Origin: Anaeropeptidivorans aminofermentans | GTDB lineage: Bacteria > Bacillota > Clostridia > Lachnospirales > UBA5962 | DNA: 64,000 bases | Reading direction: 5' to 3' | Assembly (NCBI RefSeq): GCF_940670685.1 | Contig: NZ_OW711693.1 | Span: 1,860,001 to 1,924,000, forward strand | Part shown: in pieces, positions 1 to 64,000 of the stretch | How the letters are laid out: each line of letters begins with the position of its first letter | Position numbering within the stretch: position 1 is the first letter of the stretch | Notes under the pieces: model-generated | Database searches by the model: none | What the model saw: only the letters and a program-made list of their open reading frames with translations | What the model was told of the DNA's origin: nothing | Made by a program: the position numbers and the translations under genes

Positions 1-2
1 GT

Positions 3-533
3 GTTGCGGTACAAACGCCTGGAAGCGTTATTTTCCCATATATTGAAAAATATGTAGACGATATCATATTAATAGATGACTGGGAGCTTACAGACGCTTT
101 TCTTGATATCATGGAAAATCATAAAATGGTAGTGGAAAATGCAGGGCTTCTTTCCGTTGCCGCATTAAAATATATCAAGGCCGAAGATAAAAACATCGTA
201 AGCATACTAAGCGGCGGGAACATGGACGTTATCACCATGTCAAGCTTAGTTCAGCACGGCCTTATAAACAGGGGAAGAATTGCTACCGTATCCCTTCATC
301 TTCCCGATAGGCCGGGAGAGCTTGTAAGGGTTGCTGAAATCATATCCCAGCAAAGAGGAAATATCATTAAGCTTGAACATAACCAATTTGTAAATATTAA
401 CAGGAATACAGAAGTGGAGCTTAGAGTGACTCTTGAAGCCTTTGGCCATAACCATGTTAAATCAATGGTTGAGCTTTTGGCAAAGGAAGGCTTTAATCCT
501 ATCTTGTGTATGCCCAATGCCATATATCAATAA
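3..533 (+). CDS. ilvA: Threonine ammonia-lyase (threonine dehydratase), 3' part
   Basis: The last 176 codons of a gene that starts before the window; the reading frame is open from base 3. The enzyme deaminates L-threonine to 2-oxobutanoate with pyridoxal phosphate. The visible part begins inside the catalytic domain: a segment reading [11 protein letters not shown], then [18 protein letters not shown] and SGGNMD, which match the end of the fold-type II PLP domain. It continues into a C-terminal ACT domain ([22 protein letters not shown]). This single-ACT layout is that of the roughly 400-residue short threonine ammonia-lyases, catabolic or biosynthetic. Whether it serves isoleucine synthesis or threonine breakdown cannot be decided here. 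A threonine aldolase lies 53 kb away. The lyase is followed 41 bases later by pcp on the same strand. Confidence 0.88.
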
Positions 534-574
534 ACTCGTTTCTGTACTTTTTAATTATTAATAAGGGGGCAAAT

Positions 575-1228
575 ATGGATAAAAAAATTATTATCACAGG
601 CTTTGATCCTTTCGGCGGAGAAAAAATAAACCCTTCCTATGAGGCTGTAAAAATGCTTCCGGAAACTATTTCAGGGGCAACAATATTTAAAATAGAGCTT
701 CCTACGGTTTTCGGAAAATCCATAGATGCCTTAAAGAAGGCTATGGCAGAAATAAAACCTGATTATGTAGTTTGCGTAGGCCAATCGGGAGGAAGGTTTG
801 AAATTACTCCTGAAAGAGTAGCCATAAATGTAAGTGATGCAAGAATTCCCGATAACGAAGGCCAAAGCCCCATAGATGAGCCTATTTTTGCTGATGGAGA
901 AAATGCTTATTTTACAAAGCTTCCAATAAAAGCAATGGTAAAGGCCCTTAAAGAAAATAATATTCCAGGGGCGGTTTCCAATACGGCAGGCACCTATGTA
1001 TGCAACCATATTATGTACGGCCTTTTATATTTAATTAATACATATGAGGAATTTAAAGATATAAAAGGCGGATTTATTCATGTGCCTTACTGTACAGAGC
1101 AGGTAATAGACAAAAGAAACGAGCCTTCTCTCACGAGAGAGCAAATAAGCAAAGGCCTTGAAATTTGTATTGAAGCTTTAATAAATAACACTGAAGATAT
1201 AAAAGAGCAAAACGGAGCCATATGCTAA
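575..1228 (+). CDS. pcp: Pyrrolidone-carboxylate (pyroglutamyl) peptidase
   Basis: A 217-residue cytoplasmic cysteine peptidase of family C15 that removes N-terminal pyroglutamate from peptides. The N-terminus reads [11 protein letters not shown], the family hallmark. The catalytic triad is visible: Glu in [11 protein letters not shown], Cys in [15 protein letters not shown] and His in GFIHVPY. Length matches the family (about 215). The open frame extends upstream to 506, but the ATG at 575 is chosen because AAGGGGG lies seven bases before it and homology begins there. It follows the threonine ammonia-lyase gene closely and ends at a bidirectional terminator shared with the convergent flavoprotein gene. 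Confidence 0.95.
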
Positions 1229-1256
1229 AAACCTGCCGGTTAATCCCGGCAGGTTT
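1227..1256. terminator. Bidirectional rho-independent terminator between pcp and the flavoprotein gene
   Basis: An inverted repeat AAAACCTGCCGG / CCGGCAGGTTTT with a short loop and A/T tracts on both sides. It overlaps the pcp stop codon and lies just past the end of the convergent minus-strand gene, so it can serve both. Confidence 0.85.
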
Positions 1257-1261
1257 TACTT

Positions 1262-2917
1262 TTAAGCAAGTATAGAACTGTATATATTATACCCTCCGCT
1301 TAAATTATAGCAGTCATAGCCTTTATTTTTTAACATCATACAAGCAATATAGCTTCTTAAGCCGCTTTGGCATGAAACGTAAACAGGCTTTGCCTGATTA
1401 AGCTTATCTAAATTATTCCTTAATGTGTCAAGTTCTATATGCATAAAGCCTTCAATGCTTCCTCTTGAAACCTCAGGAGCGGTTCTTACATCAAGAAGCT
1501 GAATGCTTCCGTCTCTTGGAAGATTTTTAACATCGTGCCAGTGGAATAATTTTAATTTCCCTGTAATAATGTTTTCTATCATATAGCCTGCCATATTTAC
1601 AGGAGATTTTGCAGAGCTGAAAGGCGGTGCATAACACAATTCAAGGTCAGTAAGATCTTTTGCGGCTCCTTTAAACCTTATTGCTGTTGCGATAATATCT
1701 ATGGTTTTAGCTACACCGTCAAAGCCGGCTGCCTGGGCGCCAAGAATACGGCCGCTTTCCTTTTCGAAAATAACTTTCATAAATATGGGAAATGCCCCGG
1801 GATAATATGTCGCATGGGAAAAGGGGTATAGAAATATTTTTTCGTAATTTAAGCCTGCCATGGTGGCATTTTTTTCATTTATTCCTGTGGAGGCCACCGC
1901 CATATCGAATATTTTTATGATGGAGGAGCCTTGTGTTCCCGTATATTTAGAATTTAATCCGCAAATATTATCTGCCGCTATTCTTCCCTGCTTATTCGCA
2001 GGGCCGGCAAGAGGAATAAATCCCTTATTTCCTGTTATATAATCGATAATTTCAACGGCATCTCCTACGGCATATATACCTTTAACGGAGGTTTCCATAG
2101 ATTCATTTACTATAATGGATTTTCTTTGATTAAGAGCTATTCCTGCATCTTCCGCTATTTTGCTTTCAGGCTTTACGCCAGCAGAAAGGATTATCATATC
2201 TGCATTTATTTCTTCGGATAGATTCTCTTTTTCTACTATAAGGCTAAGATTATCATTTTCCTTTTTAATTTTCTTTACAATGGTTTTTAAAAGCAGATTA
2301 ACGCCTTTTGCTTTTACATAATTTTGTATTTCACAGGCAAAATCATAATCTATGGAATTAATAATATGATCAGCCATTTCAACTACGGTAACTTTAAGGC
2401 CGGCCTGGACAAGATTTTCCGCCATTTCAATGCCAATATATCCTCCGCCGATTACTGCCGCATGGGAGGGCTTATTCTTTTCTATGTAATCTTTGATAGC
2501 TACAGAATCAGGGATTGACCTTAATGTGAATATACCTTCATTGTCAAGGCCTTCAATAGGAGGCTTTATAGGCTCGGCACCCATAGAAAGAATTAATTTA
2601 TCATAGCTTTCATCATATTCAGTGTTTTCTTTATGATTTTTTACTTTCACTGTTTTATTATCTGTATTTATTGATATAACTTCGGAGTTATTTCTTACGT
2701 CTACATTAAATCTTCTGTTAAAGGATTCAGGAGTTTGGAGTGCAAGGCTTGACTGATGTTTAATATCCCCGCCTATATAATAAGGAAGGCCGCAGTTTGC
2801 AAAGGAAATATATTCTCCTCTTTCAAACATTATAATTTCTGCATTTTCGTCCAGCCTTCTAAGTCTTGCCGCCGCGGAGGCTCCTCCTGCAACGCCGCCA
2901 ATAATTACTACCTTCAT
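1262..2917 (-). CDS. CoA-disulfide reductase-type flavoprotein with C-terminal rhodanese domain
   Basis: A 551-residue FAD- and NAD(P)H-dependent disulfide reductase of the CoADR/NADH oxidase/NADH-polysulfide reductase family. The N-terminus has the FAD Rossmann motif GGVAGGASAAARLRR. The redox Cys is in ANCGLPYYIGG, the single-cysteine arrangement of CoA-disulfide reductases. The NAD(P) site is AVIGGGYIGIEMAENL, and AVGDA is the second FAD motif. After the dimerisation domain (about residues 330-450), residues ~455-551 form a rhodanese domain with active-site Cys in VYVSCQSGLRSY. In the CoADR-Rhd subfamily the two domains act on CoA persulfides and polysulfides, so a role in sulfur or redox metabolism is likely. 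The exact substrate is inferred, not shown. A strong AGGAGAG site precedes the ATG. Confidence 0.9.
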   Translation of the reverse strand: MKVVIIGGVAGGASAAARLRRLDENAEIIMFERGEYISFANCGLPYYIGGDIKHQSSLALQTPESFNRRFNVDVRNNSEVISINTDNKTVKVKNHKENTEYDESYDKLILSMGAEPIKPPIEGLDNEGIFTLRSIPDSVAIKDYIEKNKPSHAAVIGGGYIGIEMAENLVQAGLKVTVVEMADHIINSIDYDFACEIQNYVKAKGVNLLLKTIVKKIKKENDNLSLIVEKENLSEEINADMIILSAGVKPESKIAEDAGIALNQRKSIIVNESMETSVKGIYAVGDAVEIIDYITGNKGFIPLAGPANKQGRIAADNICGLNSKYTGTQGSSIIKIFDMAVASTGINEKNATMAGLNYEKIFLYPFSHATYYPGAFPIFMKVIFEKESGRILGAQAAGFDGVAKTIDIIATAIRFKGAAKDLTDLELCYAPPFSSAKSPVNMAGYMIENIITGKLKLFHWHDVKNLPRDGSIQLLDVRTAPEVSRGSIEGFMHIELDTLRNNLDKLNQAKPVYVSCQSGLRSYIACMMLKNKGYDCYNLSGGYNIYSSILA

Positions 2918-2932
2918 CTTTCACTCTCCTAT

Positions 2933-3030
2933 AATATAATTTTTTACTTAGTGAATCTGTAAAAGCGTTTTCAGGTGAACCTTTTCTTATAGTCAACAAA
3001 CTTCTTTTTAAGTTTATTGGCTATATCAGT
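2933..3030 (-). repeat. Partial, degenerate copy of repeat family A
   Basis: Read on the minus strand, this stretch contains CCAATAAACTTAAAAAGAAG, then a TTTGTTGACTATAAG segment, then GATTCACTAAG. It matches the middle of the full-length copies at 38325-38550 and 62701-62918. The outer hairpin arms are not recognisable. It lies in the spacer between the flavoprotein gene and sigG. Confidence 0.6.
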
Positions 3031-3147
3031 ATAATTTTAACATATACATACTGCAAATTACTATATTAATATATTCAAATAAGTTTTTATAGGTAATTCC
3101 TGCGAAAATCCAGTTTTGAGTAGTATAAAAAGTTTTACTATAACACT

Positions 3148-3178
3148 AAAAAAAGGGGCGCTTAGCGCCCCTTTTTTT
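3148..3178 (-). terminator. Rho-independent terminator of sigG
   Basis: A strong inverted repeat AAAAAAAGGGGCGCT / AGCGCCCCTTTTTTT immediately after (and touching) the sigG stop codon, with A/T tracts on both strands, so it may work in both directions. Confidence 0.88.
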
Positions 3179-3953
3179 AAGATATATATTTTCTCATGTT
3201 TTTTAATGCTGATTTTTCAAGTCTTGATACCTGAGCCTGACTTATACCGATTTCTTCGGCTACTTCCATTTGGGTTTTTCCTTCAAAAAATCTCAGGTTT
3301 ATAATATGCTTTTCCCTTTCATTTAATCTTTTTATGGCTTCGGATAAAGAAAGGTTTTCAAGCCAGCTAACGTCTGTATTTTTTTCGTCCTTTACCTGAT
3401 CCATAACAAATATGGCATCTCCGCCGTCATTATATATTGGTTCAAAAAGGCTAACAGGGTCTTGAATTGCTTCAAGGGCAAATATAATATCTTCGGCGGG
3501 TATTTCAAGTTCCTTTGCTATTTCTTCAATAGTAGGCTCTTTAAGGCTTTTATTCATAAGCCTTTCTTTTGCTTGAAGGGCCTTATATGCTGTATCCTTA
3601 AGGGACCTGCTTACTCTTATGGAGTTGCTGTCTCTTAAATATCTTCTTATTTCTCCAATTATCATAGGAACTGCATAAGTGGAAAACTGCACTCCCTGCG
3701 TAACGTCGAAATTGTCAATTGCTTTAATAAGCCCTATACAGCCCACCTGAAATATATCGTCAATATATTCTCCGCGGTTATTAAAACGCTGTATTATGCT
3801 TAATACAAGCCTTAAATTCCCGAAGATATATTCTTCTCTTGCCTTTTCATCGCCTTCCAGTATTTTATCGAAAAGCACCTTTTTTTCGTCACTTTTTAGA
3901 ATCGGCAGCTTAGAAGTATTTACACCGCAAATTTCAACTTTATTATTGAGCAT
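3177..3953 (-). CDS. sigG: RNA polymerase sporulation sigma factor SigG
   Basis: A 258-residue sigma-70 family factor. The N-terminus KVEICGVNTSKLP, the region-2 sequences FNNRGEYIDDIFQVGCIG and YAVPMIIGEIRRYLRD, the segment AIQDPVSLFEPIYNDGGD and the region-4 helix-turn-helix TQMEVAEEIGISQAQVSRLE all match forespore-specific sigma-G closely. Sigma-G directs late forespore transcription (spore proteins, germination genes), so the organism belongs to an endospore-forming lineage. A CCGGAGG site sits just before the ATG. Unlike in Bacillus, no spoIIGA or sigE lies next to it; it stands alone with its own terminator. Confidence 0.97.
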   Translation of the reverse strand: MLNNKVEICGVNTSKLPILKSDEKKVLFDKILEGDEKAREEYIFGNLRLVLSIIQRFNNRGEYIDDIFQVGCIGLIKAIDNFDVTQGVQFSTYAVPMIIGEIRRYLRDSNSIRVSRSLKDTAYKALQAKERLMNKSLKEPTIEEIAKELEIPAEDIIFALEAIQDPVSLFEPIYNDGGDAIFVMDQVKDEKNTDVSWLENLSLSEAIKRLNEREKHIINLRFFEGKTQMEVAEEIGISQAQVSRLEKSALKNMRKYIS

Positions 3954-4057
3954 ATCAAACCTCCGGAAATAAGACGTTAATCCTCTATATAAATTTTTCC
4001 CTAGGCAATTTATTTAATACATGGAAAAAAGAAGAAATTATTATAAAAATATTTGAT

Positions 4058-4085
4058 TTGAATTAAGCTTCATAAATGTTATAAT
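4058..4085 (+). promoter_or_regulatory. Putative sigma-A promoter for selD-yedF
   Basis: TTGAAT (4058-4063) and TATAAT (4080-4085) separated by 16 bases, about 130 bases upstream of the selD TTG start. The interval to the gene holds no recognisable riboswitch. Confidence 0.5.
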
Positions 4086-4214
4086 GGGTATGATTAAGGA
4101 CTATCTGTAAGGAGCGAAAAGGCATTAAAAGAAAATGTAAATAATAGAACTCTGTAAATTTAAGCTTATTTTAATGTGAATTATTTAATATAGACAATCA
4201 AGGCGGTGTTACAT

Positions 4215-5243
4215 TTGGAAGAATCACTCAAAAAATATTGCGGCACAGGCGGCTGAAACGCTAAACTGGGACCGGAGGTCTTAAGCGGAATTTTAGACAG
4301 TTTGCCTAGGCAGTTTGATAAAAATTTACTCATAGGTTATGACAGCTCTGATGATGCGGCTGTATATAAACTTACAGATGATATAGCATTAGTTCAAACT
4401 CTGGATTTTTTTACTCCTGTAGTTGAAGACCCTTATCTTTTTGGAAAAATCGCTGCAGTTAATGCTTTAAGCGATATTTATGCCATGGGCGGAGAGGTTA
4501 AGCTTGCTCTTAATATCGTTGCCTTCCCTGAAAATATGGACTCATATATTCTTCAGGAAATCCTTCGCGGCGGGTCAGAAAAGGTAATAGAAGCAGGGGG
4601 GGTACTATGCGGCGGTCACTCCATTGACGATGTTTCTCCGAAATACGGTCTTTCTGTGACAGGGGTAGTTCACCCTGAAAAAATACTTGCCAATAATAAC
4701 TGCAAAGTAGGGGATAGAATAATACTTACGAAGCCCTTAGGCGTAGGTATTATCCTCACAGGATATAAAATGGAGGCAGCAAGCCGGGAAGCCTATGATA
4801 AAGCTACAAAGCAAATGGAAACCCTTAATAAATATGCTGCGGAAATAATGAAAAAATACGATGTTCATGCGGCTACAGATGTTACAGGGTTTGGCTTCTT
4901 AGGCCACCTTCATGAAATGACAGGAAAGGGAATCACCATTACTGTAAATTCTGATGACGTGCCTTATATAGATGAAGCCTTTACGCTTGCAAAGGAATTT
5001 TATATTACAGGCTCTGCTCAAAAAAACAGGAACTACTTAGGAGATACCATATTACTTAATGATATGGATTTCGCAATGACAGAAATCTTATTTGATCCTC
5101 AAACTTCCGGCGGTCTTTTAATCAGCGTATCTGAAAGTGACGCCGAAGCACTCCTTAAAGAGCTTAATGAAAACCTTGATATAAAATCGGCAATAGTGGG
5201 AGAAGTAGTTCCTTATTCCGATTACGATATAATAGTTATATAA
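4215..5243 (+). CDS. selD: Selenophosphate synthetase, itself a selenoprotein (in-frame UGA = Sec)
   Basis: SelD makes selenophosphate from selenide and ATP, the selenium donor for selenocysteine and selenouridine. Automatic ORF calling starts at 4302 and misses the N-terminus, because codon 14 (4254-4256) is TGA. Reading it as selenocysteine gives YCGTGG-U-NAKLGPEVL, which matches the family's catalytic motif (Cys or Sec followed by the essential Lys). The frame then continues into GYDSSDDAAVYKL. The start is TTG 4215, preceded by AAGGCGG ten bases upstream. The product is 342 residues, the usual SelD length. Later motifs are present: NALSDIYAMGG, GGHSIDD, DVTGFGFLGHLHEM and FDPQTSGGLL. A putative SECIS hairpin follows the UGA. 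yedF lies 20 bases downstream. Confidence 0.93.
4254..4290 (+). promoter_or_regulatory. Putative bacterial SECIS element in selD
   Basis: Bases right after the UGA can pair: CGCT (4259-4262) with AGCG (4284-4287), and GACC (4270-4273) with GGTC (4277-4280), leaving a small G-rich apical loop 15-25 bases after the UGA. That is the spacing expected for SelB-dependent decoding. AGGTCT, the apical-loop sequence of the E. coli fdhF element, also occurs at 4276-4281. The exact fold needs computing. Confidence 0.55.
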
Positions 5244-5263
5244 ACATACGGAGGGATTTTAAT

Positions 5264-5851
5264 ATGAAAAAGATTAATGCATTAGGAGATAAGTGCCCCA
5301 TTCCTGTAATCAAGGCTAAAAATGCCCTTAAGGATATGGAGATTAACGAAGAGCTTATCATAGAGGTAGATAATTTTATAGCTACAGAAAATCTTTCTAA
5401 ATTATCAGAGGAATACGGATATGAGAAACATATTAATAAAATTAATGATGAGCATTACGAAGTTAAAGTAATAAAAAAAGAGGCTGAAGTTAATACAAGT
5501 ATAAAAGATGACGATAAAAACTTAGTGATTGCAGTATCCTCCGATAAAATGGGAGAAGGAAATGATGAATTAGGGGAGGTTCTTTTAAAAGGCTTTATTT
5601 ATGCCGTTACGGAACTTGATACTCTTCCTAAAACTATCTTATTTTATAATGGCGGAGCCAAAATCACTTCCGAAGGCTCCAAATCAATTGATGACCTTAA
5701 GAAGCTTTCTGAAAATGGCGTAGAAATACTTACCTGCGGAACATGCATGGATTATTATAATATTAAAGACAAGCTTCAGGTGGGCGGCGTAACAAATATG
5801 TATACAATACTTGAAAAGCTTTCTAAAGCTTCAAAGGTTATTAAGCCTTAA
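5264..5851 (+). CDS. yedF: Selenium-metabolism protein YedF (TusA-like + DsrE-like)
   Basis: A 195-residue cytoplasmic protein. Residues 1-75 are a TusA/SirA-type domain with the conserved CPxP motif (NALGDKCPIPVIKAKNAL), whose Cys carries persulfide or perselenide in relatives. Residues ~88-190 are a DsrE-like domain with a CGTCMDYY motif near the end. This two-domain protein is the 'selenium metabolism protein YedF' commonly found next to selD in selenium users. Its place 20 bases after selD, with a strong GGAGGG site, supports co-transcription. A role in delivering reduced selenium or sulfur to SelD is inferred from context. Confidence 0.9.
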   Translation: MKKINALGDKCPIPVIKAKNALKDMEINEELIIEVDNFIATENLSKLSEEYGYEKHINKINDEHYEVKVIKKEAEVNTSIKDDDKNLVIAVSSDKMGEGNDELGEVLLKGFIYAVTELDTLPKTILFYNGGAKITSEGSKSIDDLKKLSENGVEILTCGTCMDYYNIKDKLQVGGVTNMYTILEKLSKASKVIKP

Positions 5852-5867
5852 TGCAAATCTTATACTT

Positions 5868-5897
5868 TAACGTGTACAAGTAAGCTTGTACACGTTA
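5868..5897 (+). terminator. Perfect 13-bp inverted repeat after yedF, probable terminator
   Basis: TAACGTGTACAAG, a four-base loop (TAAG), then CTTGTACACGTTA. The stem is perfect, but only a broken T-run follows. It could be the selD-yedF terminator or a symmetrical protein-binding site upstream of the pilus operon. Confidence 0.55.
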
Positions 5898-5948
5898 ATA
5901 TAGGTCTTGCTTTTCCTTTACAAAATTAATAAAAAGAGGTATGCATAC

Positions 5949-7025
5949 ATGTTTGAAAGCGGAAGTTATATTGAAGAACTTTTGCGTTATTCCAGTGAAA
6001 CCAAAAGTACGGACCTTCATATATGTTCAGGAATAAGACCCATGGTGAGGATAAACGGGAAGCTTCAGGAAATAGAAGATAAAGAAAAGGTGTTTCCTGA
6101 ACAGGTTGACGCCATACTTCGCAGCCTTTTAAACGATAAAAAGCTGGAAAAATTATATGAAAACAAAGTTCTTGATTTTTCCTTCTCCATATCAGGGGTT
6201 GGGAGATTCAGAGCAAACGCTTATTCTCAAAGAGGCACTTATGCCATAGCTATAAGAATGCTTCCTTTTCAGATACCGAAGTTTGAAGAATTAGGTCTGC
6301 CTGAAATATCCAAAAATCTTACAGCCAAATCCAGAGGTCTTATTCTGGCAACAGGAGCCACGGGAAGCGGAAAGTCAACCACTTTGGCAAGCTTTATAGA
6401 CCTTATAAATGAAAACTATAATTATCATATTATAACCATAGAAGATCCCATAGAATATTTACATAGGCATAAAAAAAGCCTTGTAACACAAAGAGAAATA
6501 GGAGAGGATTGCTTAAGCTTTTCCAATGCCCTCCGTTCTGCATTAAGAGAAGACCCGGACGTTATCATGGTTGGTGAAATGAGGGATCCTGAGACAATAT
6601 CCATTGCGCTTACGGCAGCCGAAACCGGCCATTTGGTTCTTTCAACCCTCCATACCGTGGGAGCTTCCAAAAGTATAGACAGAATCGTAGACGCCTTTCC
6701 CCCAAATCAGCAAAATCAAATCAGGAGCCAACTGGCTACTGTGCTTGAAGGCATCATCTCTCAACAGCTTATACCAAGAATAGACCGGCAGGGCTTGGCC
6801 CTTGCATCGGAGCTTATGTTTGTAAATCCCGCCATAAGAAATCTTATAAGGGAAGGAAAGCATTATCAGATAGGCTCTATTATGCAGACAGGGCAAGGAC
6901 AGGGAATGCATCTTATGGAGGCCGATCTTGCCGATTTATACAATAACGGCAAAGTCAGCAAGGAAGAAATATTTATGAGGTCCACAGACCATCAGCTTTT
7001 AACCCAATTTTTGAACAGGAGGTAA
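5949..7025 (+). CDS. pilT: PilT-type twitching/retraction ATPase
   Basis: A 358-residue secretion ATPase of the PilT/GspE superfamily. An N-terminal PAS-like domain (STDLHICSGIRPMVRINGKL) precedes the ATPase core: Walker A GATGSGKSTT, the Asp box EDPIEYLHRHK, Walker B ALREDPDVIMVGEMRDPET and the His box TGHLVLSTLHT. The C-terminal AIRNLIREGKHYQI and the GMHLMEADLADLYNNG region match PilT (retraction) rather than PilB (assembly), which would be longer and carry a zinc site. The frame is open from 5907. The ATG at 5949 is preferred because AGAGG lies ten bases before it and homology begins there. It is the first gene of a pilus-like operon; the next gene starts 4 bases downstream. Confidence 0.88.
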   Translation: MFESGSYIEELLRYSSETKSTDLHICSGIRPMVRINGKLQEIEDKEKVFPEQVDAILRSLLNDKKLEKLYENKVLDFSFSISGVGRFRANAYSQRGTYAIAIRMLPFQIPKFEELGLPEISKNLTAKSRGLILATGATGSGKSTTLASFIDLINENYNYHIITIEDPIEYLHRHKKSLVTQREIGEDCLSFSNALRSALREDPDVIMVGEMRDPETISIALTAAETGHLVLSTLHTVGASKSIDRIVDAFPPNQQNQIRSQLATVLEGIISQQLIPRIDRQGLALASELMFVNPAIRNLIREGKHYQIGSIMQTGQGQGMHLMEADLADLYNNGKVSKEEIFMRSTDHQLLTQFLNRR

Positions 7026-7029
7026 AAAT

Positions 7030-8229
7030 ATGCCAGTTTTCACCTATATAGGCCATAATAAAGATGGCTATATGGCGGCAGGCGCAAAAAGCTTTTCTTC
7101 TTCTGATGAAATGAAGCAGTTTCTTGAAAAAGAGGGCGTAGTAGATTTTGAGGTTTATGAATCTAAGACAGATTATAAAGAAAAGCTTTACGCATCAGTA
7201 TCCCCAATAGAGCTTTCATTATTTAGCAAGCAAATGTCAGTGCTTTTTTATTCCCACATGACTCTTATGGAAGGGATTGCTCTTTTATCCAGCCAAACAG
7301 AAAACAAACAGCTTAAAATTGCTCTTGACGAGATTTATTATCTGATGGAAAAAGGGCGTACATTTGCGGAAGCAATGAATATGTATAACCATATTTTCCC
7401 TGCGTATATGCTTAATATGATTATTATTGGAGAAACAAGCGGAACACTTGACGGAGTATTTCAAAGATTAAGTAAATTTTACGATAAGGAAGGAAAAGTC
7501 CGTAAAAAAATCCGCTCTGCGGCACTATATCCTCTTGTTTTAGGCGCTCTTATGGCAGGGATTATATTGCTTTTAATCCTTAAGATTATCCCCATGTTTG
7601 ATAATATTCTTATAAACATGGGAGGAGAGCTTCCTACAGCAACGGCGGCAATATTAGGAGCGAGCAATTTTATAAGCAGAAATATAATAATTATACTGCT
7701 TCTTCTTATTGCGGGAGCCGTAGCCTTTAAAAGGTATATCAATACTGAAAAGGGTTCTCTTTGGTTTGATGAATACAAGCTTAAATCTAAACTTACAAAA
7801 TATATATTTACCCGTTCATTGACCGCTAAGGTATCAAGAAGCCTTTCTCTTCTAATAAAATCCGGCGTTCAGATACTAAACGCCATGGAGATTATAACCC
7901 CTCTCCTGGAAAATAAGCATCTTGAAAATAAATTCAAAGAAGCCAATCAAAAGCTTAAAGAAGGCGGCGAGCTTAAAGATGTTTTTGAAGAGATTGGTAT
8001 TTTCCCGCCGCTTTTCATAAGAATGCTTATTATAGGCCAAAGCTCCGGTCATTTAGATGAAATGCTTGACAAATGCGCAGACGTTTTTGACGATGAAGCA
8101 GATGACGCTATAGAAAAGCTTACTGCAATGATAGAGCCTGTTTTAATTATAATTTTATCTATCATAGTAGGCATTATTCTCTTATCGGTAATGCTTCCAA
8201 TGATTGATATTATGACTGTGATAGGTTAG
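7030..8229 (+). CDS. pilC: PilC/GspF-type inner-membrane platform protein
   Basis: A 399-residue type II secretion F-domain protein, the membrane platform on which pilus ATPases act. Two tandem T2SF domains are visible: about residues 60-185 (LSLFSKQMSVLFYSHMTLMEG, IIIGETSGTLDGVF) and 265-390 ([33 protein letters not shown]). Three hydrophobic segments lie at about 165-185, 215-235 and 372-395, the usual PilC topology. The N-terminus carries the degenerate soluble domain (MPVFTYIGHNKDG). It begins 4 bases after pilT and is followed 10 bases later by a small membrane protein gene. Confidence 0.88.
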   Translation: MPVFTYIGHNKDGYMAAGAKSFSSSDEMKQFLEKEGVVDFEVYESKTDYKEKLYASVSPIELSLFSKQMSVLFYSHMTLMEGIALLSSQTENKQLKIALDEIYYLMEKGRTFAEAMNMYNHIFPAYMLNMIIIGETSGTLDGVFQRLSKFYDKEGKVRKKIRSAALYPLVLGALMAGIILLLILKIIPMFDNILINMGGELPTATAAILGASNFISRNIIIILLLLIAGAVAFKRYINTEKGSLWFDEYKLKSKLTKYIFTRSLTAKVSRSLSLLIKSGVQILNAMEIITPLLENKHLENKFKEANQKLKEGGELKDVFEEIGIFPPLFIRMLIIGQSSGHLDEMLDKCADVFDDEADDAIEKLTAMIEPVLIIILSIIVGIILLSVMLPMIDIMTVIG

Positions 8230-8239
8230 GGTGCGTAAT

Positions 8240-8551
8240 ATGAAAAGTTTTGATTTTGAGCTTATTTCCAAAATAGCAGTTCTACTGATAATTGCCTTTA
8301 TTACAGGTTATGCTATTTTCGGATTAAGTAAATTTAATAATAAAGAGGCCAGTAATACCGAAAGAATTGAAGAAATGATAGATAAAGCCCTTGTGCAATG
8401 CTATGCCCTTGAAGGAAGCTATCCTTCAGGAGCACAGTTTGATGAGAAAATGGCTAAATACGGCGTTGTGCTTAATAATGAGAAGTATATCTACCATTAT
8501 GAGGTTTTAGGCTCTAATGTACGGCCTGAAATAATTGTAATTATAAAATAA
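8240..8551 (+). CDS. Small pilin-like membrane protein, unknown
   Basis: A 103-residue protein with one N-terminal transmembrane helix (about residues 8-28, ISKIAVLLIIAFITGYAIFG), then a soluble domain of about 70 residues. This resembles a minor pilin in size and layout but lacks a Gly-Phe-x-x-x-Glu prepilin cleavage motif. A GTG at 8231 is in frame, but it is part of the likely ribosome binding region (TTAGGGTG), so ATG 8240 is preferred. Position between pilC and prepilin genes suggests it belongs to the pilus apparatus. Confidence 0.7.
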   Translation: MKSFDFELISKIAVLLIIAFITGYAIFGLSKFNNKEASNTERIEEMIDKALVQCYALEGSYPSGAQFDEKMAKYGVVLNNEKYIYHYEVLGSNVRPEIIVIIK

Positions 8552-8566
8552 TGAGGAGTGTTTTTA

Positions 8567-9088
8567 TTGTATAAAAATATAAATAACAATAAAGGCAGCA
8601 GCCTTATAGAGCTTATAATGGTTATGATGCTTATGATTGTTTTCGGCTTGACGATGTTTACTCTCATTGGAGCAGGCTCTAATACGCAGGAAAAAATTAT
8701 CGACAATAAAAATGCCCAATCCGACGCAAGAATAGCCATGAGCTATATCAATGTGACCCTTAGAAAGCATGATACTGAAAAAGGCATATTTATTGAAAAA
8801 ATTAAGAAATCCGGAAAAAACGCAATTTTATTGAGGGAATATTCGACCGACGGCACATATGACACATGGATTTATTTTTCCGACGGGAAAATACTTGAGT
8901 GCACCGTTCTTTCCGGAGAACAGCCCGATGATTCCTATGCCTTTGAAATTGTTGAAATAGAGGACTTTACAGTTTCTTACGATGAGGAAAGCAGTATCGT
9001 CACAAGCATATTCAATTATACCTATGACGGAAAACCGGAAGAAATCGTAAGTAATTACAAAATGAGGCATAATATAGCACAGCCTTAG
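8567..9088 (+). CDS. Prepilin-type protein (minor pilin)
   Basis: A 173-residue protein. After a short basic leader, the sequence NNKGSSLIELIMVMMLM contains a type IV prepilin site: cleavage after Gly, with Glu at mature position 5, followed by a hydrophobic helix. The usual Phe at +1 is Ser here, as in some minor pilins. The C-terminal ~130 residues are a beta-rich domain with no recognised family. The TTG at 8567 is chosen because GAGGAG ends eight bases before it; the upstream GTG at 8558 lies inside that site. A PilD peptidase would be needed to process it, and none is in this window. Confidence 0.8.
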   Translation: MYKNINNNKGSSLIELIMVMMLMIVFGLTMFTLIGAGSNTQEKIIDNKNAQSDARIAMSYINVTLRKHDTEKGIFIEKIKKSGKNAILLREYSTDGTYDTWIYFSDGKILECTVLSGEQPDDSYAFEIVEIEDFTVSYDEESSIVTSIFNYTYDGKPEEIVSNYKMRHNIAQP

Positions 9089-9114
9089 GTTAAGGCTTAA
9101 ATTCGGAGGTTTCA

Positions 9115-9684
9115 ATGCTAAAATATTTTAAAAATCAAAGAGGATTTTCGCTTTTAGAAGTCATTTTATCTATTGCGACAGTCTCCATATTGAGCATTTT
9201 CATTCTTAGAATGTTCATGGTCTCATCCACTGCTAATTTAAAAGCCAAAAATATGGATATCGCCTCTAATTATGCCGCCAGCTTTATCGAGGAGTTTAAG
9301 GCTTTTAAAAGTGTTGATGATTTCTTTCAAAATATGGTATTTGAAGGTTCTCAAATATCATTGGGAGAAAGTGAATTTATCGTTATAGACAATGATTACG
9401 CCTTTTCCGGCATAAAAATAGATCAGTGCATACGAATATATACTTTTTTTAATGAAAAATGGAATATCAGAGAAATAAAAGCTGTAGAAAGTGACCCTCT
9501 TTCTCCTAAAGAGGAGGACATAAAATTTGCAATGCTTTTGAAGGTTTCCCCTGATGAAGATTCTGAAAGCCTTCCATCGGGAAGCCTCTATAAAATAGAG
9601 GTTTCCATTTATGATGTTTCATACGATGAAGATAAAAAGGAGCTTGCCGGCTATTCCTCCTTGAAATATTTCCCAAGCAGGTGA
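9115..9684 (+). CDS. Prepilin-type N-terminal cleavage protein
   Basis: A 189-residue pseudopilin. The leader ends at KNQRGFSLLEVILSIATVSI, a textbook prepilin motif (Gly at -1, Phe at +1, Glu at +5) followed by the hydrophobic alpha-1 helix. The rest is a soluble, acidic domain without a recognised family. CGGAGG lies five bases before the ATG. It is probably a minor pilin or pseudopilin in the pilT-pilC operon. It ends 4 bases before the next gene. Confidence 0.85.
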   Translation: MLKYFKNQRGFSLLEVILSIATVSILSIFILRMFMVSSTANLKAKNMDIASNYAASFIEEFKAFKSVDDFFQNMVFEGSQISLGESEFIVIDNDYAFSGIKIDQCIRIYTFFNEKWNIREIKAVESDPLSPKEEDIKFAMLLKVSPDEDSESLPSGSLYKIEVSIYDVSYDEDKKELAGYSSLKYFPSR

Positions 9685-9688
9685 GATA

Positions 9689-10396
9689 ATGAATAAAAAT
9701 TCTATTAAAAACAATATGCTGAATGAAAAAGGGGCAACATCGGTTCTTGTGATATTGATGATGATTGTTCTTGTTACTTTGGGCTCTTTTGCCATAGCTT
9801 CAGCAAACTCAAATATAAAGCTAAGCAAGACTTCTGCTAATTGGAATAAATTATATTATGAATTGGACTCCTTAGGTGAGAAATATCTTTCAGATATAGA
9901 CGCCTGCCTTTACAGAGCTGAGATAAACGCTATAAGTTATATAAACAATGAAGAATATGAAGAACTTACCCATAAAGATCTTCCCATAGAGCTCCATATA
10001 GCCGCAAGGGAAATGATGGAGGAGCCCCAGAATATCGACTTGGCATATTATAATGTTTTAAATCTTGTATATTATTACTATGCTGATACTTATATAAAAG
10101 AGCTTTCGGAGAAATATCCTGAAAATGTAATTTCCTCTTTGCCGGACGGAGCAAAAATATCTGCAATCATTACGGATATAATTTTAATATCTCCCGAGGA
10201 GCCGGATTATTATCTGAATGTTTCTTTGGAGATAAGACCCCTTGATTATGCTTTTAGTAATGAAGGCGGAAACTTAACCTATAGAAAATCGGATTCATTA
10301 AGATATTCGGTAATTTCATGGCAACAGGCCCAGATACATCCTGCAGCCACAAGCGATATCGAAATATGGGACGGAAATATTTCTCCTAAAAAATAA
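9689..10396 (+). CDS. PilX-like N-terminal membrane protein of the pilus operon
   Basis: A 235-residue protein with an N-terminal EKGATSVLVILMMIVLVTLG segment: a short polar leader ending in Lys-Gly, then a single hydrophobic helix with Ser/Ala-rich continuation. This resembles PilX-type assembly proteins, where the +5 Glu is lacking. The remainder is polar and Tyr-rich, with no recognised domain. Last gene of the operon; followed by ~110 bases of AT-rich sequence before the rpsB promoter. Confidence 0.72.
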   Translation: MNKNSIKNNMLNEKGATSVLVILMMIVLVTLGSFAIASANSNIKLSKTSANWNKLYYELDSLGEKYLSDIDACLYRAEINAISYINNEEYEELTHKDLPIELHIAAREMMEEPQNIDLAYYNVLNLVYYYYADTYIKELSEKYPENVISSLPDGAKISAIITDIILISPEEPDYYLNVSLEIRPLDYAFSNEGGNLTYRKSDSLRYSVISWQQAQIHPAATSDIEIWDGNISPKK

Positions 10397-10507
10397 TTAT
10401 TTTTTAAATAAATGGAAATAATAAGACTTAAATAAATATTTTCTTAATCTTTGTTCTATAAAAATGAACTTTTTGTGGGTTTATGCCTTTAAAAAGCTAA
10501 TATTTGC

Positions 10508-10536
10508 TTGCCTATAAGCCAAACATATGATATAAT
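10508..10536 (+). promoter_or_regulatory. Probable sigma-A promoter of rpsB
   Basis: TTGCCT (10508-10513), a 17-base spacer, TATAAT (10531-10536). The transcript would have a leader of about 90 bases before the rpsB ATG. Confidence 0.65.
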
Positions 10537-10541
10537 TTCAA

Positions 10542-10631
10542 GCGAATTAATTCACACACAGCTGAAATTTAAACTGGTGCCCTTTGGGTTGGGTTTTAAT
10601 ACGCTGTGGAGGAAAAACCAGGAGGTGCTCT
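10542..10631 (+). promoter_or_regulatory. rpsB 5' leader, possible autoregulatory site
   Basis: Roughly 90 untranslated bases between the promoter and rpsB. GGTTTT and AAAAACC (about 10589-10619) can pair just upstream of the AGGAGGTG ribosome site. This is the kind of position where ribosomal-protein leaders act, but I recognise no established S2 leader consensus. Confidence 0.3.
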
Positions 10632-11411
10632 ATGAGCGTTATTTCAATGAAACAATTGTTAGAAGCAGGGGTTCACTTTGGACATCAGACCAGAAGATGG
10701 AATCCTAAAATGGCCGAATATATCTTTGCCGAAAGAAACGGCATTTATATTATCGACCTTCAAAAGACAGTAAAGATGATTGACAAAGCTTACGAAGCCG
10801 TAAGCAATATCATTCAGGACGGCGGAGAAGTTCTCTTCGTAGGAACAAAGAAGCAGGCTCAGGAATCCATTAAGGAAGAAGCTTTAAGATGCGGTATGTA
10901 CTATGTAAATGAAAGATGGCTTGGCGGTATGCTTACCAACTTCAAAACCATACAGACTCGTATCAAGAGACTTAAGGACCTTGAGAAAATGCAGGAAGAT
11001 GGAACTTTTGACAAGCTTCCTAAAAAAGAAGTTGCAAAGCTTATGAATGAGAAGGAAAAGCTTGATAAAAACCTTGGCGGTATCAAAGACATGAAGAGAA
11101 TTCCAGACGTCATCTTCATCGTTGACCCAAGAAAAGAAAGAATCGCTATTTTAGAAGCTCACAGCTTAAACATTCCTATTGTTGCTATTGTTGATACAAA
11201 CTGTGACCCGGACGAAGTAGATTACGTAATCCCAGGTAACGACGATGCTATAAGAGCTGTAAAATTAATCGCTGGAAAGATTGCTGATGCAGTTATTGAA
11301 TCAAGGCAGGGCGCTCAGTATTCAAACGCTTCTGATGAGAATGAAGCTGCTTCAGGAGAAGGCGAAAATGTTCAGATTAATATAGAGGCATTTGAAACAG
11401 TTGAAAAATAA
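10632..11411 (+). CDS. rpsB: 30S ribosomal protein S2
   Basis: A 259-residue S2 protein of the small ribosomal subunit. The sequence starts [20 protein letters not shown] and continues [47 protein letters not shown] and [20 protein letters not shown], all S2 hallmarks. The frame is open further upstream to 10584, but ATG 10632 follows a near-perfect AGGAGGTG site. The acidic tail (about residues 230-259) is variable in the family. It is followed by tsf in the universal rpsB-tsf order. Confidence 0.98.
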
Positions 11412-11432
11412 ATAAAAGGGTATTCAGCCCCT

Positions 11433-11488
11433 AGGCTTCGCCCGGTTACTAATTCACAAATTAGTACAATTTAGGGGAAGCCTTTTTT
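11433..11488 (+). terminator. Terminator/attenuator between rpsB and tsf
   Basis: AGGCTTCGCCC pairs with GGGGAAGCCT across an AT-rich loop containing a second small hairpin (ACTAATT..AATTAGT), and is followed by TTTTTT. It would reduce read-through from rpsB into tsf. Confidence 0.72.
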
Positions 11489-11513
11489 AATAATAATTAA
11501 TGGAGGGTTTTAA

Positions 11514-12440
11514 ATGGCTATTACAGCTAGTTTAGTTAAAGAATTAAGAGAAATTACCGGTTCAGGCATGATGGACTGCAAGAAAGCACTTACAGAAACG
11601 AACGGCGACCTTGAAAAAGCAATAGAATTCCTTAGAGAAAAGGGCCTTTCTGCTGCCGCTAAAAAAGCAGGAAGAATTGCTGCCGAAGGTCTTACTCAGG
11701 TTTATGTTGACGAAGAAAACGGCGTTAGTGTTATTGTAGAGGTTAACTCAGAAACAGACTTCGTAGCTAAGAACCAGGAGTTCCAGGCTTTTGTTAATTC
11801 AGTTGCTCTTCAGGCTTCAAAATCAAGTGCCAATGATATGGACGAGTTCCTTGCAGAAAAATGGATTGAAGATGAAGCTTTCACAGTGAAAGAAGCGCTC
11901 AGCCAGAAAGTAGCTGTAATCGGCGAAAATCTTAATATCAGACGCTTCAAGAAATTAGAAAAATCCCAGAACGGCGTTTTTGTATCTTATATTCATGCAG
12001 GCGGAAAGGTTTCAGTTGTTGTTGAGCTTATTTCCGAAAAAATCAATGACGAAGTTCTTGAAGCCGGAAGAAACATCTGCATGCAGATTGCCGCTATGAG
12101 CCCTCAATTTATAGACCGCAGCGAGATTTCAGAAGAGTTTATCGAAAAAGAAAAGGAAATCTTAAAACAGCAGGCATTAAACGAAGGCAAAGCTGCCGAT
12201 ATCGTTGAAAAAATGATTATCGGAAGACTGAATAAAAACTTAAAGGAAATGTGTCTTCTTGATCAGGAATATGTTAAAGATGGAGACCTTACTGTTGCTA
12301 AATATTTAGAGAATGTCTCTAAAGAAGTTGGAGCCAAGGTTACTGTTGGAAAATTTGTAAGATTTGAAACAGGCGAAGGCATAGAGAAAAAAGAAGATGA
12401 CTTTGCAGCCGAGGTTAACAAGGCAATGGGCTTAAATTAA
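11514..12440 (+). CDS. tsf: Elongation factor Ts
   Basis: A 308-residue EF-Ts, the guanine-nucleotide exchange factor for EF-Tu. The N-terminal UBA-like domain reads VKELREITGSGMMDCKKALTE and is followed by the core signatures EFLREKGLSAAAKKAGR and VEVNSETDFVAKN. The two core subdomains follow (IHAGGKVSVVVEL; AAMSPQFIDR). Length is typical. A TGGAGGG site precedes the ATG, and a strong terminator follows the stop. Confidence 0.98.
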   Translation: MAITASLVKELREITGSGMMDCKKALTETNGDLEKAIEFLREKGLSAAAKKAGRIAAEGLTQVYVDEENGVSVIVEVNSETDFVAKNQEFQAFVNSVALQASKSSANDMDEFLAEKWIEDEAFTVKEALSQKVAVIGENLNIRRFKKLEKSQNGVFVSYIHAGGKVSVVVELISEKINDEVLEAGRNICMQIAAMSPQFIDRSEISEEFIEKEKEILKQQALNEGKAADIVEKMIIGRLNKNLKEMCLLDQEYVKDGDLTVAKYLENVSKEVGAKVTVGKFVRFETGEGIEKKEDDFAAEVNKAMGLN

Positions 12441-12447
12441 TAATATT

Positions 12448-12481
12448 AAGGGGCTATTGTTTAACACAATAGCCCCTTTTT
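12448..12481 (+). terminator. Rho-independent terminator after tsf
   Basis: AAGGGGCTATTGT, a four-base loop, ACAATAGCCCCTT, then a T run: a long near-perfect stem 8 bases after the tsf stop. It separates rpsB-tsf from pyrH. Confidence 0.92.
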
Positions 12482-12686
12482 GCGCCTTAATATTAAATAT
12501 AAGTGGAAATTTTTATGGAAATGTGTTAAATTATATGGAGTGGATAAGTATAGCATTGCTATACCTGCTCCTATTTATAGTAAATTTAAAGTTAAATTGT
12601 AACAGGGCTATATATTCATATAGACTCAAAAATGTGCCGTTTCCAGAGGAAAGCTATGTTTTTAAGTCTTTAAGGAATACGCTTTG

Positions 12687-12715
12687 TTGCTTTCTTATAA
12701 GAAATTTACTATATT
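12687..12715 (+). promoter_or_regulatory. Candidate promoter for pyrH-frr
   Basis: TTGCTT (12687-12692), 17 bases, TATATT (12710-12715), about 33 bases before the pyrH ATG. The preceding tsf terminator implies that pyrH needs its own promoter. The rest of the 12482-12686 spacer is AT-rich, with an open frame but no recognisable protein. Confidence 0.4.
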
Positions 12716-12747
12716 ATGCAAGATACTTTCTCATAAGGAGAGTTTTT

Positions 12748-13488
12748 ATGTACAATAGAGTAGTCATAAAACTAAGCGGTGAAGCACTTTCAGGAGATGG
12801 AAACGGCAGTTCAAAAGAAAGCGGTTCAAATATTAAATATGATAAAGAGCTTATAAACTCAGTTCTTACAGATATTTTAAATGTAACAAAGGAAGGAACT
12901 CAGATTTCTCTTGTTTTTGGCGGCGGAAACATCTGGAGAGGTAAAAATTCCGACCCGGATATGGATAGAGTAAAGGCAGACCAGATGGGAATGCTTTCAA
13001 CTGTTATAAACAGTATTTATATTTCTGATAAAATAAGGCTCCTTGGAGGTAAAGCCGTCGTATTAACCCCTTTTCATATAGGGAATATGACAGAGCTTTA
13101 TTCAAAGGAAAAAGCCCTTGAATATATGGATAAGGGATACATCGTAATTTTTGCAGGTGGCTTGGGGCATCCTTATTTCTCAACAGATACCATCCCTGTT
13201 CTAAGGGCCCTTGAGCTTGAGGCAGACTGTATATTGTTTGCAAAAAGCGTAGACGGCGTATACAGCAAAGACCCCAATAAGCATGAAGATGCTATTAAAT
13301 ATCAAGAAATAAGCTATAAAAAAATTGTAGAAGAGAATCTTCAGGCTATGGACCTTGCAGGCATGATTTTATGCCAGGAAAATAAGATAAATTCTCTTGT
13401 GTTTTCTCTTAGCCACCCAAACAGTATATACATTGCGTGCAAAGACAATAATGAAATATATGATTTTGGGACAAGGATTATTTATTAA
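12748..13488 (+). CDS. pyrH: UMP kinase
   Basis: A 246-residue bacterial UMP kinase (amino-acid-kinase fold) that makes UDP from UMP. Motifs: VVIKLSGEALSG at the N-terminus, VFGGGNIWRG, ADQMGMLSTVIN, the AGGLGHPYFSTDT loop, and ADCILFAKSVDGVYSKDP. The open frame extends back to 12457, through the tsf terminator. ATG 12748 is preceded by TAAGGAG and begins the homology, so the first 97 codons of the long frame are spurious. It lies upstream of frr, as in most bacteria. Confidence 0.95.
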   Translation: MYNRVVIKLSGEALSGDGNGSSKESGSNIKYDKELINSVLTDILNVTKEGTQISLVFGGGNIWRGKNSDPDMDRVKADQMGMLSTVINSIYISDKIRLLGGKAVVLTPFHIGNMTELYSKEKALEYMDKGYIVIFAGGLGHPYFSTDTIPVLRALELEADCILFAKSVDGVYSKDPNKHEDAIKYQEISYKKIVEENLQAMDLAGMILCQENKINSLVFSLSHPNSIYIACKDNNEIYDFGTRIIY

Positions 13489-13546
13489 TCCTATTAATAT
13501 TATAACTAAGATACATTAAATAAAAATCAAATATAAGGAGGATATT

Positions 13547-14098
13547 ATGGCAGATATTAACTTATTTGAGGATAAGATGAAAAAAACTTTAGCAAACTTT
13601 GAAGGAGAGCTTAATACCATTCGTGTAGGAAGAGCAAATCCCAGGGTTCTTGACAGGATTACAGTTGATTACTATGGAACAGAAACACCGCTTAATCAGG
13701 TCGGCAATGTTACTGTACCGGAAGCAAGGCTTATACAGATTCAGCCATGGGAATCCAGCATGCTTAAGGCAATCGAAAAAGCGATTCAGTCATCTGATTT
13801 AGGAATTAACCCCACAAACGACGGGAAGGTGATTCGCCTTGTATTTCCTGAACTTACGGAAGAACGCAGAAAAGATTTAACTAAAGATGTTAAGAAAAAG
13901 GGCGAAGATTGTAAAATAGCTATAAGAAACATTAGAAGAGATGCAATTGACGCTTTTAAAAAGCAAGAGAAAAAGGGTGAAATCACAGAAGATGATTACA
14001 CCAACATTGAAAAAGAAGTACAGAAAATCACCGATAAGTATATAGCTAATATAGATAAGAGCGTAGAAGATAAAAATAAGGACATAATGTCAATATAA
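13547..14098 (+). CDS. frr: Ribosome recycling factor
   Basis: A 183-residue RRF that splits post-termination ribosomes together with EF-G. It matches the family along its length: [66 protein letters not shown], and [15 protein letters not shown] strong AGGAGG site precedes the ATG. It lies 58 bases after pyrH, and a perfect hairpin follows it. Confidence 0.98.
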
Positions 14099-14129
14099 TA
14101 TTTAACATACGTAACTAAAATAGTTTTTA

Positions 14130-14163
14130 TATAAGGAGAATATCGCAAGATATTCTCCTTATA
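14130..14163 (+). terminator. Perfect 15-bp hairpin between frr and uppS
   Basis: TATAAGGAGAATATC, loop GCAA (a stable GNRA tetraloop), GATATTCTCCTTATA. No T-tract follows (AAATAAATG), so it may be an RNA-processing or stability element rather than a terminator. Confidence 0.55.
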
Positions 14164-14190
14164 AATAAATGATTATTAGGGGTCTGAAAT

Positions 14191-14910
14191 TTGAAAAAGG
14201 ATATTGATTATAATAATCTTCCGGAACATATTGCAATTATTATGGATGGAAACGGAAGATGGGCAAAAAAAAGAATGCTTCCGCATTCTGCCGGCCATAA
14301 GGCAGGTTCTGAAACATTAAAGGCCATAGTAGAAGAAGCTGAAAAAATCGGAATAAAGTATATTACAGTATATGCCTTTTCAACGGAAAATTGGGACAGA
14401 CCGAAAGAAGAAGTGGATTATCTCATGAATTTGATGGACGAATTTCTTACGGATAATCTTTCTGCATCTAAGAAAAATAATTATAAAATACAGATTATAG
14501 GACAAAGACAAAGGCTCAGGAAGGATTTACAAGATAAAATCAAGAAGCTTGAGCTTAATACAAAGGATAAAAAAGGTATTAATTTAATAATCGCGATTTC
14601 TTATGGGGGCCGCGATGAAATTGCAAGAGCTGTAAAGGAAATATCAAGGCAGGTTGTAAAGGGCGCCATTCAATTAGACAGAATAGATGAAGCTCTTGTT
14701 GCAAGATATCTTGATACAAAGGATATAAAAGACCCGGATCTTTTAATCAGAACCAGCGGAGAGCAGAGAACCAGCAATTTTCTTATTTGGCAATCGGCTT
14801 ATAGTGAGCTTTATTTCAGTGATAAGCTATGGCCTGATTTTAATGCCGAAGACTTAAAAACGGCTATTGTTGATTATCAAAGCCGTGAAAGAAGATTCGG
14901 CGGACGCTGA
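14191..14910 (+). CDS. uppS: Undecaprenyl diphosphate synthase (isoprenyl transferase)
   Basis: A 239-residue cis-prenyltransferase making the C55 lipid carrier for cell-wall synthesis. Signatures: HIAIIMDGNGRWAKKR with the catalytic Asp, HSAGHKAGSE, YAFSTENWDRP, and the C-terminal DLLIRTSGEQRTSNFLIWQSAYSELYF region (split here only by its known motif order). The start is TTG 14191, preceded by AGGGG. It begins the uppS-cdsA-dxr-rseP-ispG-polC run. The 226-base gap to cdsA is filled by a tandem hairpin repeat. Confidence 0.95.
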   Translation: MKKDIDYNNLPEHIAIIMDGNGRWAKKRMLPHSAGHKAGSETLKAIVEEAEKIGIKYITVYAFSTENWDRPKEEVDYLMNLMDEFLTDNLSASKKNNYKIQIIGQRQRLRKDLQDKIKKLELNTKDKKGINLIIAISYGGRDEIARAVKEISRQVVKGAIQLDRIDEALVARYLDTKDIKDPDLLIRTSGEQRTSNFLIWQSAYSELYFSDKLWPDFNAEDLKTAIVDYQSRERRFGGR

Positions 14911-14915
14911 TGATA

Positions 14916-15009
14916 CTTATTAAACTTGAAAGCCGCTTTCTGATTTTTAAGTTTAATAAGTATTCTTCAAGGTTATAGGAAATAAATATTTTTGTTTACT
15001 TCCTATATG
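14916..15009 (+). repeat. Repeat family C, unit 1 of a tandem pair
   Basis: Two hairpins in series: CTTATTAAACTT / AAGTTTAATAAG, then ATAGGAAATAAA / TTTACTTCCTAT. The same unit repeats 96 bases later, and a third copy is near 54.6 kb. Confidence 0.75.
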
Positions 15010-15011
15010 TC

Positions 15012-15109
15012 CTTATTAAACTTGAAAACCGTCTTTTGATTTTAAGTTTAATAGGTTTTCCTCAATGCCATAGCAAATAGCCTAAGTTCTTTTTTAGTTT
15101 ATTTGCTGT
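15012..15109 (+). repeat. Repeat family C, unit 2 of a tandem pair
   Basis: CTTATTAAACTTGAAAACC pairs with TTTTAAGTTTAATAGG, followed by a second hairpin ATAGCAAATA / TATTTGCTGT. It differs from unit 1, but several changes in the second stem are compensated on the other arm, so pairing is kept. Confidence 0.75.
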
Positions 15110-15136
15110 AAAGACTTTAACATAGAGGTGATTTTC

Positions 15137-15949
15137 TTGCTTAAACGCATAGTAACAAGCATCATAGGCCTTCCTATCGTAGTGCTGATTATAGCTTACG
15201 GCGGGCTTCCTATGAAACTTCTCATGGTTTTGATATCTGCTATAGGGATGTTTGAATTTTACAGAGCTTTTAACAGAGGAACTAAAATAGAAAATTATAT
15301 AAGCTATTTGTTTATTGCCATATATTATGCTTTTATCGACAGATTGAATTCCGACATTTTACTGATGATGCTGTTTTCCTATATGCTTTTAAATCTGGCA
15401 TTTCTTGTATTGAATCACAGCAAAATGACACCTTTTGATGCTGCCATTAATGTTTTTGGCTTTTTATATATCGGCTTTCTTTTAAGCAGCATTTATTTAA
15501 CCAGAGTCCACCCCTACGGGAGGTTCCTTGTATGGCTTATATTTACGAGCGCCTGGGGTTCGGATACATTTGCTTATTTTACAGGCATTACCATAGGAAA
15601 GCATCAATTTACCCCTATTTTAAGTCCTAAAAAAACAATCGAGGGAGTTATAGGCGGTATATTGGGAGCCATGCTTATAGGCTTTTTATATGCTTTTGTT
15701 CTTACGAAAACTACAAATATAGGAAATGAAATAAATGCAATCACTCTTTTTGTAATCATGAGCGGATTTGGCGCTGCCTTTTCCGTTTTAGGAGATTTAA
15801 CTGCATCTGCAATAAAAAGATACACTAAAATAAAGGATTATGGAAAGCTTATTCCCGGTCACGGAGGTATCATGGATCGGTTTGACTCCATAATATTTAC
15901 GGCGCCTGTTGTTTATATGGTGCTGCGCTTAATTTTAATATACAAGTAA
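15137..15949 (+). CDS. cdsA: Phosphatidate cytidylyltransferase (CDP-diglyceride synthase)
   Basis: A 270-residue integral membrane enzyme that makes CDP-diacylglycerol for phospholipid synthesis. It has about eight hydrophobic segments and the C-terminal signature (SPKKTIEGVIGG; DYGKLIPGHGGIMDRFDSI). The start is taken as TTG 15137, because AGAGGTG lies just upstream; the GTG at 15128 is inside that site. It is followed 10 bases later by dxr, as in many Firmicutes. Confidence 0.95.
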   Translation: MLKRIVTSIIGLPIVVLIIAYGGLPMKLLMVLISAIGMFEFYRAFNRGTKIENYISYLFIAIYYAFIDRLNSDILLMMLFSYMLLNLAFLVLNHSKMTPFDAAINVFGFLYIGFLLSSIYLTRVHPYGRFLVWLIFTSAWGSDTFAYFTGITIGKHQFTPILSPKKTIEGVIGGILGAMLIGFLYAFVLTKTTNIGNEINAITLFVIMSGFGAAFSVLGDLTASAIKRYTKIKDYGKLIPGHGGIMDRFDSIIFTAPVVYMVLRLILIYK

Positions 15950-15959
15950 GGCGGTAAAA

Positions 15960-17102
15960 ATGAAAAACATATCAATTCTTGGTTCCACCGGCTCCATTGG
16001 AACCCAGGCTCTGGACGTAATAAGAAATAGCAAAGGTATCAATGTAAAATGCTTAAGCACCCATAAAAATATAGATTTGCTTTATAAACAAATAGAAGAA
16101 TTTAAGCCTAAGGCCGTATGTATTACAGACGAAGAAAGCTACGAACTATTTATAAATAAATATAAGGAAAAAGAAGTTCATATTCTTTTCGGCGTTGAAG
16201 GGCTTACGGAAATAGCTTCTTATGACGGAGTTGATCTTGTATTAAATTCCTTAATGGGGAATTCAGGAATACTGCCTACCATAAAAGCAATAGAAGCTAA
16301 AAAAAATATAGCCCTTGCCAATAAAGAAACTCTCGTAAGTGCCGGCGATTTGATAATGAAAAAAGTTAAAGAAAATAATGTTTCTTTATTGCCGGTAGAC
16401 AGTGAGCATTCTGCAATTTTTCAATGTCTTACAGGAAATTTTGAAAATAAAATAAAAAAGCTTTATATCACAGCTTCTGGGGGCCCTTTCAGAACCTATA
16501 AAAAGGAAGAACTGCAGGAAGTAAAAGCAGCCGATGCTTTAAAACATCCGAACTGGTCTATGGGCAAAAAGCTTACAATAGATTCTTCAACTTTAATGAA
16601 TAAGGCCTTGGAAGTTATTGAAGCAAAATATTTGTTTGATGTTTCTTTTGAAGATATAGAGGTATTAATTCACCCCCAAAGCATAATACATTCCATGGTT
16701 GAATTTCAGGATTGCTCTATTATAGCTCAATTAGGCTTTCCAGATATGCGAATTCCCATATCTTATGCTATTAATTATCCTGTACGCAATAAATATGAAT
16801 TTAACAGGCTTGATTTTTTAAGTTTTTCAAAGCTAAGCTTTGAAAAACCGAGATTCGATGATTTCCCGTGCTTCAATTTAGGCATACTGGCGGCGAAAAC
16901 AGGCGGTACCATGCCTGCCATGGTAAATGCAGTAAATGAAGAAGCCATATATCAATTTCTCGATAATAAAATTAAGTTCACAGATATAGCTTTAATAATA
17001 GAAAAGGCTATGAATGCATATACTGTTAAATATGATTACACCCTTTCGGACATAATGGACGCTGATGCTTTCGGAAGGAGCTATATCAATGAGGTGATTT
17101 GA
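15960..17102 (+). CDS. dxr: 1-deoxy-D-xylulose 5-phosphate reductoisomerase
   Basis: A 380-residue NADPH- and Mn/Mg-dependent enzyme of the MEP isoprenoid pathway. Motifs: NADPH site SILGSTGSIGTQALDVI, ANKETLVSAG, the metal/substrate site PVDSEHSAIFQCL, the flexible-loop region ASGGPFR, and HPNWSMGKKLTIDSSTLMNK (seen as consecutive motifs). HPQSIIHSMVEF follows. Together with ispG 1.3 kb downstream it shows isoprenoids are made by the MEP route. Its stop overlaps the ribosome-binding region of the next gene. Confidence 0.97.
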   Translation: MKNISILGSTGSIGTQALDVIRNSKGINVKCLSTHKNIDLLYKQIEEFKPKAVCITDEESYELFINKYKEKEVHILFGVEGLTEIASYDGVDLVLNSLMGNSGILPTIKAIEAKKNIALANKETLVSAGDLIMKKVKENNVSLLPVDSEHSAIFQCLTGNFENKIKKLYITASGGPFRTYKKEELQEVKAADALKHPNWSMGKKLTIDSSTLMNKALEVIEAKYLFDVSFEDIEVLIHPQSIIHSMVEFQDCSIIAQLGFPDMRIPISYAINYPVRNKYEFNRLDFLSFSKLSFEKPRFDDFPCFNLGILAAKTGGTMPAMVNAVNEEAIYQFLDNKIKFTDIALIIEKAMNAYTVKYDYTLSDIMDADAFGRSYINEVI

Positions 17103-17104
17103 AT

Positions 17105-18199
17105 TTGAATATATTATCTATAATTATTACTTTACTGATATTCAGTCTTTTAGTTGTTGTTCATGAATGGGGGCATTTTATCGTCGCCAGAAGAAACGGA
17201 ATATTGGTAGAGGAATTTGCCGTTGGCATGGGCCCTTTAATTTACGGCAAAACAAAAGGTGATACTCTTTATTCCATAAGGCTTTTTCCATTAGGCGGCT
17301 ATTGCAAAATGCTTGGGGAAACAGGCGAAGAAGAGTCCAGCGATGAAAGGTCTTTTACTTCAAAAACCGTAATACAAAGGATTGCCGTCTGCCTTGCCGG
17401 CGTTATTATGAATTTTATTCTGGCTGTTTTATTGGCTACAATATCTGCCGGGTTTACAGGCTTCAACACGCCTTTAATCGTAGACGTACCGGAAGGCTAT
17501 CCTGCATATGAGGCAGGGCTCCAGGCCGGAGACAAAATATTAAAGGTAGATAATCAAAACATATATACTTATGAGTATTTGGCCTATTTTCAAAGTATCA
17601 ATGGCGGAAAAACAGTTGAAATCAAATACCAAAGGGACGGGAAAAACTATAATACAACACTAACCCCAGTTCTTGATACCGATCAAAACGGTTTTTCATC
17701 GTATAAATACGGTGTTAAGATGGGCGGCCGTACAGGATTATTTGAGGATGCCAGAGAAGGAATAGAAAAAGCAGGGATTCTTGAAACGTTTTCCGTAGGT
17801 TTTTACCGGGCCGGATTCTATATTAAAATTGTCATAGACAGCCTTAAGGAAATGCTGAGCTTTAATGTAAAACTTGAAGAACTTGCAGGTCCCATAGGTA
17901 TAGGCCAGGTGGTTAACAACAGTATAGAGCAGTCTGCCGAATACGGCATTAGAAATACTGTATTCATGCTTATGGATTTGGCGACTCTTTTAAGCGCCAA
18001 CCTTGCAGTATTAAATCTTCTTCCGATACCTGCATTAGACGGCGGAAGGATACTTTTTCTCATCATTGAAGGAATAAGAAAGAAGCCTATGGACCCGGAT
18101 AAAGAAGGCTTTGTTCATTTAATAGGTTTTGCAATCGTTATTATTCTTGCTATATTGGTAGCTTATAATGATATTGTAAGATTGGTTTCAGGTTCATAA
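17105..18199 (+). CDS. rseP: RIP-type zinc metalloprotease (site-2 protease) RseP/RasP
   Basis: A 364-residue membrane protease. The zinc motif HEWGH lies in the first TM segment (VVVHEWGHFIVARRNG). A PDZ domain is at about residues 120-195 (AYEAGLQAGDKILKVDN), and the second active-site motif is NLLPIPALDGGRILF. Relatives cut membrane anchors of anti-sigma factors or signal-peptide remnants; the substrate here is unknown. The frame is open from TTG 17099, but TTG 17105 has better spacing from GAGGTG. It lies directly after dxr, the common dxr-rseP order. Confidence 0.93.
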   Translation: MNILSIIITLLIFSLLVVVHEWGHFIVARRNGILVEEFAVGMGPLIYGKTKGDTLYSIRLFPLGGYCKMLGETGEEESSDERSFTSKTVIQRIAVCLAGVIMNFILAVLLATISAGFTGFNTPLIVDVPEGYPAYEAGLQAGDKILKVDNQNIYTYEYLAYFQSINGGKTVEIKYQRDGKNYNTTLTPVLDTDQNGFSSYKYGVKMGGRTGLFEDAREGIEKAGILETFSVGFYRAGFYIKIVIDSLKEMLSFNVKLEELAGPIGIGQVVNNSIEQSAEYGIRNTVFMLMDLATLLSANLAVLNLLPIPALDGGRILFLIIEGIRKKPMDPDKEGFVHLIGFAIVIILAILVAYNDIVRLVSGS

Positions 18200-18213
18200 A
18201 AAATTTAGAAATT

Positions 18214-18255
18214 TAAGTGAGTGTTGCAAAATTCATTTTGCAACACTCACTTTTT
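18214..18255 (+). terminator. Rho-independent terminator after rseP
   Basis: AAGTGAGTGTTGCAAAAT, a short loop, ATTTTGCAACACTCACTT, then TTT. A long perfect stem about 15 bases after the rseP stop. Confidence 0.88.
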
Positions 18256-18389
18256 ACATAAAAATTCTCTTAAGGTTTAATTACTTATTATTACCTAAGT
18301 TTACTATAATTTGCCTATGTGGTAAAATTATAATATCACAAACAAAAAGATTAGAATTTAAGATTATATAATAACGGGGTGTTGCTCTA

Positions 18390-19445
18390 ATGATATATGA
18401 AAGGCATAAAACAAAAGTAGTACACATAGGAGATAAGGCAATCGGGGGAGAGAATCCCATATTGATTCAATCGATGACAAATACCCGGACAGGAAATGCT
18501 TCGGCTACCATAAAGCAAATCGAAGAACTTCAAGACGAAGGCTGTGAAATAATTCGGGTTACAGTAAATGACGTAAAAGCTGCCGAAGTCCTTAAAGAAA
18601 TAAGGAAAAGCATAAAAATTCCTCTCGTTGCAGATATTCATTTTGATTACAGGCTGGCAATCGCTGCAATAGAAAACGGAGCGGATAAAATACGCATAAA
18701 TCCCGGAAATATCGGTTCAATCGACAGAATAAAAGCAGTCGTAGCAAAAGCAAAGGAAAGAAATATCCCCATAAGGGTAGGAGTAAACTCCGGTTCTCTT
18801 GAAAAGGAGCTTGTAGAAAAATACGGCGGTGTTACCCCTGAAGGTATCGTTGAAAGTGCCTTAAAGCAAGTAAAAATCATCGAGGATTTAGGCTATGATA
18901 ATCTTGTCGTATCTCTGAAAGCCACGTCAGTGCCTTTTACTGTAAAGGCTCATGAGCTTTTCGCAAAAGAATGCAATTATCCTCTTCATATAGGCATAAC
19001 AGAATCAGGAACGAATTACGGCGGTTCTATAAAATCTGCGGCAGGAATCGGAGCATTACTTACAAGAGGCCTTGGGGATACGGTGAGAGTATCTCTTACA
19101 GAAAATCCCCTCGAAGAAATAATCTGCGCCAAAGAAATATTAAAAAGCCTGGAAGTAAGAAAATTCGGAGTCAATTTCGTGTCTTGCCCCACCTGCGGAA
19201 GAACGGAAATAGACCTGATAAATCTTGCAAAAGAAGTAGAATCTAAAATCAAAAATATTAATAAGGATATAAAGGTAGCCGTAATGGGCTGTGTAGTAAA
19301 CGGCCCGGGAGAAGCAAAAGATGCAGATATCGGTATCGCAGGCGGAAGAGAATGCGGCATTATATTTAGAAAAGGTGAAATACTGAAAAAGGTTCCTGAA
19401 AATGAGCTTGCAGATGCACTGGTAGAAGAAATTAATAAGCTTTAG
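18390..19445 (+). CDS. ispG: 4-hydroxy-3-methylbut-2-en-1-yl diphosphate synthase (IspG/GcpE)
   Basis: A 351-residue [4Fe-4S] enzyme of the MEP pathway. The N-terminal TIM-barrel part contains GENPILIQSMTNT and VADIHFDYRLA. The C-terminal cluster domain carries FVSCPTCGRTEIDL (two ligand Cys) and GCVVNGPGEAK (third Cys and the Glu ligand). Length is normal. GGGGTG precedes the ATG. polC follows 19 bases later. Confidence 0.97.
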   Translation: MIYERHKTKVVHIGDKAIGGENPILIQSMTNTRTGNASATIKQIEELQDEGCEIIRVTVNDVKAAEVLKEIRKSIKIPLVADIHFDYRLAIAAIENGADKIRINPGNIGSIDRIKAVVAKAKERNIPIRVGVNSGSLEKELVEKYGGVTPEGIVESALKQVKIIEDLGYDNLVVSLKATSVPFTVKAHELFAKECNYPLHIGITESGTNYGGSIKSAAGIGALLTRGLGDTVRVSLTENPLEEIICAKEILKSLEVRKFGVNFVSCPTCGRTEIDLINLAKEVESKIKNINKDIKVAVMGCVVNGPGEAKDADIGIAGGRECGIIFRKGEILKKVPENELADALVEEINKL

Positions 19446-19464
19446 TAGTTTAAGGATGAATCGA

Positions 19465-22400
19465 ATGAATACTGTAAAAGAAGCAAAGAGTTTTTCCGAG
19501 GTTTTTGGCAATATAGAGCTTTCAAGAGGTCTCATTAATGCCCTAAGAAAAGTTAAGGTTGAAAGAATACTCATAAATCAGGAAGTTAGAAAAATGGAAG
19601 TATTCCTTTTATCTCAGGATATCATTCACGAGATACACCTTGACGAGCTGAAGGCTACTTTAGAGCAGGAATTTGAGCAGATAGATAGCATTGCTATAAA
19701 TATAAAATATGACTTTGAAATTGATGCAAAAGATGCTCTTAAAATTTCAAAAGAAAATATTCACTATCTTATTTCATCAAGAAGCCCTTTATGCGGCAAC
19801 TTAATCGGAGGCGCCGATTATGAGCTTGACGAAAATAAGCTTATTTTTCATGTTAAAAAGAATTGCTCTTATGTTCTTTATAAAAAGGAAGCAGATAAGC
19901 TTATTTCAACTTATTTAAGCTCAAGATTCGGCATTCATATTCAAGTTCATTTTAAAGATGTTGAAAAGAAAGCCTCCAATGATAAATATACTAAAAACCT
20001 TAAAGCCCTTGAAGATGAACTTGTTGAAAAAATGATAATTCATGAAGAGCCCCAAGTAAATTCAAATAACAATTCAGGACCTTCCCAAGGCCCTAATGCC
20101 GAGACCAATGAACCTCAAAAGGCCCAGCCGAGAAAACGGCTTAAATCTACGGTTAAAGTTCTTGAATCCATGCCTGAGGCAGATACCGCTCTTGATAAAG
20201 ACCTTGAAATAGACAAAGAAGCAATCGTTGAAGGCCAAATATTTGATATAGACATTCGGACTACAAAAAGCGGCCTTTTAATCATAAGCTTTGACATTAC
20301 AGATTTTAAAAATTCCATCACCATTAAAATGTTTTCCGATGATGAAAGCTATGACGAAGTTTATTCTGGGCTTATCAAGGAAGGAAATTTCATCAGAGTA
20401 AAAGGGAAAATCCAATTTGATGATTTTACAAAAGAAATTAATATTATGGCTAAAGAGCTTTTTAAGCCTGATACAAAAAAAGAAGAGCGTATGGACAATG
20501 CTCCCGAAAAGAGAATAGAGCTTCATTTACATACCCAAATGAGTGCCATGGACGCGGTTACCTCTGTAAGCGATTATATTAAAACAGCTGCCAAATGGGG
20601 CCATAAGGCCATCGCCGTAACAGACCACGGCGTTGTTCAGGCCTTTCCGGAAGCTATGGAAAGCGCCAAAAAACACGGTATCAAGGTAATATACGGAGTT
20701 GAAGCTTATTTGGTTGATGATATAAGCGCCATTGTACAATGCCCGAAGAATCAGGATTTTAACAGTGAGTATATTGTTTTTGACATAGAGACTACAGGCT
20801 TAAGGAAAGAAACCTGCTCTATTATTGAAATTGGCGCCGTTAAAATAAAAAACGGTGAAATCATAGATGATTTTCAGGCGCTTATCAACCCTTTTATAAA
20901 ACTGCCTCAGGAAATCATCGAATTAACTAAAATAACAGATAAAATGCTTGAAGGAAAGCCGGCAATTGATAAGGTTTTGAAGGAGTTCATTGATTTCTGC
21001 GGTGATGGCGTGCTGGTAGCCCATAATGCCAATTTCGACGTAGGCTTTATCGCAAGATGGGCCGAAGAACTTTATAATATGCCTATTAATAATACGGTTC
21101 TTGACACTGTGGAGCTATCCAGAGCGCTTTTTCCTGAGCTTAATAACCATAAGCTGAATATTGTTGCAGAGAACTTAGGCATAAGCCTTAAAAACCATCA
21201 TAGAGCCGTAGATGACGCGAGAGCCACAGCGGAAATTTTCTTAAAATGTATTGAGCTTTTGAAAGCAGAAAATGTGTTTAACCTTAAAGAGCTTAATGAA
21301 TACGGCTCTAAACATATTAAAATCGGAAGACTTCGTACATATCATGCCATCATACTGGTACAAAATTACACGGGATTAAGAAATTTATATGAGCTTATAA
21401 GTAAAAGCCACATTGAATATTATCAGAGAAGGCCAAGAATTCCAAAAAGTGAATATTTAAAGCTTAAGGAAGGTTTGCTGATGGGAACGGCTTGTGAAGC
21501 CGGGGAGTTTTATAGAGCTGTTTTTGATAGAAAGCCCCAGGGGTATATTGATTATTTAGCTCAATTTTATGATTATTTTGAAGTTCAGCCTATTGATAAC
21601 AATTTATTTATGGTAAGGGATAAACATGTAAAATCCCGTGATGATTTAATAGAAATCAATAAAAAAATAATTGAATATGCCAAGAAATACAATAAGCCGG
21701 TTGTTGCTGCCTGCGATGCGCATTTTTTAAACTCTGAGGACGAGATATTCCGTCGTATCATCATGGCAGGAGACGGGTTTGAAGATGCCGATTTACAAGC
21801 TCCTCTTTATTTCAGAACAACAGAAGAGATGCTTTCAGAATTTTCTTATTTGCCTCCGGATTTGGCAGAAGAAATCGTTATCACAAATACAAATATCATA
21901 AATACTATGATAGAAGAAATAAAGCCTATTCCAGATGAAACTTTTCCGCCTAAAATAGAAGGGGCCGAAGAAGAGCTTACAAGGCTTACAATGGAAAAGG
22001 CCAAAAGTATATACGGAGACCCTCTGCCTCAAATAGTGAATGACAGAATAGACAGAGAGCTTGGTTCTATCATAAAAAACGGCTTTTCCGTTATGTATAT
22101 CATAGCTCAGAAGCTTGTTTCAAAGTCCGAAAGCGAGGGATACCTTGTAGGCTCCAGAGGCTCTGTTGGCTCTTCTTTTGTTGCCACAATGTCCGGCATA
22201 ACGGAAGTGAATCCTTTGCCGCCCCATTACGTATGCCCCAATTGCAAATATTCGGAGTTTGATTCAGAAGATATTAGTGGGTTTATATCGGAAAACCCCG
22301 GCGGCTCCGGCTGTGACATGAAAGATAAGCTTTGCCCCATATGTAAGACCCCCTTAAATAAAGACGGCCATGATATACCCTTTGAAACCTTCTTGGGCTT

Positions 22401-23838
22401 TGACGGAGACAAAGAACCGGATATAGACCTTAACTTTTCAGGAGAATATCAGGCAAAGGCTCATGCTTATACAGAAGAGCTCTTTGGTGAAGGCCATGTA
22501 TTTAAAGCAGGAACCATAGGCACATTAGCGGATAAGACGGCTTATGGCTATGTTAAAAAGTATTTTGAAGAAAGAGGCGTAGTTGTAAGAAATGCCGAAG
22601 TAAACCGTATTAAAAAAGGCCTTACGGGAATAAAACGAACGACGGGGCAGCACCCAGGGGGGCTTATGGTAGTGCCAAACGACCATAGTATCTATGAATT
22701 CTGCCCGGTTCAGAGACCGGCAAACGATAATAAATCCAATGTTACAACAACTCATTTCGATTATCATTCTATCAGCGGAAGGCTTCTAAAGCTTGATATT
22801 CTGGGCCATGACGTTCCGACAATCATAAGAATGCTCCATGATACCACAGGGATTGACCCTCAGAAGATTCCTTTGGGAGACCCAAAAGTAATAAGCCTTT
22901 TTACATCGCCTGAGGCCCTTGGCGTAACCGAAGAGGACATAGAATGTAAAACCGGAAGCCTTGGCCTTCCTGAATTCGGAACAAGCTTCGTAAGGCAGAT
23001 GCTCCTTGATACAAGGCCGTCAAGTTTTGGAGAGCTTGTGAGAATATCAGGGCTTTCCCATGGTACCGATGTATGGTTTAATAATGCCCAGGAGCTTATA
23101 AGGAAAAGAATATGCACGCTTAAAGAAGTTATTCCTACAAGAGATGATATTATGGTTTACTTAATAGCCCATGGAGTCGAAAAAAAGACCTCCTTCAAAA
23201 TAATGGAAAGCGTCCGTAAAGGAAAAGGTCTTACGAAAGAATACGAAGAAGTCATGCTTGATAACGAAGTTCCCGAATGGTACATAGATTCCTGCAAGAA
23301 AATCAAATATATGTTCCCTAAGGGCCATGCCGTGGCCTATGTTATGATGACGGTAAGGATTGGGTATTTTAAGATTTATTATCCTTATAGCTTTTATGCA
23401 GCTATATTTTCCGTTAAATTTGAGGATTTTGACTATGAAATTATGTGCAAAGGCCGTGAAACAGCAAGAAATGAATTAAAGCGTATAAGAGCTCTTGGAA
23501 ATGATGCTTCTGCCAAAGAAAAGAACCTGATGACAACATTAGAGCTGGTAAATGAAATGTATGCCAGAGGCCTTAATTTCATTCATCTTAATTTGTACGA
23601 AGCAAATACCACTAAATTTAAGGTATTTGAAGACGGAATTATGCCGCCTTTATGTTCTATACAGGGATTAGGGGAAACGGTTGCACAAAATATCATAGAA
23701 GCAAGAAAAGACGGAGAATTTCTTTCCATAGAAGAATTCAGAGAAAGAACAAAAGCCACGAAAACAGTTATAGAACTTTTAAAGAAAAATAATCTTCTTG
23801 AAGGAATACCTGAGACCAATCAGCTGTCCTTATTTTAA
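19465..23838 (+). CDS. polC: DNA polymerase III PolC (Gram-positive replicase)
   Basis: A 1457-residue replicative polymerase with built-in proofreading. In order: an N-terminal domain, an OB fold (about 235-335), the first part of the PHP domain (ELHLHTQMSAMDAV, ~350), an inserted DEDD 3'-5' exonuclease (YIVFDIETTGL ~435; HNANFDVGFIARW; HRAVDDARATAE), the rest of PHP, a Cys4 zinc motif (CPNC ... CPIC, ~920-970), and the polymerase active site (EPDIDLNFSGEYQ, ~985). The helix-hairpin-helix C-terminus ends in NQLSLF, a likely beta-clamp-binding peptide. ATG 19465 is preferred over 19456, since AAGGATG is the likely ribosome site. PolC is typical of Firmicutes. Confidence 0.96.
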   Translation: MNTVKEAKSFSEVFGNIELSRGLINALRKVKVERILINQEVRKMEVFLLSQDIIHEIHLDELKATLEQEFEQIDSIAINIKYDFEIDAKDALKISKENIHYLISSRSPLCGNLIGGADYELDENKLIFHVKKNCSYVLYKKEADKLISTYLSSRFGIHIQVHFKDVEKKASNDKYTKNLKALEDELVEKMIIHEEPQVNSNNNSGPSQGPNAETNEPQKAQPRKRLKSTVKVLESMPEADTALDKDLEIDKEAIVEGQIFDIDIRTTKSGLLIISFDITDFKNSITIKMFSDDESYDEVYSGLIKEGNFIRVKGKIQFDDFTKEINIMAKELFKPDTKKEERMDNAPEKRIELHLHTQMSAMDAVTSVSDYIKTAAKWGHKAIAVTDHGVVQAFPEAMESAKKHGIKVIYGVEAYLVDDISAIVQCPKNQDFNSEYIVFDIETTGLRKETCSIIEIGAVKIKNGEIIDDFQALINPFIKLPQEIIELTKITDKMLEGKPAIDKVLKEFIDFCGDGVLVAHNANFDVGFIARWAEELYNMPINNTVLDTVELSRALFPELNNHKLNIVAENLGISLKNHHRAVDDARATAEIFLKCIELLKAENVFNLKELNEYGSKHIKIGRLRTYHAIILVQNYTGLRNLYELISKSHIEYYQRRPRIPKSEYLKLKEGLLMGTACEAGEFYRAVFDRKPQGYIDYLAQFYDYFEVQPIDNNLFMVRDKHVKSRDDLIEINKKIIEYAKKYNKPVVAACDAHFLNSEDEIFRRIIMAGDGFEDADLQAPLYFRTTEEMLSEFSYLPPDLAEEIVITNTNIINTMIEEIKPIPDETFPPKIEGAEEELTRLTMEKAKSIYGDPLPQIVNDRIDRELGSIIKNGFSVMYIIAQKLVSKSESEGYLVGSRGSVGSSFVATMSGITEVNPLPPHYVCPNCKYSEFDSEDISGFISENPGGSGCDMKDKLCPICKTPLNKDGHDIPFETFLGFDGDKEPDIDLNFSGEYQAKAHAYTEELFGEGHVFKAGTIGTLADKTAYGYVKKYFEERGVVVRNAEVNRIKKGLTGIKRTTGQHPGGLMVVPNDHSIYEFCPVQRPANDNKSNVTTTHFDYHSISGRLLKLDILGHDVPTIIRMLHDTTGIDPQKIPLGDPKVISLFTSPEALGVTEEDIECKTGSLGLPEFGTSFVRQMLLDTRPSSFGELVRISGLSHGTDVWFNNAQELIRKRICTLKEVIPTRDDIMVYLIAHGVEKKTSFKIMESVRKGKGLTKEYEEVMLDNEVPEWYIDSCKKIKYMFPKGHAVAYVMMTVRIGYFKIYYPYSFYAAIFSVKFEDFDYEIMCKGRETARNELKRIRALGNDASAKEKNLMTTLELVNEMYARGLNFIHLNLYEANTTKFKVFEDGIMPPLCSIQGLGETVAQNIIEARKDGEFLSIEEFRERTKATKTVIELLKKNNLLEGIPETNQLSLF

Positions 23839-23915
23839 AAGACTAAGAAATTATTTTTCGTATATAATAAGATTAAATGAAATAAATAATGTAATATGTT
23901 ATATTAATCATCAAT

Positions 23916-23968
23916 TATAATATAAATGCACAGTAGCCATAAAAAGCATACTGTGCACTTATATTATA
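23916..23968. terminator. Bidirectional terminator between polC and ftsY
   Basis: A 20-bp near-perfect inverted repeat (TATAATATAAATGCACAGTA and its complement) about 80 bases after polC and just before the end of the convergent ftsY. A smaller hairpin (AACTATTC / GAATAGTT, 23972-24007) follows, next to the ftsY stop. Confidence 0.7.
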
Positions 23969-24014
23969 CATAACTATTCATTAAAGTGTGATTTCGCGAA
24001 TAGTTGTATCTACA

Positions 24015-25166
24015 CTACTGCTTGATTCCAAACAGCGCTTTTGAAAATTCCTCTGCATTAAACGGCTGTAAATCATCTATAGCTTCTCCTACGCCTATAT
24101 AGCGCACAGGAACATTCAGCTCATTTTTAATCGCTATAATAATTCCGCCTTTGGCTGTACCGTCGAGCTTTGTTAAAACGATTCCCGTTATATTGGCAGC
24201 TTCTTTAAATATTTTTGCCTGCTGCAATGCGTTTTGGCCTGTGGTTGCATCAAGGACAAGCAAAACTTCCTGATGGGCTTCCGGATATTCGCGTTCTATA
24301 ACTCTGTATATTTTTTTAAGCTCTTCCATGAGGTTCTTTTTATTATGAAGCCTTCCGGCTGTATCACATATTAATAAATCGGCATTTCTTGATTTCGCGG
24401 CTTTAATTCCATCAAATATTACGGCTGCAGGATCGGAATTTTCCTGATGTTTAATGATATCTACCGAATTTCTGTTTGCCCATATTTCAAGCTGATCTAT
24501 GGCTGCGGCCCTGAAAGTATCGGCGGCTGCAAGAACAACTTTTTTACCTTCGCGCTTATATTTATTCGTAAGCTTTCCTATGGTGGTCGTTTTTCCAACG
24601 CCGTTTACGCCAATCACAAGCATTACCGACGGAGAGCTTAAATTAAGAGGTTCTTCGTCCTTTTTAAGAATTTCCGTAATTTCTTCAATTAAAAGTGTTT
24701 TAAGGCTTTCTACGTCTGTAATCCTGTTCTTTTTAGCCTTTGTTCTAAGCTCTTCTATAATGGACATAGAAGTTTCTACACCAATGTCTGCCAGTATAAG
24801 AGCTTCTTCAAGCTCGTCAAAAAGCTCATCGTCAATTACGGTAAATACGCTTAAAACATTTTCTACACCGCCTAAGATATTTTTCCTGGTCTTATCAAGG
24901 CCTTCAAACATCTTCTGAAAAAAGCCTTTTTTAGATGCATTTTCTTCTTTGGGCTCTTCTGTCTCTATTGCTTCTTCGATTTCTTCAAGATCTTCAATTT
25001 CCTCTTCTTCATAAGAAGAAAGACTTTTAGTTTCGGATTCGGAAGCTTCTTCTTCAATATTACTATCTAAATTACTATCGAAAGGAAGCTCCTCTGTATT
25101 TTTGTCTTCTTCTTTAAAATCATTATTGTTATTTTTATCGCCGAATATTTTCTTAAAAAAGCTCAT
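24015..25166 (-). CDS. ftsY: Signal recognition particle receptor FtsY
   Basis: A 383-residue SRP GTPase that docks ribosome-SRP complexes at the membrane. An acidic N-terminal region (about residues 20-85, rich in Glu and Asp) precedes the NG domain: G1 GVNGVGKTTTIGKL, DTFRAAAIDQLEIW, DTAGRLHNKKNLMEEL and TKLDGTAKGG. The frame is open to 25220, but ATG 25166 follows AAGGAG and starts the typical MSFFKKIFG. It lies 25 bases after smc, the conserved smc-ftsY order. Ffh, its partner, is at 58.7-60.0 kb. Confidence 0.96.
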   Translation of the reverse strand: MSFFKKIFGDKNNNNDFKEEDKNTEELPFDSNLDSNIEEEASESETKSLSSYEEEEIEDLEEIEEAIETEEPKEENASKKGFFQKMFEGLDKTRKNILGGVENVLSVFTVIDDELFDELEEALILADIGVETSMSIIEELRTKAKKNRITDVESLKTLLIEEITEILKKDEEPLNLSSPSVMLVIGVNGVGKTTTIGKLTNKYKREGKKVVLAAADTFRAAAIDQLEIWANRNSVDIIKHQENSDPAAVIFDGIKAAKSRNADLLICDTAGRLHNKKNLMEELKKIYRVIEREYPEAHQEVLLVLDATTGQNALQQAKIFKEAANITGIVLTKLDGTAKGGIIIAIKNELNVPVRYIGVGEAIDDLQPFNAEEFSKALFGIKQ

Positions 25167-25191
25167 TTTTTTCTCCTTATTTCTATAAAGT

Positions 25192-28100
25192 TTATGCTGT
25201 GGTGGCAATGTTATCTTCAAGCCTTACGCTTACAAGCTTTGATATTCCCTGCTCCTGCATGGTAATACCATATAAAACGTCTGCATTTTCCATTACGGCT
25301 TTCCTATGGGTTATCAAAATAAATTGTGTATTATCTTGATTCTTTTGAAGGGTTCTGATATAGTCTGCGTATTTGTATACATTGGCATCATCAAGGGCTG
25401 CCTCAATTTCATCAAGAATGCAAAACGGCGAAGGCTTCATCTTAAATATGGCAAAAAGCAGTGCTATTGCCGTTAAGGAGCGCTCCCCTCCTGAAAGAAG
25501 GGATAAGTTTTGCAGATTTTTCCCTGGCGGCTGTGCTATAATTTCTATACCGGATTCCAGTAAATTATCTTCATCTGTAAGCCTCAAATAAGCTTTTCCT
25601 CCGCCGAACATTTCCTTAAAAACTGTATTAAAATTATCGGAGATGATTTTAAAATGGCTTGCAAACCGCTCTTCCATAAGAGCACTTAATTTTGCAATGA
25701 TATCCTTAAGCTTCTCTTCTGCGTCTAATATATCATTTCTTTGAACCGTAAGGAAATCATAGCGTTCTTTCAGAAGCTGATATTCTTCTATAGCCCCTAT
25801 ATTTACATTGCCAAGAGATTTAATTTCAGCTTTAAGCCTTCGTTCATTCGATTGAAGCTTATTCAAGCTATAATCGAGTCTTTCGTATTTTGAGGCCTGA
25901 TTATAGGTTATTTCATAATTATCCCACATATTATCATAAAGCGCCCTTAGCTGCTCATTAATATGTTCTTTTTTCATTTCGAGACGAGATAGTTCGCTTT
26001 TTAAATTTGATAAAACCTCCGATTGTTCCATCAGGTTTTTTTCTGATTCTTCTATCTTTAATTTTAAGCTTTGTTTATTTTCTTGGAGAAGCGTTAGTTC
26101 ATTTGACAAAGAAGCATGATTCTCCCTTAATTCCTTTATCTTTTCTCCCAGATTTAAAATTTCTGTTTCTTTTTCTTTAATTATAAGCCTTTTATCTTCT
26201 TCGTCCTTTTCGTTTTTTACTATGGAAGCTTCCGATTCAGATAAATCCGTCTCTATTCTTTTAATATTATCGTCAAAGGATTTAATTTTTTCTTCTATGG
26301 AGCTTATCTCTACTTTTAAATCCGTTATTTTGGAAAGCCTTTCATCTTTTTCAAGCTTTCTTATGGAAACGGATTTTTGGATTTGAGCAATTTCATCTTT
26401 AATAGAATTAATTTTTTCTTCAATCAATTCTTTGCTTTGATTTTTATCTCTTATAGCATGGTTTACTTCTATTATCTTATCCATAATGCTTTTATCTTCT
26501 ATAATAAGAGCATTTAAGCTGTTGTTTAAAGAAAGAATATTCTCCTCTGCTTGAGAAAGCTTATGGCTTAAGGAGTTCATTTCAATTTCTATGCTATGGA
26601 GGCTATTTTTATTTTCCTCCTCCTGAATAAATATTGCATCAAGCTGTTTATTGATTGATATAAGGGTATTATTCAGCTTTTCTTCAGAGGATTGAAGGCT
26701 TTTAATTTTATCTTTAAGGTCTGAGATTTCTCTGTTTCTTGTAAATATTCCGCCGGAATTTTGGTTTATGCTTCCGCCGGTAATAGAGCCGCCGATATTA
26801 AACAAATCCCCTTGAATAGAAACTATTTTAAAGGCATTTTTATATTTTTTTGAAAGCCTGATTCCTGTGTCTATATGGTCAACTACAATTACTCTTTCTA
26901 AAAGACTGGAAAAAACATTTTCAAATCGTAAATCATACTCAACCAAGTCCTTGGCTATGCCTACTACCCCGCTTTCTTCTAAAATACTTTTATTTGCTAT
27001 TTTAGAAGAAGGTTTTATAGCAGTTAAAGGCAGAAATGTAGCCCTTCCGCTATTGCTTCTTTTTAAAAAACTTATTGCTTCTTTCGCATCTTCTTCCGTT
27101 TCGGTTATTATATTTTGAACGGAAGCGGATAAGGCTATTTCTATTGCAGTTTCATAGCCTTCCTTTACTTTAAGAATTTCTCCTACGGCGCCTATGACGC
27201 CTTTCAGCTCATTTTTGTTATTTTTCTTATGAACAAGGATATTTTTAACTGATTTGTAATATCCTTCATAATTACATTCAAGCTCTGAAAGCACCTTAAG
27301 CCTTGAAGTCAATGCCTGTAAAGCGTTATTTGTTTTTGAAAGCTCATTTTTAGAAAGATTTTTATTCTGGTTTAAATCAATTTTTTCTTTTGAAAGGGTT
27401 TCTAAAATCCTTTTTATATTTAAAATCCTGCTTTCGCCGGAATTAATCTCTTTTTCAAATTCAAGCTTGTTTTTTTCCTGCTCTTTAAGAGCGGATAAAG
27501 TTCTGCTTTTTTCGGACGAAAGGCTTTCCTTTCTTAATTCCAACTGCTCATAAAGCCCTTCTGTTTTTTGAATTTCTCCCTTTATATCTGAAAGCAAATT
27601 CATATTTTCAATGATGCTTGCATTAAATGCTTCTATTTTTTCTTCTTCTTCGGTCATGATACTTGAAAAACCCTCAAATGCCTTAGATTTTTCATCTAAT
27701 TCTTTTTTAAGGCTTTCAAGCTGATTCATGTGAGAAGCTCTTTCATTATGAATGGAACTTAATATTTTTTTGTTTTCGGATATTGAAAAATTTGCAGATT
27801 GAATGAACTTTTCTATGCTTTCAATATTCGATAAAATATGATTTATTTTTTCTCTGGAAAGAACAATATCATTTTCCGTCTGTTCTGTATTGGAACGCAA
27901 ATCCGAAAGCAGATTAGAAGTCTCCTGAATTTTTGCTTCACAGTATTCTTCTTTTTGCTTTAAATCCCCTATTTCAAGATTGATTTCTTCTTTTATTTTG
28001 TTCTGCTCTGAAATCTGAATCGTTGTATTGGATATATCATTATCCACATCTTTTATTTTTTCGGAAAATCCTTCAACTTCATTTACGAAGATATTTACTT

Positions 28101-28776
28101 GGGTAAGTTTTAATTCTTCCGCAAGGAGCATATATTTTTTAGCTGTTTTTGCCTGTTCTTCAAGAGGGCCTATTTTATCTTCTATTTCAAAAAGAATGTC
28201 CTCTACTCTTAGAATGTTTTGCCTTTCTTTTTCCAGCTTATTAAGGGCCTCGTATCTTCTGGCCTTATACTTCACGATGCCTGCTGCCTCTTCAAATAAA
28301 AGCCTTCTGTCTTCCCCTTTAGAAGAAAGCACTTCTTCTATTTTTCCCTGGCCCACGATGGAATAGCCTTCCTTGCCTATGCCCGTATCCATAAACATTT
28401 CATGAATATCCTTAAGCCTGCATACAGTGCCGTTCAGCTGATATTCGCTTTCCCCTGAACGATAGACCCTCCTTTTAATGGTGATTTCGGAATAATCAAT
28501 ATTAAGAGCTTTGTCTTCATTATCTATTGTAAGGGCAACCTCTGCAAAGCTTAAAGGCCTTCTATTTTCCGTTCCGGCAAAGATAACGTCTTCCATTTTT
28601 GCGCCTCTTAAGTTTTTAGCGCTTTGCTCCCCAAGAACCCAACGAACAGCGTCTGATATATTGCTTTTTCCGCTGCCGTTAGGTCCTACAACTGCCGTTA
28701 TGCCTTTATTAAATTCTAATTTGATTTTTTCTGGAAAGGATTTAAAGCCTGTAAGCTCTAAGCGTTTTAAATACAT
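25192..28776 (-). CDS. smc: Chromosome segregation protein SMC
   Basis: A 1194-residue ATPase that organises and segregates the chromosome with ScpAB. The N-terminal head has Walker A VGPNGSGKSNISDAVRWV and the Q-loop. Long coiled coils (about residues 170-500 and 670-1020) flank a hinge (about 515-645, with GVIGAVGEILKV and GDLFNIGGSITGG). The C-terminal head has signature LSGGERSLTAIALLFA and Walker B FCILDEIEAALDDAN. Length is standard. rnc is not adjacent upstream; instead leuS lies 90 bases away on the same strand. Confidence 0.97.
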   Translation of the reverse strand: MYLKRLELTGFKSFPEKIKLEFNKGITAVVGPNGSGKSNISDAVRWVLGEQSAKNLRGAKMEDVIFAGTENRRPLSFAEVALTIDNEDKALNIDYSEITIKRRVYRSGESEYQLNGTVCRLKDIHEMFMDTGIGKEGYSIVGQGKIEEVLSSKGEDRRLLFEEAAGIVKYKARRYEALNKLEKERQNILRVEDILFEIEDKIGPLEEQAKTAKKYMLLAEELKLTQVNIFVNEVEGFSEKIKDVDNDISNTTIQISEQNKIKEEINLEIGDLKQKEEYCEAKIQETSNLLSDLRSNTEQTENDIVLSREKINHILSNIESIEKFIQSANFSISENKKILSSIHNERASHMNQLESLKKELDEKSKAFEGFSSIMTEEEEKIEAFNASIIENMNLLSDIKGEIQKTEGLYEQLELRKESLSSEKSRTLSALKEQEKNKLEFEKEINSGESRILNIKRILETLSKEKIDLNQNKNLSKNELSKTNNALQALTSRLKVLSELECNYEGYYKSVKNILVHKKNNKNELKGVIGAVGEILKVKEGYETAIEIALSASVQNIITETEEDAKEAISFLKRSNSGRATFLPLTAIKPSSKIANKSILEESGVVGIAKDLVEYDLRFENVFSSLLERVIVVDHIDTGIRLSKKYKNAFKIVSIQGDLFNIGGSITGGSINQNSGGIFTRNREISDLKDKIKSLQSSEEKLNNTLISINKQLDAIFIQEEENKNSLHSIEIEMNSLSHKLSQAEENILSLNNSLNALIIEDKSIMDKIIEVNHAIRDKNQSKELIEEKINSIKDEIAQIQKSVSIRKLEKDERLSKITDLKVEISSIEEKIKSFDDNIKRIETDLSESEASIVKNEKDEEDKRLIIKEKETEILNLGEKIKELRENHASLSNELTLLQENKQSLKLKIEESEKNLMEQSEVLSNLKSELSRLEMKKEHINEQLRALYDNMWDNYEITYNQASKYERLDYSLNKLQSNERRLKAEIKSLGNVNIGAIEEYQLLKERYDFLTVQRNDILDAEEKLKDIIAKLSALMEERFASHFKIISDNFNTVFKEMFGGGKAYLRLTDEDNLLESGIEIIAQPPGKNLQNLSLLSGGERSLTAIALLFAIFKMKPSPFCILDEIEAALDDANVYKYADYIRTLQKNQDNTQFILITHRKAVMENADVLYGITMQEQGISKLVSVRLEDNIATTA

Positions 28777-28867
28777 AATACCCTCCCGTAGAATTATTCT
28801 AATCCTATAAACCTAAATTAAGCAGCTATCGCAGATAAACACATACAATAGCTGCCTAAACGAATTA

Positions 28868-31282
28868 TTAATTTCTAACTACGATATTTACGATTTTACC
28901 GGGAACATAGATTTCTTTTACAATACTTACGCCTTCCAGCTTTTCTCTTAAAGCTTCCTTCGCCTGTTCAATGATTACTTCTTTTGGATCGTCTGCCGAA
29001 ATGCTTAAATTCCCTCTAAGCTTTCCGTTAATCTGAAGCGCTATTTCAACGGTATCTTCCTTAAGCTTTTCTGTGAAGAACTCCGGCCAGCTCTGATCAA
29101 ATACAGTATCCTTATGACCTGTTAATTCCCATATTTCTTCCGAAATGTGAGGGGCAAAAGGTGAAAGCATAATTGTAAGGGCTTCTAAAGTTTCCATATC
29201 GATTCCGTCGTGCTTTTTAGCAAGCTCGATAATTTTATTGGTATATTCCATAAATCCGCTTACTACGGTATTTAACGTAAAATTATTGAACCTGGTAGTT
29301 ATTTCATAAATCATTTTATTTCTTACAAAGTCATATTCATTGTTTGGCTCTATGATTTTATCCTTATATTCATTTATAAGCTTCCAAAGTTTTGTTAAAT
29401 ATCGATAAACGCCGTCTATTCCTGAATCGCTCCACTCAACGTCAAGCTCCGGAGGGCCAACGAAAAGCTCATACATTCTAAGGGAATCACAGCCGTATCT
29501 TTCAAGCATATCATCAGGAGAAACATAATTTCCCTTTGATTTAGACATTTTTATACCGTCTTTATTCACCATTCCCTGATTGAAAAGCCTGATAAAAGGT
29601 TCTTCAAATTCTACGGCACCTATATCGTATAAGAATTTAGTGTAGAATCTTGCATAAAGAAGATGAAGAACGGCATGCTCTATTCCGCCGATATACATAT
29701 CCACAGGAAGCCATGCTCTAAGGCTTTCTTTAGAGGCAAACTCGTCATCATTATGAGGATCCGGATATCTTAAGAAATACCACGAGGAGCCTGCCCACTG
29801 AGGCATTGTATTTGTTTCTCTCTTTGCAGGGCCTCCGCATATAGGGCAAGTAGTATTGACCCATTCATCAATGGCGGAAAGGGGCGATTCTCCCGTATCC
29901 GTCGGCTGATAGCTTTCAACATTGGGAAGAACTACAGGAAGGTCTTCTTCAGGCACAGGAACCGTTCCGCATTTCTCGCAGTGGATAATAGGGATAGGTT
30001 CTCCCCAGTAGCGCTGCCTTGAAAATACCCAGTCTCTAAGCTTGTAATTGATTGTTTTCTTGCCGATTCCGTTTTCTTCAAGGTAGGAAGCAATTACTTC
30101 CTTTGCTTCTGTTGAAGGAATTCCATTAAAATGGGCAGAATTAATCATAATGCCTTCCTCAGTATAAGCTTCTTCAAGCTCCATATCCTGAGAACCTTCT
30201 TTTGTTATAACCTGCGTTATTTTAAGGCCGAATTTTTTGGCAAATTCAAAGTCCCTTTCGTCATGAGCGGGAACGCACATGATTGCGCCTGTTCCGTAGT
30301 CTTCAAGAACATAATCGGCAACCCAGATAGGAATTCTTTCATTATTAAGAGGATTTACTGCATATGAGCCGGTAAAGACCCCTGTTTTTTCCTTGCTTGA
30401 AACTCTGTCTACAGAGGATTTTGTGCTGGCGGCAAATACATACTCGTCAATAGCCTCTTTTTGTTCAGAGCTTGTAAGCTCGCTTACAAGCTTATGGCCT
30501 GGGGCAAGCACCATAAAAGTAGCACCGTAAAGAGTATCTGGCCTTGTGGTAAATACCTTGATACGCTTATGAAGCCCTTCTACTTCAAAATCTATCTCAG
30601 CACCGTAGCTTTTACCTATCCAGTCTGACTGCATTTTCTTTACCTTTTCAGGCCAGTCCAGTTTATCAAGGTCATTTAAAAGCCTTTCGGCGTATTTGGT
30701 AATTTTAAGCATCCACTGACGGAGCATTTTCTTTGTTACTACAGAGCCGCATCTGTCACATACGCCGTTTGTGGCTTCTTCATTGGCAAGAACAGCCTTA
30801 CATTTTGGACACCAGTTTAAAGGCATTTCTTTTTCATAGGCAAGGCCTTCCTTAAACATTTTCACAAATATCCACTGAGTCCATTTATAATAGCTTGGAT
30901 CTGTAGTATTAATTTCTTTGCTCCAGTCGAAAACAGCACTTAAATCCTTAAGCTGTCTTTTAAAGTTCTCAACACTTTCCGCCGTTGAAACAGCAGGGTG
31001 AACGCCTTGCGTAATTGCGTAATTTTCAGCAGGAAGACCAAAAGCGTCAAATCCCATGGGGTGAAGAACTTCAAATCCCTGTAATATTTTATAGCGGCTT
31101 ATGGCGTCACCTACGACATATCCTCTCCAATGGCCTACATGAAGTCCTGCTGCCGAAGGATATGGGAACATATCAAGGCAGTAATACTTGGGTTTTTTAT
31201 CATTAGGCAAATTAATAGGATTTTCTTCCCATCTCTTACGCCACTTTTTTTCGATCGCAATATGGTCGTAATGCTTGCTCAT
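28868..31282 (-). CDS. leuS: Leucyl-tRNA synthetase
   Basis: An 804-residue class I aminoacyl-tRNA synthetase. The HIGH motif is in DMFPYPSAAGLHVGHWRG, KMSKS is in DGIKMSKSKGNYV, and two Cys pairs form a zinc knuckle (CPKC ... CDRC, ~157-178). The CP1 editing domain carries TTRPDTLYGATF and DYGTGAIMCVPAHDERD. Length matches bacterial-type LeuRS. GAGAGGA precedes the ATG. No T-box leader is visible in the 186 bases upstream, which is unusual for an aminoacyl-tRNA synthetase in this group but not rare for leuS. Confidence 0.97.
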   Translation of the reverse strand: MSKHYDHIAIEKKWRKRWEENPINLPNDKKPKYYCLDMFPYPSAAGLHVGHWRGYVVGDAISRYKILQGFEVLHPMGFDAFGLPAENYAITQGVHPAVSTAESVENFKRQLKDLSAVFDWSKEINTTDPSYYKWTQWIFVKMFKEGLAYEKEMPLNWCPKCKAVLANEEATNGVCDRCGSVVTKKMLRQWMLKITKYAERLLNDLDKLDWPEKVKKMQSDWIGKSYGAEIDFEVEGLHKRIKVFTTRPDTLYGATFMVLAPGHKLVSELTSSEQKEAIDEYVFAASTKSSVDRVSSKEKTGVFTGSYAVNPLNNERIPIWVADYVLEDYGTGAIMCVPAHDERDFEFAKKFGLKITQVITKEGSQDMELEEAYTEEGIMINSAHFNGIPSTEAKEVIASYLEENGIGKKTINYKLRDWVFSRQRYWGEPIPIIHCEKCGTVPVPEEDLPVVLPNVESYQPTDTGESPLSAIDEWVNTTCPICGGPAKRETNTMPQWAGSSWYFLRYPDPHNDDEFASKESLRAWLPVDMYIGGIEHAVLHLLYARFYTKFLYDIGAVEFEEPFIRLFNQGMVNKDGIKMSKSKGNYVSPDDMLERYGCDSLRMYELFVGPPELDVEWSDSGIDGVYRYLTKLWKLINEYKDKIIEPNNEYDFVRNKMIYEITTRFNNFTLNTVVSGFMEYTNKIIELAKKHDGIDMETLEALTIMLSPFAPHISEEIWELTGHKDTVFDQSWPEFFTEKLKEDTVEIALQINGKLRGNLSISADDPKEVIIEQAKEALREKLEGVSIVKEIYVPGKIVNIVVRN

Positions 31283-31468
31283 TTAAAACGTCCTCTCTTT
31301 TAAATTGATGCTTTCATATATAATTATAAATTATTTCTTAATAAGAATAAGCTTTTATACTATACTGTTTTATCATAAATAGCCTAAAAATGCAAGAATT
31401 TCTTAATAATATGACGGCTTATGGGGCCATTATGGCAGTTCATGAATAAAAGAACAGCAATATGTAGA

Positions 31469-34400
31469 TTAATTTAAAACAGAGGTCATTTCTAAGAAAT
31501 CGTCTATGGAAAAGAGATAGATATATACTTCTTTTACTTTCATATTCATGCTTCTTTCCAAAGCCTTTTTATAGATGGAAAGCTGAACCTGATATCGTTC
31601 TTTTATTATATTAATATTATTTTTAGATATATAATCGCTTTTATAATCTACGAGAACTAATCCGTCCTCTTCTTCAAAAAAAAGGTCTATTATGCCGTGA
31701 ACAAGAAGACACCCTTCCCCATGGCCCATTAAATATGCCTCTTCAGAAGATATATCCATTACAAAGGGCATTTCTTTTTTTATGAATTTGGCTTTTCTTA
31801 TTCTTTCTGAAAGAGAACTGTTCATAAAACGATAGATCTTTTCTATGGAAATCCCATTGGCTTCTTCTTCAGAGAATATATTTTTTGCCGTAAGATTATA
31901 AATTAAATTTTTAATATCCTCTTTATTGTAAAATACTTTAAGGTCAAAATGTTCCATTAATGTATGAATTGCGGTACCCTTATCCAAGGAAGAAAGAGGT
32001 TCGCCTTGTTTAATAAAATCAGGATCCCGAAATACGGGATATGAAAAATCAGAACTTTCCTCTCCTATTTCAAATTTCTTACGGCTGTAATAATTTCTCT
32101 TTATTTCTGAAATTGAAAGCTTTGAAGGCAGAGATAAAATGTTATCATATCGATAAATCCAATTAAAGCATTCTTCCAAAGAAGCATAGGCATCTTTATC
32201 AATAAGATAATCGTTATCTTCGCAATCATGATGAAAATCTTCACGAATCAATTCATCTATATCGATTTGATAATTTACTATTTCAATTTCCCATTTTGAT
32301 AAATCGTTAAATAGCTCCAAATTCAAAGGATTATCAATATTATAGACTTCTTTTATCTTATTGAAACCATCCTTATGCCGTAAAACAGCATACATTATCA
32401 TATCCAGATAGTTAACGGCACTTAATATATATTGATGAGGTATTTTTGCATTATCAACTTGAGAAAGTTTGGACCATTTTTTTATCTGGCCTTCTGCGCC
32501 TGAGATGCTTCCTGTAATAATGAGCTTTTCCTTCGCTCTGGTTAATGCAACGTATAATATTCTAAGTTCTTCAGAATAGTTTTCCTCATGTATTTTTTCA
32601 GCTAAGGCACATTTGGCGATTGTATTGCTTTTTATTCGCATCTCCAAATCCACATATCCCGGTCCTAAGCCTAAATGGTCATGAAGAACAATATCCTGAT
32701 ATTCATCTCTTAAATTAAACTTTTTACCGCAGAAGGCAAGAAATACGATAGGAAATTCAAGGCCCTTTGATTTATGAATCGTCATTATACGAACTACATT
32801 TTCATTTTCGCTTAGAGCATTTGCACTGCCTACTTGAGTATCCCGCTTAATAATCTTCTCAATATATTTTATAAAGCTAAAAAGCCCCTTTAAGCTGGTG
32901 TTTTCAAATCTAAAGGCGTATTGCTCCAGAGCGCGTAAATTTGCCTGCCGCATGGTCCCGCCGGGCATGGCCCCTACATAATTAAAGTAATTCGTATGCC
33001 TGTAAAGCATTCCTATAAATTTTGAAACAGGCCTATATTTGCTTTCTTTTCTGAAATATTCTAAATCATCGGTAAATTTCTTTAGTTTATCATATGTATT
33101 TTTAGGTAAAGAGCTGTTTTCTTCTGAAAGTAAGGATAATATGCCGTCGTAATAATACCCGTCAGGTGACGCCATTCTTATTTGGCAAAGCTCATCGGGA
33201 TTTACCGAATAAATAGGCGAATGAAGGATTGCGGCTAAATGGATATCCTGCCTTGGGTTATCTATGATGCTTAAAAGGCTTATGATTGTGAGAACTTCAA
33301 TATTTTCAAAATATCCGCCGGAATTATCTGCATAGGCTGGTATCCCCATTTTGCTAAGCTCATCTATTAAGGTATCTGCATCACTTAAAGACCTTGTTAA
33401 GATAACGATATCTTTAAAATCAGGGTTACGGAAGCGCTCCCCTTCCCTATCCCAAATTTTTGTATCGTTTTCTCCCTTTATCATTTTAAGAATACGGCTT
33501 CCTATAGCTTTTGCTTCATATTCAACTTTATTAATATTTTCTATGATTTCATCATCGGCCGGCTCGTTTTTTGTATCGCATAAGAGTATTTCCACCGCTT
33601 CATTCGCTTCCGGGTAAGACGCCCCGTAATTCAGCCATTCATTTACATCATAGCGAACATCACCTATTTCAAGGCTCATAAGCTGCTTAAAAAGGAAATT
33701 GGAAGCGTCAAGAATGCCTTTCCTGCTTCTGAAATTGGTAGATAAATCTATCTTTTTATTATGATTGCTTATAGAATAAGCATAATATTTTTCTTTAAAT
33801 ATTTCGGGCTTTGCCCTTCGGAATTTATAAATGCTCTGCTTTAAATCCCCTACCATAAACCTATTATTTTCCCTTGAAACTAAAGAAAGAATAGCCTCTT
33901 GAATATCATTGCTGTCCTGATATTCATCTGTAAAAACCTCTTCAAACTTATCACGATACTCTTTTGAAGCTTCTTCGCTTGTGCTTAATATTTTTAGGCA
34001 GAAATGTTCAAGGTCATTAAAATCAAGAATGTTTTTTTCAAGTTTATTAAGGGCATATCTTTTTCTAAATTCCTTAATGATTTCAATCAGTTTAAGGACA
34101 TAAGGATATAAAGTACTGATATCTTTTATCTGCCCATAAGGCGGTTTGAAGAAAAATTTCTCTTTGATTTTACTGATTTCCTTCTTTATGTAATTATCCC
34201 TGATATCTTTGAAAGCCTGTTTTAAATCTTCGTCTATAGTATCAGAGGCCCTAATTGTCTGAAGGCTTGCAAAAGATATATTGGAAAATCCTTCATATAA
34301 ACTCTCAAAGCTATCTGATGCCTTTATAAGGGCTTTAATCAGCTCTATATCTGAATGAATGGCATCAGCATACTTAAGGGGTCCGTTAGGCTTATTGCAT

Positions 34401-35107
34401 ATTTCAAGGGCCATTAAAGCTTCTTCATGCAGTGCATAAAGCCTTCTTTTTACCGATTCTTTTATAATCTCTATCCATTTAATACTGTCTATATTTTTTT
34501 CTCTAATATTAAATTCTTCGGCACAGCTATCAAGCCATTTTTCAGGATATAAGCTGTTATTGGAAAATTCATATATTCGATGAATAAGGCTTTTTAATTT
34601 TTCATCTGTAAATTTATCGCTGAAAATTTCTATAAGCTCGTAAAAAATCTCATTGTTTTCTTTCTCATATTCTTCAAGGAAAATATCATTTAGTATTTCT
34701 TCCTGCATTATGCTTATTTCCGCAGTATCCCCTATTTTATAAGAAGGGTCTATGGATATAATGTGAAAATATTTTCGTATTACACTGTTACAGAAGGAAT
34801 GTATGGTGCTTATAGAGGCTTTGTTAAGTAAATTTATCTGCTTTCTCAAATGCTCGTTAAAAGGATCATTTTCCAAAGCCTTCGATAAAGCTAAAGTAAT
34901 ACGCTGTTTCATTTCATAAGCCGCAGCCTCAGTAAACGTAACAACAAGAAGCCTGTCCACGTCTACAGGGTTTTCATTGTCTTTTATTAAGTTTATAATC
35001 CTTTCTACAAGCACGGCTGTTTTTCCGCTTCCCGCCGCTGCCGATACCAAAAGATTGCAATTTCTCTGATCTATTGCCTGCTGCTGTTCAGGTGTAAATT
35101 TTACCAA
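31469..35107 (-). CDS. addA: ATP-dependent helicase/nuclease AddA
   Basis: A 1212-residue UvrD-family helicase with a C-terminal RecB-like nuclease. Together with AddB it resects double-strand breaks for recombination. Motifs: FTPEQQQAI (Q motif), Walker A SAAAGSGKTAVLVERI, motif II VFTDEYQDSND, motif V MTIHKSKGLEFPIVFL, VALTRAKEKL, and the nuclease core GIIDLFFEEE plus LVDYKSDYI. The start is TTG 35107, preceded by AAGGGG. AddB, normally directly upstream, is not here; the upstream place is taken by an unrelated 193-residue gene. Confidence 0.93.
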   Translation of the reverse strand: MVKFTPEQQQAIDQRNCNLLVSAAAGSGKTAVLVERIINLIKDNENPVDVDRLLVVTFTEAAAYEMKQRITLALSKALENDPFNEHLRKQINLLNKASISTIHSFCNSVIRKYFHIISIDPSYKIGDTAEISIMQEEILNDIFLEEYEKENNEIFYELIEIFSDKFTDEKLKSLIHRIYEFSNNSLYPEKWLDSCAEEFNIREKNIDSIKWIEIIKESVKRRLYALHEEALMALEICNKPNGPLKYADAIHSDIELIKALIKASDSFESLYEGFSNISFASLQTIRASDTIDEDLKQAFKDIRDNYIKKEISKIKEKFFFKPPYGQIKDISTLYPYVLKLIEIIKEFRKRYALNKLEKNILDFNDLEHFCLKILSTSEEASKEYRDKFEEVFTDEYQDSNDIQEAILSLVSRENNRFMVGDLKQSIYKFRRAKPEIFKEKYYAYSISNHNKKIDLSTNFRSRKGILDASNFLFKQLMSLEIGDVRYDVNEWLNYGASYPEANEAVEILLCDTKNEPADDEIIENINKVEYEAKAIGSRILKMIKGENDTKIWDREGERFRNPDFKDIVILTRSLSDADTLIDELSKMGIPAYADNSGGYFENIEVLTIISLLSIIDNPRQDIHLAAILHSPIYSVNPDELCQIRMASPDGYYYDGILSLLSEENSSLPKNTYDKLKKFTDDLEYFRKESKYRPVSKFIGMLYRHTNYFNYVGAMPGGTMRQANLRALEQYAFRFENTSLKGLFSFIKYIEKIIKRDTQVGSANALSENENVVRIMTIHKSKGLEFPIVFLAFCGKKFNLRDEYQDIVLHDHLGLGPGYVDLEMRIKSNTIAKCALAEKIHEENYSEELRILYVALTRAKEKLIITGSISGAEGQIKKWSKLSQVDNAKIPHQYILSAVNYLDMIMYAVLRHKDGFNKIKEVYNIDNPLNLELFNDLSKWEIEIVNYQIDIDELIREDFHHDCEDNDYLIDKDAYASLEECFNWIYRYDNILSLPSKLSISEIKRNYYSRKKFEIGEESSDFSYPVFRDPDFIKQGEPLSSLDKGTAIHTLMEHFDLKVFYNKEDIKNLIYNLTAKNIFSEEEANGISIEKIYRFMNSSLSERIRKAKFIKKEMPFVMDISSEEAYLMGHGEGCLLVHGIIDLFFEEEDGLVLVDYKSDYISKNNINIIKERYQVQLSIYKKALERSMNMKVKEVYIYLFSIDDFLEMTSVLN

Positions 35108-35130
35108 TTTTAAGGCCCCTTATTTTTATA

Positions 35131-35712
35131 CTAGGCGGTTTTTCTGAATTTTACGTATCTGTCGTAATTTTCCAAAAACCTCATATAAGAATTATAAAGA
35201 AAATTAGACATTAATGCAAGATTAAGGGGGCTTGGCAATTTATTTTTAAAAAGTATGGTGCAGATATATAAATTCATTTCAAGCTCCATTATGCTTGATT
35301 GGTCCATAGCTTTTCCAAAGAAATATTTTATTTTTTTGATTTCGCCCTTGCTATAATTAAAGACTTTTATCATTCCCTCTTTTACTGCTTCTTTATATTC
35401 TAAGGGCATGTCCGCATTTTTTAAAAACATAAATACGATATACATTCCTGAAACCTTATATAGCCTTGGAATGTCGGATATAATAAGACTGTTGATATTT
35501 TTATGCTGCGTATATTTTGATGCATCTTCAAGAAATATCTGGCTTTCGCTCATTATATTGCATATAATTTGAAGCATGAGGGACTTTATCTGATTATCTT
35601 TAATGTTTTCCGCCCTTATAAAATAATGATTGCCGGTATCTGTGATAAGCTCTTCAGAAGAAATCTTATATTGTTTAAGAATTTTACGGGTAATGGGATT
35701 CTTTGTTTCCAT
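35131..35712 (-). CDS. Unknown 193-residue protein upstream of addA
   Basis: A predicted mostly helical, cytoplasmic, moderately basic protein. I do not recognise a family. It has no signal peptide, clear TM segment or cysteine motif. Hydrophobic stretches such as KVSGMYIVFMFLK (about residues 88-100) look like buried helices. A strong AAAAGGAG site precedes the ATG, and addA starts 23 bases after its stop, so the two are probably co-transcribed. It sits where addB would be expected but lacks the Walker motif and the Fe-S cysteines of AddB. Confidence 0.72.
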   Translation of the reverse strand: METKNPITRKILKQYKISSEELITDTGNHYFIRAENIKDNQIKSLMLQIICNIMSESQIFLEDASKYTQHKNINSLIISDIPRLYKVSGMYIVFMFLKNADMPLEYKEAVKEGMIKVFNYSKGEIKKIKYFFGKAMDQSSIMELEMNLYICTILFKNKLPSPLNLALMSNFLYNSYMRFLENYDRYVKFRKTA

Positions 35713-35853
35713 ATTCTACCAACTCCTTTTGCTTAATACTACCATAAGACATTTTATAAGTAAATTTGATTTGTGTAATAAAATATAGTAATTTATTGTG
35801 TTTTACTTGCAAAAATACGATTAATAGATATAAATCACCATAATATTTAATGA

Positions 35854-35882
35854 TTGTTATGAAAGCCTTATAATGATAGAAT
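35854..35882 (+). promoter_or_regulatory. Candidate promoter of the rlmL-like gene
   Basis: TTGTTA (35854-35859), 17 bases, TAGAAT (35877-35882), about 60 bases before the ATG at 35943. Confidence 0.45.
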
Positions 35883-35942
35883 ATACTTAATAACGCAGTT
35901 TACAATTTTATAGAAAAATTAGAAAATATAAAGGGTGGGTTC

Positions 35943-37088
35943 ATGAAAATTAATTATATAACAACATCGACTTTCGGGCTTGAGGCTGTTGTCAAAAGAG
36001 AAGTTGAAAGGCTTGGAGGAGAAAATATAAACGTTTCCGACGGAAGGATAGACTTTTCCGGCGGAATTGAGATGATACCGAGATTTAATATGTGGCTTAG
36101 GTCTGGAGACAGGCTTCTGATTAATTTTGCGGAATTTTATGCATATACCTTTGACGAGCTTTTTGAAAAGACGAAGGCTCTTCCATGGGAAGACTGGATA
36201 ACCATAGACGGAAAGTTTACCGTAACAGGCAAATCTATCAAATCTCAGCTTTTCAGCGTATCCGACTGCCAGTCCATCGTAAAAAAGGCAATTGTGGAAC
36301 GGCTTAAACCGAAATACAATGTAGAATGGTTTGAAGAAACTGGCCCTGAATATAAGGTTCAGGTTGGGCTTTTAAAGGATAAAGTAACTTTAACCATAGA
36401 TACTACAGGACCGGGTCTTCATAAAAGAGGATACCGCCTTGACGCTGTTGTGGCCCCTTTAAAAGAAACTATTGCTGCCGCGCTGATTGATCTTTCTTAT
36501 TGGAAAAAGGACAGAATTCTTTTCGATCCTATGTGCGGTTCAGGAACCATCGCCATTGAAGCCGCCATGATCGCAAGAAATATTGCCCCTGGTCTTACAA
36601 GGGATTTTGCATCTAAATACTGGCCCCAAATTGACGAAAAAATATGGAAAGATGAAAAGTCAAAGGCCTATGCAGAAATAAACGTAGATGTGAGGCCTGA
36701 AATATATGCTTCCGATATGGATCCGAAGGCCATAGAAACGGCAAAGCATAATTCCCGTCTTGCAGGGGTTGATGATAGTATTTTCTTCGATACCAGAAAG
36801 TTCGATTCCCAAACCCCTGCCCCTGGAGATTACGGCGTCATGATTTCAAACCCTCCCTACGGGGAAAGAATAGGAACCTTAGAGGAAATGAAAGAAATTC
36901 ATAAGAATTTAGGTTTATTCCTAAAGCGAAATCCTTCATGGTCCTTATATGTAATCACTTCAAATGAAGAATTTGAAAAACAATTAGGAAAAAAGGCCGA
37001 TAAGAAAAGAAAGCTTTTTAACGGAAATGTTAAAACAGACTATTATCAATATTTTGGTCCAAGGCCTCCTAAAAATGATACTATATAG
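35943..37088 (+). CDS. rlmL: THUMP-domain class I rRNA methyltransferase (RlmL/YpsC-like)
   Basis: A 381-residue SAM-dependent methyltransferase. Residues ~1-160 hold an N-terminal ferredoxin-like/THUMP RNA-binding region. The Rossmann methyltransferase domain shows FDPMCGSGTIAIEAAMIA (SAM site) and the N-methylating motif ISNPPYGERIG. Relatives (E. coli RlmL N-terminal half, B. subtilis YpsC) make m2G in 23S rRNA. The single-domain length fits the Firmicutes form. The exact target base is inferred. GGGTGG precedes the ATG. Confidence 0.88.
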   Translation: MKINYITTSTFGLEAVVKREVERLGGENINVSDGRIDFSGGIEMIPRFNMWLRSGDRLLINFAEFYAYTFDELFEKTKALPWEDWITIDGKFTVTGKSIKSQLFSVSDCQSIVKKAIVERLKPKYNVEWFEETGPEYKVQVGLLKDKVTLTIDTTGPGLHKRGYRLDAVVAPLKETIAAALIDLSYWKKDRILFDPMCGSGTIAIEAAMIARNIAPGLTRDFASKYWPQIDEKIWKDEKSKAYAEINVDVRPEIYASDMDPKAIETAKHNSRLAGVDDSIFFDTRKFDSQTPAPGDYGVMISNPPYGERIGTLEEMKEIHKNLGLFLKRNPSWSLYVITSNEEFEKQLGKKADKKRKLFNGNVKTDYYQYFGPRPPKNDTI

Positions 37089-37102
37089 TAAATTAAACCA
37101 AC

Positions 37103-37129
37103 AAAAAAGCCCCTAAACGGGGCTTTTAT
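37103..37129. terminator. Bidirectional terminator between the rlmL-like gene and the TPR gene
   Basis: AAAAGCCCC, loop TAAAC, GGGGCTTTT with flanking A and T tracts. The stop codon of the convergent TPR gene lies within its T side. Confidence 0.85.
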
Positions 37130-38289
37130 ATATTATGAATCCTTCTATAATCTTTTTTAAATGCAGAAAGGATATCGCCTAAAACAAGCTGGTAATCTCT
37201 TGTTTTGCCTTGAGCTTTTTTTATTTTGGCATGCTCTAGCAATGCCCTTTTGTTATTTTTATCAAGGTTTAAAGCCTTTGTTATGGCACCGCTTGCTTTT
37301 GTAAGCTCATAATTATGCCTGTGATATTTCGCCAAGAGCACCCAAAGCTCACAATTATCCTTATTGCCGAAGACAATGGCCTTTTCAAGGCTTTTTACTG
37401 CGGCGCCGTAATCAGTGAATACGGCATGGATATTGGCTTGGCTGATATAAAAATCTGCATCTTTTTCTTTGATATTTTCCAATACATCCAAGGCTTCTTT
37501 GTATTTTCTAAGTTTAACATAGGCCTTTGAAAGACTGTAATAATATTCCGGCTTGTATTCTGCTTCCGCCGCCATTTTATAATAATTAATGGCTTCGGAA
37601 GGATTGTTGCTTTCAAAGCAAAGCCTTCCATAAAGGAAATTAACGATGGAATTATCGCTTATTCTTCCTGCCTTATTAAGATAAACAAAGGCCTTCTCAA
37701 AATTTCCGCTTAAAATAAGGGATTCAGCGTAGTTAATCAATACACTGAAATTTTCCTTATCTATTTCATAGGCTCTTTTAAGAAAGGCGGCCGCTTCTGC
37801 AAAATTTTGAGTATGCATAAGACAAATGCCGGCATTATTTAAAACCTTGATATTATCACCATAGGAAAGGGCTTTTTTATAATAGATAAAAGCCTTTTCA
37901 GCATCGCCTTTTTTAAAGAGATAGTCTCCCATATCTTTAAGGCGCTCCCATTCAAGCCGATGCTCCCATTCTTTAAGCTCAACCCTTAATGCCGCAAGCT
38001 GGGCCCTGTCATAATAATCTGTGAGAGATAAAAATGCCAAAAGCCTGTCGGAAGAGCTTTCAATTGTTTTAAGATTAGAGATTTTTGAAGCAAGATATTT
38101 TTCTCCTAAAACATCTCTTACCCACTCTATAAACTCATCACTTATAAAATCTTCAAAGGATTCAATCCAATAATTATAAGAATGGTATAAAGCTTCCTCA
38201 AAGGAATATACTTTTATATTTGTTAAATGGAAGGTATAAGGGGTTTTAATTTCACTTTGAGAAATACAATATAAAATCTCCGCAGGCAT
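37126..38289 (-). CDS. TPR-repeat protein at the distal end of the Hsp70 cluster
   Basis: A 387-residue soluble protein. After a ~100-residue N-terminal region without a known fold, about seven tetratricopeptide repeats run from residue ~115 to ~375. Examples are GDYLFKKGDAEKAFIYYKKAL, then NAGICLMHTQNFAEAAAFLKRA, NYAESLILSGNFEKAFVYLNKA and ALDVLENIKEKDADFYISQA (given as separate units). TPRs often dock Hsp70 C-termini or other partners, so a scaffold or co-chaperone role is plausible. That is inference from context. It is separated from the Hsp70-vWA gene by a family A repeat of about 225 bases, so it may be transcribed separately. Confidence 0.85.
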   Translation of the reverse strand: MPAEILYCISQSEIKTPYTFHLTNIKVYSFEEALYHSYNYWIESFEDFISDEFIEWVRDVLGEKYLASKISNLKTIESSSDRLLAFLSLTDYYDRAQLAALRVELKEWEHRLEWERLKDMGDYLFKKGDAEKAFIYYKKALSYGDNIKVLNNAGICLMHTQNFAEAAAFLKRAYEIDKENFSVLINYAESLILSGNFEKAFVYLNKAGRISDNSIVNFLYGRLCFESNNPSEAINYYKMAAEAEYKPEYYYSLSKAYVKLRKYKEALDVLENIKEKDADFYISQANIHAVFTDYGAAVKSLEKAIVFGNKDNCELWVLLAKYHRHNYELTKASGAITKALNLDKNNKRALLEHAKIKKAQGKTRDYQLVLGDILSAFKKDYRRIHNI

Positions 38290-38324
38290 TTTTTCACCAT
38301 CTTTATATTTGACTTTTATAAATT

Positions 38325-38550
38325 AAAGTAAAACAAAATTAAGGCAGGAACAAAACCTATTTTTTATAAACGGATTAAATATAAAAACACTATATTTAAC
38401 CCACTCATAGTCAATAAACTTGAAAAGAAGCTTGTTGGCTATAAGAGAAAGTCTATCTGAAATACTTACAGTGAAACTATAAAAGCATTTTTAAGTTCAC
38501 TAAGCGTAAAATATACAGTTTTGTTACTGTTATTAATTTCTTTTGCTATA
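38325..38550 (+). repeat. Repeat family A, full-length copy 1
   Basis: An MITE-like element with imperfect terminal inverted repeats (AAAGTAAAACAAAATT at the left; AATTTCTTTTGCTATA at the right, preceded by TTTTGTTACTGT). It contains internal hairpins: TATTTTTTATAAACGG, and AATAAACTT / AAGCTTGTT flanked by ATAGTC / GGCTAT. It matches the copy at 62701-62918 in opposite orientation along its length. It fills the spacer between the Hsp70-vWA and TPR genes. Confidence 0.8.
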
Positions 38551-38554
38551 TACC

Positions 38555-40630
38555 TTATAGCCTTATAAGCTCTGTGATGCTAAGGGCTATATTATCAAGA
38601 ATATCGTAGAATTTATCCTTTAAATCATAGTACTTTCCATTGGGCTTTGTTACAGGGTCAAAGGCTGCGATGCTGTCTCTGTCTTTTCTTGCTACAACAT
38701 AAGTTGTAATATTTCTTGAATTCAGCATATCGCATATATCCATGACGCTGTTTCCTCTGTTTGTAGGCACATGAGGGGGAGCGTCGGTTATTAATATAAA
38801 TATATTTCTGTCAGAAACACCTAAAGAAGCGGAATTTAAAAGCTCAACCCCTGTTTCAAGAGCATCAAGGCTGGATTCCGGAATATCTCCTCCGTGGGTT
38901 CTCGGAATGTTCTTAACCTGCTTCTGAAATTTTGTAACATCATTCGTAAAATTATATACCGACGGCTTTTCCTTTTCATTTAAGTCTCCGAAGCCAATAA
39001 GGCCTAAATTAAAGCTTGCACCCTTCGAGCTTAATATCTCGGAAAACTCTATGGCTCTGTCCTTAACACCATTGATATAAGTGTCCATAGAACCTGTTGT
39101 GTCTATGATAAATACAATATTCACCTTATCGGTAGCTACGGCATGGGGCCTTTCAGGAGGCGCAGAAGCCTTTGAACGGTCAAACACGCCTGTTTGAATA
39201 CGCCCTGTAGCCATATCCTTAACTTCTACCTGAAAAATATTATTTTCATCTATGAAATAGGTTATTTCCAATTGAGTGGTTCCCGAAAGCCCGGAAAGGA
39301 TAACGCTTCCGATATATTTCTTCGCTTCTTCGTGACCCTGCTCCCATTGGTAAAGGTCTACGCTTACGGCAGTTGCACCGGACATGGAAGCAAAATTAGA
39401 ATCGGATATTCTGCATGGTATAGCGCTTCCCATAGGAATGATGGGAATAAGGCTCTTTTCCATAGTAGCGATATTGGTGATTGCTTCTGTTCCGAAAATT
39501 TGCCGGGTTATCTGACCTATTTTAACATTTGAGTTAGGCAAATGAATTAAATAATTATAAATTGCCGCACCCATCGCAACGCTTTTGGCAGGGTCTGTTG
39601 CCCTGTAGGGCTCTTTAATGAAGCCTGCAACCATTCTCTTAACCATCGGTATCAGCGTAGAACCGCCTACAAGAATAACCTTTGATATTTCATCGGCACC
39701 TTTTCCTGACCTTTTTAGGGCTTCTTCAACGATATCCCTGCTTCGGTCTACATATTTACGGATCATCGCTTCAAAATCTTCCCTTGAAATTTCAACAGAA
39801 AGATTCTTCGGAACGCCTTCATGAATTATCAGGGGGTTTATTCTTGCCGTAGCGTTATTTGTGCCGGAAAGCTTCTTTTTGGTAGCCTCTGCTTCCTGTT
39901 TCAGCTTCTGAATTACTCTCTGGCGTTCGCTTGTTTCCAAGGTGTCAAGGTCTATATTATTTTCTTCCATGAACTTTTCTTTAAAGAATCGGATAATTTC
40001 TGCATCAAAATCGTCTCCGCCCAGGTTCATATCGCCTACGTCGGAAAGCTCCTGAAAAATCTCCTGGCCGTTTTCGTCCTGAGAAACCTTTAATACACAG
40101 GCGTCGAAGGTTCCGCCGCCTAAATCATAAACAAGAAGGGTCTGGGCATACCCTTGGCGATAACCGTATTCTATGGCGGCAGCCAGAGGTTCGCTCATTA
40201 AAAATACATTTTTAAACCCGGCTAAAAGCCCGGCTTCTCTTGTAGCAAATATCTGCCTGTCGTTAAAATAAGCCGGATGGGTAATTACGACCTCGTCAAA
40301 AGTTTCTCCTGCTTGTTCTTCCGCCGCCTTTTTTAATTTTTTAAGAATTTCGCCGCTTATTTCCTCCGGTGTCTTTGAAAAGCTTCCCAAGGTAATTTTA
40401 TCAGGGGAGCCCATAAATCTTTTTACAGATACCATTGTCGTTTCAGGATAAATAACGGCCCCTGCTTTAGCTTCTGAACCTACGATAACCCCTTCTTCCG
40501 TATAATTTACAACAGAAGGGAGTATTTCATCAGTACCGTCAACCTTTACTATATCCAAGTCATTATTTTTGTCGTTATAAATTATTGCAACTGAATTTGT
40601 AGTTCCAAGGTCAATTCCCAAATAACTCAT
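38555..40630 (-). CDS. Hsp70 (DnaK-like) fused to a C-terminal von Willebrand factor A domain
   Basis: A 691-residue protein. Residues 1-365 form a complete Hsp70 nucleotide-binding domain: phosphate-1 GIDLGTTNSV (5-14), the catalytic Glu in MSEPLAAAIEYG (145-156), phosphate-2 VYDLGGGTFDACV (167-179), and adenosine site VILVGGSTLIP (318-328). Residues ~375-490 resemble the substrate-binding beta sandwich, but the helical lid is missing. In its place is a vWA domain (about 502-685) with MIDAS FIIDTTGSMD (507-516), the GGDIPESSLDAL segment (580-591) and ILITDAPPH (612-620). The Hsp70 part looks catalytically competent. vWA domains bind metal and partner proteins. It is separated from the next Hsp70 gene upstream by a family B repeat. 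Confidence 0.93.
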   Translation of the reverse strand: MSYLGIDLGTTNSVAIIYNDKNNDLDIVKVDGTDEILPSVVNYTEEGVIVGSEAKAGAVIYPETTMVSVKRFMGSPDKITLGSFSKTPEEISGEILKKLKKAAEEQAGETFDEVVITHPAYFNDRQIFATREAGLLAGFKNVFLMSEPLAAAIEYGYRQGYAQTLLVYDLGGGTFDACVLKVSQDENGQEIFQELSDVGDMNLGGDDFDAEIIRFFKEKFMEENNIDLDTLETSERQRVIQKLKQEAEATKKKLSGTNNATARINPLIIHEGVPKNLSVEISREDFEAMIRKYVDRSRDIVEEALKRSGKGADEISKVILVGGSTLIPMVKRMVAGFIKEPYRATDPAKSVAMGAAIYNYLIHLPNSNVKIGQITRQIFGTEAITNIATMEKSLIPIIPMGSAIPCRISDSNFASMSGATAVSVDLYQWEQGHEEAKKYIGSVILSGLSGTTQLEITYFIDENNIFQVEVKDMATGRIQTGVFDRSKASAPPERPHAVATDKVNIVFIIDTTGSMDTYINGVKDRAIEFSEILSSKGASFNLGLIGFGDLNEKEKPSVYNFTNDVTKFQKQVKNIPRTHGGDIPESSLDALETGVELLNSASLGVSDRNIFILITDAPPHVPTNRGNSVMDICDMLNSRNITTYVVARKDRDSIAAFDPVTKPNGKYYDLKDKFYDILDNIALSITELIRL

Positions 40631-40683
40631 ATATCTTCTCCAATCCCGCGTTATTTTAAAGACCGCGAATTTATACTAGGATA

Positions 40684-40855
40684 TGTCTGAAAAGTCTAAA
40701 AACATAGTCTGTTTGCCATAGAAACGCGACTTTATCATCAAGTTTTTCTCCTCAGAAGTTTTGCTTTATAAAATCCGGCCTTCGGCTGTTCGGACTTCTT
40801 TCCGTTTCCATTCATTTCATTGCAAAATATCTATCAGTTTGAGTATTTTCAGACA
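40684..40855. repeat. Repeat family B, copy 1 (MITE-like)
   Basis: Flanked by TGTCTGAAAA and its inverse TTTTCAGACA. The inner ends also match copy 2 at 56291-56560 (GTC..TTGCCATA on the left, TTTGA.TATTTTCAGACACTG on the right), while the middle differs. It has no open frame and lies between two Hsp70 genes. Confidence 0.75.
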
Positions 40856-40861
40856 CTGACA

Positions 40862-42496
40862 TTATCCTTTTAAAACAGTTTGTGAAAAACGGTCAGGGTC
40901 AAAATGCTCTTTATATCCCGAAGGAGCATATTCTTCCGAATATCCCAAATCTTCAACAATTCCTTTTACAAGACCGCCGTCTTCTTCTACCATTAAAGTT
41001 ATGGATATTCTTGTTTTTCCGCTGGGCCTTTCAGGAAGGCCGCTCATAATTACATCGCCTATAAGCTTGCAGTCCTCATGCTTATCTTCTTTATTAATAC
41101 GCTCAAGGATCCTTAAATTAAAGCTTGTCATATCCTCTCTGCTGTCTCCTGAAAGCGTAAATATATGGCTTTTTTTTGCAAGAGCATAGGATGTTCCTCT
41201 TCTTATCATAGTAAAGAAGGATTTTCTCGGGCCGTTTTGAACCTCAAGGCCAATATCATGAGGAACCGTTACTTCAAATTCAACATTATATTTTTCTGCT
41301 TCTATTTCCGTATCGGATAATATGCCCATTTTCATTGCGGCATAATAACAGGCGCCTAAGGATATATCAAGGGCAGGACGCTCGGAGGTATATATTTTTT
41401 CCTCGTCATTAAATATTTCGTTCAGCATTTCTCTTACCCAGGGCATATGGCAGGAACCGCCTTCAAGCAATACCCTATCTATGTCTTCAGGAAGCAAAGT
41501 ACCCTTATAAGCCTCTCTAAGAGCCTTAAGAACAAGCTTCCTTGTCTTTGATATAAAAGGCTCTATAAGTTTCTCAAAATTTTCACGGCTTAACTGCTCC
41601 ACAAAAGGCGGAATACAGAATGTAAAGGGGATTCTATAATTTTTAACCCCTGAAAGCCTTTCCTTTGCTTCTCTTGCCCTTAAAATAAGCTCAACCTGAT
41701 TATCTATATCAATGTCGGATTTTTTTTGTTTTGTGGCATTTTCAATGAATTCATAGCATTTTTCCAATATAGCTTCATCTACATTGTCGCCGCCGTGGTA
41801 GGCTTCGCCCCCTTCGGAAACAACCTGAAGCTTTATGTGGTCGCTGTCTTTTTCGGAAACGTGGAAAATTGTAATATCAAGGGTTCCGCCGCCGAAGTCG
41901 AATACCATAATTTTTTCGTCAAGCTTTATCTGATGTCTGAAGTTATAGGAAAGAGCCGCCGCTTTAGGCTCTTCGATAAGACAAATAAGCTTATCCTTAA
42001 GGCCTGCAAGTTCACATGCCCTTATCGTCGCTTTTTTAGCTCCATCGTCAAAATCATATGGCACAGAGACTACAAGGCCTGCGATTTCCGCTTTGGGATT
42101 CATGGCTTTACAGTGCTTTACAAGCTCTTTTAATATAAAAGAGGAAATTTCCTCAGGAAGATAGTCTCTGCCGTCTATATTAATCTTTTCGTCGGTTCCC
42201 ATTTTCCGCTTGATGGATCTGATGGTGGTTTCGGGATAAATTTTCATAGAGCGGTAGGCTTCTTCACCAATTACCCATTCCCCTTCGCCCTCTTCGTTTT
42301 TTCTGTACTGTACAACAGAAGGAAGCGGAATTTTGCCAAATCCATTGGATATGTCTATAGGATCTGGTTTCTGGCTTATAGGATTAAAATAGCTTATGAT
42401 GGAATTGGTGGTTCCAAGGTCTATCCCTAATATATAATAATCCTCGGGAAGCTTTCCCTTTTCGCTTATAATTTGCTTATACTCTTCCCAGCTCAA
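40862..42496 (-). CDS. Hsp70/DnaK-family protein without lid domain
   Basis: About 544 residues. A ~22-residue N-terminal extension precedes a full Hsp70 ATPase domain: ILGIDLGTTNSIISYF, CLIEEPKAAALSYNF with the catalytic Glu, MVFDFGGGTLDITIF and RVLLEGGSCHMPWV. The C-terminal ~140 residues form a reduced substrate-binding beta region (GRTISIT-like strands around DVIMSGLPERPSGKTRISIT). The helical lid and acidic tail of DnaK are absent. The frame opens at GTG 42505, overlapping the upstream stop. TTG 42496 is preferred because AGAGGTGA, which contains that GTG and the stop of the upstream gene, is the evident ribosome site. Translation is probably coupled to the upstream pseudo-Hsp70. Confidence 0.9.
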   Translation of the reverse strand: MSWEEYKQIISEKGKLPEDYYILGIDLGTTNSIISYFNPISQKPDPIDISNGFGKIPLPSVVQYRKNEEGEGEWVIGEEAYRSMKIYPETTIRSIKRKMGTDEKINIDGRDYLPEEISSFILKELVKHCKAMNPKAEIAGLVVSVPYDFDDGAKKATIRACELAGLKDKLICLIEEPKAAALSYNFRHQIKLDEKIMVFDFGGGTLDITIFHVSEKDSDHIKLQVVSEGGEAYHGGDNVDEAILEKCYEFIENATKQKKSDIDIDNQVELILRAREAKERLSGVKNYRIPFTFCIPPFVEQLSRENFEKLIEPFISKTRKLVLKALREAYKGTLLPEDIDRVLLEGGSCHMPWVREMLNEIFNDEEKIYTSERPALDISLGACYYAAMKMGILSDTEIEAEKYNVEFEVTVPHDIGLEVQNGPRKSFFTMIRRGTSYALAKKSHIFTLSGDSREDMTSFNLRILERINKEDKHEDCKLIGDVIMSGLPERPSGKTRISITLMVEEDGGLVKGIVEDLGYSEEYAPSGYKEHFDPDRFSQTVLKG

Positions 42497-42501
42497 TAAA
42501 T

Positions 42502-44088
42502 TCACCTCTGCAATGATATATAATATTCTTCTTTAAGGCCTGTAGACTGAAAAAATTCTCCAAAGCCCAAATCCATAACCCTCGCCTTAAGAAGGCCGAT
42601 GTTTTCTAAAGAAAGACTAAGCTCAAGCTTTAAAGCCCCCTTAGGTCTTTTTGCCACATCTTTTATTTTTAAATTGGTAAGGGTAAGAATTTTCCCTTCG
42701 CTGTTTCTTCTGAACAGCTCAATTTCAAGTTCTTCTTCCGTCTTCTCATTTACAATAATTCTTACGGCCTTATTTCCCTGCCACCAGAAGCAATTCTTTT
42801 CGATTATAGGAATAAACTTCCGGCTTTCATTTTTTAATATAAAAATTCCGATATCCTCTTTTAACTGAAGCTCGTCCGATATATTAAGCTCGAAAGTTTC
42901 GTAAGCCTCTAAATAAGAGGCGGCAAGTATGGACGCCCCTTCTGCAATGGAGGCTTTTGAATTTTTAAACCTGATAATATGGCTGTCGGGAAAAAAGTCA
43001 TTTATAGCTTCTTTTATCCAAAGCATTTCAAAGCCGCCGCCTGCACAGATGACAGTATCAATATCCCCAAAATCAATAGGCGTATCTTCTTTTTTAATAT
43101 TATTTTTAAATAAATTACTAAGAAAGTCTTTTAGGCTTTCCTTAAAGGGATTGATGAATTCTTCCGAATCTTTTTTTGAAAAGGAGCATTGAAAAGGCGG
43201 ATAGGCAAAATTAAAATACAGTTTCACATCCTTATTGAAAATACTTCTTTGAAAGATAATATCTTTATGCTGATAAGAAAACACGCTTATCTGTTCTAAT
43301 ATTTGATAAGGAATGGATTCCTTTGGTGTTTTTGTATTTTCCGAATACATATCTATAAATATTTCATTTATTTTCGATTCAAAATTAGCCGAACCTATAT
43401 TTTTATCATAAAGATAAGAAAGCGTATTAATGTTTACGGCCTTTCCATCGGGCAGGGCCTCGTATAAGCTTCCTCTAAGCTCTCTGCTGCCGTAATCAAG
43501 AACTAAAACATTCTCCTTTACGGGTGATTTGCCAAAATAATAATTGGCAAAAATACATTCTCTGTCCGTAACAAAATCAAGTATTTTTCTATCATAACCT
43601 ATCAGAGAAAAGCACCTTAAAAGCTCTTCTTTTCCGTCGTCTGAAATATAGCTTGGAAGAGAAACAACAATCCCTGCTATCTCAGCTTTAGGATTTATAT
43701 TTTTACAATTATTAATAAGTTCTTTCAGATACAGGCTTAATATGCTTACAACGGATTCCAGCTTATGGTCAATTTCGACATATTCCTTTTTCCCAAGTTT
43801 ACTTACAAGAGAAGAAAAAGTAATGTCGTTTCCCATTCCTTTATTCAAAATAGCATACTCTCCGAAAACCCATTCTCTGCTTTGGGGTATATATTGGACG
43901 ACCGTAGGCATATTAGCCTTTCCGTATCCGCCGCTGATATCTATAATTTCAGGGATTTTTCTATTGACATCAAAATAACATATAGAAGATGTTGAATCGC
44001 CTAAATCAATGCCCAGAATAAATTGGGTTTCATCTAAGTTTTTTGATTTGAACATATTTTTTAAGCCAATCAAGCTCATTGCTATCAC
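42502..44088 (-). CDS. Degenerate Hsp70-fold protein lacking ATPase signatures
   Basis: 528 residues (from GTG 44088; ATG 44079 is an alternative, since spacing to AGGA is poor for both). It aligns along its whole length with the next gene (shared NPKAEIAGIVVS, ISGGYGK, and C-terminal RPKGALKLELSLSLENIGLLKARVMDLGFGE region motifs). Every nucleotide motif is altered: DLGTTNS is DLGDSTS (28-34), DFGGGTLD is DYGSRELR (198-205), the catalytic Glu segment EEPKAAAL is DRECIFAN (175-182), and EGGSCHMP is AGGGFEML (349-356). It is therefore probably unable to hydrolyse ATP and may be a structural or regulatory partner of the active paralogue. The frame is intact and codon use is like its neighbours, so it is not a decayed pseudogene. 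Confidence 0.85.
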   Translation of the reverse strand: MIAMSLIGLKNMFKSKNLDETQFILGIDLGDSTSSICYFDVNRKIPEIIDISGGYGKANMPTVVQYIPQSREWVFGEYAILNKGMGNDITFSSLVSKLGKKEYVEIDHKLESVVSILSLYLKELINNCKNINPKAEIAGIVVSLPSYISDDGKEELLRCFSLIGYDRKILDFVTDRECIFANYYFGKSPVKENVLVLDYGSRELRGSLYEALPDGKAVNINTLSYLYDKNIGSANFESKINEIFIDMYSENTKTPKESIPYQILEQISVFSYQHKDIIFQRSIFNKDVKLYFNFAYPPFQCSFSKKDSEEFINPFKESLKDFLSNLFKNNIKKEDTPIDFGDIDTVICAGGGFEMLWIKEAINDFFPDSHIIRFKNSKASIAEGASILAASYLEAYETFELNISDELQLKEDIGIFILKNESRKFIPIIEKNCFWWQGNKAVRIIVNEKTEEELEIELFRRNSEGKILTLTNLKIKDVAKRPKGALKLELSLSLENIGLLKARVMDLGFGEFFQSTGLKEEYYISLQR

Positions 44089-44098
44089 GATCCTATAG

Positions 44099-45967
44099 TT
44101 ATTTTGCAGCTATAATATTTGCTCTTAATAAAACCTGCCCGTTTTGAGAATAGCCTCTGTTAAGGACCTTTATAATGCTGCCCTTGGCAAAGCCCTCTTC
44201 TTTTTTAGCCATTAAAACCTCATGCTCTTTGGCATTAAATAAATCTCCCAAAGATGGATTTATCTGCCTGATATTAAATTTAACAAATTTATTTAAAATG
44301 TCTGAATATATCTTTTTTACATAATTTCCGTATTGGAGAACGTTTCTATCAGAGCTTTCCATAAGTTTTTCGACACTGTAATTTAAAATTTCTTCAAATG
44401 TGGACATTTCAAATAAAAGGGTGTCTCTTTTAAATCCTGTGCTTAAAGAAATTAATTTATCTTTCTTTTCTTCAAGTAATTTATTGTATTTATATAAAGC
44501 TTCTCTGGAATTTTCCTTCGTAGTCTCCGAGAAAAAACGGTTAAGGGCTGTTATTTCCTGATAGTTCTGTTCCATATAGCCTTTATGATTATTTTTTAAA
44601 TAATCCAAAACCAGCCCGCGTATTTCTTTTATGAAATCATCATTTAAAACAGCATTCTCAGAGGTATCTATATTGTTAATATTTTCCAGGTAATAATCGA
44701 AGCCTTCCTTTATGCCTTCTGTTTTAATGCTTACAGTCTCATTTATACCTTCTATAATATTTATTTCCTCACAGGAAAGAAGGCTTTCCTTATTTTCCGA
44801 AAAATACGGTGCAAGAGAATTAAAACTTAATATCATAAAATCGGCAATGGATTTGTTTTCATCTACGAATTCTTCTTTCAATTCTTCAAGGCATTCTCCT
44901 TGGTTTTCTTTTTCGATTATTCTTATATATCTAAGTATTCCGTCATTTATATCGGTTTCAAGCTCTTCTTTTATCATTTTGATATTTTCTAAATGCACCT
45001 GTTTATCAAATTGATAATCAGAATGAACAGAATCGGCAATAATCACATTAAAATCTTCAAAAGAAGGTAAGCATATCTCTTCATCCCTTTTATCAAGCCT
45101 TGAAGAATACTTGTTTTCCATGTATTCAATGGATTTTCCCAAATGCTGATAAGCTTCTTTCGCAAGAGAAAGCATATTTTCAATGGCTTCTATATTGCCT
45201 TTAGACGCCTCAAGTTCAGGAATTTGAATTTTAATAATAGAGGATAATATGGCATATTCCTGCTTTATAAGGCTAAGCTTATTATCCAAATCGTCGGAAT
45301 ATAAATTTTTATCAATTTCTGAAAGAGATTTCTCTATGCCTTCGCAGTATATTTTGTAAACAGGCCCGGAGAATTCCAATAAAATCCTTTTGCCTATTTC
45401 TTCAAAGCTCATTTCTATATTTTCATTGTCTATATCCCATATGCTTCTATCCAAAGAAGCATAGATGCTTTTAATAATCCCCGGAAACACAGGCTTTATG
45501 ATATCCATGGAAGATGCAATATAGGATTTGAATATTTCAGACGCATTTAGATTTATAGCATTTTCTGCGATACAATTTTCTTCTTTATAATCATCGCATC
45601 TTGATGCCAATACATCTGACATGCCTTGCATAATAGAGCTTATATGCCCGTCTTCAATATTTGTCCCGACCTTTTCATATATATGAATGATATCCCTGTA
45701 AGTTTTTATTAAATAGCCGTAGGATTTCTCATAAGCGCTTAAAAACAAAAATATATTTGAATTGTGATAAGACGAAATATAGAGGCTGTTGAAGCTTTGT
45801 ATAAAGACCTCGTTTGTAAAGCCTATGGCATAGTCTTGAAACATTTCCAAATAGGCTTTATACATTTTATTATAGGATTTTATAACTTTTATGCTGTGTT
45901 CCGACTGACCTTTATAGACATTTCTGCGAACATTTCTTTTTTTACGCTGCTTCGGCGATTTAAGCAT
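44099..45967 (-). CDS. Large helical protein with a C-terminal GrpE-like domain
   Basis: 622 residues. The first ~15 are very basic (KSPKQRKKRNVRRNV). Residues ~20-565 are helical, with coiled-coil-like acidic stretches and no family I recognise. The last 53 residues (570-622) read like the beta-wing domain of GrpE: NPSLGDLFNAKEHEVLMAK followed by GSIIKVLNRGYSQNGQVLLR. The matching GrpE features are the 'LDPNVHQAI' element, then Gly, 'V..I.QKGY..NGR..R.A.V'. GrpE releases ADP from DnaK, so this protein may be the exchange factor dedicated to the neighbouring Hsp70s, with the N-terminal part replacing the GrpE stalk. It lies 10 bases upstream of the pseudo-Hsp70 gene. The GrpE relation is read by eye and needs a profile search. 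Confidence 0.8.
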   Translation of the reverse strand: MLKSPKQRKKRNVRRNVYKGQSEHSIKVIKSYNKMYKAYLEMFQDYAIGFTNEVFIQSFNSLYISSYHNSNIFLFLSAYEKSYGYLIKTYRDIIHIYEKVGTNIEDGHISSIMQGMSDVLASRCDDYKEENCIAENAINLNASEIFKSYIASSMDIIKPVFPGIIKSIYASLDRSIWDIDNENIEMSFEEIGKRILLEFSGPVYKIYCEGIEKSLSEIDKNLYSDDLDNKLSLIKQEYAILSSIIKIQIPELEASKGNIEAIENMLSLAKEAYQHLGKSIEYMENKYSSRLDKRDEEICLPSFEDFNVIIADSVHSDYQFDKQVHLENIKMIKEELETDINDGILRYIRIIEKENQGECLEELKEEFVDENKSIADFMILSFNSLAPYFSENKESLLSCEEINIIEGINETVSIKTEGIKEGFDYYLENINNIDTSENAVLNDDFIKEIRGLVLDYLKNNHKGYMEQNYQEITALNRFFSETTKENSREALYKYNKLLEEKKDKLISLSTGFKRDTLLFEMSTFEEILNYSVEKLMESSDRNVLQYGNYVKKIYSDILNKFVKFNIRQINPSLGDLFNAKEHEVLMAKKEEGFAKGSIIKVLNRGYSQNGQVLLRANIIAAK

Positions 45968-46105
45968 TTATATGACCCCTTAAATATTTCTTATAGGCAG
46001 AACAGTCAAGCCAATGAATATTTTACTAAGAAACATGAATTCGTGTATTTTAATAAAGAAGCCACGTTTCTATGGCAAATAGGCAAGGCTTTTGACTTCA
46101 CGCCC

Positions 46106-47782
46106 CTAGTAAAGCTCATCTACGGAAAGCTCTGTTTCAACTCCTGATGCACTGGTAGATTTAGCAGTAACCTTAAGCATATTTTCCTGAGACACATTAA
46201 ATATAATTTGCACCTTTTCCTGACCTCTAGGCCCTTGGGGTATTCCTCTTAAAGAAGTACCTGCAAGCCTTTTCATGCCTTCCTGGTTTACATATTGGGT
46301 TTTATCGTCGGTAGAAGGAATGGTATTTTCATAAACAACGATTGCCATACTGGTTACATTGTCAAAATTCGTTGTAAGAAGCTCCCCTGCCTCAACCACC
46401 AATCCTTCTTTGGGTATATCGATACCAGCTTTTACTATTTCTAAAAATCTTCTGCCGGCTATTTCAAGACCTAAGGGGTGAACAGTCTTCTCCTGAACAA
46501 TAGGACCTCTTACCGTAGGCATCATAATCATATTGCAGTAATGGGCGGCTCCTTGGGATATGCTTAATGCAGGGCTTATTTTAGATTTATAAGGCTCCTT
46601 ATTAAACTTTTCCTTTATTTTTTCGCCTATTGCGCTTATAGAAGAGCTTCCGCCTACAAGGAATATTTCATTAACATTTTCAGAACTGAATCCTGCCGCA
46701 TTGATACAATCGTCTACACATTTTAATGTCATATTTAAAATATCATGAACGTTTTTACCGGAGAATTTTTCAAATACCTCGTCAGTATCTCCCAATTGGT
46801 TTACTCTTTGATGATTTAAAAACTCATCTCTTGATATTTCCATATTAATATTTACTATTTTAGGCTCCTGAATCAAAGGCGCAAGAACTATTTTGGTAGT
46901 TGCGGCCTGTGAAAGCCTTTCTTTTGCCTGAGTTGCAACCTGATTCAATCTTACAAGAGCAACCTTTTTCTGACGCTTTGATACACCATCATCGGCATTT
47001 TCATCGAAAAGGTCGATTTCATTATTTGTAAGCTTTTTAAATTCCTCATAAATCATATCCATGATTATTTTATCAATATCGTTTCCGCCGAGATTATTAT
47101 CTCCGTAGGTGCTTAATATGGATATGGCAGGCTCTCCTGCTTCTTCTATTTTAACTTGGAGAAGGCAGGCGTCAAAGGTACCTCCGCCGAAGTCATAAAC
47201 CAATACGTTTTTATCATTTGTTTCGTTTATTGCATAGCTTATGGCGGCAGCAGCAGGCTCAAGCCTTAAATATACGCTTTCCTCATCAAAGCCTGCAAGG
47301 ATAGCCGCCTGCTTTGTTTTCTGCTTTTGCTTATCGGTAGAGTTTGCGGGAACCGTAATTACACAGCCGGAAAACTCACCGGCAATATTAAGCTCCTCCT
47401 GAACATATTCATCTGCCTTAAGTTTTAAATAGCCTATGATTTCGCCGGCTATTTCCTCCGGCAAAAAGCTGTATTCTTTTTCGTCTACAGTGATATTTAT
47501 TTTTTCTTCAGAGCCTAAAAGCCTTTTTATAGACAAAACTGTACTCATAGGATATATTACGGCAGCTTCTTTTGCCTGAATGCCGAATATTTTTGAAAGC
47601 TTTGTTTCGTCGTCCGGATCTGTTTCAAACTGAACGGCTGTAGGGAATATATTGCTTCCGTCCAAAGGAATGGTTTGCGCTTCGCCGTCTTTGAAATTAT
47701 ATATGCTTACTACTGAATTTGTTGTTCCAAAGTCAATACCTAAAAAAAGTCCTCTTTCAAGATCAAGACCCAGTGTTGCCAT
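46106..47782 (-). CDS. Hsp70/DnaK-family protein
   Basis: 558 residues. A complete Hsp70 ATPase domain: FLGIDFGTTNSVVSIY (13-28), LRLEPAAAAISYA with the catalytic Glu (172-184), VYDFGGGTFDACLL (195-208) and FLVGGSSSISAIGEKI. The substrate-binding beta domain is recognisable in the C-terminal 130 residues (VHPLGLEIAGRRF, YENTIP, GIPQGPRGQEKVQIIFNVS), close to the DnaK 'GIPPAPRG' element. The protein stops there, without the lid or tail. Of the four paralogues it is the nearest to classical DnaK. GGAGGAG precedes the ATG. It begins 150 bases after the large TPR-like gene. Confidence 0.92.
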   Translation of the reverse strand: MATLGLDLERGLFLGIDFGTTNSVVSIYNFKDGEAQTIPLDGSNIFPTAVQFETDPDDETKLSKIFGIQAKEAAVIYPMSTVLSIKRLLGSEEKINITVDEKEYSFLPEEIAGEIIGYLKLKADEYVQEELNIAGEFSGCVITVPANSTDKQKQKTKQAAILAGFDEESVYLRLEPAAAAISYAINETNDKNVLVYDFGGGTFDACLLQVKIEEAGEPAISILSTYGDNNLGGNDIDKIIMDMIYEEFKKLTNNEIDLFDENADDGVSKRQKKVALVRLNQVATQAKERLSQAATTKIVLAPLIQEPKIVNINMEISRDEFLNHQRVNQLGDTDEVFEKFSGKNVHDILNMTLKCVDDCINAAGFSSENVNEIFLVGGSSSISAIGEKIKEKFNKEPYKSKISPALSISQGAAHYCNMIMMPTVRGPIVQEKTVHPLGLEIAGRRFLEIVKAGIDIPKEGLVVEAGELLTTNFDNVTSMAIVVYENTIPSTDDKTQYVNQEGMKRLAGTSLRGIPQGPRGQEKVQIIFNVSQENMLKVTAKSTSASGVETELSVDELY

Positions 47783-47932
47783 AAAATCTCCTCCTAATTT
47801 AAAATACTGTTAATCTGAAGTAAATCCTTTCATATAGCACTTGTACTTTTTCATGGACTGCATACAAGTACGGACAGCTTCCACGTCATTGTTACGAATA
47901 AGTTTGCATTCATGACTCTTTAAACTTTTATA

Positions 47933-50611
47933 TCAGATTATATTTCCGATAATAGATTGCTTTTCACTTAAAAGATCGTTTATGATCTTTTCCGCTTCGT
48001 CATATTTAAACATCTGATCATAAATAATGGCATTATTAATCAAAAAATAAGTATCACTTGTATTTTCTTTAATGCCTGCCCTATTATTTATAAAATGCTC
48101 TTCTTTCGTGTCTATACTGCCTGTGGAAATTTGTTCACTGAAATAAAAAGAAATTTTTTCGTTATAAAACAAGGGCAAAACAGTAGAAAATATCCCAAAT
48201 ATTTTATAATCCATTTCTATAGACTTATATTCACTGTCCTCTTCCAGCTTATAATATAAAAAGACCTTCTTATTAGACGAGCATTTATAAATAAAGGGTT
48301 GATTCTTTTCAATATACGCATTTCTTAAGGTTTTGTCTTTTATGTTTTTAAACTCCGGAATAATTATGTTGTCAAACTCCATATATTCCATTGCTCTTTT
48401 CATTATTTCTTCAGAATGGAAACTTCTCATTCCAAAATGGAGGTAGATTCTTGAAAGGCTGTAGGAAAGAAGGCTATCCTCTGCTTCCATCTCTACTTTT
48501 TCAAGGATAGAAAGGGTCTCATATTCAGGTTTTACTAGATTTATAAGCATCTCATAACAGGCAAAATAAATATATTTTTTAACCAGCTCATTTTCTTTAT
48601 CCAACTTATACATTCTAATAAAAACTTCTTGAGAATCAGGAGAAAAGTCATGCATCCATATACTGTTTTCAAGGATAATTTCATCAAGCCTTCTATTATC
48701 TGCAGAAAGGCTTAAAAGCGTACTGCTTAATTGCAGCCATTCTTCCTGGCTTCCCCTATAATAATCAAGAACAATATCCAAAAGATTTCTGTCATAATAA
48801 TTATTCATTAAAAGCTCATAAGCTGGATTTGCTACGAACTGCCTTAAATTTTCCTTCTTGGATATTTCTTTAAGGGCAATAAATAATGCCCTGTCGGAAA
48901 TAAATTCTCTTTTTTTATTGATGATTCTGATGGCATTGGTATAGTCCCCGGCGTTTATAAAAACATTCAGCATACTTTCCATATGCTTTTCGCTGATATA
49001 ATTTTCATCTATATCTTTGAAATACTGTAAAGCAGCATCGTAATCATTTTTTAGAAAAAGAAGATTTCCTAAAGCAGCGCTTACCTGCATTCTAAATACA
49101 GGCGATAGCTCGGGAAAGCTTAAGGTTTTATTTAATATTAAAGAATAATCCTCGTTGGTTTTTTCAAGATTGATATAATAATCCGAAAGCGCAAGATATA
49201 TATTAAGGTCTTCATAGCCTCTTGAAAGAAAGTCCGTATAAAGCTTGGGACCGGCGGTTTCCAATTGCCTTTTGAAAGTGGCCTTGTAATTTATAATTTT
49301 TTTGTTGCTGCTATCCATAACAATGTATTTGAAATTACCTGTAGGAGATTTTATCATGCATTTGCCGTTTTCGATTTTATATATATCCATATAAGAAATT
49401 TCTTTTTCAGATACCCAAACAAAACCTTCTGAAAGGTCTTCAAACTTGCCTTCATAAAGAAAAAGATTTTCATATAAAATGGTTTCTGTTTCTTTGGCAA
49501 TATCTTTATAACGGTTTCTTATGCTGTCTAAACAGTAATGATATATGCTTAAATAATATCTGCTTTTATTTGTTTTTATATTGTTTAGGGCGAAGCGGAT
49601 AATTTCCATATTAAGCTTATATTCATTTATAAGAAAGCTGAATTTCTTTTTCGTAATCAGCTGATGGTAAACATAAGGAAGAATATCCGTGTCTATTAAA
49701 TAATTTTCTATCAGGTCGCTCATAATATAGAGGCTTATGTCTTCTTCATCGTTCAATGCGGAAGCCTTCACGAGGGCCTTTGAAAGGCCTTTAAAAGAAA
49801 GCTGTTTTGATTCAGCCTTTTTATAAAACAGATAAGCATCGTAAGAAAAGTCGGAATTTTCTATATGGCATTTACAAATTTCTATAAGGAGCCAATCAAT
49901 ATTAAATAAATTATATATTTCTTTATATAAGGATAAATCCTTTTTAATTTCTTTTACAGCTATTAATCGGTTGTCTTCAATAACATAATCCTTAAGTATC
50001 CCTTGGGATAAAGCCCATTTAAGATAATTGTTAAAAAGAAGCTCATTTTTAAATAAAGTACCTTCTTTGGACATATTGTGCAAAGCATAATACATGAAAA
50101 AAGAACGGCCGCCTTTTGTATAGGAAAGCCCAAGAAACTCCATGGCTTCATCAAAAAGTTCAAGCCTTAAATACAAGTCTCCCATAAGCAAATCATATAT
50201 ATATCCTTTATTTCCAAGCTCCTTAAGCTGTTTCATAGTCTTTTGAGCTTTTTTAGTTTTGCCCTGCTTTATCAGCAGAAGTGAGTTAAGGTATATATAT
50301 ATTCCATAAATGTCGCTGCCGCTGTTTTTATAATATGTTCTATAAGATTTAAAAGAATTTAAAGTTTCTTCAGCAGTATCAAGATTATTAATCTCGATAT
50401 TATAAAATATATCAAGTAAAAAAAGATGTACTGATGAGGGATTTGTTGCAAGAGCTGATGCTACTGCTCTTAATGCCTTAGACAAAAAGGAAATATTTCC
50501 CAGTAAATAACTGCTGTAATATCTTAAGGAAGTAGCTATGGCATTTTTATAATTGGGCTTTTTAAGAAGCAGCTCTTCCATACCTATTATTTTTTTTTCA
50601 ATCGTTTTCAT
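47933..50611 (-). CDS. Large TPR-like solenoid protein of the Hsp70 cluster
   Basis: 892 residues, predicted helical over most of its length, with degenerate tetratricopeptide-like pairs. Examples are GYIYDLLMGDLYLRLELFDEA (~150-170; quoted loosely), SAALGNLLFLKNDYDAALQYF (~515-535) and NVFINAGDYTNAIRIINKK. No signal peptide is visible. From memory, large Lachnospiraceae proteins labelled DUF5717 have this size and sit beside the beta-rich protein encoded here, but I cannot confirm the match. ATG 50611 starts 2 bases after the upstream stop codon, with AGGTGG eight bases before it; a longer frame to 50623 would overlap the upstream gene. Coupled translation is likely. Confidence 0.8.
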   Translation of the reverse strand: MKTIEKKIIGMEELLLKKPNYKNAIATSLRYYSSYLLGNISFLSKALRAVASALATNPSSVHLFLLDIFYNIEINNLDTAEETLNSFKSYRTYYKNSGSDIYGIYIYLNSLLLIKQGKTKKAQKTMKQLKELGNKGYIYDLLMGDLYLRLELFDEAMEFLGLSYTKGGRSFFMYYALHNMSKEGTLFKNELLFNNYLKWALSQGILKDYVIEDNRLIAVKEIKKDLSLYKEIYNLFNIDWLLIEICKCHIENSDFSYDAYLFYKKAESKQLSFKGLSKALVKASALNDEEDISLYIMSDLIENYLIDTDILPYVYHQLITKKKFSFLINEYKLNMEIIRFALNNIKTNKSRYYLSIYHYCLDSIRNRYKDIAKETETILYENLFLYEGKFEDLSEGFVWVSEKEISYMDIYKIENGKCMIKSPTGNFKYIVMDSSNKKIINYKATFKRQLETAGPKLYTDFLSRGYEDLNIYLALSDYYINLEKTNEDYSLILNKTLSFPELSPVFRMQVSAALGNLLFLKNDYDAALQYFKDIDENYISEKHMESMLNVFINAGDYTNAIRIINKKREFISDRALFIALKEISKKENLRQFVANPAYELLMNNYYDRNLLDIVLDYYRGSQEEWLQLSSTLLSLSADNRRLDEIILENSIWMHDFSPDSQEVFIRMYKLDKENELVKKYIYFACYEMLINLVKPEYETLSILEKVEMEAEDSLLSYSLSRIYLHFGMRSFHSEEIMKRAMEYMEFDNIIIPEFKNIKDKTLRNAYIEKNQPFIYKCSSNKKVFLYYKLEEDSEYKSIEMDYKIFGIFSTVLPLFYNEKISFYFSEQISTGSIDTKEEHFINNRAGIKENTSDTYFLINNAIIYDQMFKYDEAEKIINDLLSEKQSIIGNII

Positions 50612-50612
50612 C

Positions 50613-51815
50613 TTAAAAACCACCTATGGTTAATTTCAGAAGCTTGGAAAATTGTCTTTTTTTATATACGGACTCTATATATAACGAACTTTCCAGCGTA
50701 GGCTGCTTTTTAAGGCTTAACTGGGCCTGCAAAAGCTTTGGGATATCTATAGTAAAAGGAATAAGAGCTGTTTCGTTTATATAATATCTCTTTCCTTCAA
50801 GCTTAATAAAGCTGTCTTTAGGGGTTATATCTACAGTAAGCTTCTCATTTGCATTATTTATAATTAAAATATTTGAACTATCCTTAAAAGAAAGGTATGT
50901 TCTTTCCAATTGGGCATCTATAAAGCTAAGCTTAACGGCCTTCACCTCAAGAACTTTGTCCGACAGAAACACCTTATCAAAATTGACTTTTCTGCTGAAT
51001 TTCAAAGGGTCTATGGCATAATTTATATATGCCGTGCCTTCATTGTCAAAATCTGATGAAAGAACAGTCTTTTTGCCGAGAGAAAACCACGGGGATATAT
51101 TTTTAATTTCTTCTTCAATATAGCCAGATCCTGTCTTTTTTAGCTTAATGAGCCCTGTATATATATCGTCATTAAAAGCAGGGACAATAACAGAAATAAG
51201 CCTGTTTTCAAAATCTACGGAGGCTCTGTGCTTCAGTTTATTGGCAATTAAAAAATTATCCAAAGCCCTTTCCTTATTTGTATCAAGCAGGAACTTTTCA
51301 TATAAGTCCATATTTTCATATCCTATGGCTTTAAGCCATGACATAAATTCTCTTTTATAAAATAAGGCCTCAGCTTTTGAAGGATATTTCCTGAAATAAC
51401 CATAAAAATCCTTTAAAGAAGAAATACTTATTTTTTCCTCTGTTTCAATAGAACAAGGAACTACCTTTATGGTAAATTCAATTTTATGCTCGCCGCCGTT
51501 TGACATAATAACGGCGGTTGATTTCAGTATTTCTTCGGAATTTATATTCGGGGCTATTTTAACTTCGTTAGCATATTTGGAGCCATATGTATTTAAATTG
51601 ATATAAAACATTATTTTTGAGTTATTTCCGTTAAATTCTTCCGGCTCAAAGCTTATAAACCGGCTGTTGGACATAATCCTGCCGGCTATTGTTCCGCCAC
51701 CGCTGTTTTTTATAATAATGCTTCCTTCGCAGCTGTTAGAAGTTTCAATATAAATCTTTTTCGTGTCTTTATTAATAATTGGCAACGGTCCTTCAAACTG
51801 CTCTTTAAAATCCAT
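50613..51815 (-). CDS. Beta-rich unknown protein (Ig-like domains), Hsp70 cluster
   Basis: 400 residues. The N-terminal ~120 residues look like an immunoglobulin-type beta sandwich (IYIETSNSCEGSIIIKNSG, then FISFEPEEFNGNNSKIMFY). A helical middle follows (about 130-200). The last ~200 residues are again beta strands (ISVIVPAFN, NILIINNANEKLTVDI, YINETALIPFTIDI). It has no signal peptide or TM segment, so it is probably cytoplasmic. I recognise no function. It is tightly spaced with the coiled-coil membrane gene upstream (11 bases) and the TPR-like gene downstream. A strong AAGGCGG site precedes the ATG. Confidence 0.78.
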   Translation of the reverse strand: MDFKEQFEGPLPIINKDTKKIYIETSNSCEGSIIIKNSGGGTIAGRIMSNSRFISFEPEEFNGNNSKIMFYINLNTYGSKYANEVKIAPNINSEEILKSTAVIMSNGGEHKIEFTIKVVPCSIETEEKISISSLKDFYGYFRKYPSKAEALFYKREFMSWLKAIGYENMDLYEKFLLDTNKERALDNFLIANKLKHRASVDFENRLISVIVPAFNDDIYTGLIKLKKTGSGYIEEEIKNISPWFSLGKKTVLSSDFDNEGTAYINYAIDPLKFSRKVNFDKVFLSDKVLEVKAVKLSFIDAQLERTYLSFKDSSNILIINNANEKLTVDITPKDSFIKLEGKRYYINETALIPFTIDIPKLLQAQLSLKKQPTLESSLYIESVYKKRQFSKLLKLTIGGF

Positions 51816-51826
51816 ACTATCCGCCT

Positions 51827-53149
51827 TTATTTGATTTTTAGTATTTCATCTTTAATTATGGCTAAGGTCTGAATATAGGCTTTGCTTTGCTCTTGAAGCT
51901 CTTCAAAGGCTTTATCTATATGGTCTATCACTTGGGCATTGGTCATGGTTATCATTTTGATATTGTCTTTTAAATCCTCATTAAGTTCATAATAAGAGGT
52001 ATCTACATGATGGCTTATAATGCTTCCCAAAGCCTCTCCAAGCTCTACTGTTATGGATTTAAGGCCTTCTTCATAGCTTTCAAGGCTTGTTTTTAAAATC
52101 TTCTGATTTTCTGTAAGATAAGAAAGTTCTTCTTTTACTGATAAGCTTAAAGCAGAAAGTTCTTCATACTTTTTATCAATATTTTCAGAGGAATTTATAA
52201 GGGCATGAATCTGTTCAGAAATTTTACTGCTTTGGGCCTCACTGGATTTGCTTAATGCTTCTACAGAGTTTATAAGCTTATTTGAAACATTTTCAAAAGA
52301 CGAAAGGGTGTCTTTTAGGGACTTTGTTTCTAAATTAAGTTCTTTTTGAGATTCATAGGCATTTTCTACGGCGTTTTTCCACTTGCTTAAAGGTTCGTCA
52401 AGATAAGAGCTGAATTTGGAAAGGCTTTCCATCGTAAGATTTACTGAATCGGCAATCTTTAGCATGCCTTCTCCTATGCCTTTATTCAGCTCAGCGCTTA
52501 TGTTTTTGACAGAGTCTGAAAAAACATTTGCCTGGTTGGCAATTGCCACAACAAGCTCTACTTTAAGCCTTTGAATGGCTGATGTAAAATCCCCTATATA
52601 GTATTGACCTATTTCCCTGTTTACATAACTTTCAATATCGTAAGCAAGATTTTCCCGAATAATATCAAAATTAAAAATAACTGAAAAAATATTAAAAATA
52701 ATAAAAAAGGAAATAGCTGCTGTGCCAAATACCGCAGGATAATCAAATATAACCGCAAGAATAAGACCTATAAAAAGGAATCCTGTTTCTAACCCCTTTA
52801 TAAATCCGCTGAGGCTTTCCATATTTATTCCTAAAAACCGGATACTTAAAAGGTGCCTTTTTACAATGGAGCCTGTATCTATATTGCTTATTCCTTTTTC
52901 ACCTATTGCTCTAAAATCCTTGACTATTTTATTAAGAAGATTATATTTATAAGGCTTTAGGTCTACTATATTATGAACTTCCTTGGCGCTCATTTTGAAT
53001 ATGGCGCTTTGAGCTTTATAACTAAAACATATTAAAATGCGAAATATAATACAAAAGATCCCTAAAGAAAGAATTCCTATTAATGAATATCTGGCAATAT
53101 CGTCATTGATATTTAATACTTGCTCTATTAATGAATTTAAGTCAAACAA
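51827..53149 (-). CDS. Membrane protein with three TM helices and a long coiled coil
   Basis: 440 residues. TM helices at about 21-43, 117-135 and 139-161, then a ~270-residue helical and coiled-coil tail (about 170-440) with heptad-like Ser/Leu/Glu patterns. The topology (one TM, a ~75-residue loop, two TMs, then a coil) resembles MotA/TolQ/ExbB-type proteins carrying long tails. I see no convincing conserved residues of that family, so this is only a structural analogy. It is the first gene of the Hsp70 cluster (TTG start after AAGGGTG) and probably anchors the system at the membrane. Confidence 0.82.
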   Translation of the reverse strand: MFDLNSLIEQVLNINDDIARYSLIGILSLGIFCIIFRILICFSYKAQSAIFKMSAKEVHNIVDLKPYKYNLLNKIVKDFRAIGEKGISNIDTGSIVKRHLLSIRFLGINMESLSGFIKGLETGFLFIGLILAVIFDYPAVFGTAAISFFIIFNIFSVIFNFDIIRENLAYDIESYVNREIGQYYIGDFTSAIQRLKVELVVAIANQANVFSDSVKNISAELNKGIGEGMLKIADSVNLTMESLSKFSSYLDEPLSKWKNAVENAYESQKELNLETKSLKDTLSSFENVSNKLINSVEALSKSSEAQSSKISEQIHALINSSENIDKKYEELSALSLSVKEELSYLTENQKILKTSLESYEEGLKSITVELGEALGSIISHHVDTSYYELNEDLKDNIKMITMTNAQVIDHIDKAFEELQEQSKAYIQTLAIIKDEILKIK

Positions 53150-53205
53150 ATTAACACCCTTTCCCTGTTATATTTAACAATAAATCCGAACATATTTTAA
53201 TGATA

Positions 53206-53228
53206 ATTATATCAGATTTTTATTAAAT
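53206..53228 (-). promoter_or_regulatory. Weak candidate promoter of the Hsp70 cluster
   Basis: On the minus strand, TATAAT lies at 53211-53206, about 57 bases before the TTG start at 53149. The -35 region (GTGATT) is poor. It is the only -10-like hexamer close to the first gene of the cluster. No CIRCE (TTAGCACTC) inverted repeat is present. Confidence 0.35.
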
Positions 53229-53361
53229 AATCACCATGTTTGCGTATTTTTATAAGAAGAAGGTACAAAATGTATAATTTATATTAAATACGTTTGGAAA
53301 ATGATATAAGTTTTAATCTTTATTAAAGTTAGAGTGTTTTATGGGTTTATATTTTAATTAT

Positions 53362-53391
53362 TTGAATCTTATTGTATAATTAGATTATAAA
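53362..53391 (+). promoter_or_regulatory. Candidate promoter of the threonine aldolase gene
   Basis: TTGAAT (53362-53367), 18 bases, TATAAA (53386-53391). A perfect TATAAT at 53375-53380 is also present but has no good -35 partner. Confidence 0.35.
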
Positions 53392-53408
53392 ATAAGCGGA
53401 GGTGCTTT

Positions 53409-54443
53409 ATGAATAAAACAATCAATTTAATGAGTGACACTACCACCCTTCCTACCGATGAAATGAGAAAGGCAATGTTTGAAGCTGAAGTAGGCGATGA
53501 TGTTTCCAATGCCGATCCAACGATACATAAGCTTCAGGTGCTTGCCGCAAACATAACGGGAAAAGAAGCAGCTTTATTCATGCCCAGCGGAACAATGGGA
53601 AATCTTGCGGCTTTGATGAGCCATTGCAGCGCAGGAGAAGAAGTTATTGTGGAAGAAAACTCTCATATTGTTCTTTATGAAGGCGGAGGAATCGCAAGAG
53701 TTGCCGGATTAATGCCAAAAATCATAAAAGGCGAAGCAGGTATTATGAGCCCTGAACAAATAAAGGCTGCTTTCAGAGAGGAAAATATTCATTTTCCAAA
53801 AACAAAGCTTATATGCCTTGAAAATACCCATAATGCCGGTGGCGGTACCGTTTATCCTATGGAATATCTTAAAGAAATAAGAGCAATCGCCGACGAAAAA
53901 AATATAAAAGTTCATATGGACGGCGCAAGGGTATTTAATGCGGCGGCTTATCTTAATATAGATGTTAAAGAAATAGTTCAATATGTAGATTCCGTAATGT
54001 TCTGCCTTTCCAAAGGCCTTTCTGCTCCGGTAGGTTCTATGCTTTGCGGAACAAAGGAATTTATTCATGAAGCCCTAAGAGTAAGAAAGCTTCTTGGGGG
54101 CGGTTTAAGGCAATCAGGAGTGCTTGCGGCAGCAGGAATCGTATCCCTTGAACAAATGACCGAAAGGCTTTCAGAAGACCACAAAAACGCTCGCATACTT
54201 GCAGAAGAGCTTAATAAAAACCCTAATATCAGCATCAATATGGATAATGTGAAAACCAATATTGTATTTTTTGATGTTGCGGGAAATATAGATGCCTGTG
54301 AGCTTTCAGAAAGACTTAAGAACGAATTTAATATTTTATGCGACAGAAAGAACGCAACAAGAATACGTATGGTTACAAACCGTCATATTGAAAAAGAAGA
54401 CGTGCTTTATGTAATAGAAAGCGTAAATAAAATATTAAAGTAA
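53409..54443 (+). CDS. ltaE: Low-specificity L-threonine aldolase
   Basis: A 344-residue fold-type I PLP enzyme that splits threonine or allo-threonine to glycine and acetaldehyde. Motifs: LMSDTTTLPTDEMRKAM at the N-terminus, EVGDDVSNADPTIHKL, FMPSGTMGNLAALM, the cofactor Asp in VHMDGARVFNAA, and the PLP Lys in FCLSKGLSAPVGSM. Length is standard. CGGAGGTG precedes the ATG. It stands alone between the Hsp70 cluster and a repeat-rich spacer. Confidence 0.94.
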   Translation: MNKTINLMSDTTTLPTDEMRKAMFEAEVGDDVSNADPTIHKLQVLAANITGKEAALFMPSGTMGNLAALMSHCSAGEEVIVEENSHIVLYEGGGIARVAGLMPKIIKGEAGIMSPEQIKAAFREENIHFPKTKLICLENTHNAGGGTVYPMEYLKEIRAIADEKNIKVHMDGARVFNAAAYLNIDVKEIVQYVDSVMFCLSKGLSAPVGSMLCGTKEFIHEALRVRKLLGGGLRQSGVLAAAGIVSLEQMTERLSEDHKNARILAEELNKNPNISINMDNVKTNIVFFDVAGNIDACELSERLKNEFNILCDRKNATRIRMVTNRHIEKEDVLYVIESVNKILK

Positions 54444-54467
54444 AATTTGGATTACCAGGCATTAAAC

Positions 54468-54605
54468 TATAGTAAATTTATTATGAAGAAGCAGCAAAAG
54501 CCTATTCCTAGTAGGCTCAAAAACACGGATTTCCTTCGAAACGGTATATTTTTGAGCCTGGGTAAATATACGGCCTTGCTACTGTTTAGATTTAAATTTA
54601 CTATA
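54468..54605. repeat. Repeat family D, copy 1 (palindromic MITE-like element)
   Basis: Ends in TATAGTAAATTTA and its exact complement TAAATTTACTATA. Internally AGGCTCAAAAA pairs with TTTTTGAGCCT. The whole 138-bp element can fold into one long imperfect hairpin. The same 13-base ends, one base different, bound the copy at 56595-56724. Confidence 0.8.
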
Positions 54606-54612
54606 TACTGCC

Positions 54613-54718
54613 TATAGTTATTAAACTTAAAAACTATTTTTGGTTATAAGTTTAATATGTTTTCTGTAACTCTATAGTAAATAGGTTTTTCTTACTCTTT
54701 TAATAGGAGTTTACTAAA
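54613..54718 (+). repeat. Repeat family C, third copy
   Basis: TTATTAAACTTAAAAAC pairs with GTTATAAGTTTAATA, followed by ATAGTAAATAGG and AGGAGTTTACTA. It aligns with unit 2 at 15012-15109. It abuts family D copy 1 on one side and the pepD terminator on the other. Together these account for the spacer 54444-54758. Confidence 0.65.
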
Positions 54719-54748
54719 AATAAAAGCCCGAATGTTCGGGCTTTTATT
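54719..54748. terminator. Bidirectional terminator between ltaE and pepD
   Basis: AATAAAAGCCCGAA and TTCGGGCTTTTATT with a two-base loop and A/T tracts, just past the pepD stop on the minus strand. Confidence 0.88.
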
Positions 54749-54758
54749 TTTAAAACTA

Positions 54759-56210
54759 TTACTTTAAGTTTTCAAGAAGCTTAATAAGAAATCTCCATGT
54801 TCTTTCCATAGAGGCTATACTTAATTTTTCATCAGGAGTATGAGCGCCTTCTGCATCGGGGCCAAAAGCTACAATATCAACACCCGGGAGCTTCTCGGAA
54901 AGGATTCCGCATTCAAGACCGCCGTGAGTTGCTGTAACACTGGGTTTCTTTCCAAACATTTCTTCATATGTGGATACGCATATGTCTCTTAACTGAGATT
55001 CAGGATTAAATTCCCATGCCGGATATTCGTTTATATAATCAAGCTCTGCTCCCAAAAGCTCTGCCAAGGCCTTAAACTGGTCCTTCATATATGCTTTTCT
55101 TGTTCCTACGGAGCTTCTTGTGGCAGAATTAAATTTAATTTCCTCATCTGTAGTTTCAACAACACCTAAATTAGTTGATGTTTCGGTAAGGCCTTCAATA
55201 TCAAGGCTTTTTGCTACAACCCCATAAGGAATCAGCATTAAAGCTTTGATTACTTTACCTGTGCAATCTTTTGTGAAGGCTTCGGAAGCTACAGCTGTTT
55301 TTTCTAATGTAATTCTTAAATCAGGTTCTGTATTTCTATATTCCTGCTTAAGCTCATTTTCTATTTTAGAAACAAGCTCAATTACCTTTTCAGTGTCGGA
55401 TTCTTTAATATTTATTAATGCATCGGCTTCCCTTGGGATTGCGTTATCTTTTAAACCGCCGGATACTCTGGATAGAAAAGTATCAAATCTGCTGTTTATC
55501 TGGTCTAATAATCTGCCTAAAAGCTTATTGGAGTTTGCAAGTTCTTTATGGATACAAGCTCCTGAATGACCACCTTTAAGGCCTCTTACTTTAAGAGCGA
55601 AGGTTTCAAAACCTTGCGGGATATTTGTTCTTTCAGCCTTAATACGAATAACCTGCATTAAGCCTCCGGCGCAGCCGGCAAAGAAATAGCCTTCCGGTCC
55701 GCAGTCAAGATTGATGAATCTTTTCCCCTTAATATTGCTGCAATCGATTTCTCTGGCACCGCCCATACCTACTTCTTCGTCTGTTGTAAGCATTACTTCA
55801 ATGGCCGGATGCTTTAATTCACTGCTGTCAAGGATAGCCATGGCAAGGGCAACAGCAACACCGTTATCAGCCCCTAAAGTAGTTCCGAAAGCTTTGATAA
55901 AATCGCCGTCAACAACGAGCTTTATAGGATCCTTGGAGAAATCATGGTCTACATCTTGATTTTTTTCATTTACCATGTCGATATGCCCCTGAATAATAAC
56001 TCCGGGAGAATTTTCATATCCTGCGGTTGCGGGCTTTTTGATTATTACATTTAAGGCCTTATCCTGATAAACTTCAAGACCTCTTTCCTTCGCAAAGTTT
56101 ACAATGTAGTCGCTTGCTGCCTTTTCATCGCCTGAACCCCTGGGGATACGGCTAAGCTCTTCAAAAAAACGAAATACATTTTTAGGCTCTAAATTATCAA
56201 GTATATACAT
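54759..56210 (-). CDS. pepD: Aminoacyl-histidine dipeptidase (PepD, peptidase family M20)
   Basis: A 483-residue cytosolic dinuclear-zinc dipeptidase. Metal and catalytic residues are visible: IIQGHIDMVNEK (His, Asp), TLGADNGVAVALAMA (bridging Asp), TTDEEVGMGGA (catalytic Glu), NLDCGPEG, and the C-terminal ATHGGLECGIL (His). The lid/dimerisation domain (about residues 205-375) includes GGHSGACIHKELAN. Length matches PepD. GGAGATG precedes the ATG. Single-gene unit. Confidence 0.94.
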   Translation of the reverse strand: MYILDNLEPKNVFRFFEELSRIPRGSGDEKAASDYIVNFAKERGLEVYQDKALNVIIKKPATAGYENSPGVIIQGHIDMVNEKNQDVDHDFSKDPIKLVVDGDFIKAFGTTLGADNGVAVALAMAILDSSELKHPAIEVMLTTDEEVGMGGAREIDCSNIKGKRFINLDCGPEGYFFAGCAGGLMQVIRIKAERTNIPQGFETFALKVRGLKGGHSGACIHKELANSNKLLGRLLDQINSRFDTFLSRVSGGLKDNAIPREADALINIKESDTEKVIELVSKIENELKQEYRNTEPDLRITLEKTAVASEAFTKDCTGKVIKALMLIPYGVVAKSLDIEGLTETSTNLGVVETTDEEIKFNSATRSSVGTRKAYMKDQFKALAELLGAELDYINEYPAWEFNPESQLRDICVSTYEEMFGKKPSVTATHGGLECGILSEKLPGVDIVAFGPDAEGAHTPDEKLSIASMERTWRFLIKLLENLK

Positions 56211-56290
56211 TTGCTCATCTCCTGACTAAACTTATTTTACTTTATCATCAATAACAATAAATACATCTTTGTTAACGATAAAAGGGGCCA

Positions 56291-56560
56291 TGTCTGAAAA
56301 AGTCAATTTTGCCATAAAAGCGTTATTTCTTTGTCAAAAATACTAAAAAACAGGCCATGCAGATTTTCACCTATGCAAACCGTAAATGCTATGCACTAAA
56401 AGTGTAGAGCTTGCTGTCTTTGTATTCTTTTCTTCAAATTCACATTTTCTTGCAAACAATACTTTTTCAGCTTTAAAACTGAAAAATGTATTTCTGCTGT
56501 AGAATAATAAATAAACTTTAGTTTATTTATTATTCTTAGCGGTTTGACTATTTTCAGACA
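56291..56560. repeat. Repeat family B, copy 2 (MITE-like)
   Basis: Bounded by TGTCTGAAAAAGTCAA and TTGACTATTTTCAGACA, a 16-17 base imperfect terminal inverted repeat. Inside is a perfect AATAATAAATAAACT / AGTTTATTTATTATT palindrome (about 56504-56535). The ends match copy 1 at 40684-40855. No coding potential. Confidence 0.8.
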
Positions 56561-56594
56561 CTGCCTAGGATAAAATATCTTTTATTTTACAGCT

Positions 56595-56724
56595 TATAGT
56601 AAATTTCAAATTAAACCGTAATAAAAATCGTGTATTTTGAATGGCTTAAGCATAGGGATTCTATATGTTTAAGCCGTTTATAAAAAATAGATTTTTATTG
56701 CATCCTTCTGTGAAATTTACTATA
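56595..56724. repeat. Repeat family D, copy 2
   Basis: TATAGTAAATTTC and its exact complement GAAATTTACTATA at the ends. Inner stems are AATAAAAATC / GATTTTTATT and TGGCTTAAGCATA / TATGTTTAAGCCG. The last stem (GGCTTAA..TTAAGCC with the following AAAAATAG) is shared with family A copies, which suggests families A and D are related. With copy 2 of family B, this accounts for most of the pepD-trmD spacer (56211-56825). Confidence 0.8.
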
Positions 56725-56825
56725 TATGCCATTTATTTAATATGCATATTTTACCATAAATATTAGAAAAAACCAACATTATCATAAACATTGGTTTTAG
56801 CGAAAAGCATATTCAATTCAGGCTT

Positions 56826-57503
56826 TTATTTAAGCAGATCAGGCCTTTTTTCCTTTGTTCTTCTAAGAGATTGTTCATGTCTCCATTTTTCAATTTCTTT
56901 ATGGTTTCCTGAAAGAAGTACCTCTGGAACCGGCTTATCCATAAAAACCCTCGGTCTGGTATATTGAGGGTGTTCAAGAAGATTATCGGAAAAGCTTTCA
57001 TTTATGAAGGATTCTTCCTTGCCTAATACCCCTGGAATAAGCCTCGAAACAGAGTCTATAAAAGCCATGGCAGGGATTTCACCGCCGGATAAGACAAAGT
57101 CTCCCATGGATATTTCGTCTGTAACTATAGTTTCTATCACTCTTTCATCTATGCCCTCATAATGGCCGCATAAAATAATAATATCTTTTTCTTTTGAAAA
57201 TTCTTCTGCTGTTTTCTGGTTAAAAGGCTTTCCCTGGGGAGTCATATAGACAAGCCTTGTCCCTTCTGAAACCTTCTTTTTTATGGCATTATAGGCATCA
57301 TAAACGGGAGCCGCCCGGATAACCATTCCGGCGCCTCCGCCGTAAGGATAATCATCGACTCTGTTATGCTTATCTCCTGAAAAATCCCTGATATCCACAC
57401 AATTAATGCTTATGATATTATTTGATATGGCTCTTTTTATAATGCTGTGGTTAAGCCCGCCGGCAATAGCTTCGGGGAATAACGTAAGAACATAAAAATT
57501 CAT
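56826..57503 (-). CDS. trmD: tRNA (guanine-N1-)-methyltransferase
   Basis: A 225-residue SPOUT methyltransferase making m1G37 in tRNAs, which prevents frameshifting. Motifs: N-terminal FYVLTLFPE, DYPYGGGAGMVI, the knot residues ILCGHYEGIDERV, and TDEISMGDFVLSGGE. The C-terminal domain ends slightly short of the usual 240, but the core is complete. The ATG shares one base with the rimM stop (TGATG), so translation is coupled. Confidence 0.96.
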   Translation of the reverse strand: MNFYVLTLFPEAIAGGLNHSIIKRAISNNIISINCVDIRDFSGDKHNRVDDYPYGGGAGMVIRAAPVYDAYNAIKKKVSEGTRLVYMTPQGKPFNQKTAEEFSKEKDIIILCGHYEGIDERVIETIVTDEISMGDFVLSGGEIPAMAFIDSVSRLIPGVLGKEESFINESFSDNLLEHPQYTRPRVFMDKPVPEVLLSGNHKEIEKWRHEQSLRRTKEKRPDLLK

Positions 57504-58009
57504 CAGTCTTTCAGCCCTTCCAAAAGCTTTACTGTCATTTTATTATTTTCTATGTCAACATTTAAGATACATTGCTTTATAGCAGGGATGAGAAAAGGCT
57601 TCTCCCCTTCTTTGGTTATTTCATATACGTCGTTTGCCCCTGTGAACAAAATATCGGTTACTGTTCCAAGAAAGTGTTCTTCTTCGTCATATACAGAAAT
57701 ATCATATATATCTCTAATGTAGTATTCGTCCTTATTGAGCTTTACGCCTTTATCCCTCGGAACTTTAATAAGATTTCCTTTAAGCCCTAAGGCAGCATTC
57801 ATATCGTCTATTCCCTTGAGCTTTAAAATTATAAATTGCTTATGATATTTATGGCCTTCTATAAAATATTCCTTTTCTTCCGATGAAGAAGAAATATAGA
57901 GACTCTTCAATTTTTCAAACTTTTCAGGGTCGTCGCTTATGGGAAAAATCTTTACTTCGCCTTTGATGCCATGAGCATTTACTATTTTTCCTATTTCAAA
58001 AAATGACAT
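57503..58009 (-). CDS. rimM: 16S rRNA processing protein RimM
   Basis: A 168-residue 30S assembly factor. The N-terminal domain starts EIGKIVNAHGIKGEVKIFP, the family signature, and the C-terminal PRC-barrel domain (about 95-168) contains LGTVTDILFTGANDVYEI and LIPAIKQCILNVD. CCGGAGG precedes the ATG. Order rpsP-khpA-rimM-trmD is conserved in Firmicutes. Confidence 0.95.
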   Translation of the reverse strand: MSFFEIGKIVNAHGIKGEVKIFPISDDPEKFEKLKSLYISSSSEEKEYFIEGHKYHKQFIILKLKGIDDMNAALGLKGNLIKVPRDKGVKLNKDEYYIRDIYDISVYDEEEHFLGTVTDILFTGANDVYEITKEGEKPFLIPAIKQCILNVDIENNKMTVKLLEGLKD

Positions 58010-58067
58010 TCTTTCCTCCGGAAAATTATTAAAAATTCCGGCTTGTAAGTAAGCAAGCCGGAATTAA

Positions 58068-58298
58068 TTATTGAACAATTTCTACAACTACCTTTTTTTC
58101 ACTGTTGACTGCGCCTGCTTTTATAACTGTACGTATAGCTTTGGCAATCCTTCCGTGTTTTCCTATGACCTTACCCATATCCTCAGGAGCAACTCTAAGC
58201 TCAAGCACTGTAGCCTTGTCTCCGGGTATTTCTGTAACGGTAACGGCATCAGGATTGTCTACCAAATTTTTAGAAATAACTTCTAATAATTCTTTCAT
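58068..58298 (-). CDS. khpA: KH-domain RNA-binding protein KhpA (YlqC)
   Basis: A 76-residue protein made of a single KH domain with the GxxG RNA-binding loop in MGKVIGKHGRIAKAIR. In Firmicutes KhpA acts with KhpB (Jag/EloR) in RNA binding, cell elongation and division. Its position between rpsP and rimM is the usual one. GGAGGCG lies seven bases before the ATG. Confidence 0.93.
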   Translation of the reverse strand: MKELLEVISKNLVDNPDAVTVTEIPGDKATVLELRVAPEDMGKVIGKHGRIAKAIRTVIKAGAVNSEKKVVVEIVQ

Positions 58299-58324
58299 AA
58301 AATTCGCCTCCGCTAAAGCTCTTC

Positions 58325-58567
58325 TTACAGCGCGCCGGCTTTTTTAAGCAACGCTCTTACTGTATCTGAAGGTTGAGCGCCGTTTTCAACCCACTTTTTA
58401 GCAGCCTCAATATCTACTTTAAGATCAATAGGATCCTTTGTAGGATCATAATAACCTATTTCAGCAATGCTCTTGCCATCTCTTGGGGATCTTGAATCGG
58501 CAACTACTATTCTATAAAAAGGAGCTTTTTTAGCGCCCATTCTTTTTAATCTGATTTTTACGGCCAT
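58325..58567 (-). CDS. rpsP: 30S ribosomal protein S16
   Basis: An 80-residue S16 protein: [22 protein letters not shown] and [12 protein letters not shown] are diagnostic (first given as its consecutive core). The frame starts at GTG 58576, but that GTG is part of the GGAGGTG ribosome site, so ATG 58567 (MAVKIRL) is the true start. It lies downstream of ffh and 26 bases before khpA. Confidence 0.97.
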
Positions 58568-58665
58568 TTTTTTCACCTCCTCGTATTTTTAAAAAATAAG
58601 GCTGTGGCTTATATATCAAAATGAAGATTATATCTTTATTTTGATATATCGTGCCTAAGTAAAAT

Positions 58666-60000
58666 TTATCTTAAAAAAGGAAGATTAAACTTGCCTTTTT
58701 TGCCTTTTGACATATCATTTATTTGTTTCATCATTTTTTTCATTTCTTCAAATCGTTTTAAGAGACTATTGACCTCCTGAATAGAGCGGCCGGAGCCTTG
58801 GGCAATCCTCTTTTTACGAGAACCGTTTAATACGGAAGGATTTTGCCTTTCCTTAGGAGTCATGGAAAGAATGATGGCTTCCACATGAACAAGGGCTTTT
58901 TCGTTTACCTGGGAATCATCTATATTCATCTGGCTTAGGCCGGGAATCATTCCCATGATGTTTTTTAATGGGCCCATTTTCTTAATCTGGCGCATTTGGT
59001 CAAGGAAATCTTCAAGGTTAAATTCCTGAGAGCGCATTTTCTTTTCAAGCTCCAGAGCCTCTTTTTCATCAAAAGCCGATTGGGCCTTTTCTATCAGAGA
59101 AAGAACGTCGCCCATTCCGAGGATTCTTGAAGCCATTCTGTCTGGGTAGAAAGGTTCCAAATCTTCAGGTTTTTCACCCATACCAACGAATTTAACAGGC
59201 TTTTTTGTAACGGCTCTTACGGAAAGGGCCGCTCCGCCTCTGGCATCGCCGTCAAGCTTTGTAATAATGATACCGTCTATACCAAGCTGTTCATTAAAAC
59301 TTTCGGCTACGTTAACAGCGTCCTGACCTGTCATAGAGTCTACAACCAAAAGAATTTCCTGAGGGCGTATTTCGCTTCTGATATTTTTAAGCTCATTCAT
59401 AAGCTCTTCATCAATATGGAGCCTTCCGGCAGTATCTATGATGATTACGTCATTGCCTTTATCCTTGGCATGGGATAAAGCCGCTTTTGCTATGTCTACA
59501 GGATTGTTCTGACCCATGGAAAATACAGGAACAGAATAACTGTTTCCCACTACCTCAAGCTGTTTTATGGCAGCGGGCCTATAAATATCACAGGCCACAA
59601 GAAGAGGATTTCTCCCCTGCTTTTTAAGCATACCTGCGAGCTTTCCGCTGGATGTGGTCTTACCTGAACCCTGAAGCCCTACCATCATATAGACTGTAGG
59701 AGGCTTGTTGGAATAAGTAAGCTTACTCTGAGTCGTACCCATAAGCTCTATAAGTTCATCGTTAACTATCTTTATTACTTGCTGGCCGGGGGTAAGGCTT
59801 GAAAGAACGTCTTCACCTATGGCCTTTTCAGTAACATTGTTTATAAATTCTTTTACAATTTTAAAGTTAACGTCTGCCTCTAAAAGAGCAAGCCTTACCT
59901 CTCTAAGGGCATTTTTAACGTCTTTTTCCGTAAGCTTGCCTTTACCTTTAAGCTGTTTAAAGGCTTCCTGAAGCTTCTGAGACAAATTTTCAAAGGCCAT
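58666..60000 (-). CDS. ffh: Signal recognition particle protein Ffh (SRP54)
   Basis: A 444-residue SRP GTPase that captures signal sequences on ribosomes. NG domain: GLQGSGKTTSSGKLAG, CDIYRPAAIKQL, DTAGRLHIDEELM and TKLDGDARGGAAL. The Met-rich M domain (about 300-440) includes MGPLKNIMGMIPG and IAQGSGRSIQEVN for SRP-RNA binding. The tail is KGKFNLPFLR. GGAGGTG precedes the ATG. ylxM lies 28 bases upstream; ffs RNA was not found in this window. Confidence 0.97.
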   Translation of the reverse strand: MAFENLSQKLQEAFKQLKGKGKLTEKDVKNALREVRLALLEADVNFKIVKEFINNVTEKAIGEDVLSSLTPGQQVIKIVNDELIELMGTTQSKLTYSNKPPTVYMMVGLQGSGKTTSSGKLAGMLKKQGRNPLLVACDIYRPAAIKQLEVVGNSYSVPVFSMGQNNPVDIAKAALSHAKDKGNDVIIIDTAGRLHIDEELMNELKNIRSEIRPQEILLVVDSMTGQDAVNVAESFNEQLGIDGIIITKLDGDARGGAALSVRAVTKKPVKFVGMGEKPEDLEPFYPDRMASRILGMGDVLSLIEKAQSAFDEKEALELEKKMRSQEFNLEDFLDQMRQIKKMGPLKNIMGMIPGLSQMNIDDSQVNEKALVHVEAIILSMTPKERQNPSVLNGSRKKRIAQGSGRSIQEVNSLLKRFEEMKKMMKQINDMSKGKKGKFNLPFLR

Positions 60001-60028
60001 AAAGCACCTCCATCTTTTACTGCCTTAA

Positions 60029-60364
60029 TTACTCTTTTAACAAGTTAATTTTTCTTTGAATTTCTTCTTTTAGGTCTTTATCTTTTATATCAAGCTTGTC
60101 TATAAGCACCGATATCTCGTTAAGTTCTTTTTGATTTTTCAGATAATTTTGAACAAAGTTAAGCTTATTCTCATAATTGTTAAGGACTTTTTCACTCCTT
60201 CTGAGAATATCTGAAACGCCTTGGGGCGTTATATCCATATTTTGAGCAATTTCACTTAAGCTCATGTCGAAATGATTATAAAGCTCATATATGGTTTTCT
60301 GCTTTTCTGTAAGAAGCTCGTTATAAAAATCATAGATGAGGCTTTTAAATAAAATACTGTCCAT
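60029..60364 (-). CDS. ylxM: YlxM-family helix-turn-helix protein
   Basis: A 111-residue protein with a sigma-70 region 4-type HTH (LTEKQKTIYELYNHFDMSLS, EIAQNMDITPQGVSDILRR). The YlxM/p13 family is almost always encoded just before ffh and is thought to modulate SRP function. The frame is open to 60409, but ATG 60364 follows TTGGAGTG and begins the conserved sequence. The gene order ylxM-ffh-rpsP is conserved. Confidence 0.92.
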   Translation of the reverse strand: MDSILFKSLIYDFYNELLTEKQKTIYELYNHFDMSLSEIAQNMDITPQGVSDILRRSEKVLNNYENKLNFVQNYLKNQKELNEISVLIDKLDIKDKDLKEEIQRKINLLKE

Positions 60365-60480
60365 AACAGCACTCCAAACCCGCATATTACCTGCGGCAAA
60401 AGCTATCAAGTATTACTCCTTTATAGGACTTCTCATATTTTATTATATTACAGGGCATATGTCAAGAATTAAATATAAAA

Positions 60481-61056
60481 TTATTCGTTTTGATTCTTTA
60501 TTTGATAAAAATAGGGCCCGCACTGGACGGTTTCATGGGTATGTACATAGGTCCATTTTTCAATAGGATTAAATATATAAATATCATAATCCATATCAAA
60601 ATCATTAGATTTTAGCAAATGTGCATTTTCTGCCAAAAAGGCTTTATCGCTATGTTCATAGAAAATAAATGCTATTGATTTTTCATATTTATCGAAGGCT
60701 GCCCTTGCCTTTTTGCGGGTTAAGGCATTTACTTTTTCATAGCTGAAAATATGCCATTTAAAACTTTGATAGTATATTTCTTTTTTTACCTGGGGACTTA
60801 TTTCATGGGCAAATATTTTACTCCATTTTGCTCTAAGGCCTTTTACATTCTCAATTTCTGTGAAAATTACGCCTCTTTCTATAATTTCTTTTCGCTTTTG
60901 CAGATAGAGATACGCTTCTTCTCTTTGATTGTATGAATTTATCTTATCCATTATTTCTTCAAGAAGCTCAAGACGAATTTTCTGCTCTTCTTTATCTTCT
61001 ATGGCAAGAACTTTTTCTTCTTCTTCAAAAAAATTTATCCATTTGCATTCAAGCAT
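60481..61056 (-). CDS. DUF4275-like protein, unknown function
   Basis: A 191-residue soluble protein. The N-terminal ~70 residues are helical and rich in Glu and Lys. The C-terminal part has the aromatic segment SFKWHIFSYEKV and RKKARAAFDKYEK, followed by FIFYEHSDKAFLAENAHLL and a final beta-like DYDIYIFNPIEKWTYVHTHE. From memory this resembles the small DUF4275 family of Firmicutes, of unknown function. GAGGTGAG precedes the ATG. It stands between the ylxM operon and the CBS-domain gene, with no tight linkage to either. Confidence 0.7.
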   Translation of the reverse strand: MLECKWINFFEEEEKVLAIEDKEEQKIRLELLEEIMDKINSYNQREEAYLYLQKRKEIIERGVIFTEIENVKGLRAKWSKIFAHEISPQVKKEIYYQSFKWHIFSYEKVNALTRKKARAAFDKYEKSIAFIFYEHSDKAFLAENAHLLKSNDFDMDYDIYIFNPIEKWTYVHTHETVQCGPYFYQIKNQNE

Positions 61057-61152
61057 GGCCTCACCTCTTTATAAAAAGGCCGCAAGGCGACCTTAATAAA
61101 CATATAAAAAATACTTAATCAGATTTTGGGTTTAACGCCCCAGAATTTAATT

Positions 61153-61177
61153 TTTGACGGAATTAATTTCTGTCAAA
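61153..61177. repeat. Near-perfect palindrome downstream of the CBS-domain gene
   Basis: TTTGACGGAATTAATTTCTGTCAAA, read as TTTGAC-G-GAAATTAATT-like arms, is almost self-complementary. It sits directly next to a second, perfect hairpin (61180-61220) and could be a weak terminator or binding site. Confidence 0.4.
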
Positions 61178-61179
61178 AT

Positions 61180-61220
61180 GGAGGATTGATAAAGTTCCTT
61201 TGGAACTTTATCAATCCTCC
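61180..61220 (-). terminator. Perfect 19-bp hairpin downstream of the CBS-domain gene
   Basis: GGAGGATTGATAAAGTTCC, loop TTT, then the exact complement. No T run follows on either strand, so it may be a 3' stabilising or processing structure. The stem contains GGAGGATTGAT, similar to the ribosome-binding region of the same gene. Confidence 0.45.
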
Positions 61221-61268
61221 TGCAATATTTCGCTAAAATTATATTTTGCGTCAGAACAAGCGGCTTTA

Positions 61269-62594
61269 TTATGCTACCTTGCAGGCTATTATTTTTGAAA
61301 TTCTCTTATCTTCAACTTCCGAAATCTTATACAGCACGCCGTTAAATTCAACCTCCGGCCTTTCATTGTCATTAGGTATGTATCCTAATTGGCCTATTAA
61401 AAAGCCGCTTAAAGTCTCATATTCGTCATCGGGAAGATTCGTTTCCAAAGTCTCTTCGACTAAATCAAGGCTTGCAGTACCTATGATTTCATAAGTTCCC
61501 GTATCTATCTGCCTTATTTCAGGAAGCTCTTCATCGTCATATTCGTCAAATATATTTCCCATGATTTCTTCAACAAGGTCCTCCATGGTTACGATACCCG
61601 AGGTTCCGCCATATTCATCTACAACGATAGCTATATGGACTTTATTAAGCTTCATCTCTGCAAAAAGCTCATCGGTTTTTTTAGATGTAGGAACAAAATA
61701 AGCCTTTCTAAGGATTTTTCTTAAATCAATATTTATATTGGCGTTTACATCGATTTTTTCATCAATAATATACTTTAAAATATCCTTTATATGAAGGATA
61801 CCTATGATATTATCAATATTATCTTCATACACGGGAACCCTTGAATACTTCATTTCCCATATAGAAGGAATAATTTCACTCAGGTCGTCGTCAATATCAA
61901 TAGCAACAATATCCGTTCTGTGAACAGAAACATCTTCGGCGGTTTTATCGTCAAATTCAAAGATGTTATTAATCATTTCCATTTCGTTTTCATCGATATT
62001 TCCTATTTCGCTTCCTGCGTCAACCATCATACGTATTTCTTCTTCTGTAACCTGCTCCGTATCTTCATTGGGGTCTATGCCTAAAAGCCTTACCACGGCG
62101 TTTGTAGACATACTTAAAAGCTTAACAAAGGGCTTGCAGATTACAGCAAGAAAATTTACAGGACCAACAACAAGATCCGCCATGAATTCAGTTTTCTTAA
62201 GAGCAAGTCTTTTTGGAACGAGCTCACCTAAAACAAGCTGGAAATAAGAAAGAAGTATGGTAATTAAAATAACAACTCCGCTTTTTAAGCTGGCAGAATG
62301 TGCCGCTGCTGGTGAAAGACCTAATCTAACAAATAAGCTTATAATCGGATCTGCGAAAGTCTGCCCTGCATATGCACCTAAAAGCAAGCCTACGAGGGTT
62401 ATGGCTATCTGAATAGTAGATAAAAAATTGTCTTGATGCTCAAGTGTCTTTTTAATAAGAATTGCTTTTTTGTCGCCCCGGTCTGCTCGGTATTTTATCT
62501 TATTAGGATTAACAGACAATACCGCAAGCTCCGCACTTGAAAAAAAGCCGTTGACTAAAATGAGTATTGCAAGAATTATAACATCTTGTAGCAA
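61269..62594 (-). CDS. CNNM/CorC-type membrane protein (hemolysin C family)
   Basis: About 441 residues. The N-terminal CNNM (DUF21) domain has about four TM helices (VIILAILILVNGFFSSAELA; GVVILITILLSYFQLVLGELVPKRLAL, given as separate segments). A CBS pair follows (about 205-330; DIVAIDIDDDLSEIIPSIWE, YSRVPVYED, IVDEYGGTSGIVTMEDLVEE). The C-terminal ~80 residues are a CorC/HlyC domain (SLDLVEETLETNLPDDE). The family is linked to magnesium/cobalt efflux; older 'hemolysin' names are misleading. The frame starts at TTG 62612, but GGAGG lies within it, so TTG 62594 is more likely. Confidence 0.9.
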   Translation of the reverse strand: MLQDVIILAILILVNGFFSSAELAVLSVNPNKIKYRADRGDKKAILIKKTLEHQDNFLSTIQIAITLVGLLLGAYAGQTFADPIISLFVRLGLSPAAAHSASLKSGVVILITILLSYFQLVLGELVPKRLALKKTEFMADLVVGPVNFLAVICKPFVKLLSMSTNAVVRLLGIDPNEDTEQVTEEEIRMMVDAGSEIGNIDENEMEMINNIFEFDDKTAEDVSVHRTDIVAIDIDDDLSEIIPSIWEMKYSRVPVYEDNIDNIIGILHIKDILKYIIDEKIDVNANINIDLRKILRKAYFVPTSKKTDELFAEMKLNKVHIAIVVDEYGGTSGIVTMEDLVEEIMGNIFDEYDDEELPEIRQIDTGTYEIIGTASLDLVEETLETNLPDDEYETLSGFLIGQLGYIPNDNERPEVEFNGVLYKISEVEDKRISKIIACKVA

Positions 62595-62653
62595 AATTGA
62601 TTCATCCTCCAAAATTTTTAAAAATATATTGTTTCATGAGCGTAGGCTTTACA

Positions 62654-62680
62654 AATACATTTCTCTACGTGAAATGTATT
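62654..62680. repeat. Inverted repeat upstream of the CBS-domain gene
   Basis: AATACATTTC, loop TCTACGT, GAAATGTATT: a perfect 10-bp stem about 60 bases upstream of the CBS-domain gene start. It could be an operator or a leader hairpin. Confidence 0.45.
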
Positions 62681-62700
62681 CATATTATAAGCTTATAAGG

Positions 62701-62918
62701 TATAGTGAAACAAATTAATTACAGTAACAAAAACCATATATTTTATACTCAGTAAACCTAAAAACACTTACAACTAAGCTAGACGAGAGTCCCTTTATGG
62801 TCAACAAACTTCTTTTTATCTTGTTGATTGTGAATGGCTTAAATATAGGGTTTTTATATATTAAGCCGTTTATGAAAAATAGGCTTTTGTTACTCCTTTA
62901 ATCTTGTTTTACTTTAAA
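62701..62918 (-). repeat. Repeat family A, full-length copy 2
   Basis: In reverse orientation it aligns along its length with 38325-38550: AAAGTAAAACAAGATTAA at one end, GTAACAAAAGCCTATTTTTC, ATAAACGGCTTAA, AAAGAAGTTTGTTGACCATA and GTTTACTGAGTATAAAATAT. It accounts for about 220 of the 549 bases between the CBS-domain and ywlG genes. The rest (62919-63161) is AT-rich, with nothing recognisable. Confidence 0.8.
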
Positions 62919-63161
62919 TAGGAAAAATGCTGTTACCATTTAATATTAAGAACCTGATTTTACTCCTATAACTTACTATGATATTCTATCAGTTTTAACT
63001 ATTTAACTCCAATGTTATTTTGAACCCTATGGAACAAAAATAAGGCAAATATAATCAAACATTTAATATACTCCCCCTATTCTTTTATTTTCTGCTTCTC
63101 TAAACAACATATACGCATATGCTTAAATAAATACTGATAAAATTATGATTTTTGAAAATTT

Positions 63162-63710
63162 CTATTTATATTCCGCTCTTTCCCCGCCGATAAGCTTCGG
63201 GCGGCTGTAAAGATAATTTATATTTGCCTTGCCGATTTTTTCTATAGAGCCTCTGTAAGGTACCTGAACATATCTTACATGCATTCCAATAAAGGTATTT
63301 CCGATATCAATTCCTGCAAAGGCGTTGATTTTTTCAACCATTACCGGCTCTTCATAAAATTTATAGGCGGCTGTTGCAAAAGAGCCTCCTGCATGGCCCT
63401 TAGGAATAACGCTTACGATTTCATAGTCAAACCTTAAAGTGGCAGTTTTTTCTATTACAAGGGCCCTATTAATATGCTCACAGCCCTGAACCGCTAAAAA
63501 CAGACCTCTCATATTAAAAATGGGAAGTATTTCCTTGATTATGGCTTCACCAATTTCGGCATTTGAGCCTTTTCCAATTTTTGCGCCTAATATTTCGCTG
63601 CTGCTGGCCCCAAGAACGAATACTTCTCCTCTGGGTATTCTAATATAATTAAGAAACTCCGTAATTGCGTCTTTTGTATCAGATACTATATTATTCATAG
63701 CTATGTCCAT
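63162..63710 (-). CDS. ywlG: UPF0340 family protein (YwlG-like)
   Basis: A 182-residue protein of the UPF0340/DUF436 family (TIGR01440). Characteristic sequences are FVLGASSSEILGAKIGKGSN, LAVQGCEHINRALVIE, PKGHAGGSFATAAYK, and AFAGIDIGNTFIGMHVRYVQVP (read as consecutive motifs). The function is unknown. GGGGAGG lies seven bases before the ATG. It follows the partial NAD-kinase-like gene on the same strand, 41 bases away. Confidence 0.93.
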   Translation of the reverse strand: MDIAMNNIVSDTKDAITEFLNYIRIPRGEVFVLGASSSEILGAKIGKGSNAEIGEAIIKEILPIFNMRGLFLAVQGCEHINRALVIEKTATLRFDYEIVSVIPKGHAGGSFATAAYKFYEEPVMVEKINAFAGIDIGNTFIGMHVRYVQVPYRGSIEKIGKANINYLYSRPKLIGGERAEYK

Positions 63711-63751
63711 ATCTATACCTCCCCTGTAGAATTCTATTTTAAACTATATAA

Positions 63752-64000
63752 TTAATTATGAACCTTATGATAGGCGCTTTTATTATATCCTGTTATTATT
63801 TCTATATATCCGCTTAAAGCTTCGTCAAGCTCCGTATCTCCTGTATCTACTACGAGGGGCCTTCCGCCAAGCTCTGCTATTTTATGCTCGGTTGCTATTA
63901 CTATAATATTTTTTATGCCGATTTTTCTTATAACCCTTGGGCTTAACTGCTGGTTTCCTCTTCCGAAGAGATTTCCCTGGCCTCCTATAATGGTTACAAT
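63752..64000 (-). CDS. ATP-NAD kinase family protein, 3' part
   Basis: The last 82 codons of a gene that continues beyond the window. The translated end reads [20 protein letters not shown], then [26 protein letters not shown] and [15 protein letters not shown]. This is the C-terminal signature of ATP-NAD/AcoX kinase family proteins found in Clostridia and archaea. Whether it phosphorylates NAD is not established from this fragment. Confidence 0.82.

Follow-up and report, generated by a model that had tools for sequence, protein, structure and literature searches.

Hsp70 systems are usually pictured as a DnaK/DnaJ/GrpE set. In Zorya, ZorA has a long coiled-coil tail behind its membrane domain. 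In the part of Kaur et al. 2020 (PMC7159879) that deals with them, GAP1-N2 neighbourhoods are described as holding HSP70, GrpE, a second HSP70 that lacks its peptide-binding domain, and an FNIII fusion with either DnaJ or TPR. CoCoNuT types II and III, according to the sections of PMC11090510 on their gene content, have Hsp70-like NBD/SBD units in multi-gene operons; TerY-like vWA proteins are encoded by separate genes in types II and III-A, and the Hsp70 unit is considered a poor ATPase at best. The cluster analysed here lies in a 64 000-nucleotide stretch of the Anaeropeptidivorans aminofermentans genome (the window). No published function for it was found in the literature.

The ORF list and Pfam searches confirmed the block of nine consecutive minus-strand genes (37126-53149) described in the initial annotation, and the genes were labelled A to I (Table 1). 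The tight junctions attributed to it were found at A/B, B/C, E/F and F/G; C/D, D/E, G/H and H/I are separated by 138-265 bp, and these four gaps are mostly <60 bp in relatives. In 40 non-redundant loci, order and strand were kept in 193/193 same-contig neighbour pairs (A-B to H-I), of which 191 lay within 1.5 kb. The gene set co-occurs, and it was found in a single taxonomic order only. The kept order and strand, together with this co-occurrence, bear out the proposal of one co-conserved unit. The G+C content is 35.1% in the cluster versus 35.8% in the window. As had been claimed, hrcA, canonical grpE and dnaJ are absent from the cluster: it encodes no J protein or HrcA, and E scores at most 27.8 bits with the NCBIfam GrpE equivalogs (cut-offs 137-266) and is not of stand-alone GrpE length. 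A separate hrcA-grpE-dnaK-dnaJ set is located about 15 kb from the cluster, past the window edge; its hrcA, grpE and dnaJ were identified by eye, on the basis of their position and N-terminus.

Table 1. Position and nature of the nine cluster genes and of two adjacent features.
Feature	Position	Strand	Description	Basis
A	51827..53149	-	Membrane domain (about residues 1-194), then long coiled coil	Hydropathy, AF2
B	50613..51815	-	N-terminal part of DUF5717	Pfam DUF5717_N 2.4e-28
C	47933..50623	-	TPR-type region + DUF5717 C-terminal domain	Pfam DUF5717 3.7e-27, DUF5717_N 1.1e-18, weak TPR
D	46106..47782	-	Lidless Hsp70 (NBD + SBD-beta)	Pfam HSP70 PF00012 2e-67
E	44099..45967	-	~465-residue N-terminal extension + C-terminal GrpE domain	Pfam GrpE PF01025 2.6e-11
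F	42502..44088	-	Pseudo-Hsp70 (DUF5716)	Pfam DUF5716_C 2.1e-19, better than HSP70 PF00012 5.4e-11
G	40862..42505	-	Lidless Hsp70, closest paralogue of F	Pfam HSP70 PF00012 8.5e-61; tree
H	38555..40630	-	Hsp70 NBD + SBD-beta + C-terminal vWA	Pfam HSP70 PF00012 1.5e-91
I	37126..38289	-	~110-residue N-terminal region + TPR repeats	Pfam TPR_2 2.5e-24; alignment
Terminator-like hairpin	37105..37127	-, seen on both strands	Just past gene I	Consensus scan only
rlmL-like gene	35943-37088		Convergent with cluster	

Four Hsp70 assignments survived the profile search: PF00012 was matched above its curated cut-off (20.6 bits) by D (228), G (206), H (308) and F (41.9). The ORF of G reaches 42505, not 42496 as first given. 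In D, G and H, the match to the 599-position profile stops at position 477-497, which fits the missing lid noted earlier; judged from their sequences, these three proteins are without the DnaK alpha-helical lid. The phosphate-1, phosphate-2 and adenosine motifs and the residues K70, E171, T199 and D201 were checked in the orthologues and were all intact in D (35/35 rows), G (23/23) and H (20/20). D shows 54-79% identity to the 18 other rows of alignment A1 and ends in a conserved tail, VDx[LM]Y (34/35 rows). Scores with the NCBIfam DnaK model TIGR02350 (226, 216 and 333 bits for D, G and H) are far under its cut-off of 822.55. The position of R167, which we take to be the J-protein docking Arg of DnaK, varies in D (S/N in 29/35, K in 2), is L in G (23/23) and is Y, H or F in H (20/20). 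The hydrophobic LLL interdomain linker is absent from D, G and H. As a control, the DnaK of the same genome keeps both the R167-equivalent and the hydrophobic linker. In the tree, D, G, H and F each form one clade, suggestive of four distinct and stably maintained roles.

In H, a vWA domain (residues ~504-653; VWA_4 PF25106, 3e-11; VWA PF00092, 9e-9) occupies the place where the DnaK lid would be. The residues of its metal-binding MIDAS motif are conserved: D510, T512 and S514 are each kept in 20/20 rows, T578 in 19/20 and D616 in 19/20 (plus one gap). This domain had not appeared in the initial annotation.

F differs from the other three. None of its 27 rows keeps D201 (R in 26), E171 (R in 20), K70 or T199. 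On these residues, F is classed as an Hsp70-related pseudoenzyme, conserved in a catalytically degenerate form. The count of four Hsp70 paralogues thus stands for family membership; since the catalytic residues of F are replaced, only three of the four, D, G and H, are plausible ATPases. The tree places F in a clade with the DUF5716 proteins of one very large Lachnospirales family (f6), adjoining G.

The GrpE-like protein was confirmed as E, which exceeds the PF01025 cut-off (43.9 versus 25.8 bits) over residues 467-619, the last ~155 residues of 622 aa. A profile match to the PDB GrpE 4ani was obtained (4.7e-5), and the beta-wing is conserved and alignable with the GrpE of the same genome. 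The N-terminal extension gave weaker PDB profile matches, to helix bundles, and is presumably helical. Canonical DnaK-GrpE is thus resembled in the NBD and SBD-beta with catalytic residues in D, G and H, and in the GrpE domain with its beta-wing; unlike it, the cluster is without lid, J protein, HrcA, J-contact Arg and hydrophobic linker, and it has three active-looking paralogues and one pseudo-Hsp70.

B and C are the split halves of DUF5717; they are fused in some relatives (L059 and f6 loci). The AF2 model of B (mean pLDDT 86) has three beta-sandwiches, predicted to be ASH/PapD-like, the first of which is followed by a helical insert. Foldseek and VIA matched it to ciliary central-apparatus chains, OCRL1, HYDIN and CEP192 SPD-2. 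The expected beta-rich protein and two TPR-type proteins were therefore recovered, with beta-sandwiches in B and TPR in I and, weakly, in C. The relatives bearing DUF names without described function, which had been anticipated, are DUF5716 and DUF5717.

A is the coiled-coil membrane protein of the earlier description, as supported by hydropathy and AF2. Its hydrophobic segments lie in the first ~165 residues, and it is the sole such protein among the nine. The AF2 model has a block with pLDDT 68-87 over residues 11-180 and low values beyond. With VIA, ranks 1-23 were all TolQ/ExbB/ZorA entries (Z 9.4-12.3, the first other entry at 8.9), at values where Z under ~13 may reflect a common helical arrangement only; flagellar stator chains (PomA) came at Z 6.8, and Foldseek gave E 0.8 or worse. 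The modelled membrane domain appears closest to TolQ, ExbB and ZorA, and a long coiled coil follows it, as in ZorA. Unlike these proteins, A has no detectable PF01618/MotA sequence similarity (no PF01618 Pfam match at E<=1; hhalign probability <=0.2% against 19 MotA-type sequences), no ZorB/TolR/ExbD/MotB-type domain was found by Pfam among the nine genes, and A is optional. PADLOC ZorA profiles matched its coiled coil weakly (2.9e-5). A was found in 13 distinct loci; of the 12 loci in which a single contig carries the whole of B-I, 3 have A. A membrane coiled coil unrelated to A, c3, was present in 12/15 f6 loci and five others, and four complete clusters that were inspected had neither A nor c3 nearby. 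The membrane anchor had been proposed as a fixed part of the machine, and this was not borne out.

The operon-like set occurs across many families within one order of Clostridia. Our sample of 57 genomes, own genome counted, comprised 32 DUF5717-positive and 25 negative ones. An orthologue of D was detected in 27/57, all within the 32 positive genomes (0/25 negative). Since 25/57 genomes are without DUF5717, the order as a whole does not depend on the system. In f6, the operon is reduced to BC-F-I with a different membrane coiled coil, and the I homologue is shorter. No active Hsp70 or GrpE was found beside this core in the 15 f6 loci examined, and its marker DUF5717 is present in 293/299 f6 genomes. 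The core is thus the pseudo-Hsp70 plus the scaffold, and it is kept more widely than the ATPases. From the 15 loci it seems able to work without the proposed engine, and the prevalence of the marker argues for a probably routine cellular role.

We judge it an even call that the cluster encodes an Hsp70 machine of Lachnospirales that is cytoplasmic, housekeeping in nature and dedicated to remodelling or assembly, and that has a separate exchange factor and a non-canonical trigger. In such a machine, a client complex would be held or recruited by the B/C scaffold with F and I. Segments of the client would be gripped by D, G and H via beta-domains that, with no lid to cover them, would stay permanently open, and H would also contact an acidic client residue through its MIDAS. 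D, G and H would be switched by hydrolysing ATP and reset by E through nucleotide exchange; F would be a non-cycling, Hsp70-shaped structural subunit. As D, G and H have lost the R167-equivalent Arg and the hydrophobic linker, the cycle would be triggered not by DnaJ but by a partner (the TPR scaffold, the vWA or F). The purpose may be assembling or remodelling one client type, not general folding, and the membrane link would vary (A, c3 or none). More tentatively, a fuller version is possible in which a MIDAS vWA clamp takes the lid role, the ASH-TPR scaffold and pseudo-Hsp70 replace the J protein as trigger, TolQ/ZorA-like coupling operates in some species, and the core is near-universal in one large Lachnospirales family. 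What sets the locus apart is an operon-like set of several lidless Hsp70s, a vWA in the lid's place, a GrpE-domain protein of its own and a pseudo-Hsp70 fixed in its degenerate form. Its widest-kept part is a pseudoenzyme, not the ATPases, with a core marker near-universal in a very large family and on which no work was found. DUF5716 and DUF5717 thereby gain an Hsp70-related context.

The loss of the linker and J-contact in D, G and H could also mean that their NBDs drive no chaperone cycle and are nucleotide-gated structural subunits. The cluster would then form a cytoskeleton-like or envelope scaffold, with actin-fold subunits on an ASH/TPR frame tied in some species to the A-type or c3 membrane protein. 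We consider this rather unlikely. It would suit the wide retention of the pseudo-Hsp70 and scaffold, the occurrence of A and c3, and the MreB_Mbl profile, which D, G and H match above its 27-bit cut-off (27.3, 36.3 and 62.9 bits), far below HSP70. The resemblance of B to the ASH arrays of ciliary central-apparatus chains points the same way but is one of shared fold only. The exchange factor E and the kept SBD-beta domains better suit a chaperone cycle, and the four complete clusters with neither A nor c3 nearby also argue against it.

A conflict or defence system related to the GAP1-N2 GTPase-centred systems or CoCoNuTs appears improbable. HSP70, GrpE, a second HSP70-type protein and a beta-sandwich/TPR protein occur together in Firmicutes in both GAP1-N2 neighbourhoods and this cluster, and many of the systems treated in Kaur et al. 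2020 (PMC7159879) have vWA domains; the model of A also resembles ZorA. Unlike GAP1-N2 as described there, the cluster has no GAP1 or GTPase, and has a vWA-fused Hsp70, a pseudo-Hsp70, a single order of hosts and a core marker near-universal in one family. GAP1 (PF20013) was found neither in the own genome nor in the nine genes. It was detected in 2/57 genomes (G031, G032), never adjoining the cluster: one is DUF5717-negative and the other has it on a contig apart from the cluster pieces. The vWA of CoCoNuTs, as presented in the relevant sections of PMC11090510, is not fused to an Hsp70 with kept catalytic residues as it is here. Pfam detected no GTPase (TRAFAC included), nuclease or RNase, McrB/McrC-type, protease or pore family above curated cut-off in the nine genes. 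The prevalence of DUF5717 in f6, the fixed order and the G+C near that of the window are unlike a mobile defence island.

A role in flagella assembly or regulation is very improbable. Flagellin in 31/32 DUF5717-positive versus 17/25 negative genomes (Fisher p 0.007, uncorrected for kinship) would favour it, but in f6 the core marker is far commoner than FlhA (155/299), which contradicts a flagellar role for the core. A link to sporulation was tested and received no support. SRP54 was the sole GTPase among the nine flanking genes scanned.

The window lies at positions 1860001-1924000 of a genome (G000) that is a single 3.76 Mb contig. Nine consecutive genes were found among its ORFs between positions 37126 and 53149, all on the (-) strand; their letters A to I follow the direction of transcription. 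Domains were assigned by Pfam and NCBIfam scans (table below). A simple hydropathy scan gave no hydrophobic segments in B to I. The G+C content of the cluster was 35.1%, versus 35.8% in the window. Rfam gave zero matches in 36500-54500. Promoter-like sites numbered 70 and were not clearly in excess of the shuffle mean (61.4, sd 7.1), and terminator-like sites numbered 21 (shuffles 13.8, sd 4.3). The initial annotation had noted that the cluster contains no hrcA, grpE or dnaJ of canonical type. This was right. The canonical hrcA-grpE-dnaK-dnaJ set is located at G000:C1:1928358-1933134 (locus L160 of the same genome); its distance from the start of A is about 15 kb, which puts it just beyond the window. 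The genes of this locus that we take to be hrcA, grpE and dnaJ were identified by eye. Since the genome has its own set elsewhere, the cluster is no replacement for it.

Genes of the cluster and their domain content
Gene	Position	Strand	Features
A	51827-53149	(-)	coiled coil and hydrophobic segments; no Pfam or NCBIfam family over cut-off
B		(-)	DUF5717_N (Pfam)
C		(-)	DUF5717 and weak TPR (Pfam)
D	46106-47782	(-)	Hsp70 (Pfam)
E		(-)	622 aa; GrpE at C-terminus (Pfam)
F		(-)	DUF5716_C/Hsp70 (Pfam)
G		(-)	Hsp70 (Pfam)
H		(-)	Hsp70, then vWA domain (Pfam)
I		(-)	TPR (Pfam)

Catalytic sites were compared with that of the genome's own DnaK. Residues are numbered as in E. coli DnaK, with positions assigned by motif. 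The phosphate-1, phosphate-2 and adenosine motifs, together with K70, E171, T199 and D201, were intact in all rows of D (35/35), G (23/23) and H (20/20), and to judge by their sequences these three are active-looking Hsp70s. In F, K70, E171, T199 and D201 were kept in 0/27 rows; D201 was replaced by Arg in 26 and E171 by Arg in 20. F is predicted to be a pseudo-Hsp70 whose catalytic residues are systematically replaced. The four Hsp70s initially counted thus stand as relatives of this family (D, F, G and H, by Pfam), but one of them is catalytically degenerate. The HSP70 profile match of D, G and H ends at positions 477-497 of 599, before the DnaK lid, which confirms for these three the absence of the lid seen at first reading. 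The LLL linker of the genome's own DnaK is also gone in D, G and H. The residue equivalent to R167 is Ser or Asn in 29/35 rows of D (Lys in 2), Leu in 23/23 rows of G and Tyr, His or Phe in 20/20 rows of H. R167 is the J-protein contact of DnaK.

In a tree of 70 sampled rows, D, G, H and F formed one clade each. F was grouped with the DUF5716 proteins of f6, a large related family with a reduced operon (support 100/99), and F, the F of f6 and G were on one side of a branch with 100/100 support; this tree has a midpoint root only and some of its F branches are long. The motif VDx[LM]Y lies within two residues of the C-terminus in 34/35 rows of D and is not found in G, H or F. It is a possible docking peptide for a TPR protein such as I or C. 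In H, the vWA domain occupies the place of the lid. Its MIDAS residues D510, T512 and S514 were each present in 20/20 rows, T578 in 19/20 and D616 in 19/20 with one gap. When the vWA part was compared with 398 genomes of the phylum, 6 genomes matched at 1e-8. A frame of about 700 aa with a vWA match was found in the own genome only; the other five frames, known by length alone, range from 476 to 1832 aa. Searches of the PDB with H and I returned ordinary DnaK/Hsp70 chains and ordinary TPR chains, respectively.

The proposed GrpE-like protein was recovered as E, which bears a C-terminal GrpE domain with the beta-wing pattern preserved and whose profile matched GrpE 4ani in the PDB (4.7e-5). AF2 models were made for B and A. 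The B model (10 sequences; mean pLDDT 86, pTM 0.57) consists of three beta-sandwiches, in line with the beta-rich protein expected. These were matched by VIA to OCRL1 (3qbt; Z 10.7, 3.6 A over 112 residues), HYDIN (2e6j; Z 9.8) and a Caf1M:Caf1 entry (3dsn; Z 10.7), in this order. The top Foldseek matches of B were ciliary central apparatus chains, aligned over the whole length with a large rmsd and a low TM-score, so that the likeness holds domain by domain. By sequence, B gave weak matches only in the PDB (best E-value 0.045). The modelled likeness is one of ASH/PapD-type fold and not of function.

Conservation was analysed in the own genome and its relatives (57 genomes). DUF5717 was detected in 32/57, and in 16/391 genomes of the class sample, all 16 from the same order. 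The cluster-bearing order is Lachnospirales. Orthologues of D (>800 bits) were present in 27/57 genomes, all within the 32 DUF5717-positive ones (0/25 negatives); the five positive genomes without D were four f6 genomes and genome G004. In 40 non-redundant loci of the full type, as opposed to the reduced f6 form, the same-contig neighbour pairs were A-B 13, B-C 29, C-D 32, D-E 32, E-F 29, F-G 21, G-H 22 and H-I 15. Order and strand were kept in all 193, and 191/193 were at most 1.5 kb apart, with gaps mostly <60 bp; the two remaining pairs, one in locus L054 and one in L042, are further apart. The genes are therefore not scattered, and the neighbourhood is co-conserved as had been anticipated. 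D-E-F alone was found in three loci (L075, L077, L085) of MAGs from Defluviitaleaceae, a member of Lachnospirales, and cluster pieces were on separate contigs in genomes G044, G032 and G010. These D-E-F-only loci and split pieces suggest sub-modules of the operon that can occur apart.

B to I were entire on one contig in twelve loci, and A accompanied just three of them. c3, a different membrane coiled-coil protein of about 400 aa in which a membrane hairpin separates two likely coiled coils, followed the position of I in five full-type loci (L053, L060, L062, L067 and L083; L060 and L062 are from one genus). Two c3 members were scanned and gave no Pfam family over cut-off. A and c3 occurred together in 0 loci, some loci being incomplete, and no homology between them was detected (hhalign probability 3%). 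Among ten loci with inspected flanks, L058, L059, L061 and L068 had a complete B-I with neither A nor c3 adjacent; in L064 a recognised B was missing, and A and c3 were likewise absent. The membrane anchor initially assigned to the machine is thus not a constant part of it. The A model (7 sequences; mean pLDDT 62, residues 11-180 at 68-87 in blocks of ten) was matched by VIA to TolQ/ExbB/ZorA at all ranks from 1 to 23 (best 8vlw, Z 12.3, 3.1 A over 176; ZorA 8qyy, Z 10.3). The first match of another kind had a Z of 8.9 and flagellar stator chains 6.8; Z of this size can occur for helical models. Foldseek E-values were 0.8 and worse, i.e. not significant, A did not match Pfam MotA_ExbB, and comparison with MotA by sequence gave nothing. 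For these reasons, a TolQ/ExbB/ZorA-like membrane domain with a long coiled tail is a lead for A. No B-type partner subunit (ZorB/TolR/ExbD/MotB) for A is encoded in the cluster. Among the best 60 of 100 PDB profile matches of A, the top ones cover the coiled-coil part only.

The f6 family, which is probably Lachnospiraceae to judge by its size of at least 298 genera and its DUF families, has DUF5717 in 293/299 genomes (243/246 among those of good quality). The 15 f6 loci analysed (L049-L052, L149-L159) contain a fused BC in 15, F in 14 and I in 15, with c3 next after I in 12/15. Profiles of all nine genes were run on four f6 loci, and D, E, G and H were not found beside the reduced operon. 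Genome-wide, the four f6 members among the 57 genomes lacked D, gave zero matches to the vWA of H and had one DUF5716_C match each, versus mostly two (F and G) in full-type genomes.

The near-universal core marker in f6, the fixed order and the ordinary base composition speak for a routine cell function. The full set provides ATPases, substrate beta-domains, an exchange factor and TPR adaptors; a J protein is absent. Because every element of the Hsp70 cycle bar the J protein is there and the usual J contact is lost, we favour a dedicated assembly or remodelling machine that would have its own trigger, a reading to which we give an even chance. The main rival, in which the actin folds would serve a structural, non-chaperone use, is rather doubtful. 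A conflict system is improbable, given that GAP1-N2 was found in 2/57 genomes and never beside a cluster, which also argues against GAP1-N2 membership; defence profiles gave weak PADLOC matches only. Motility is the least credible: flagellin was present in 31/32 DUF5717-positive and 17/25 negative genomes (p 0.007, Fisher, kinship ignored), but this association did not survive in f6, where FlhA is in 155/299 genomes against 293/299 for DUF5717, contradicting a flagellar link for the core. A sporulation link was also rejected, SpoIVA lacking in 10/32 positive genomes (all four f6 included) and 4/25 negative ones.

The nearest published description found among open-licence PMC papers was the GAP1-N2 HSP70 theme of Kaur et al. 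(2020; PMC7159879), in which HSP70 and GrpE are accompanied by another HSP70 and by FNIII in fusion with DnaJ or TPR. Its grammar is shared by the cluster, which is without GAP1 and the GTPase. CoCoNuTs, according to PMC11090510, combine Hsp70-like units with McrB/McrC; the latter are absent from the nine genes, and CoCoNuT membership was rejected. Nothing relevant on DUF5716 or DUF5717 was found in open-licence PMC papers, and the main text of PMC11019930 (mSystems) does not mention vWA, 'Lachnospir' or 'Clostridi'. The component folds are known; against these papers, their combination, the Hsp70 with a vWA in place of the lid and the pseudo-Hsp70 core look new.

Genes flanking the f6 operon, among them ABC/HlyD-type exporters and purine genes, gave no functional clue. 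A CobD/histidinol-phosphate aminotransferase-like gene, its identity judged by eye on the N-terminus, is located divergently upstream of B in loci L059, L061, L068, L073, L046 and L083. Three f6 loci likewise have an aminotransferase class I/II gene upstream of BC.
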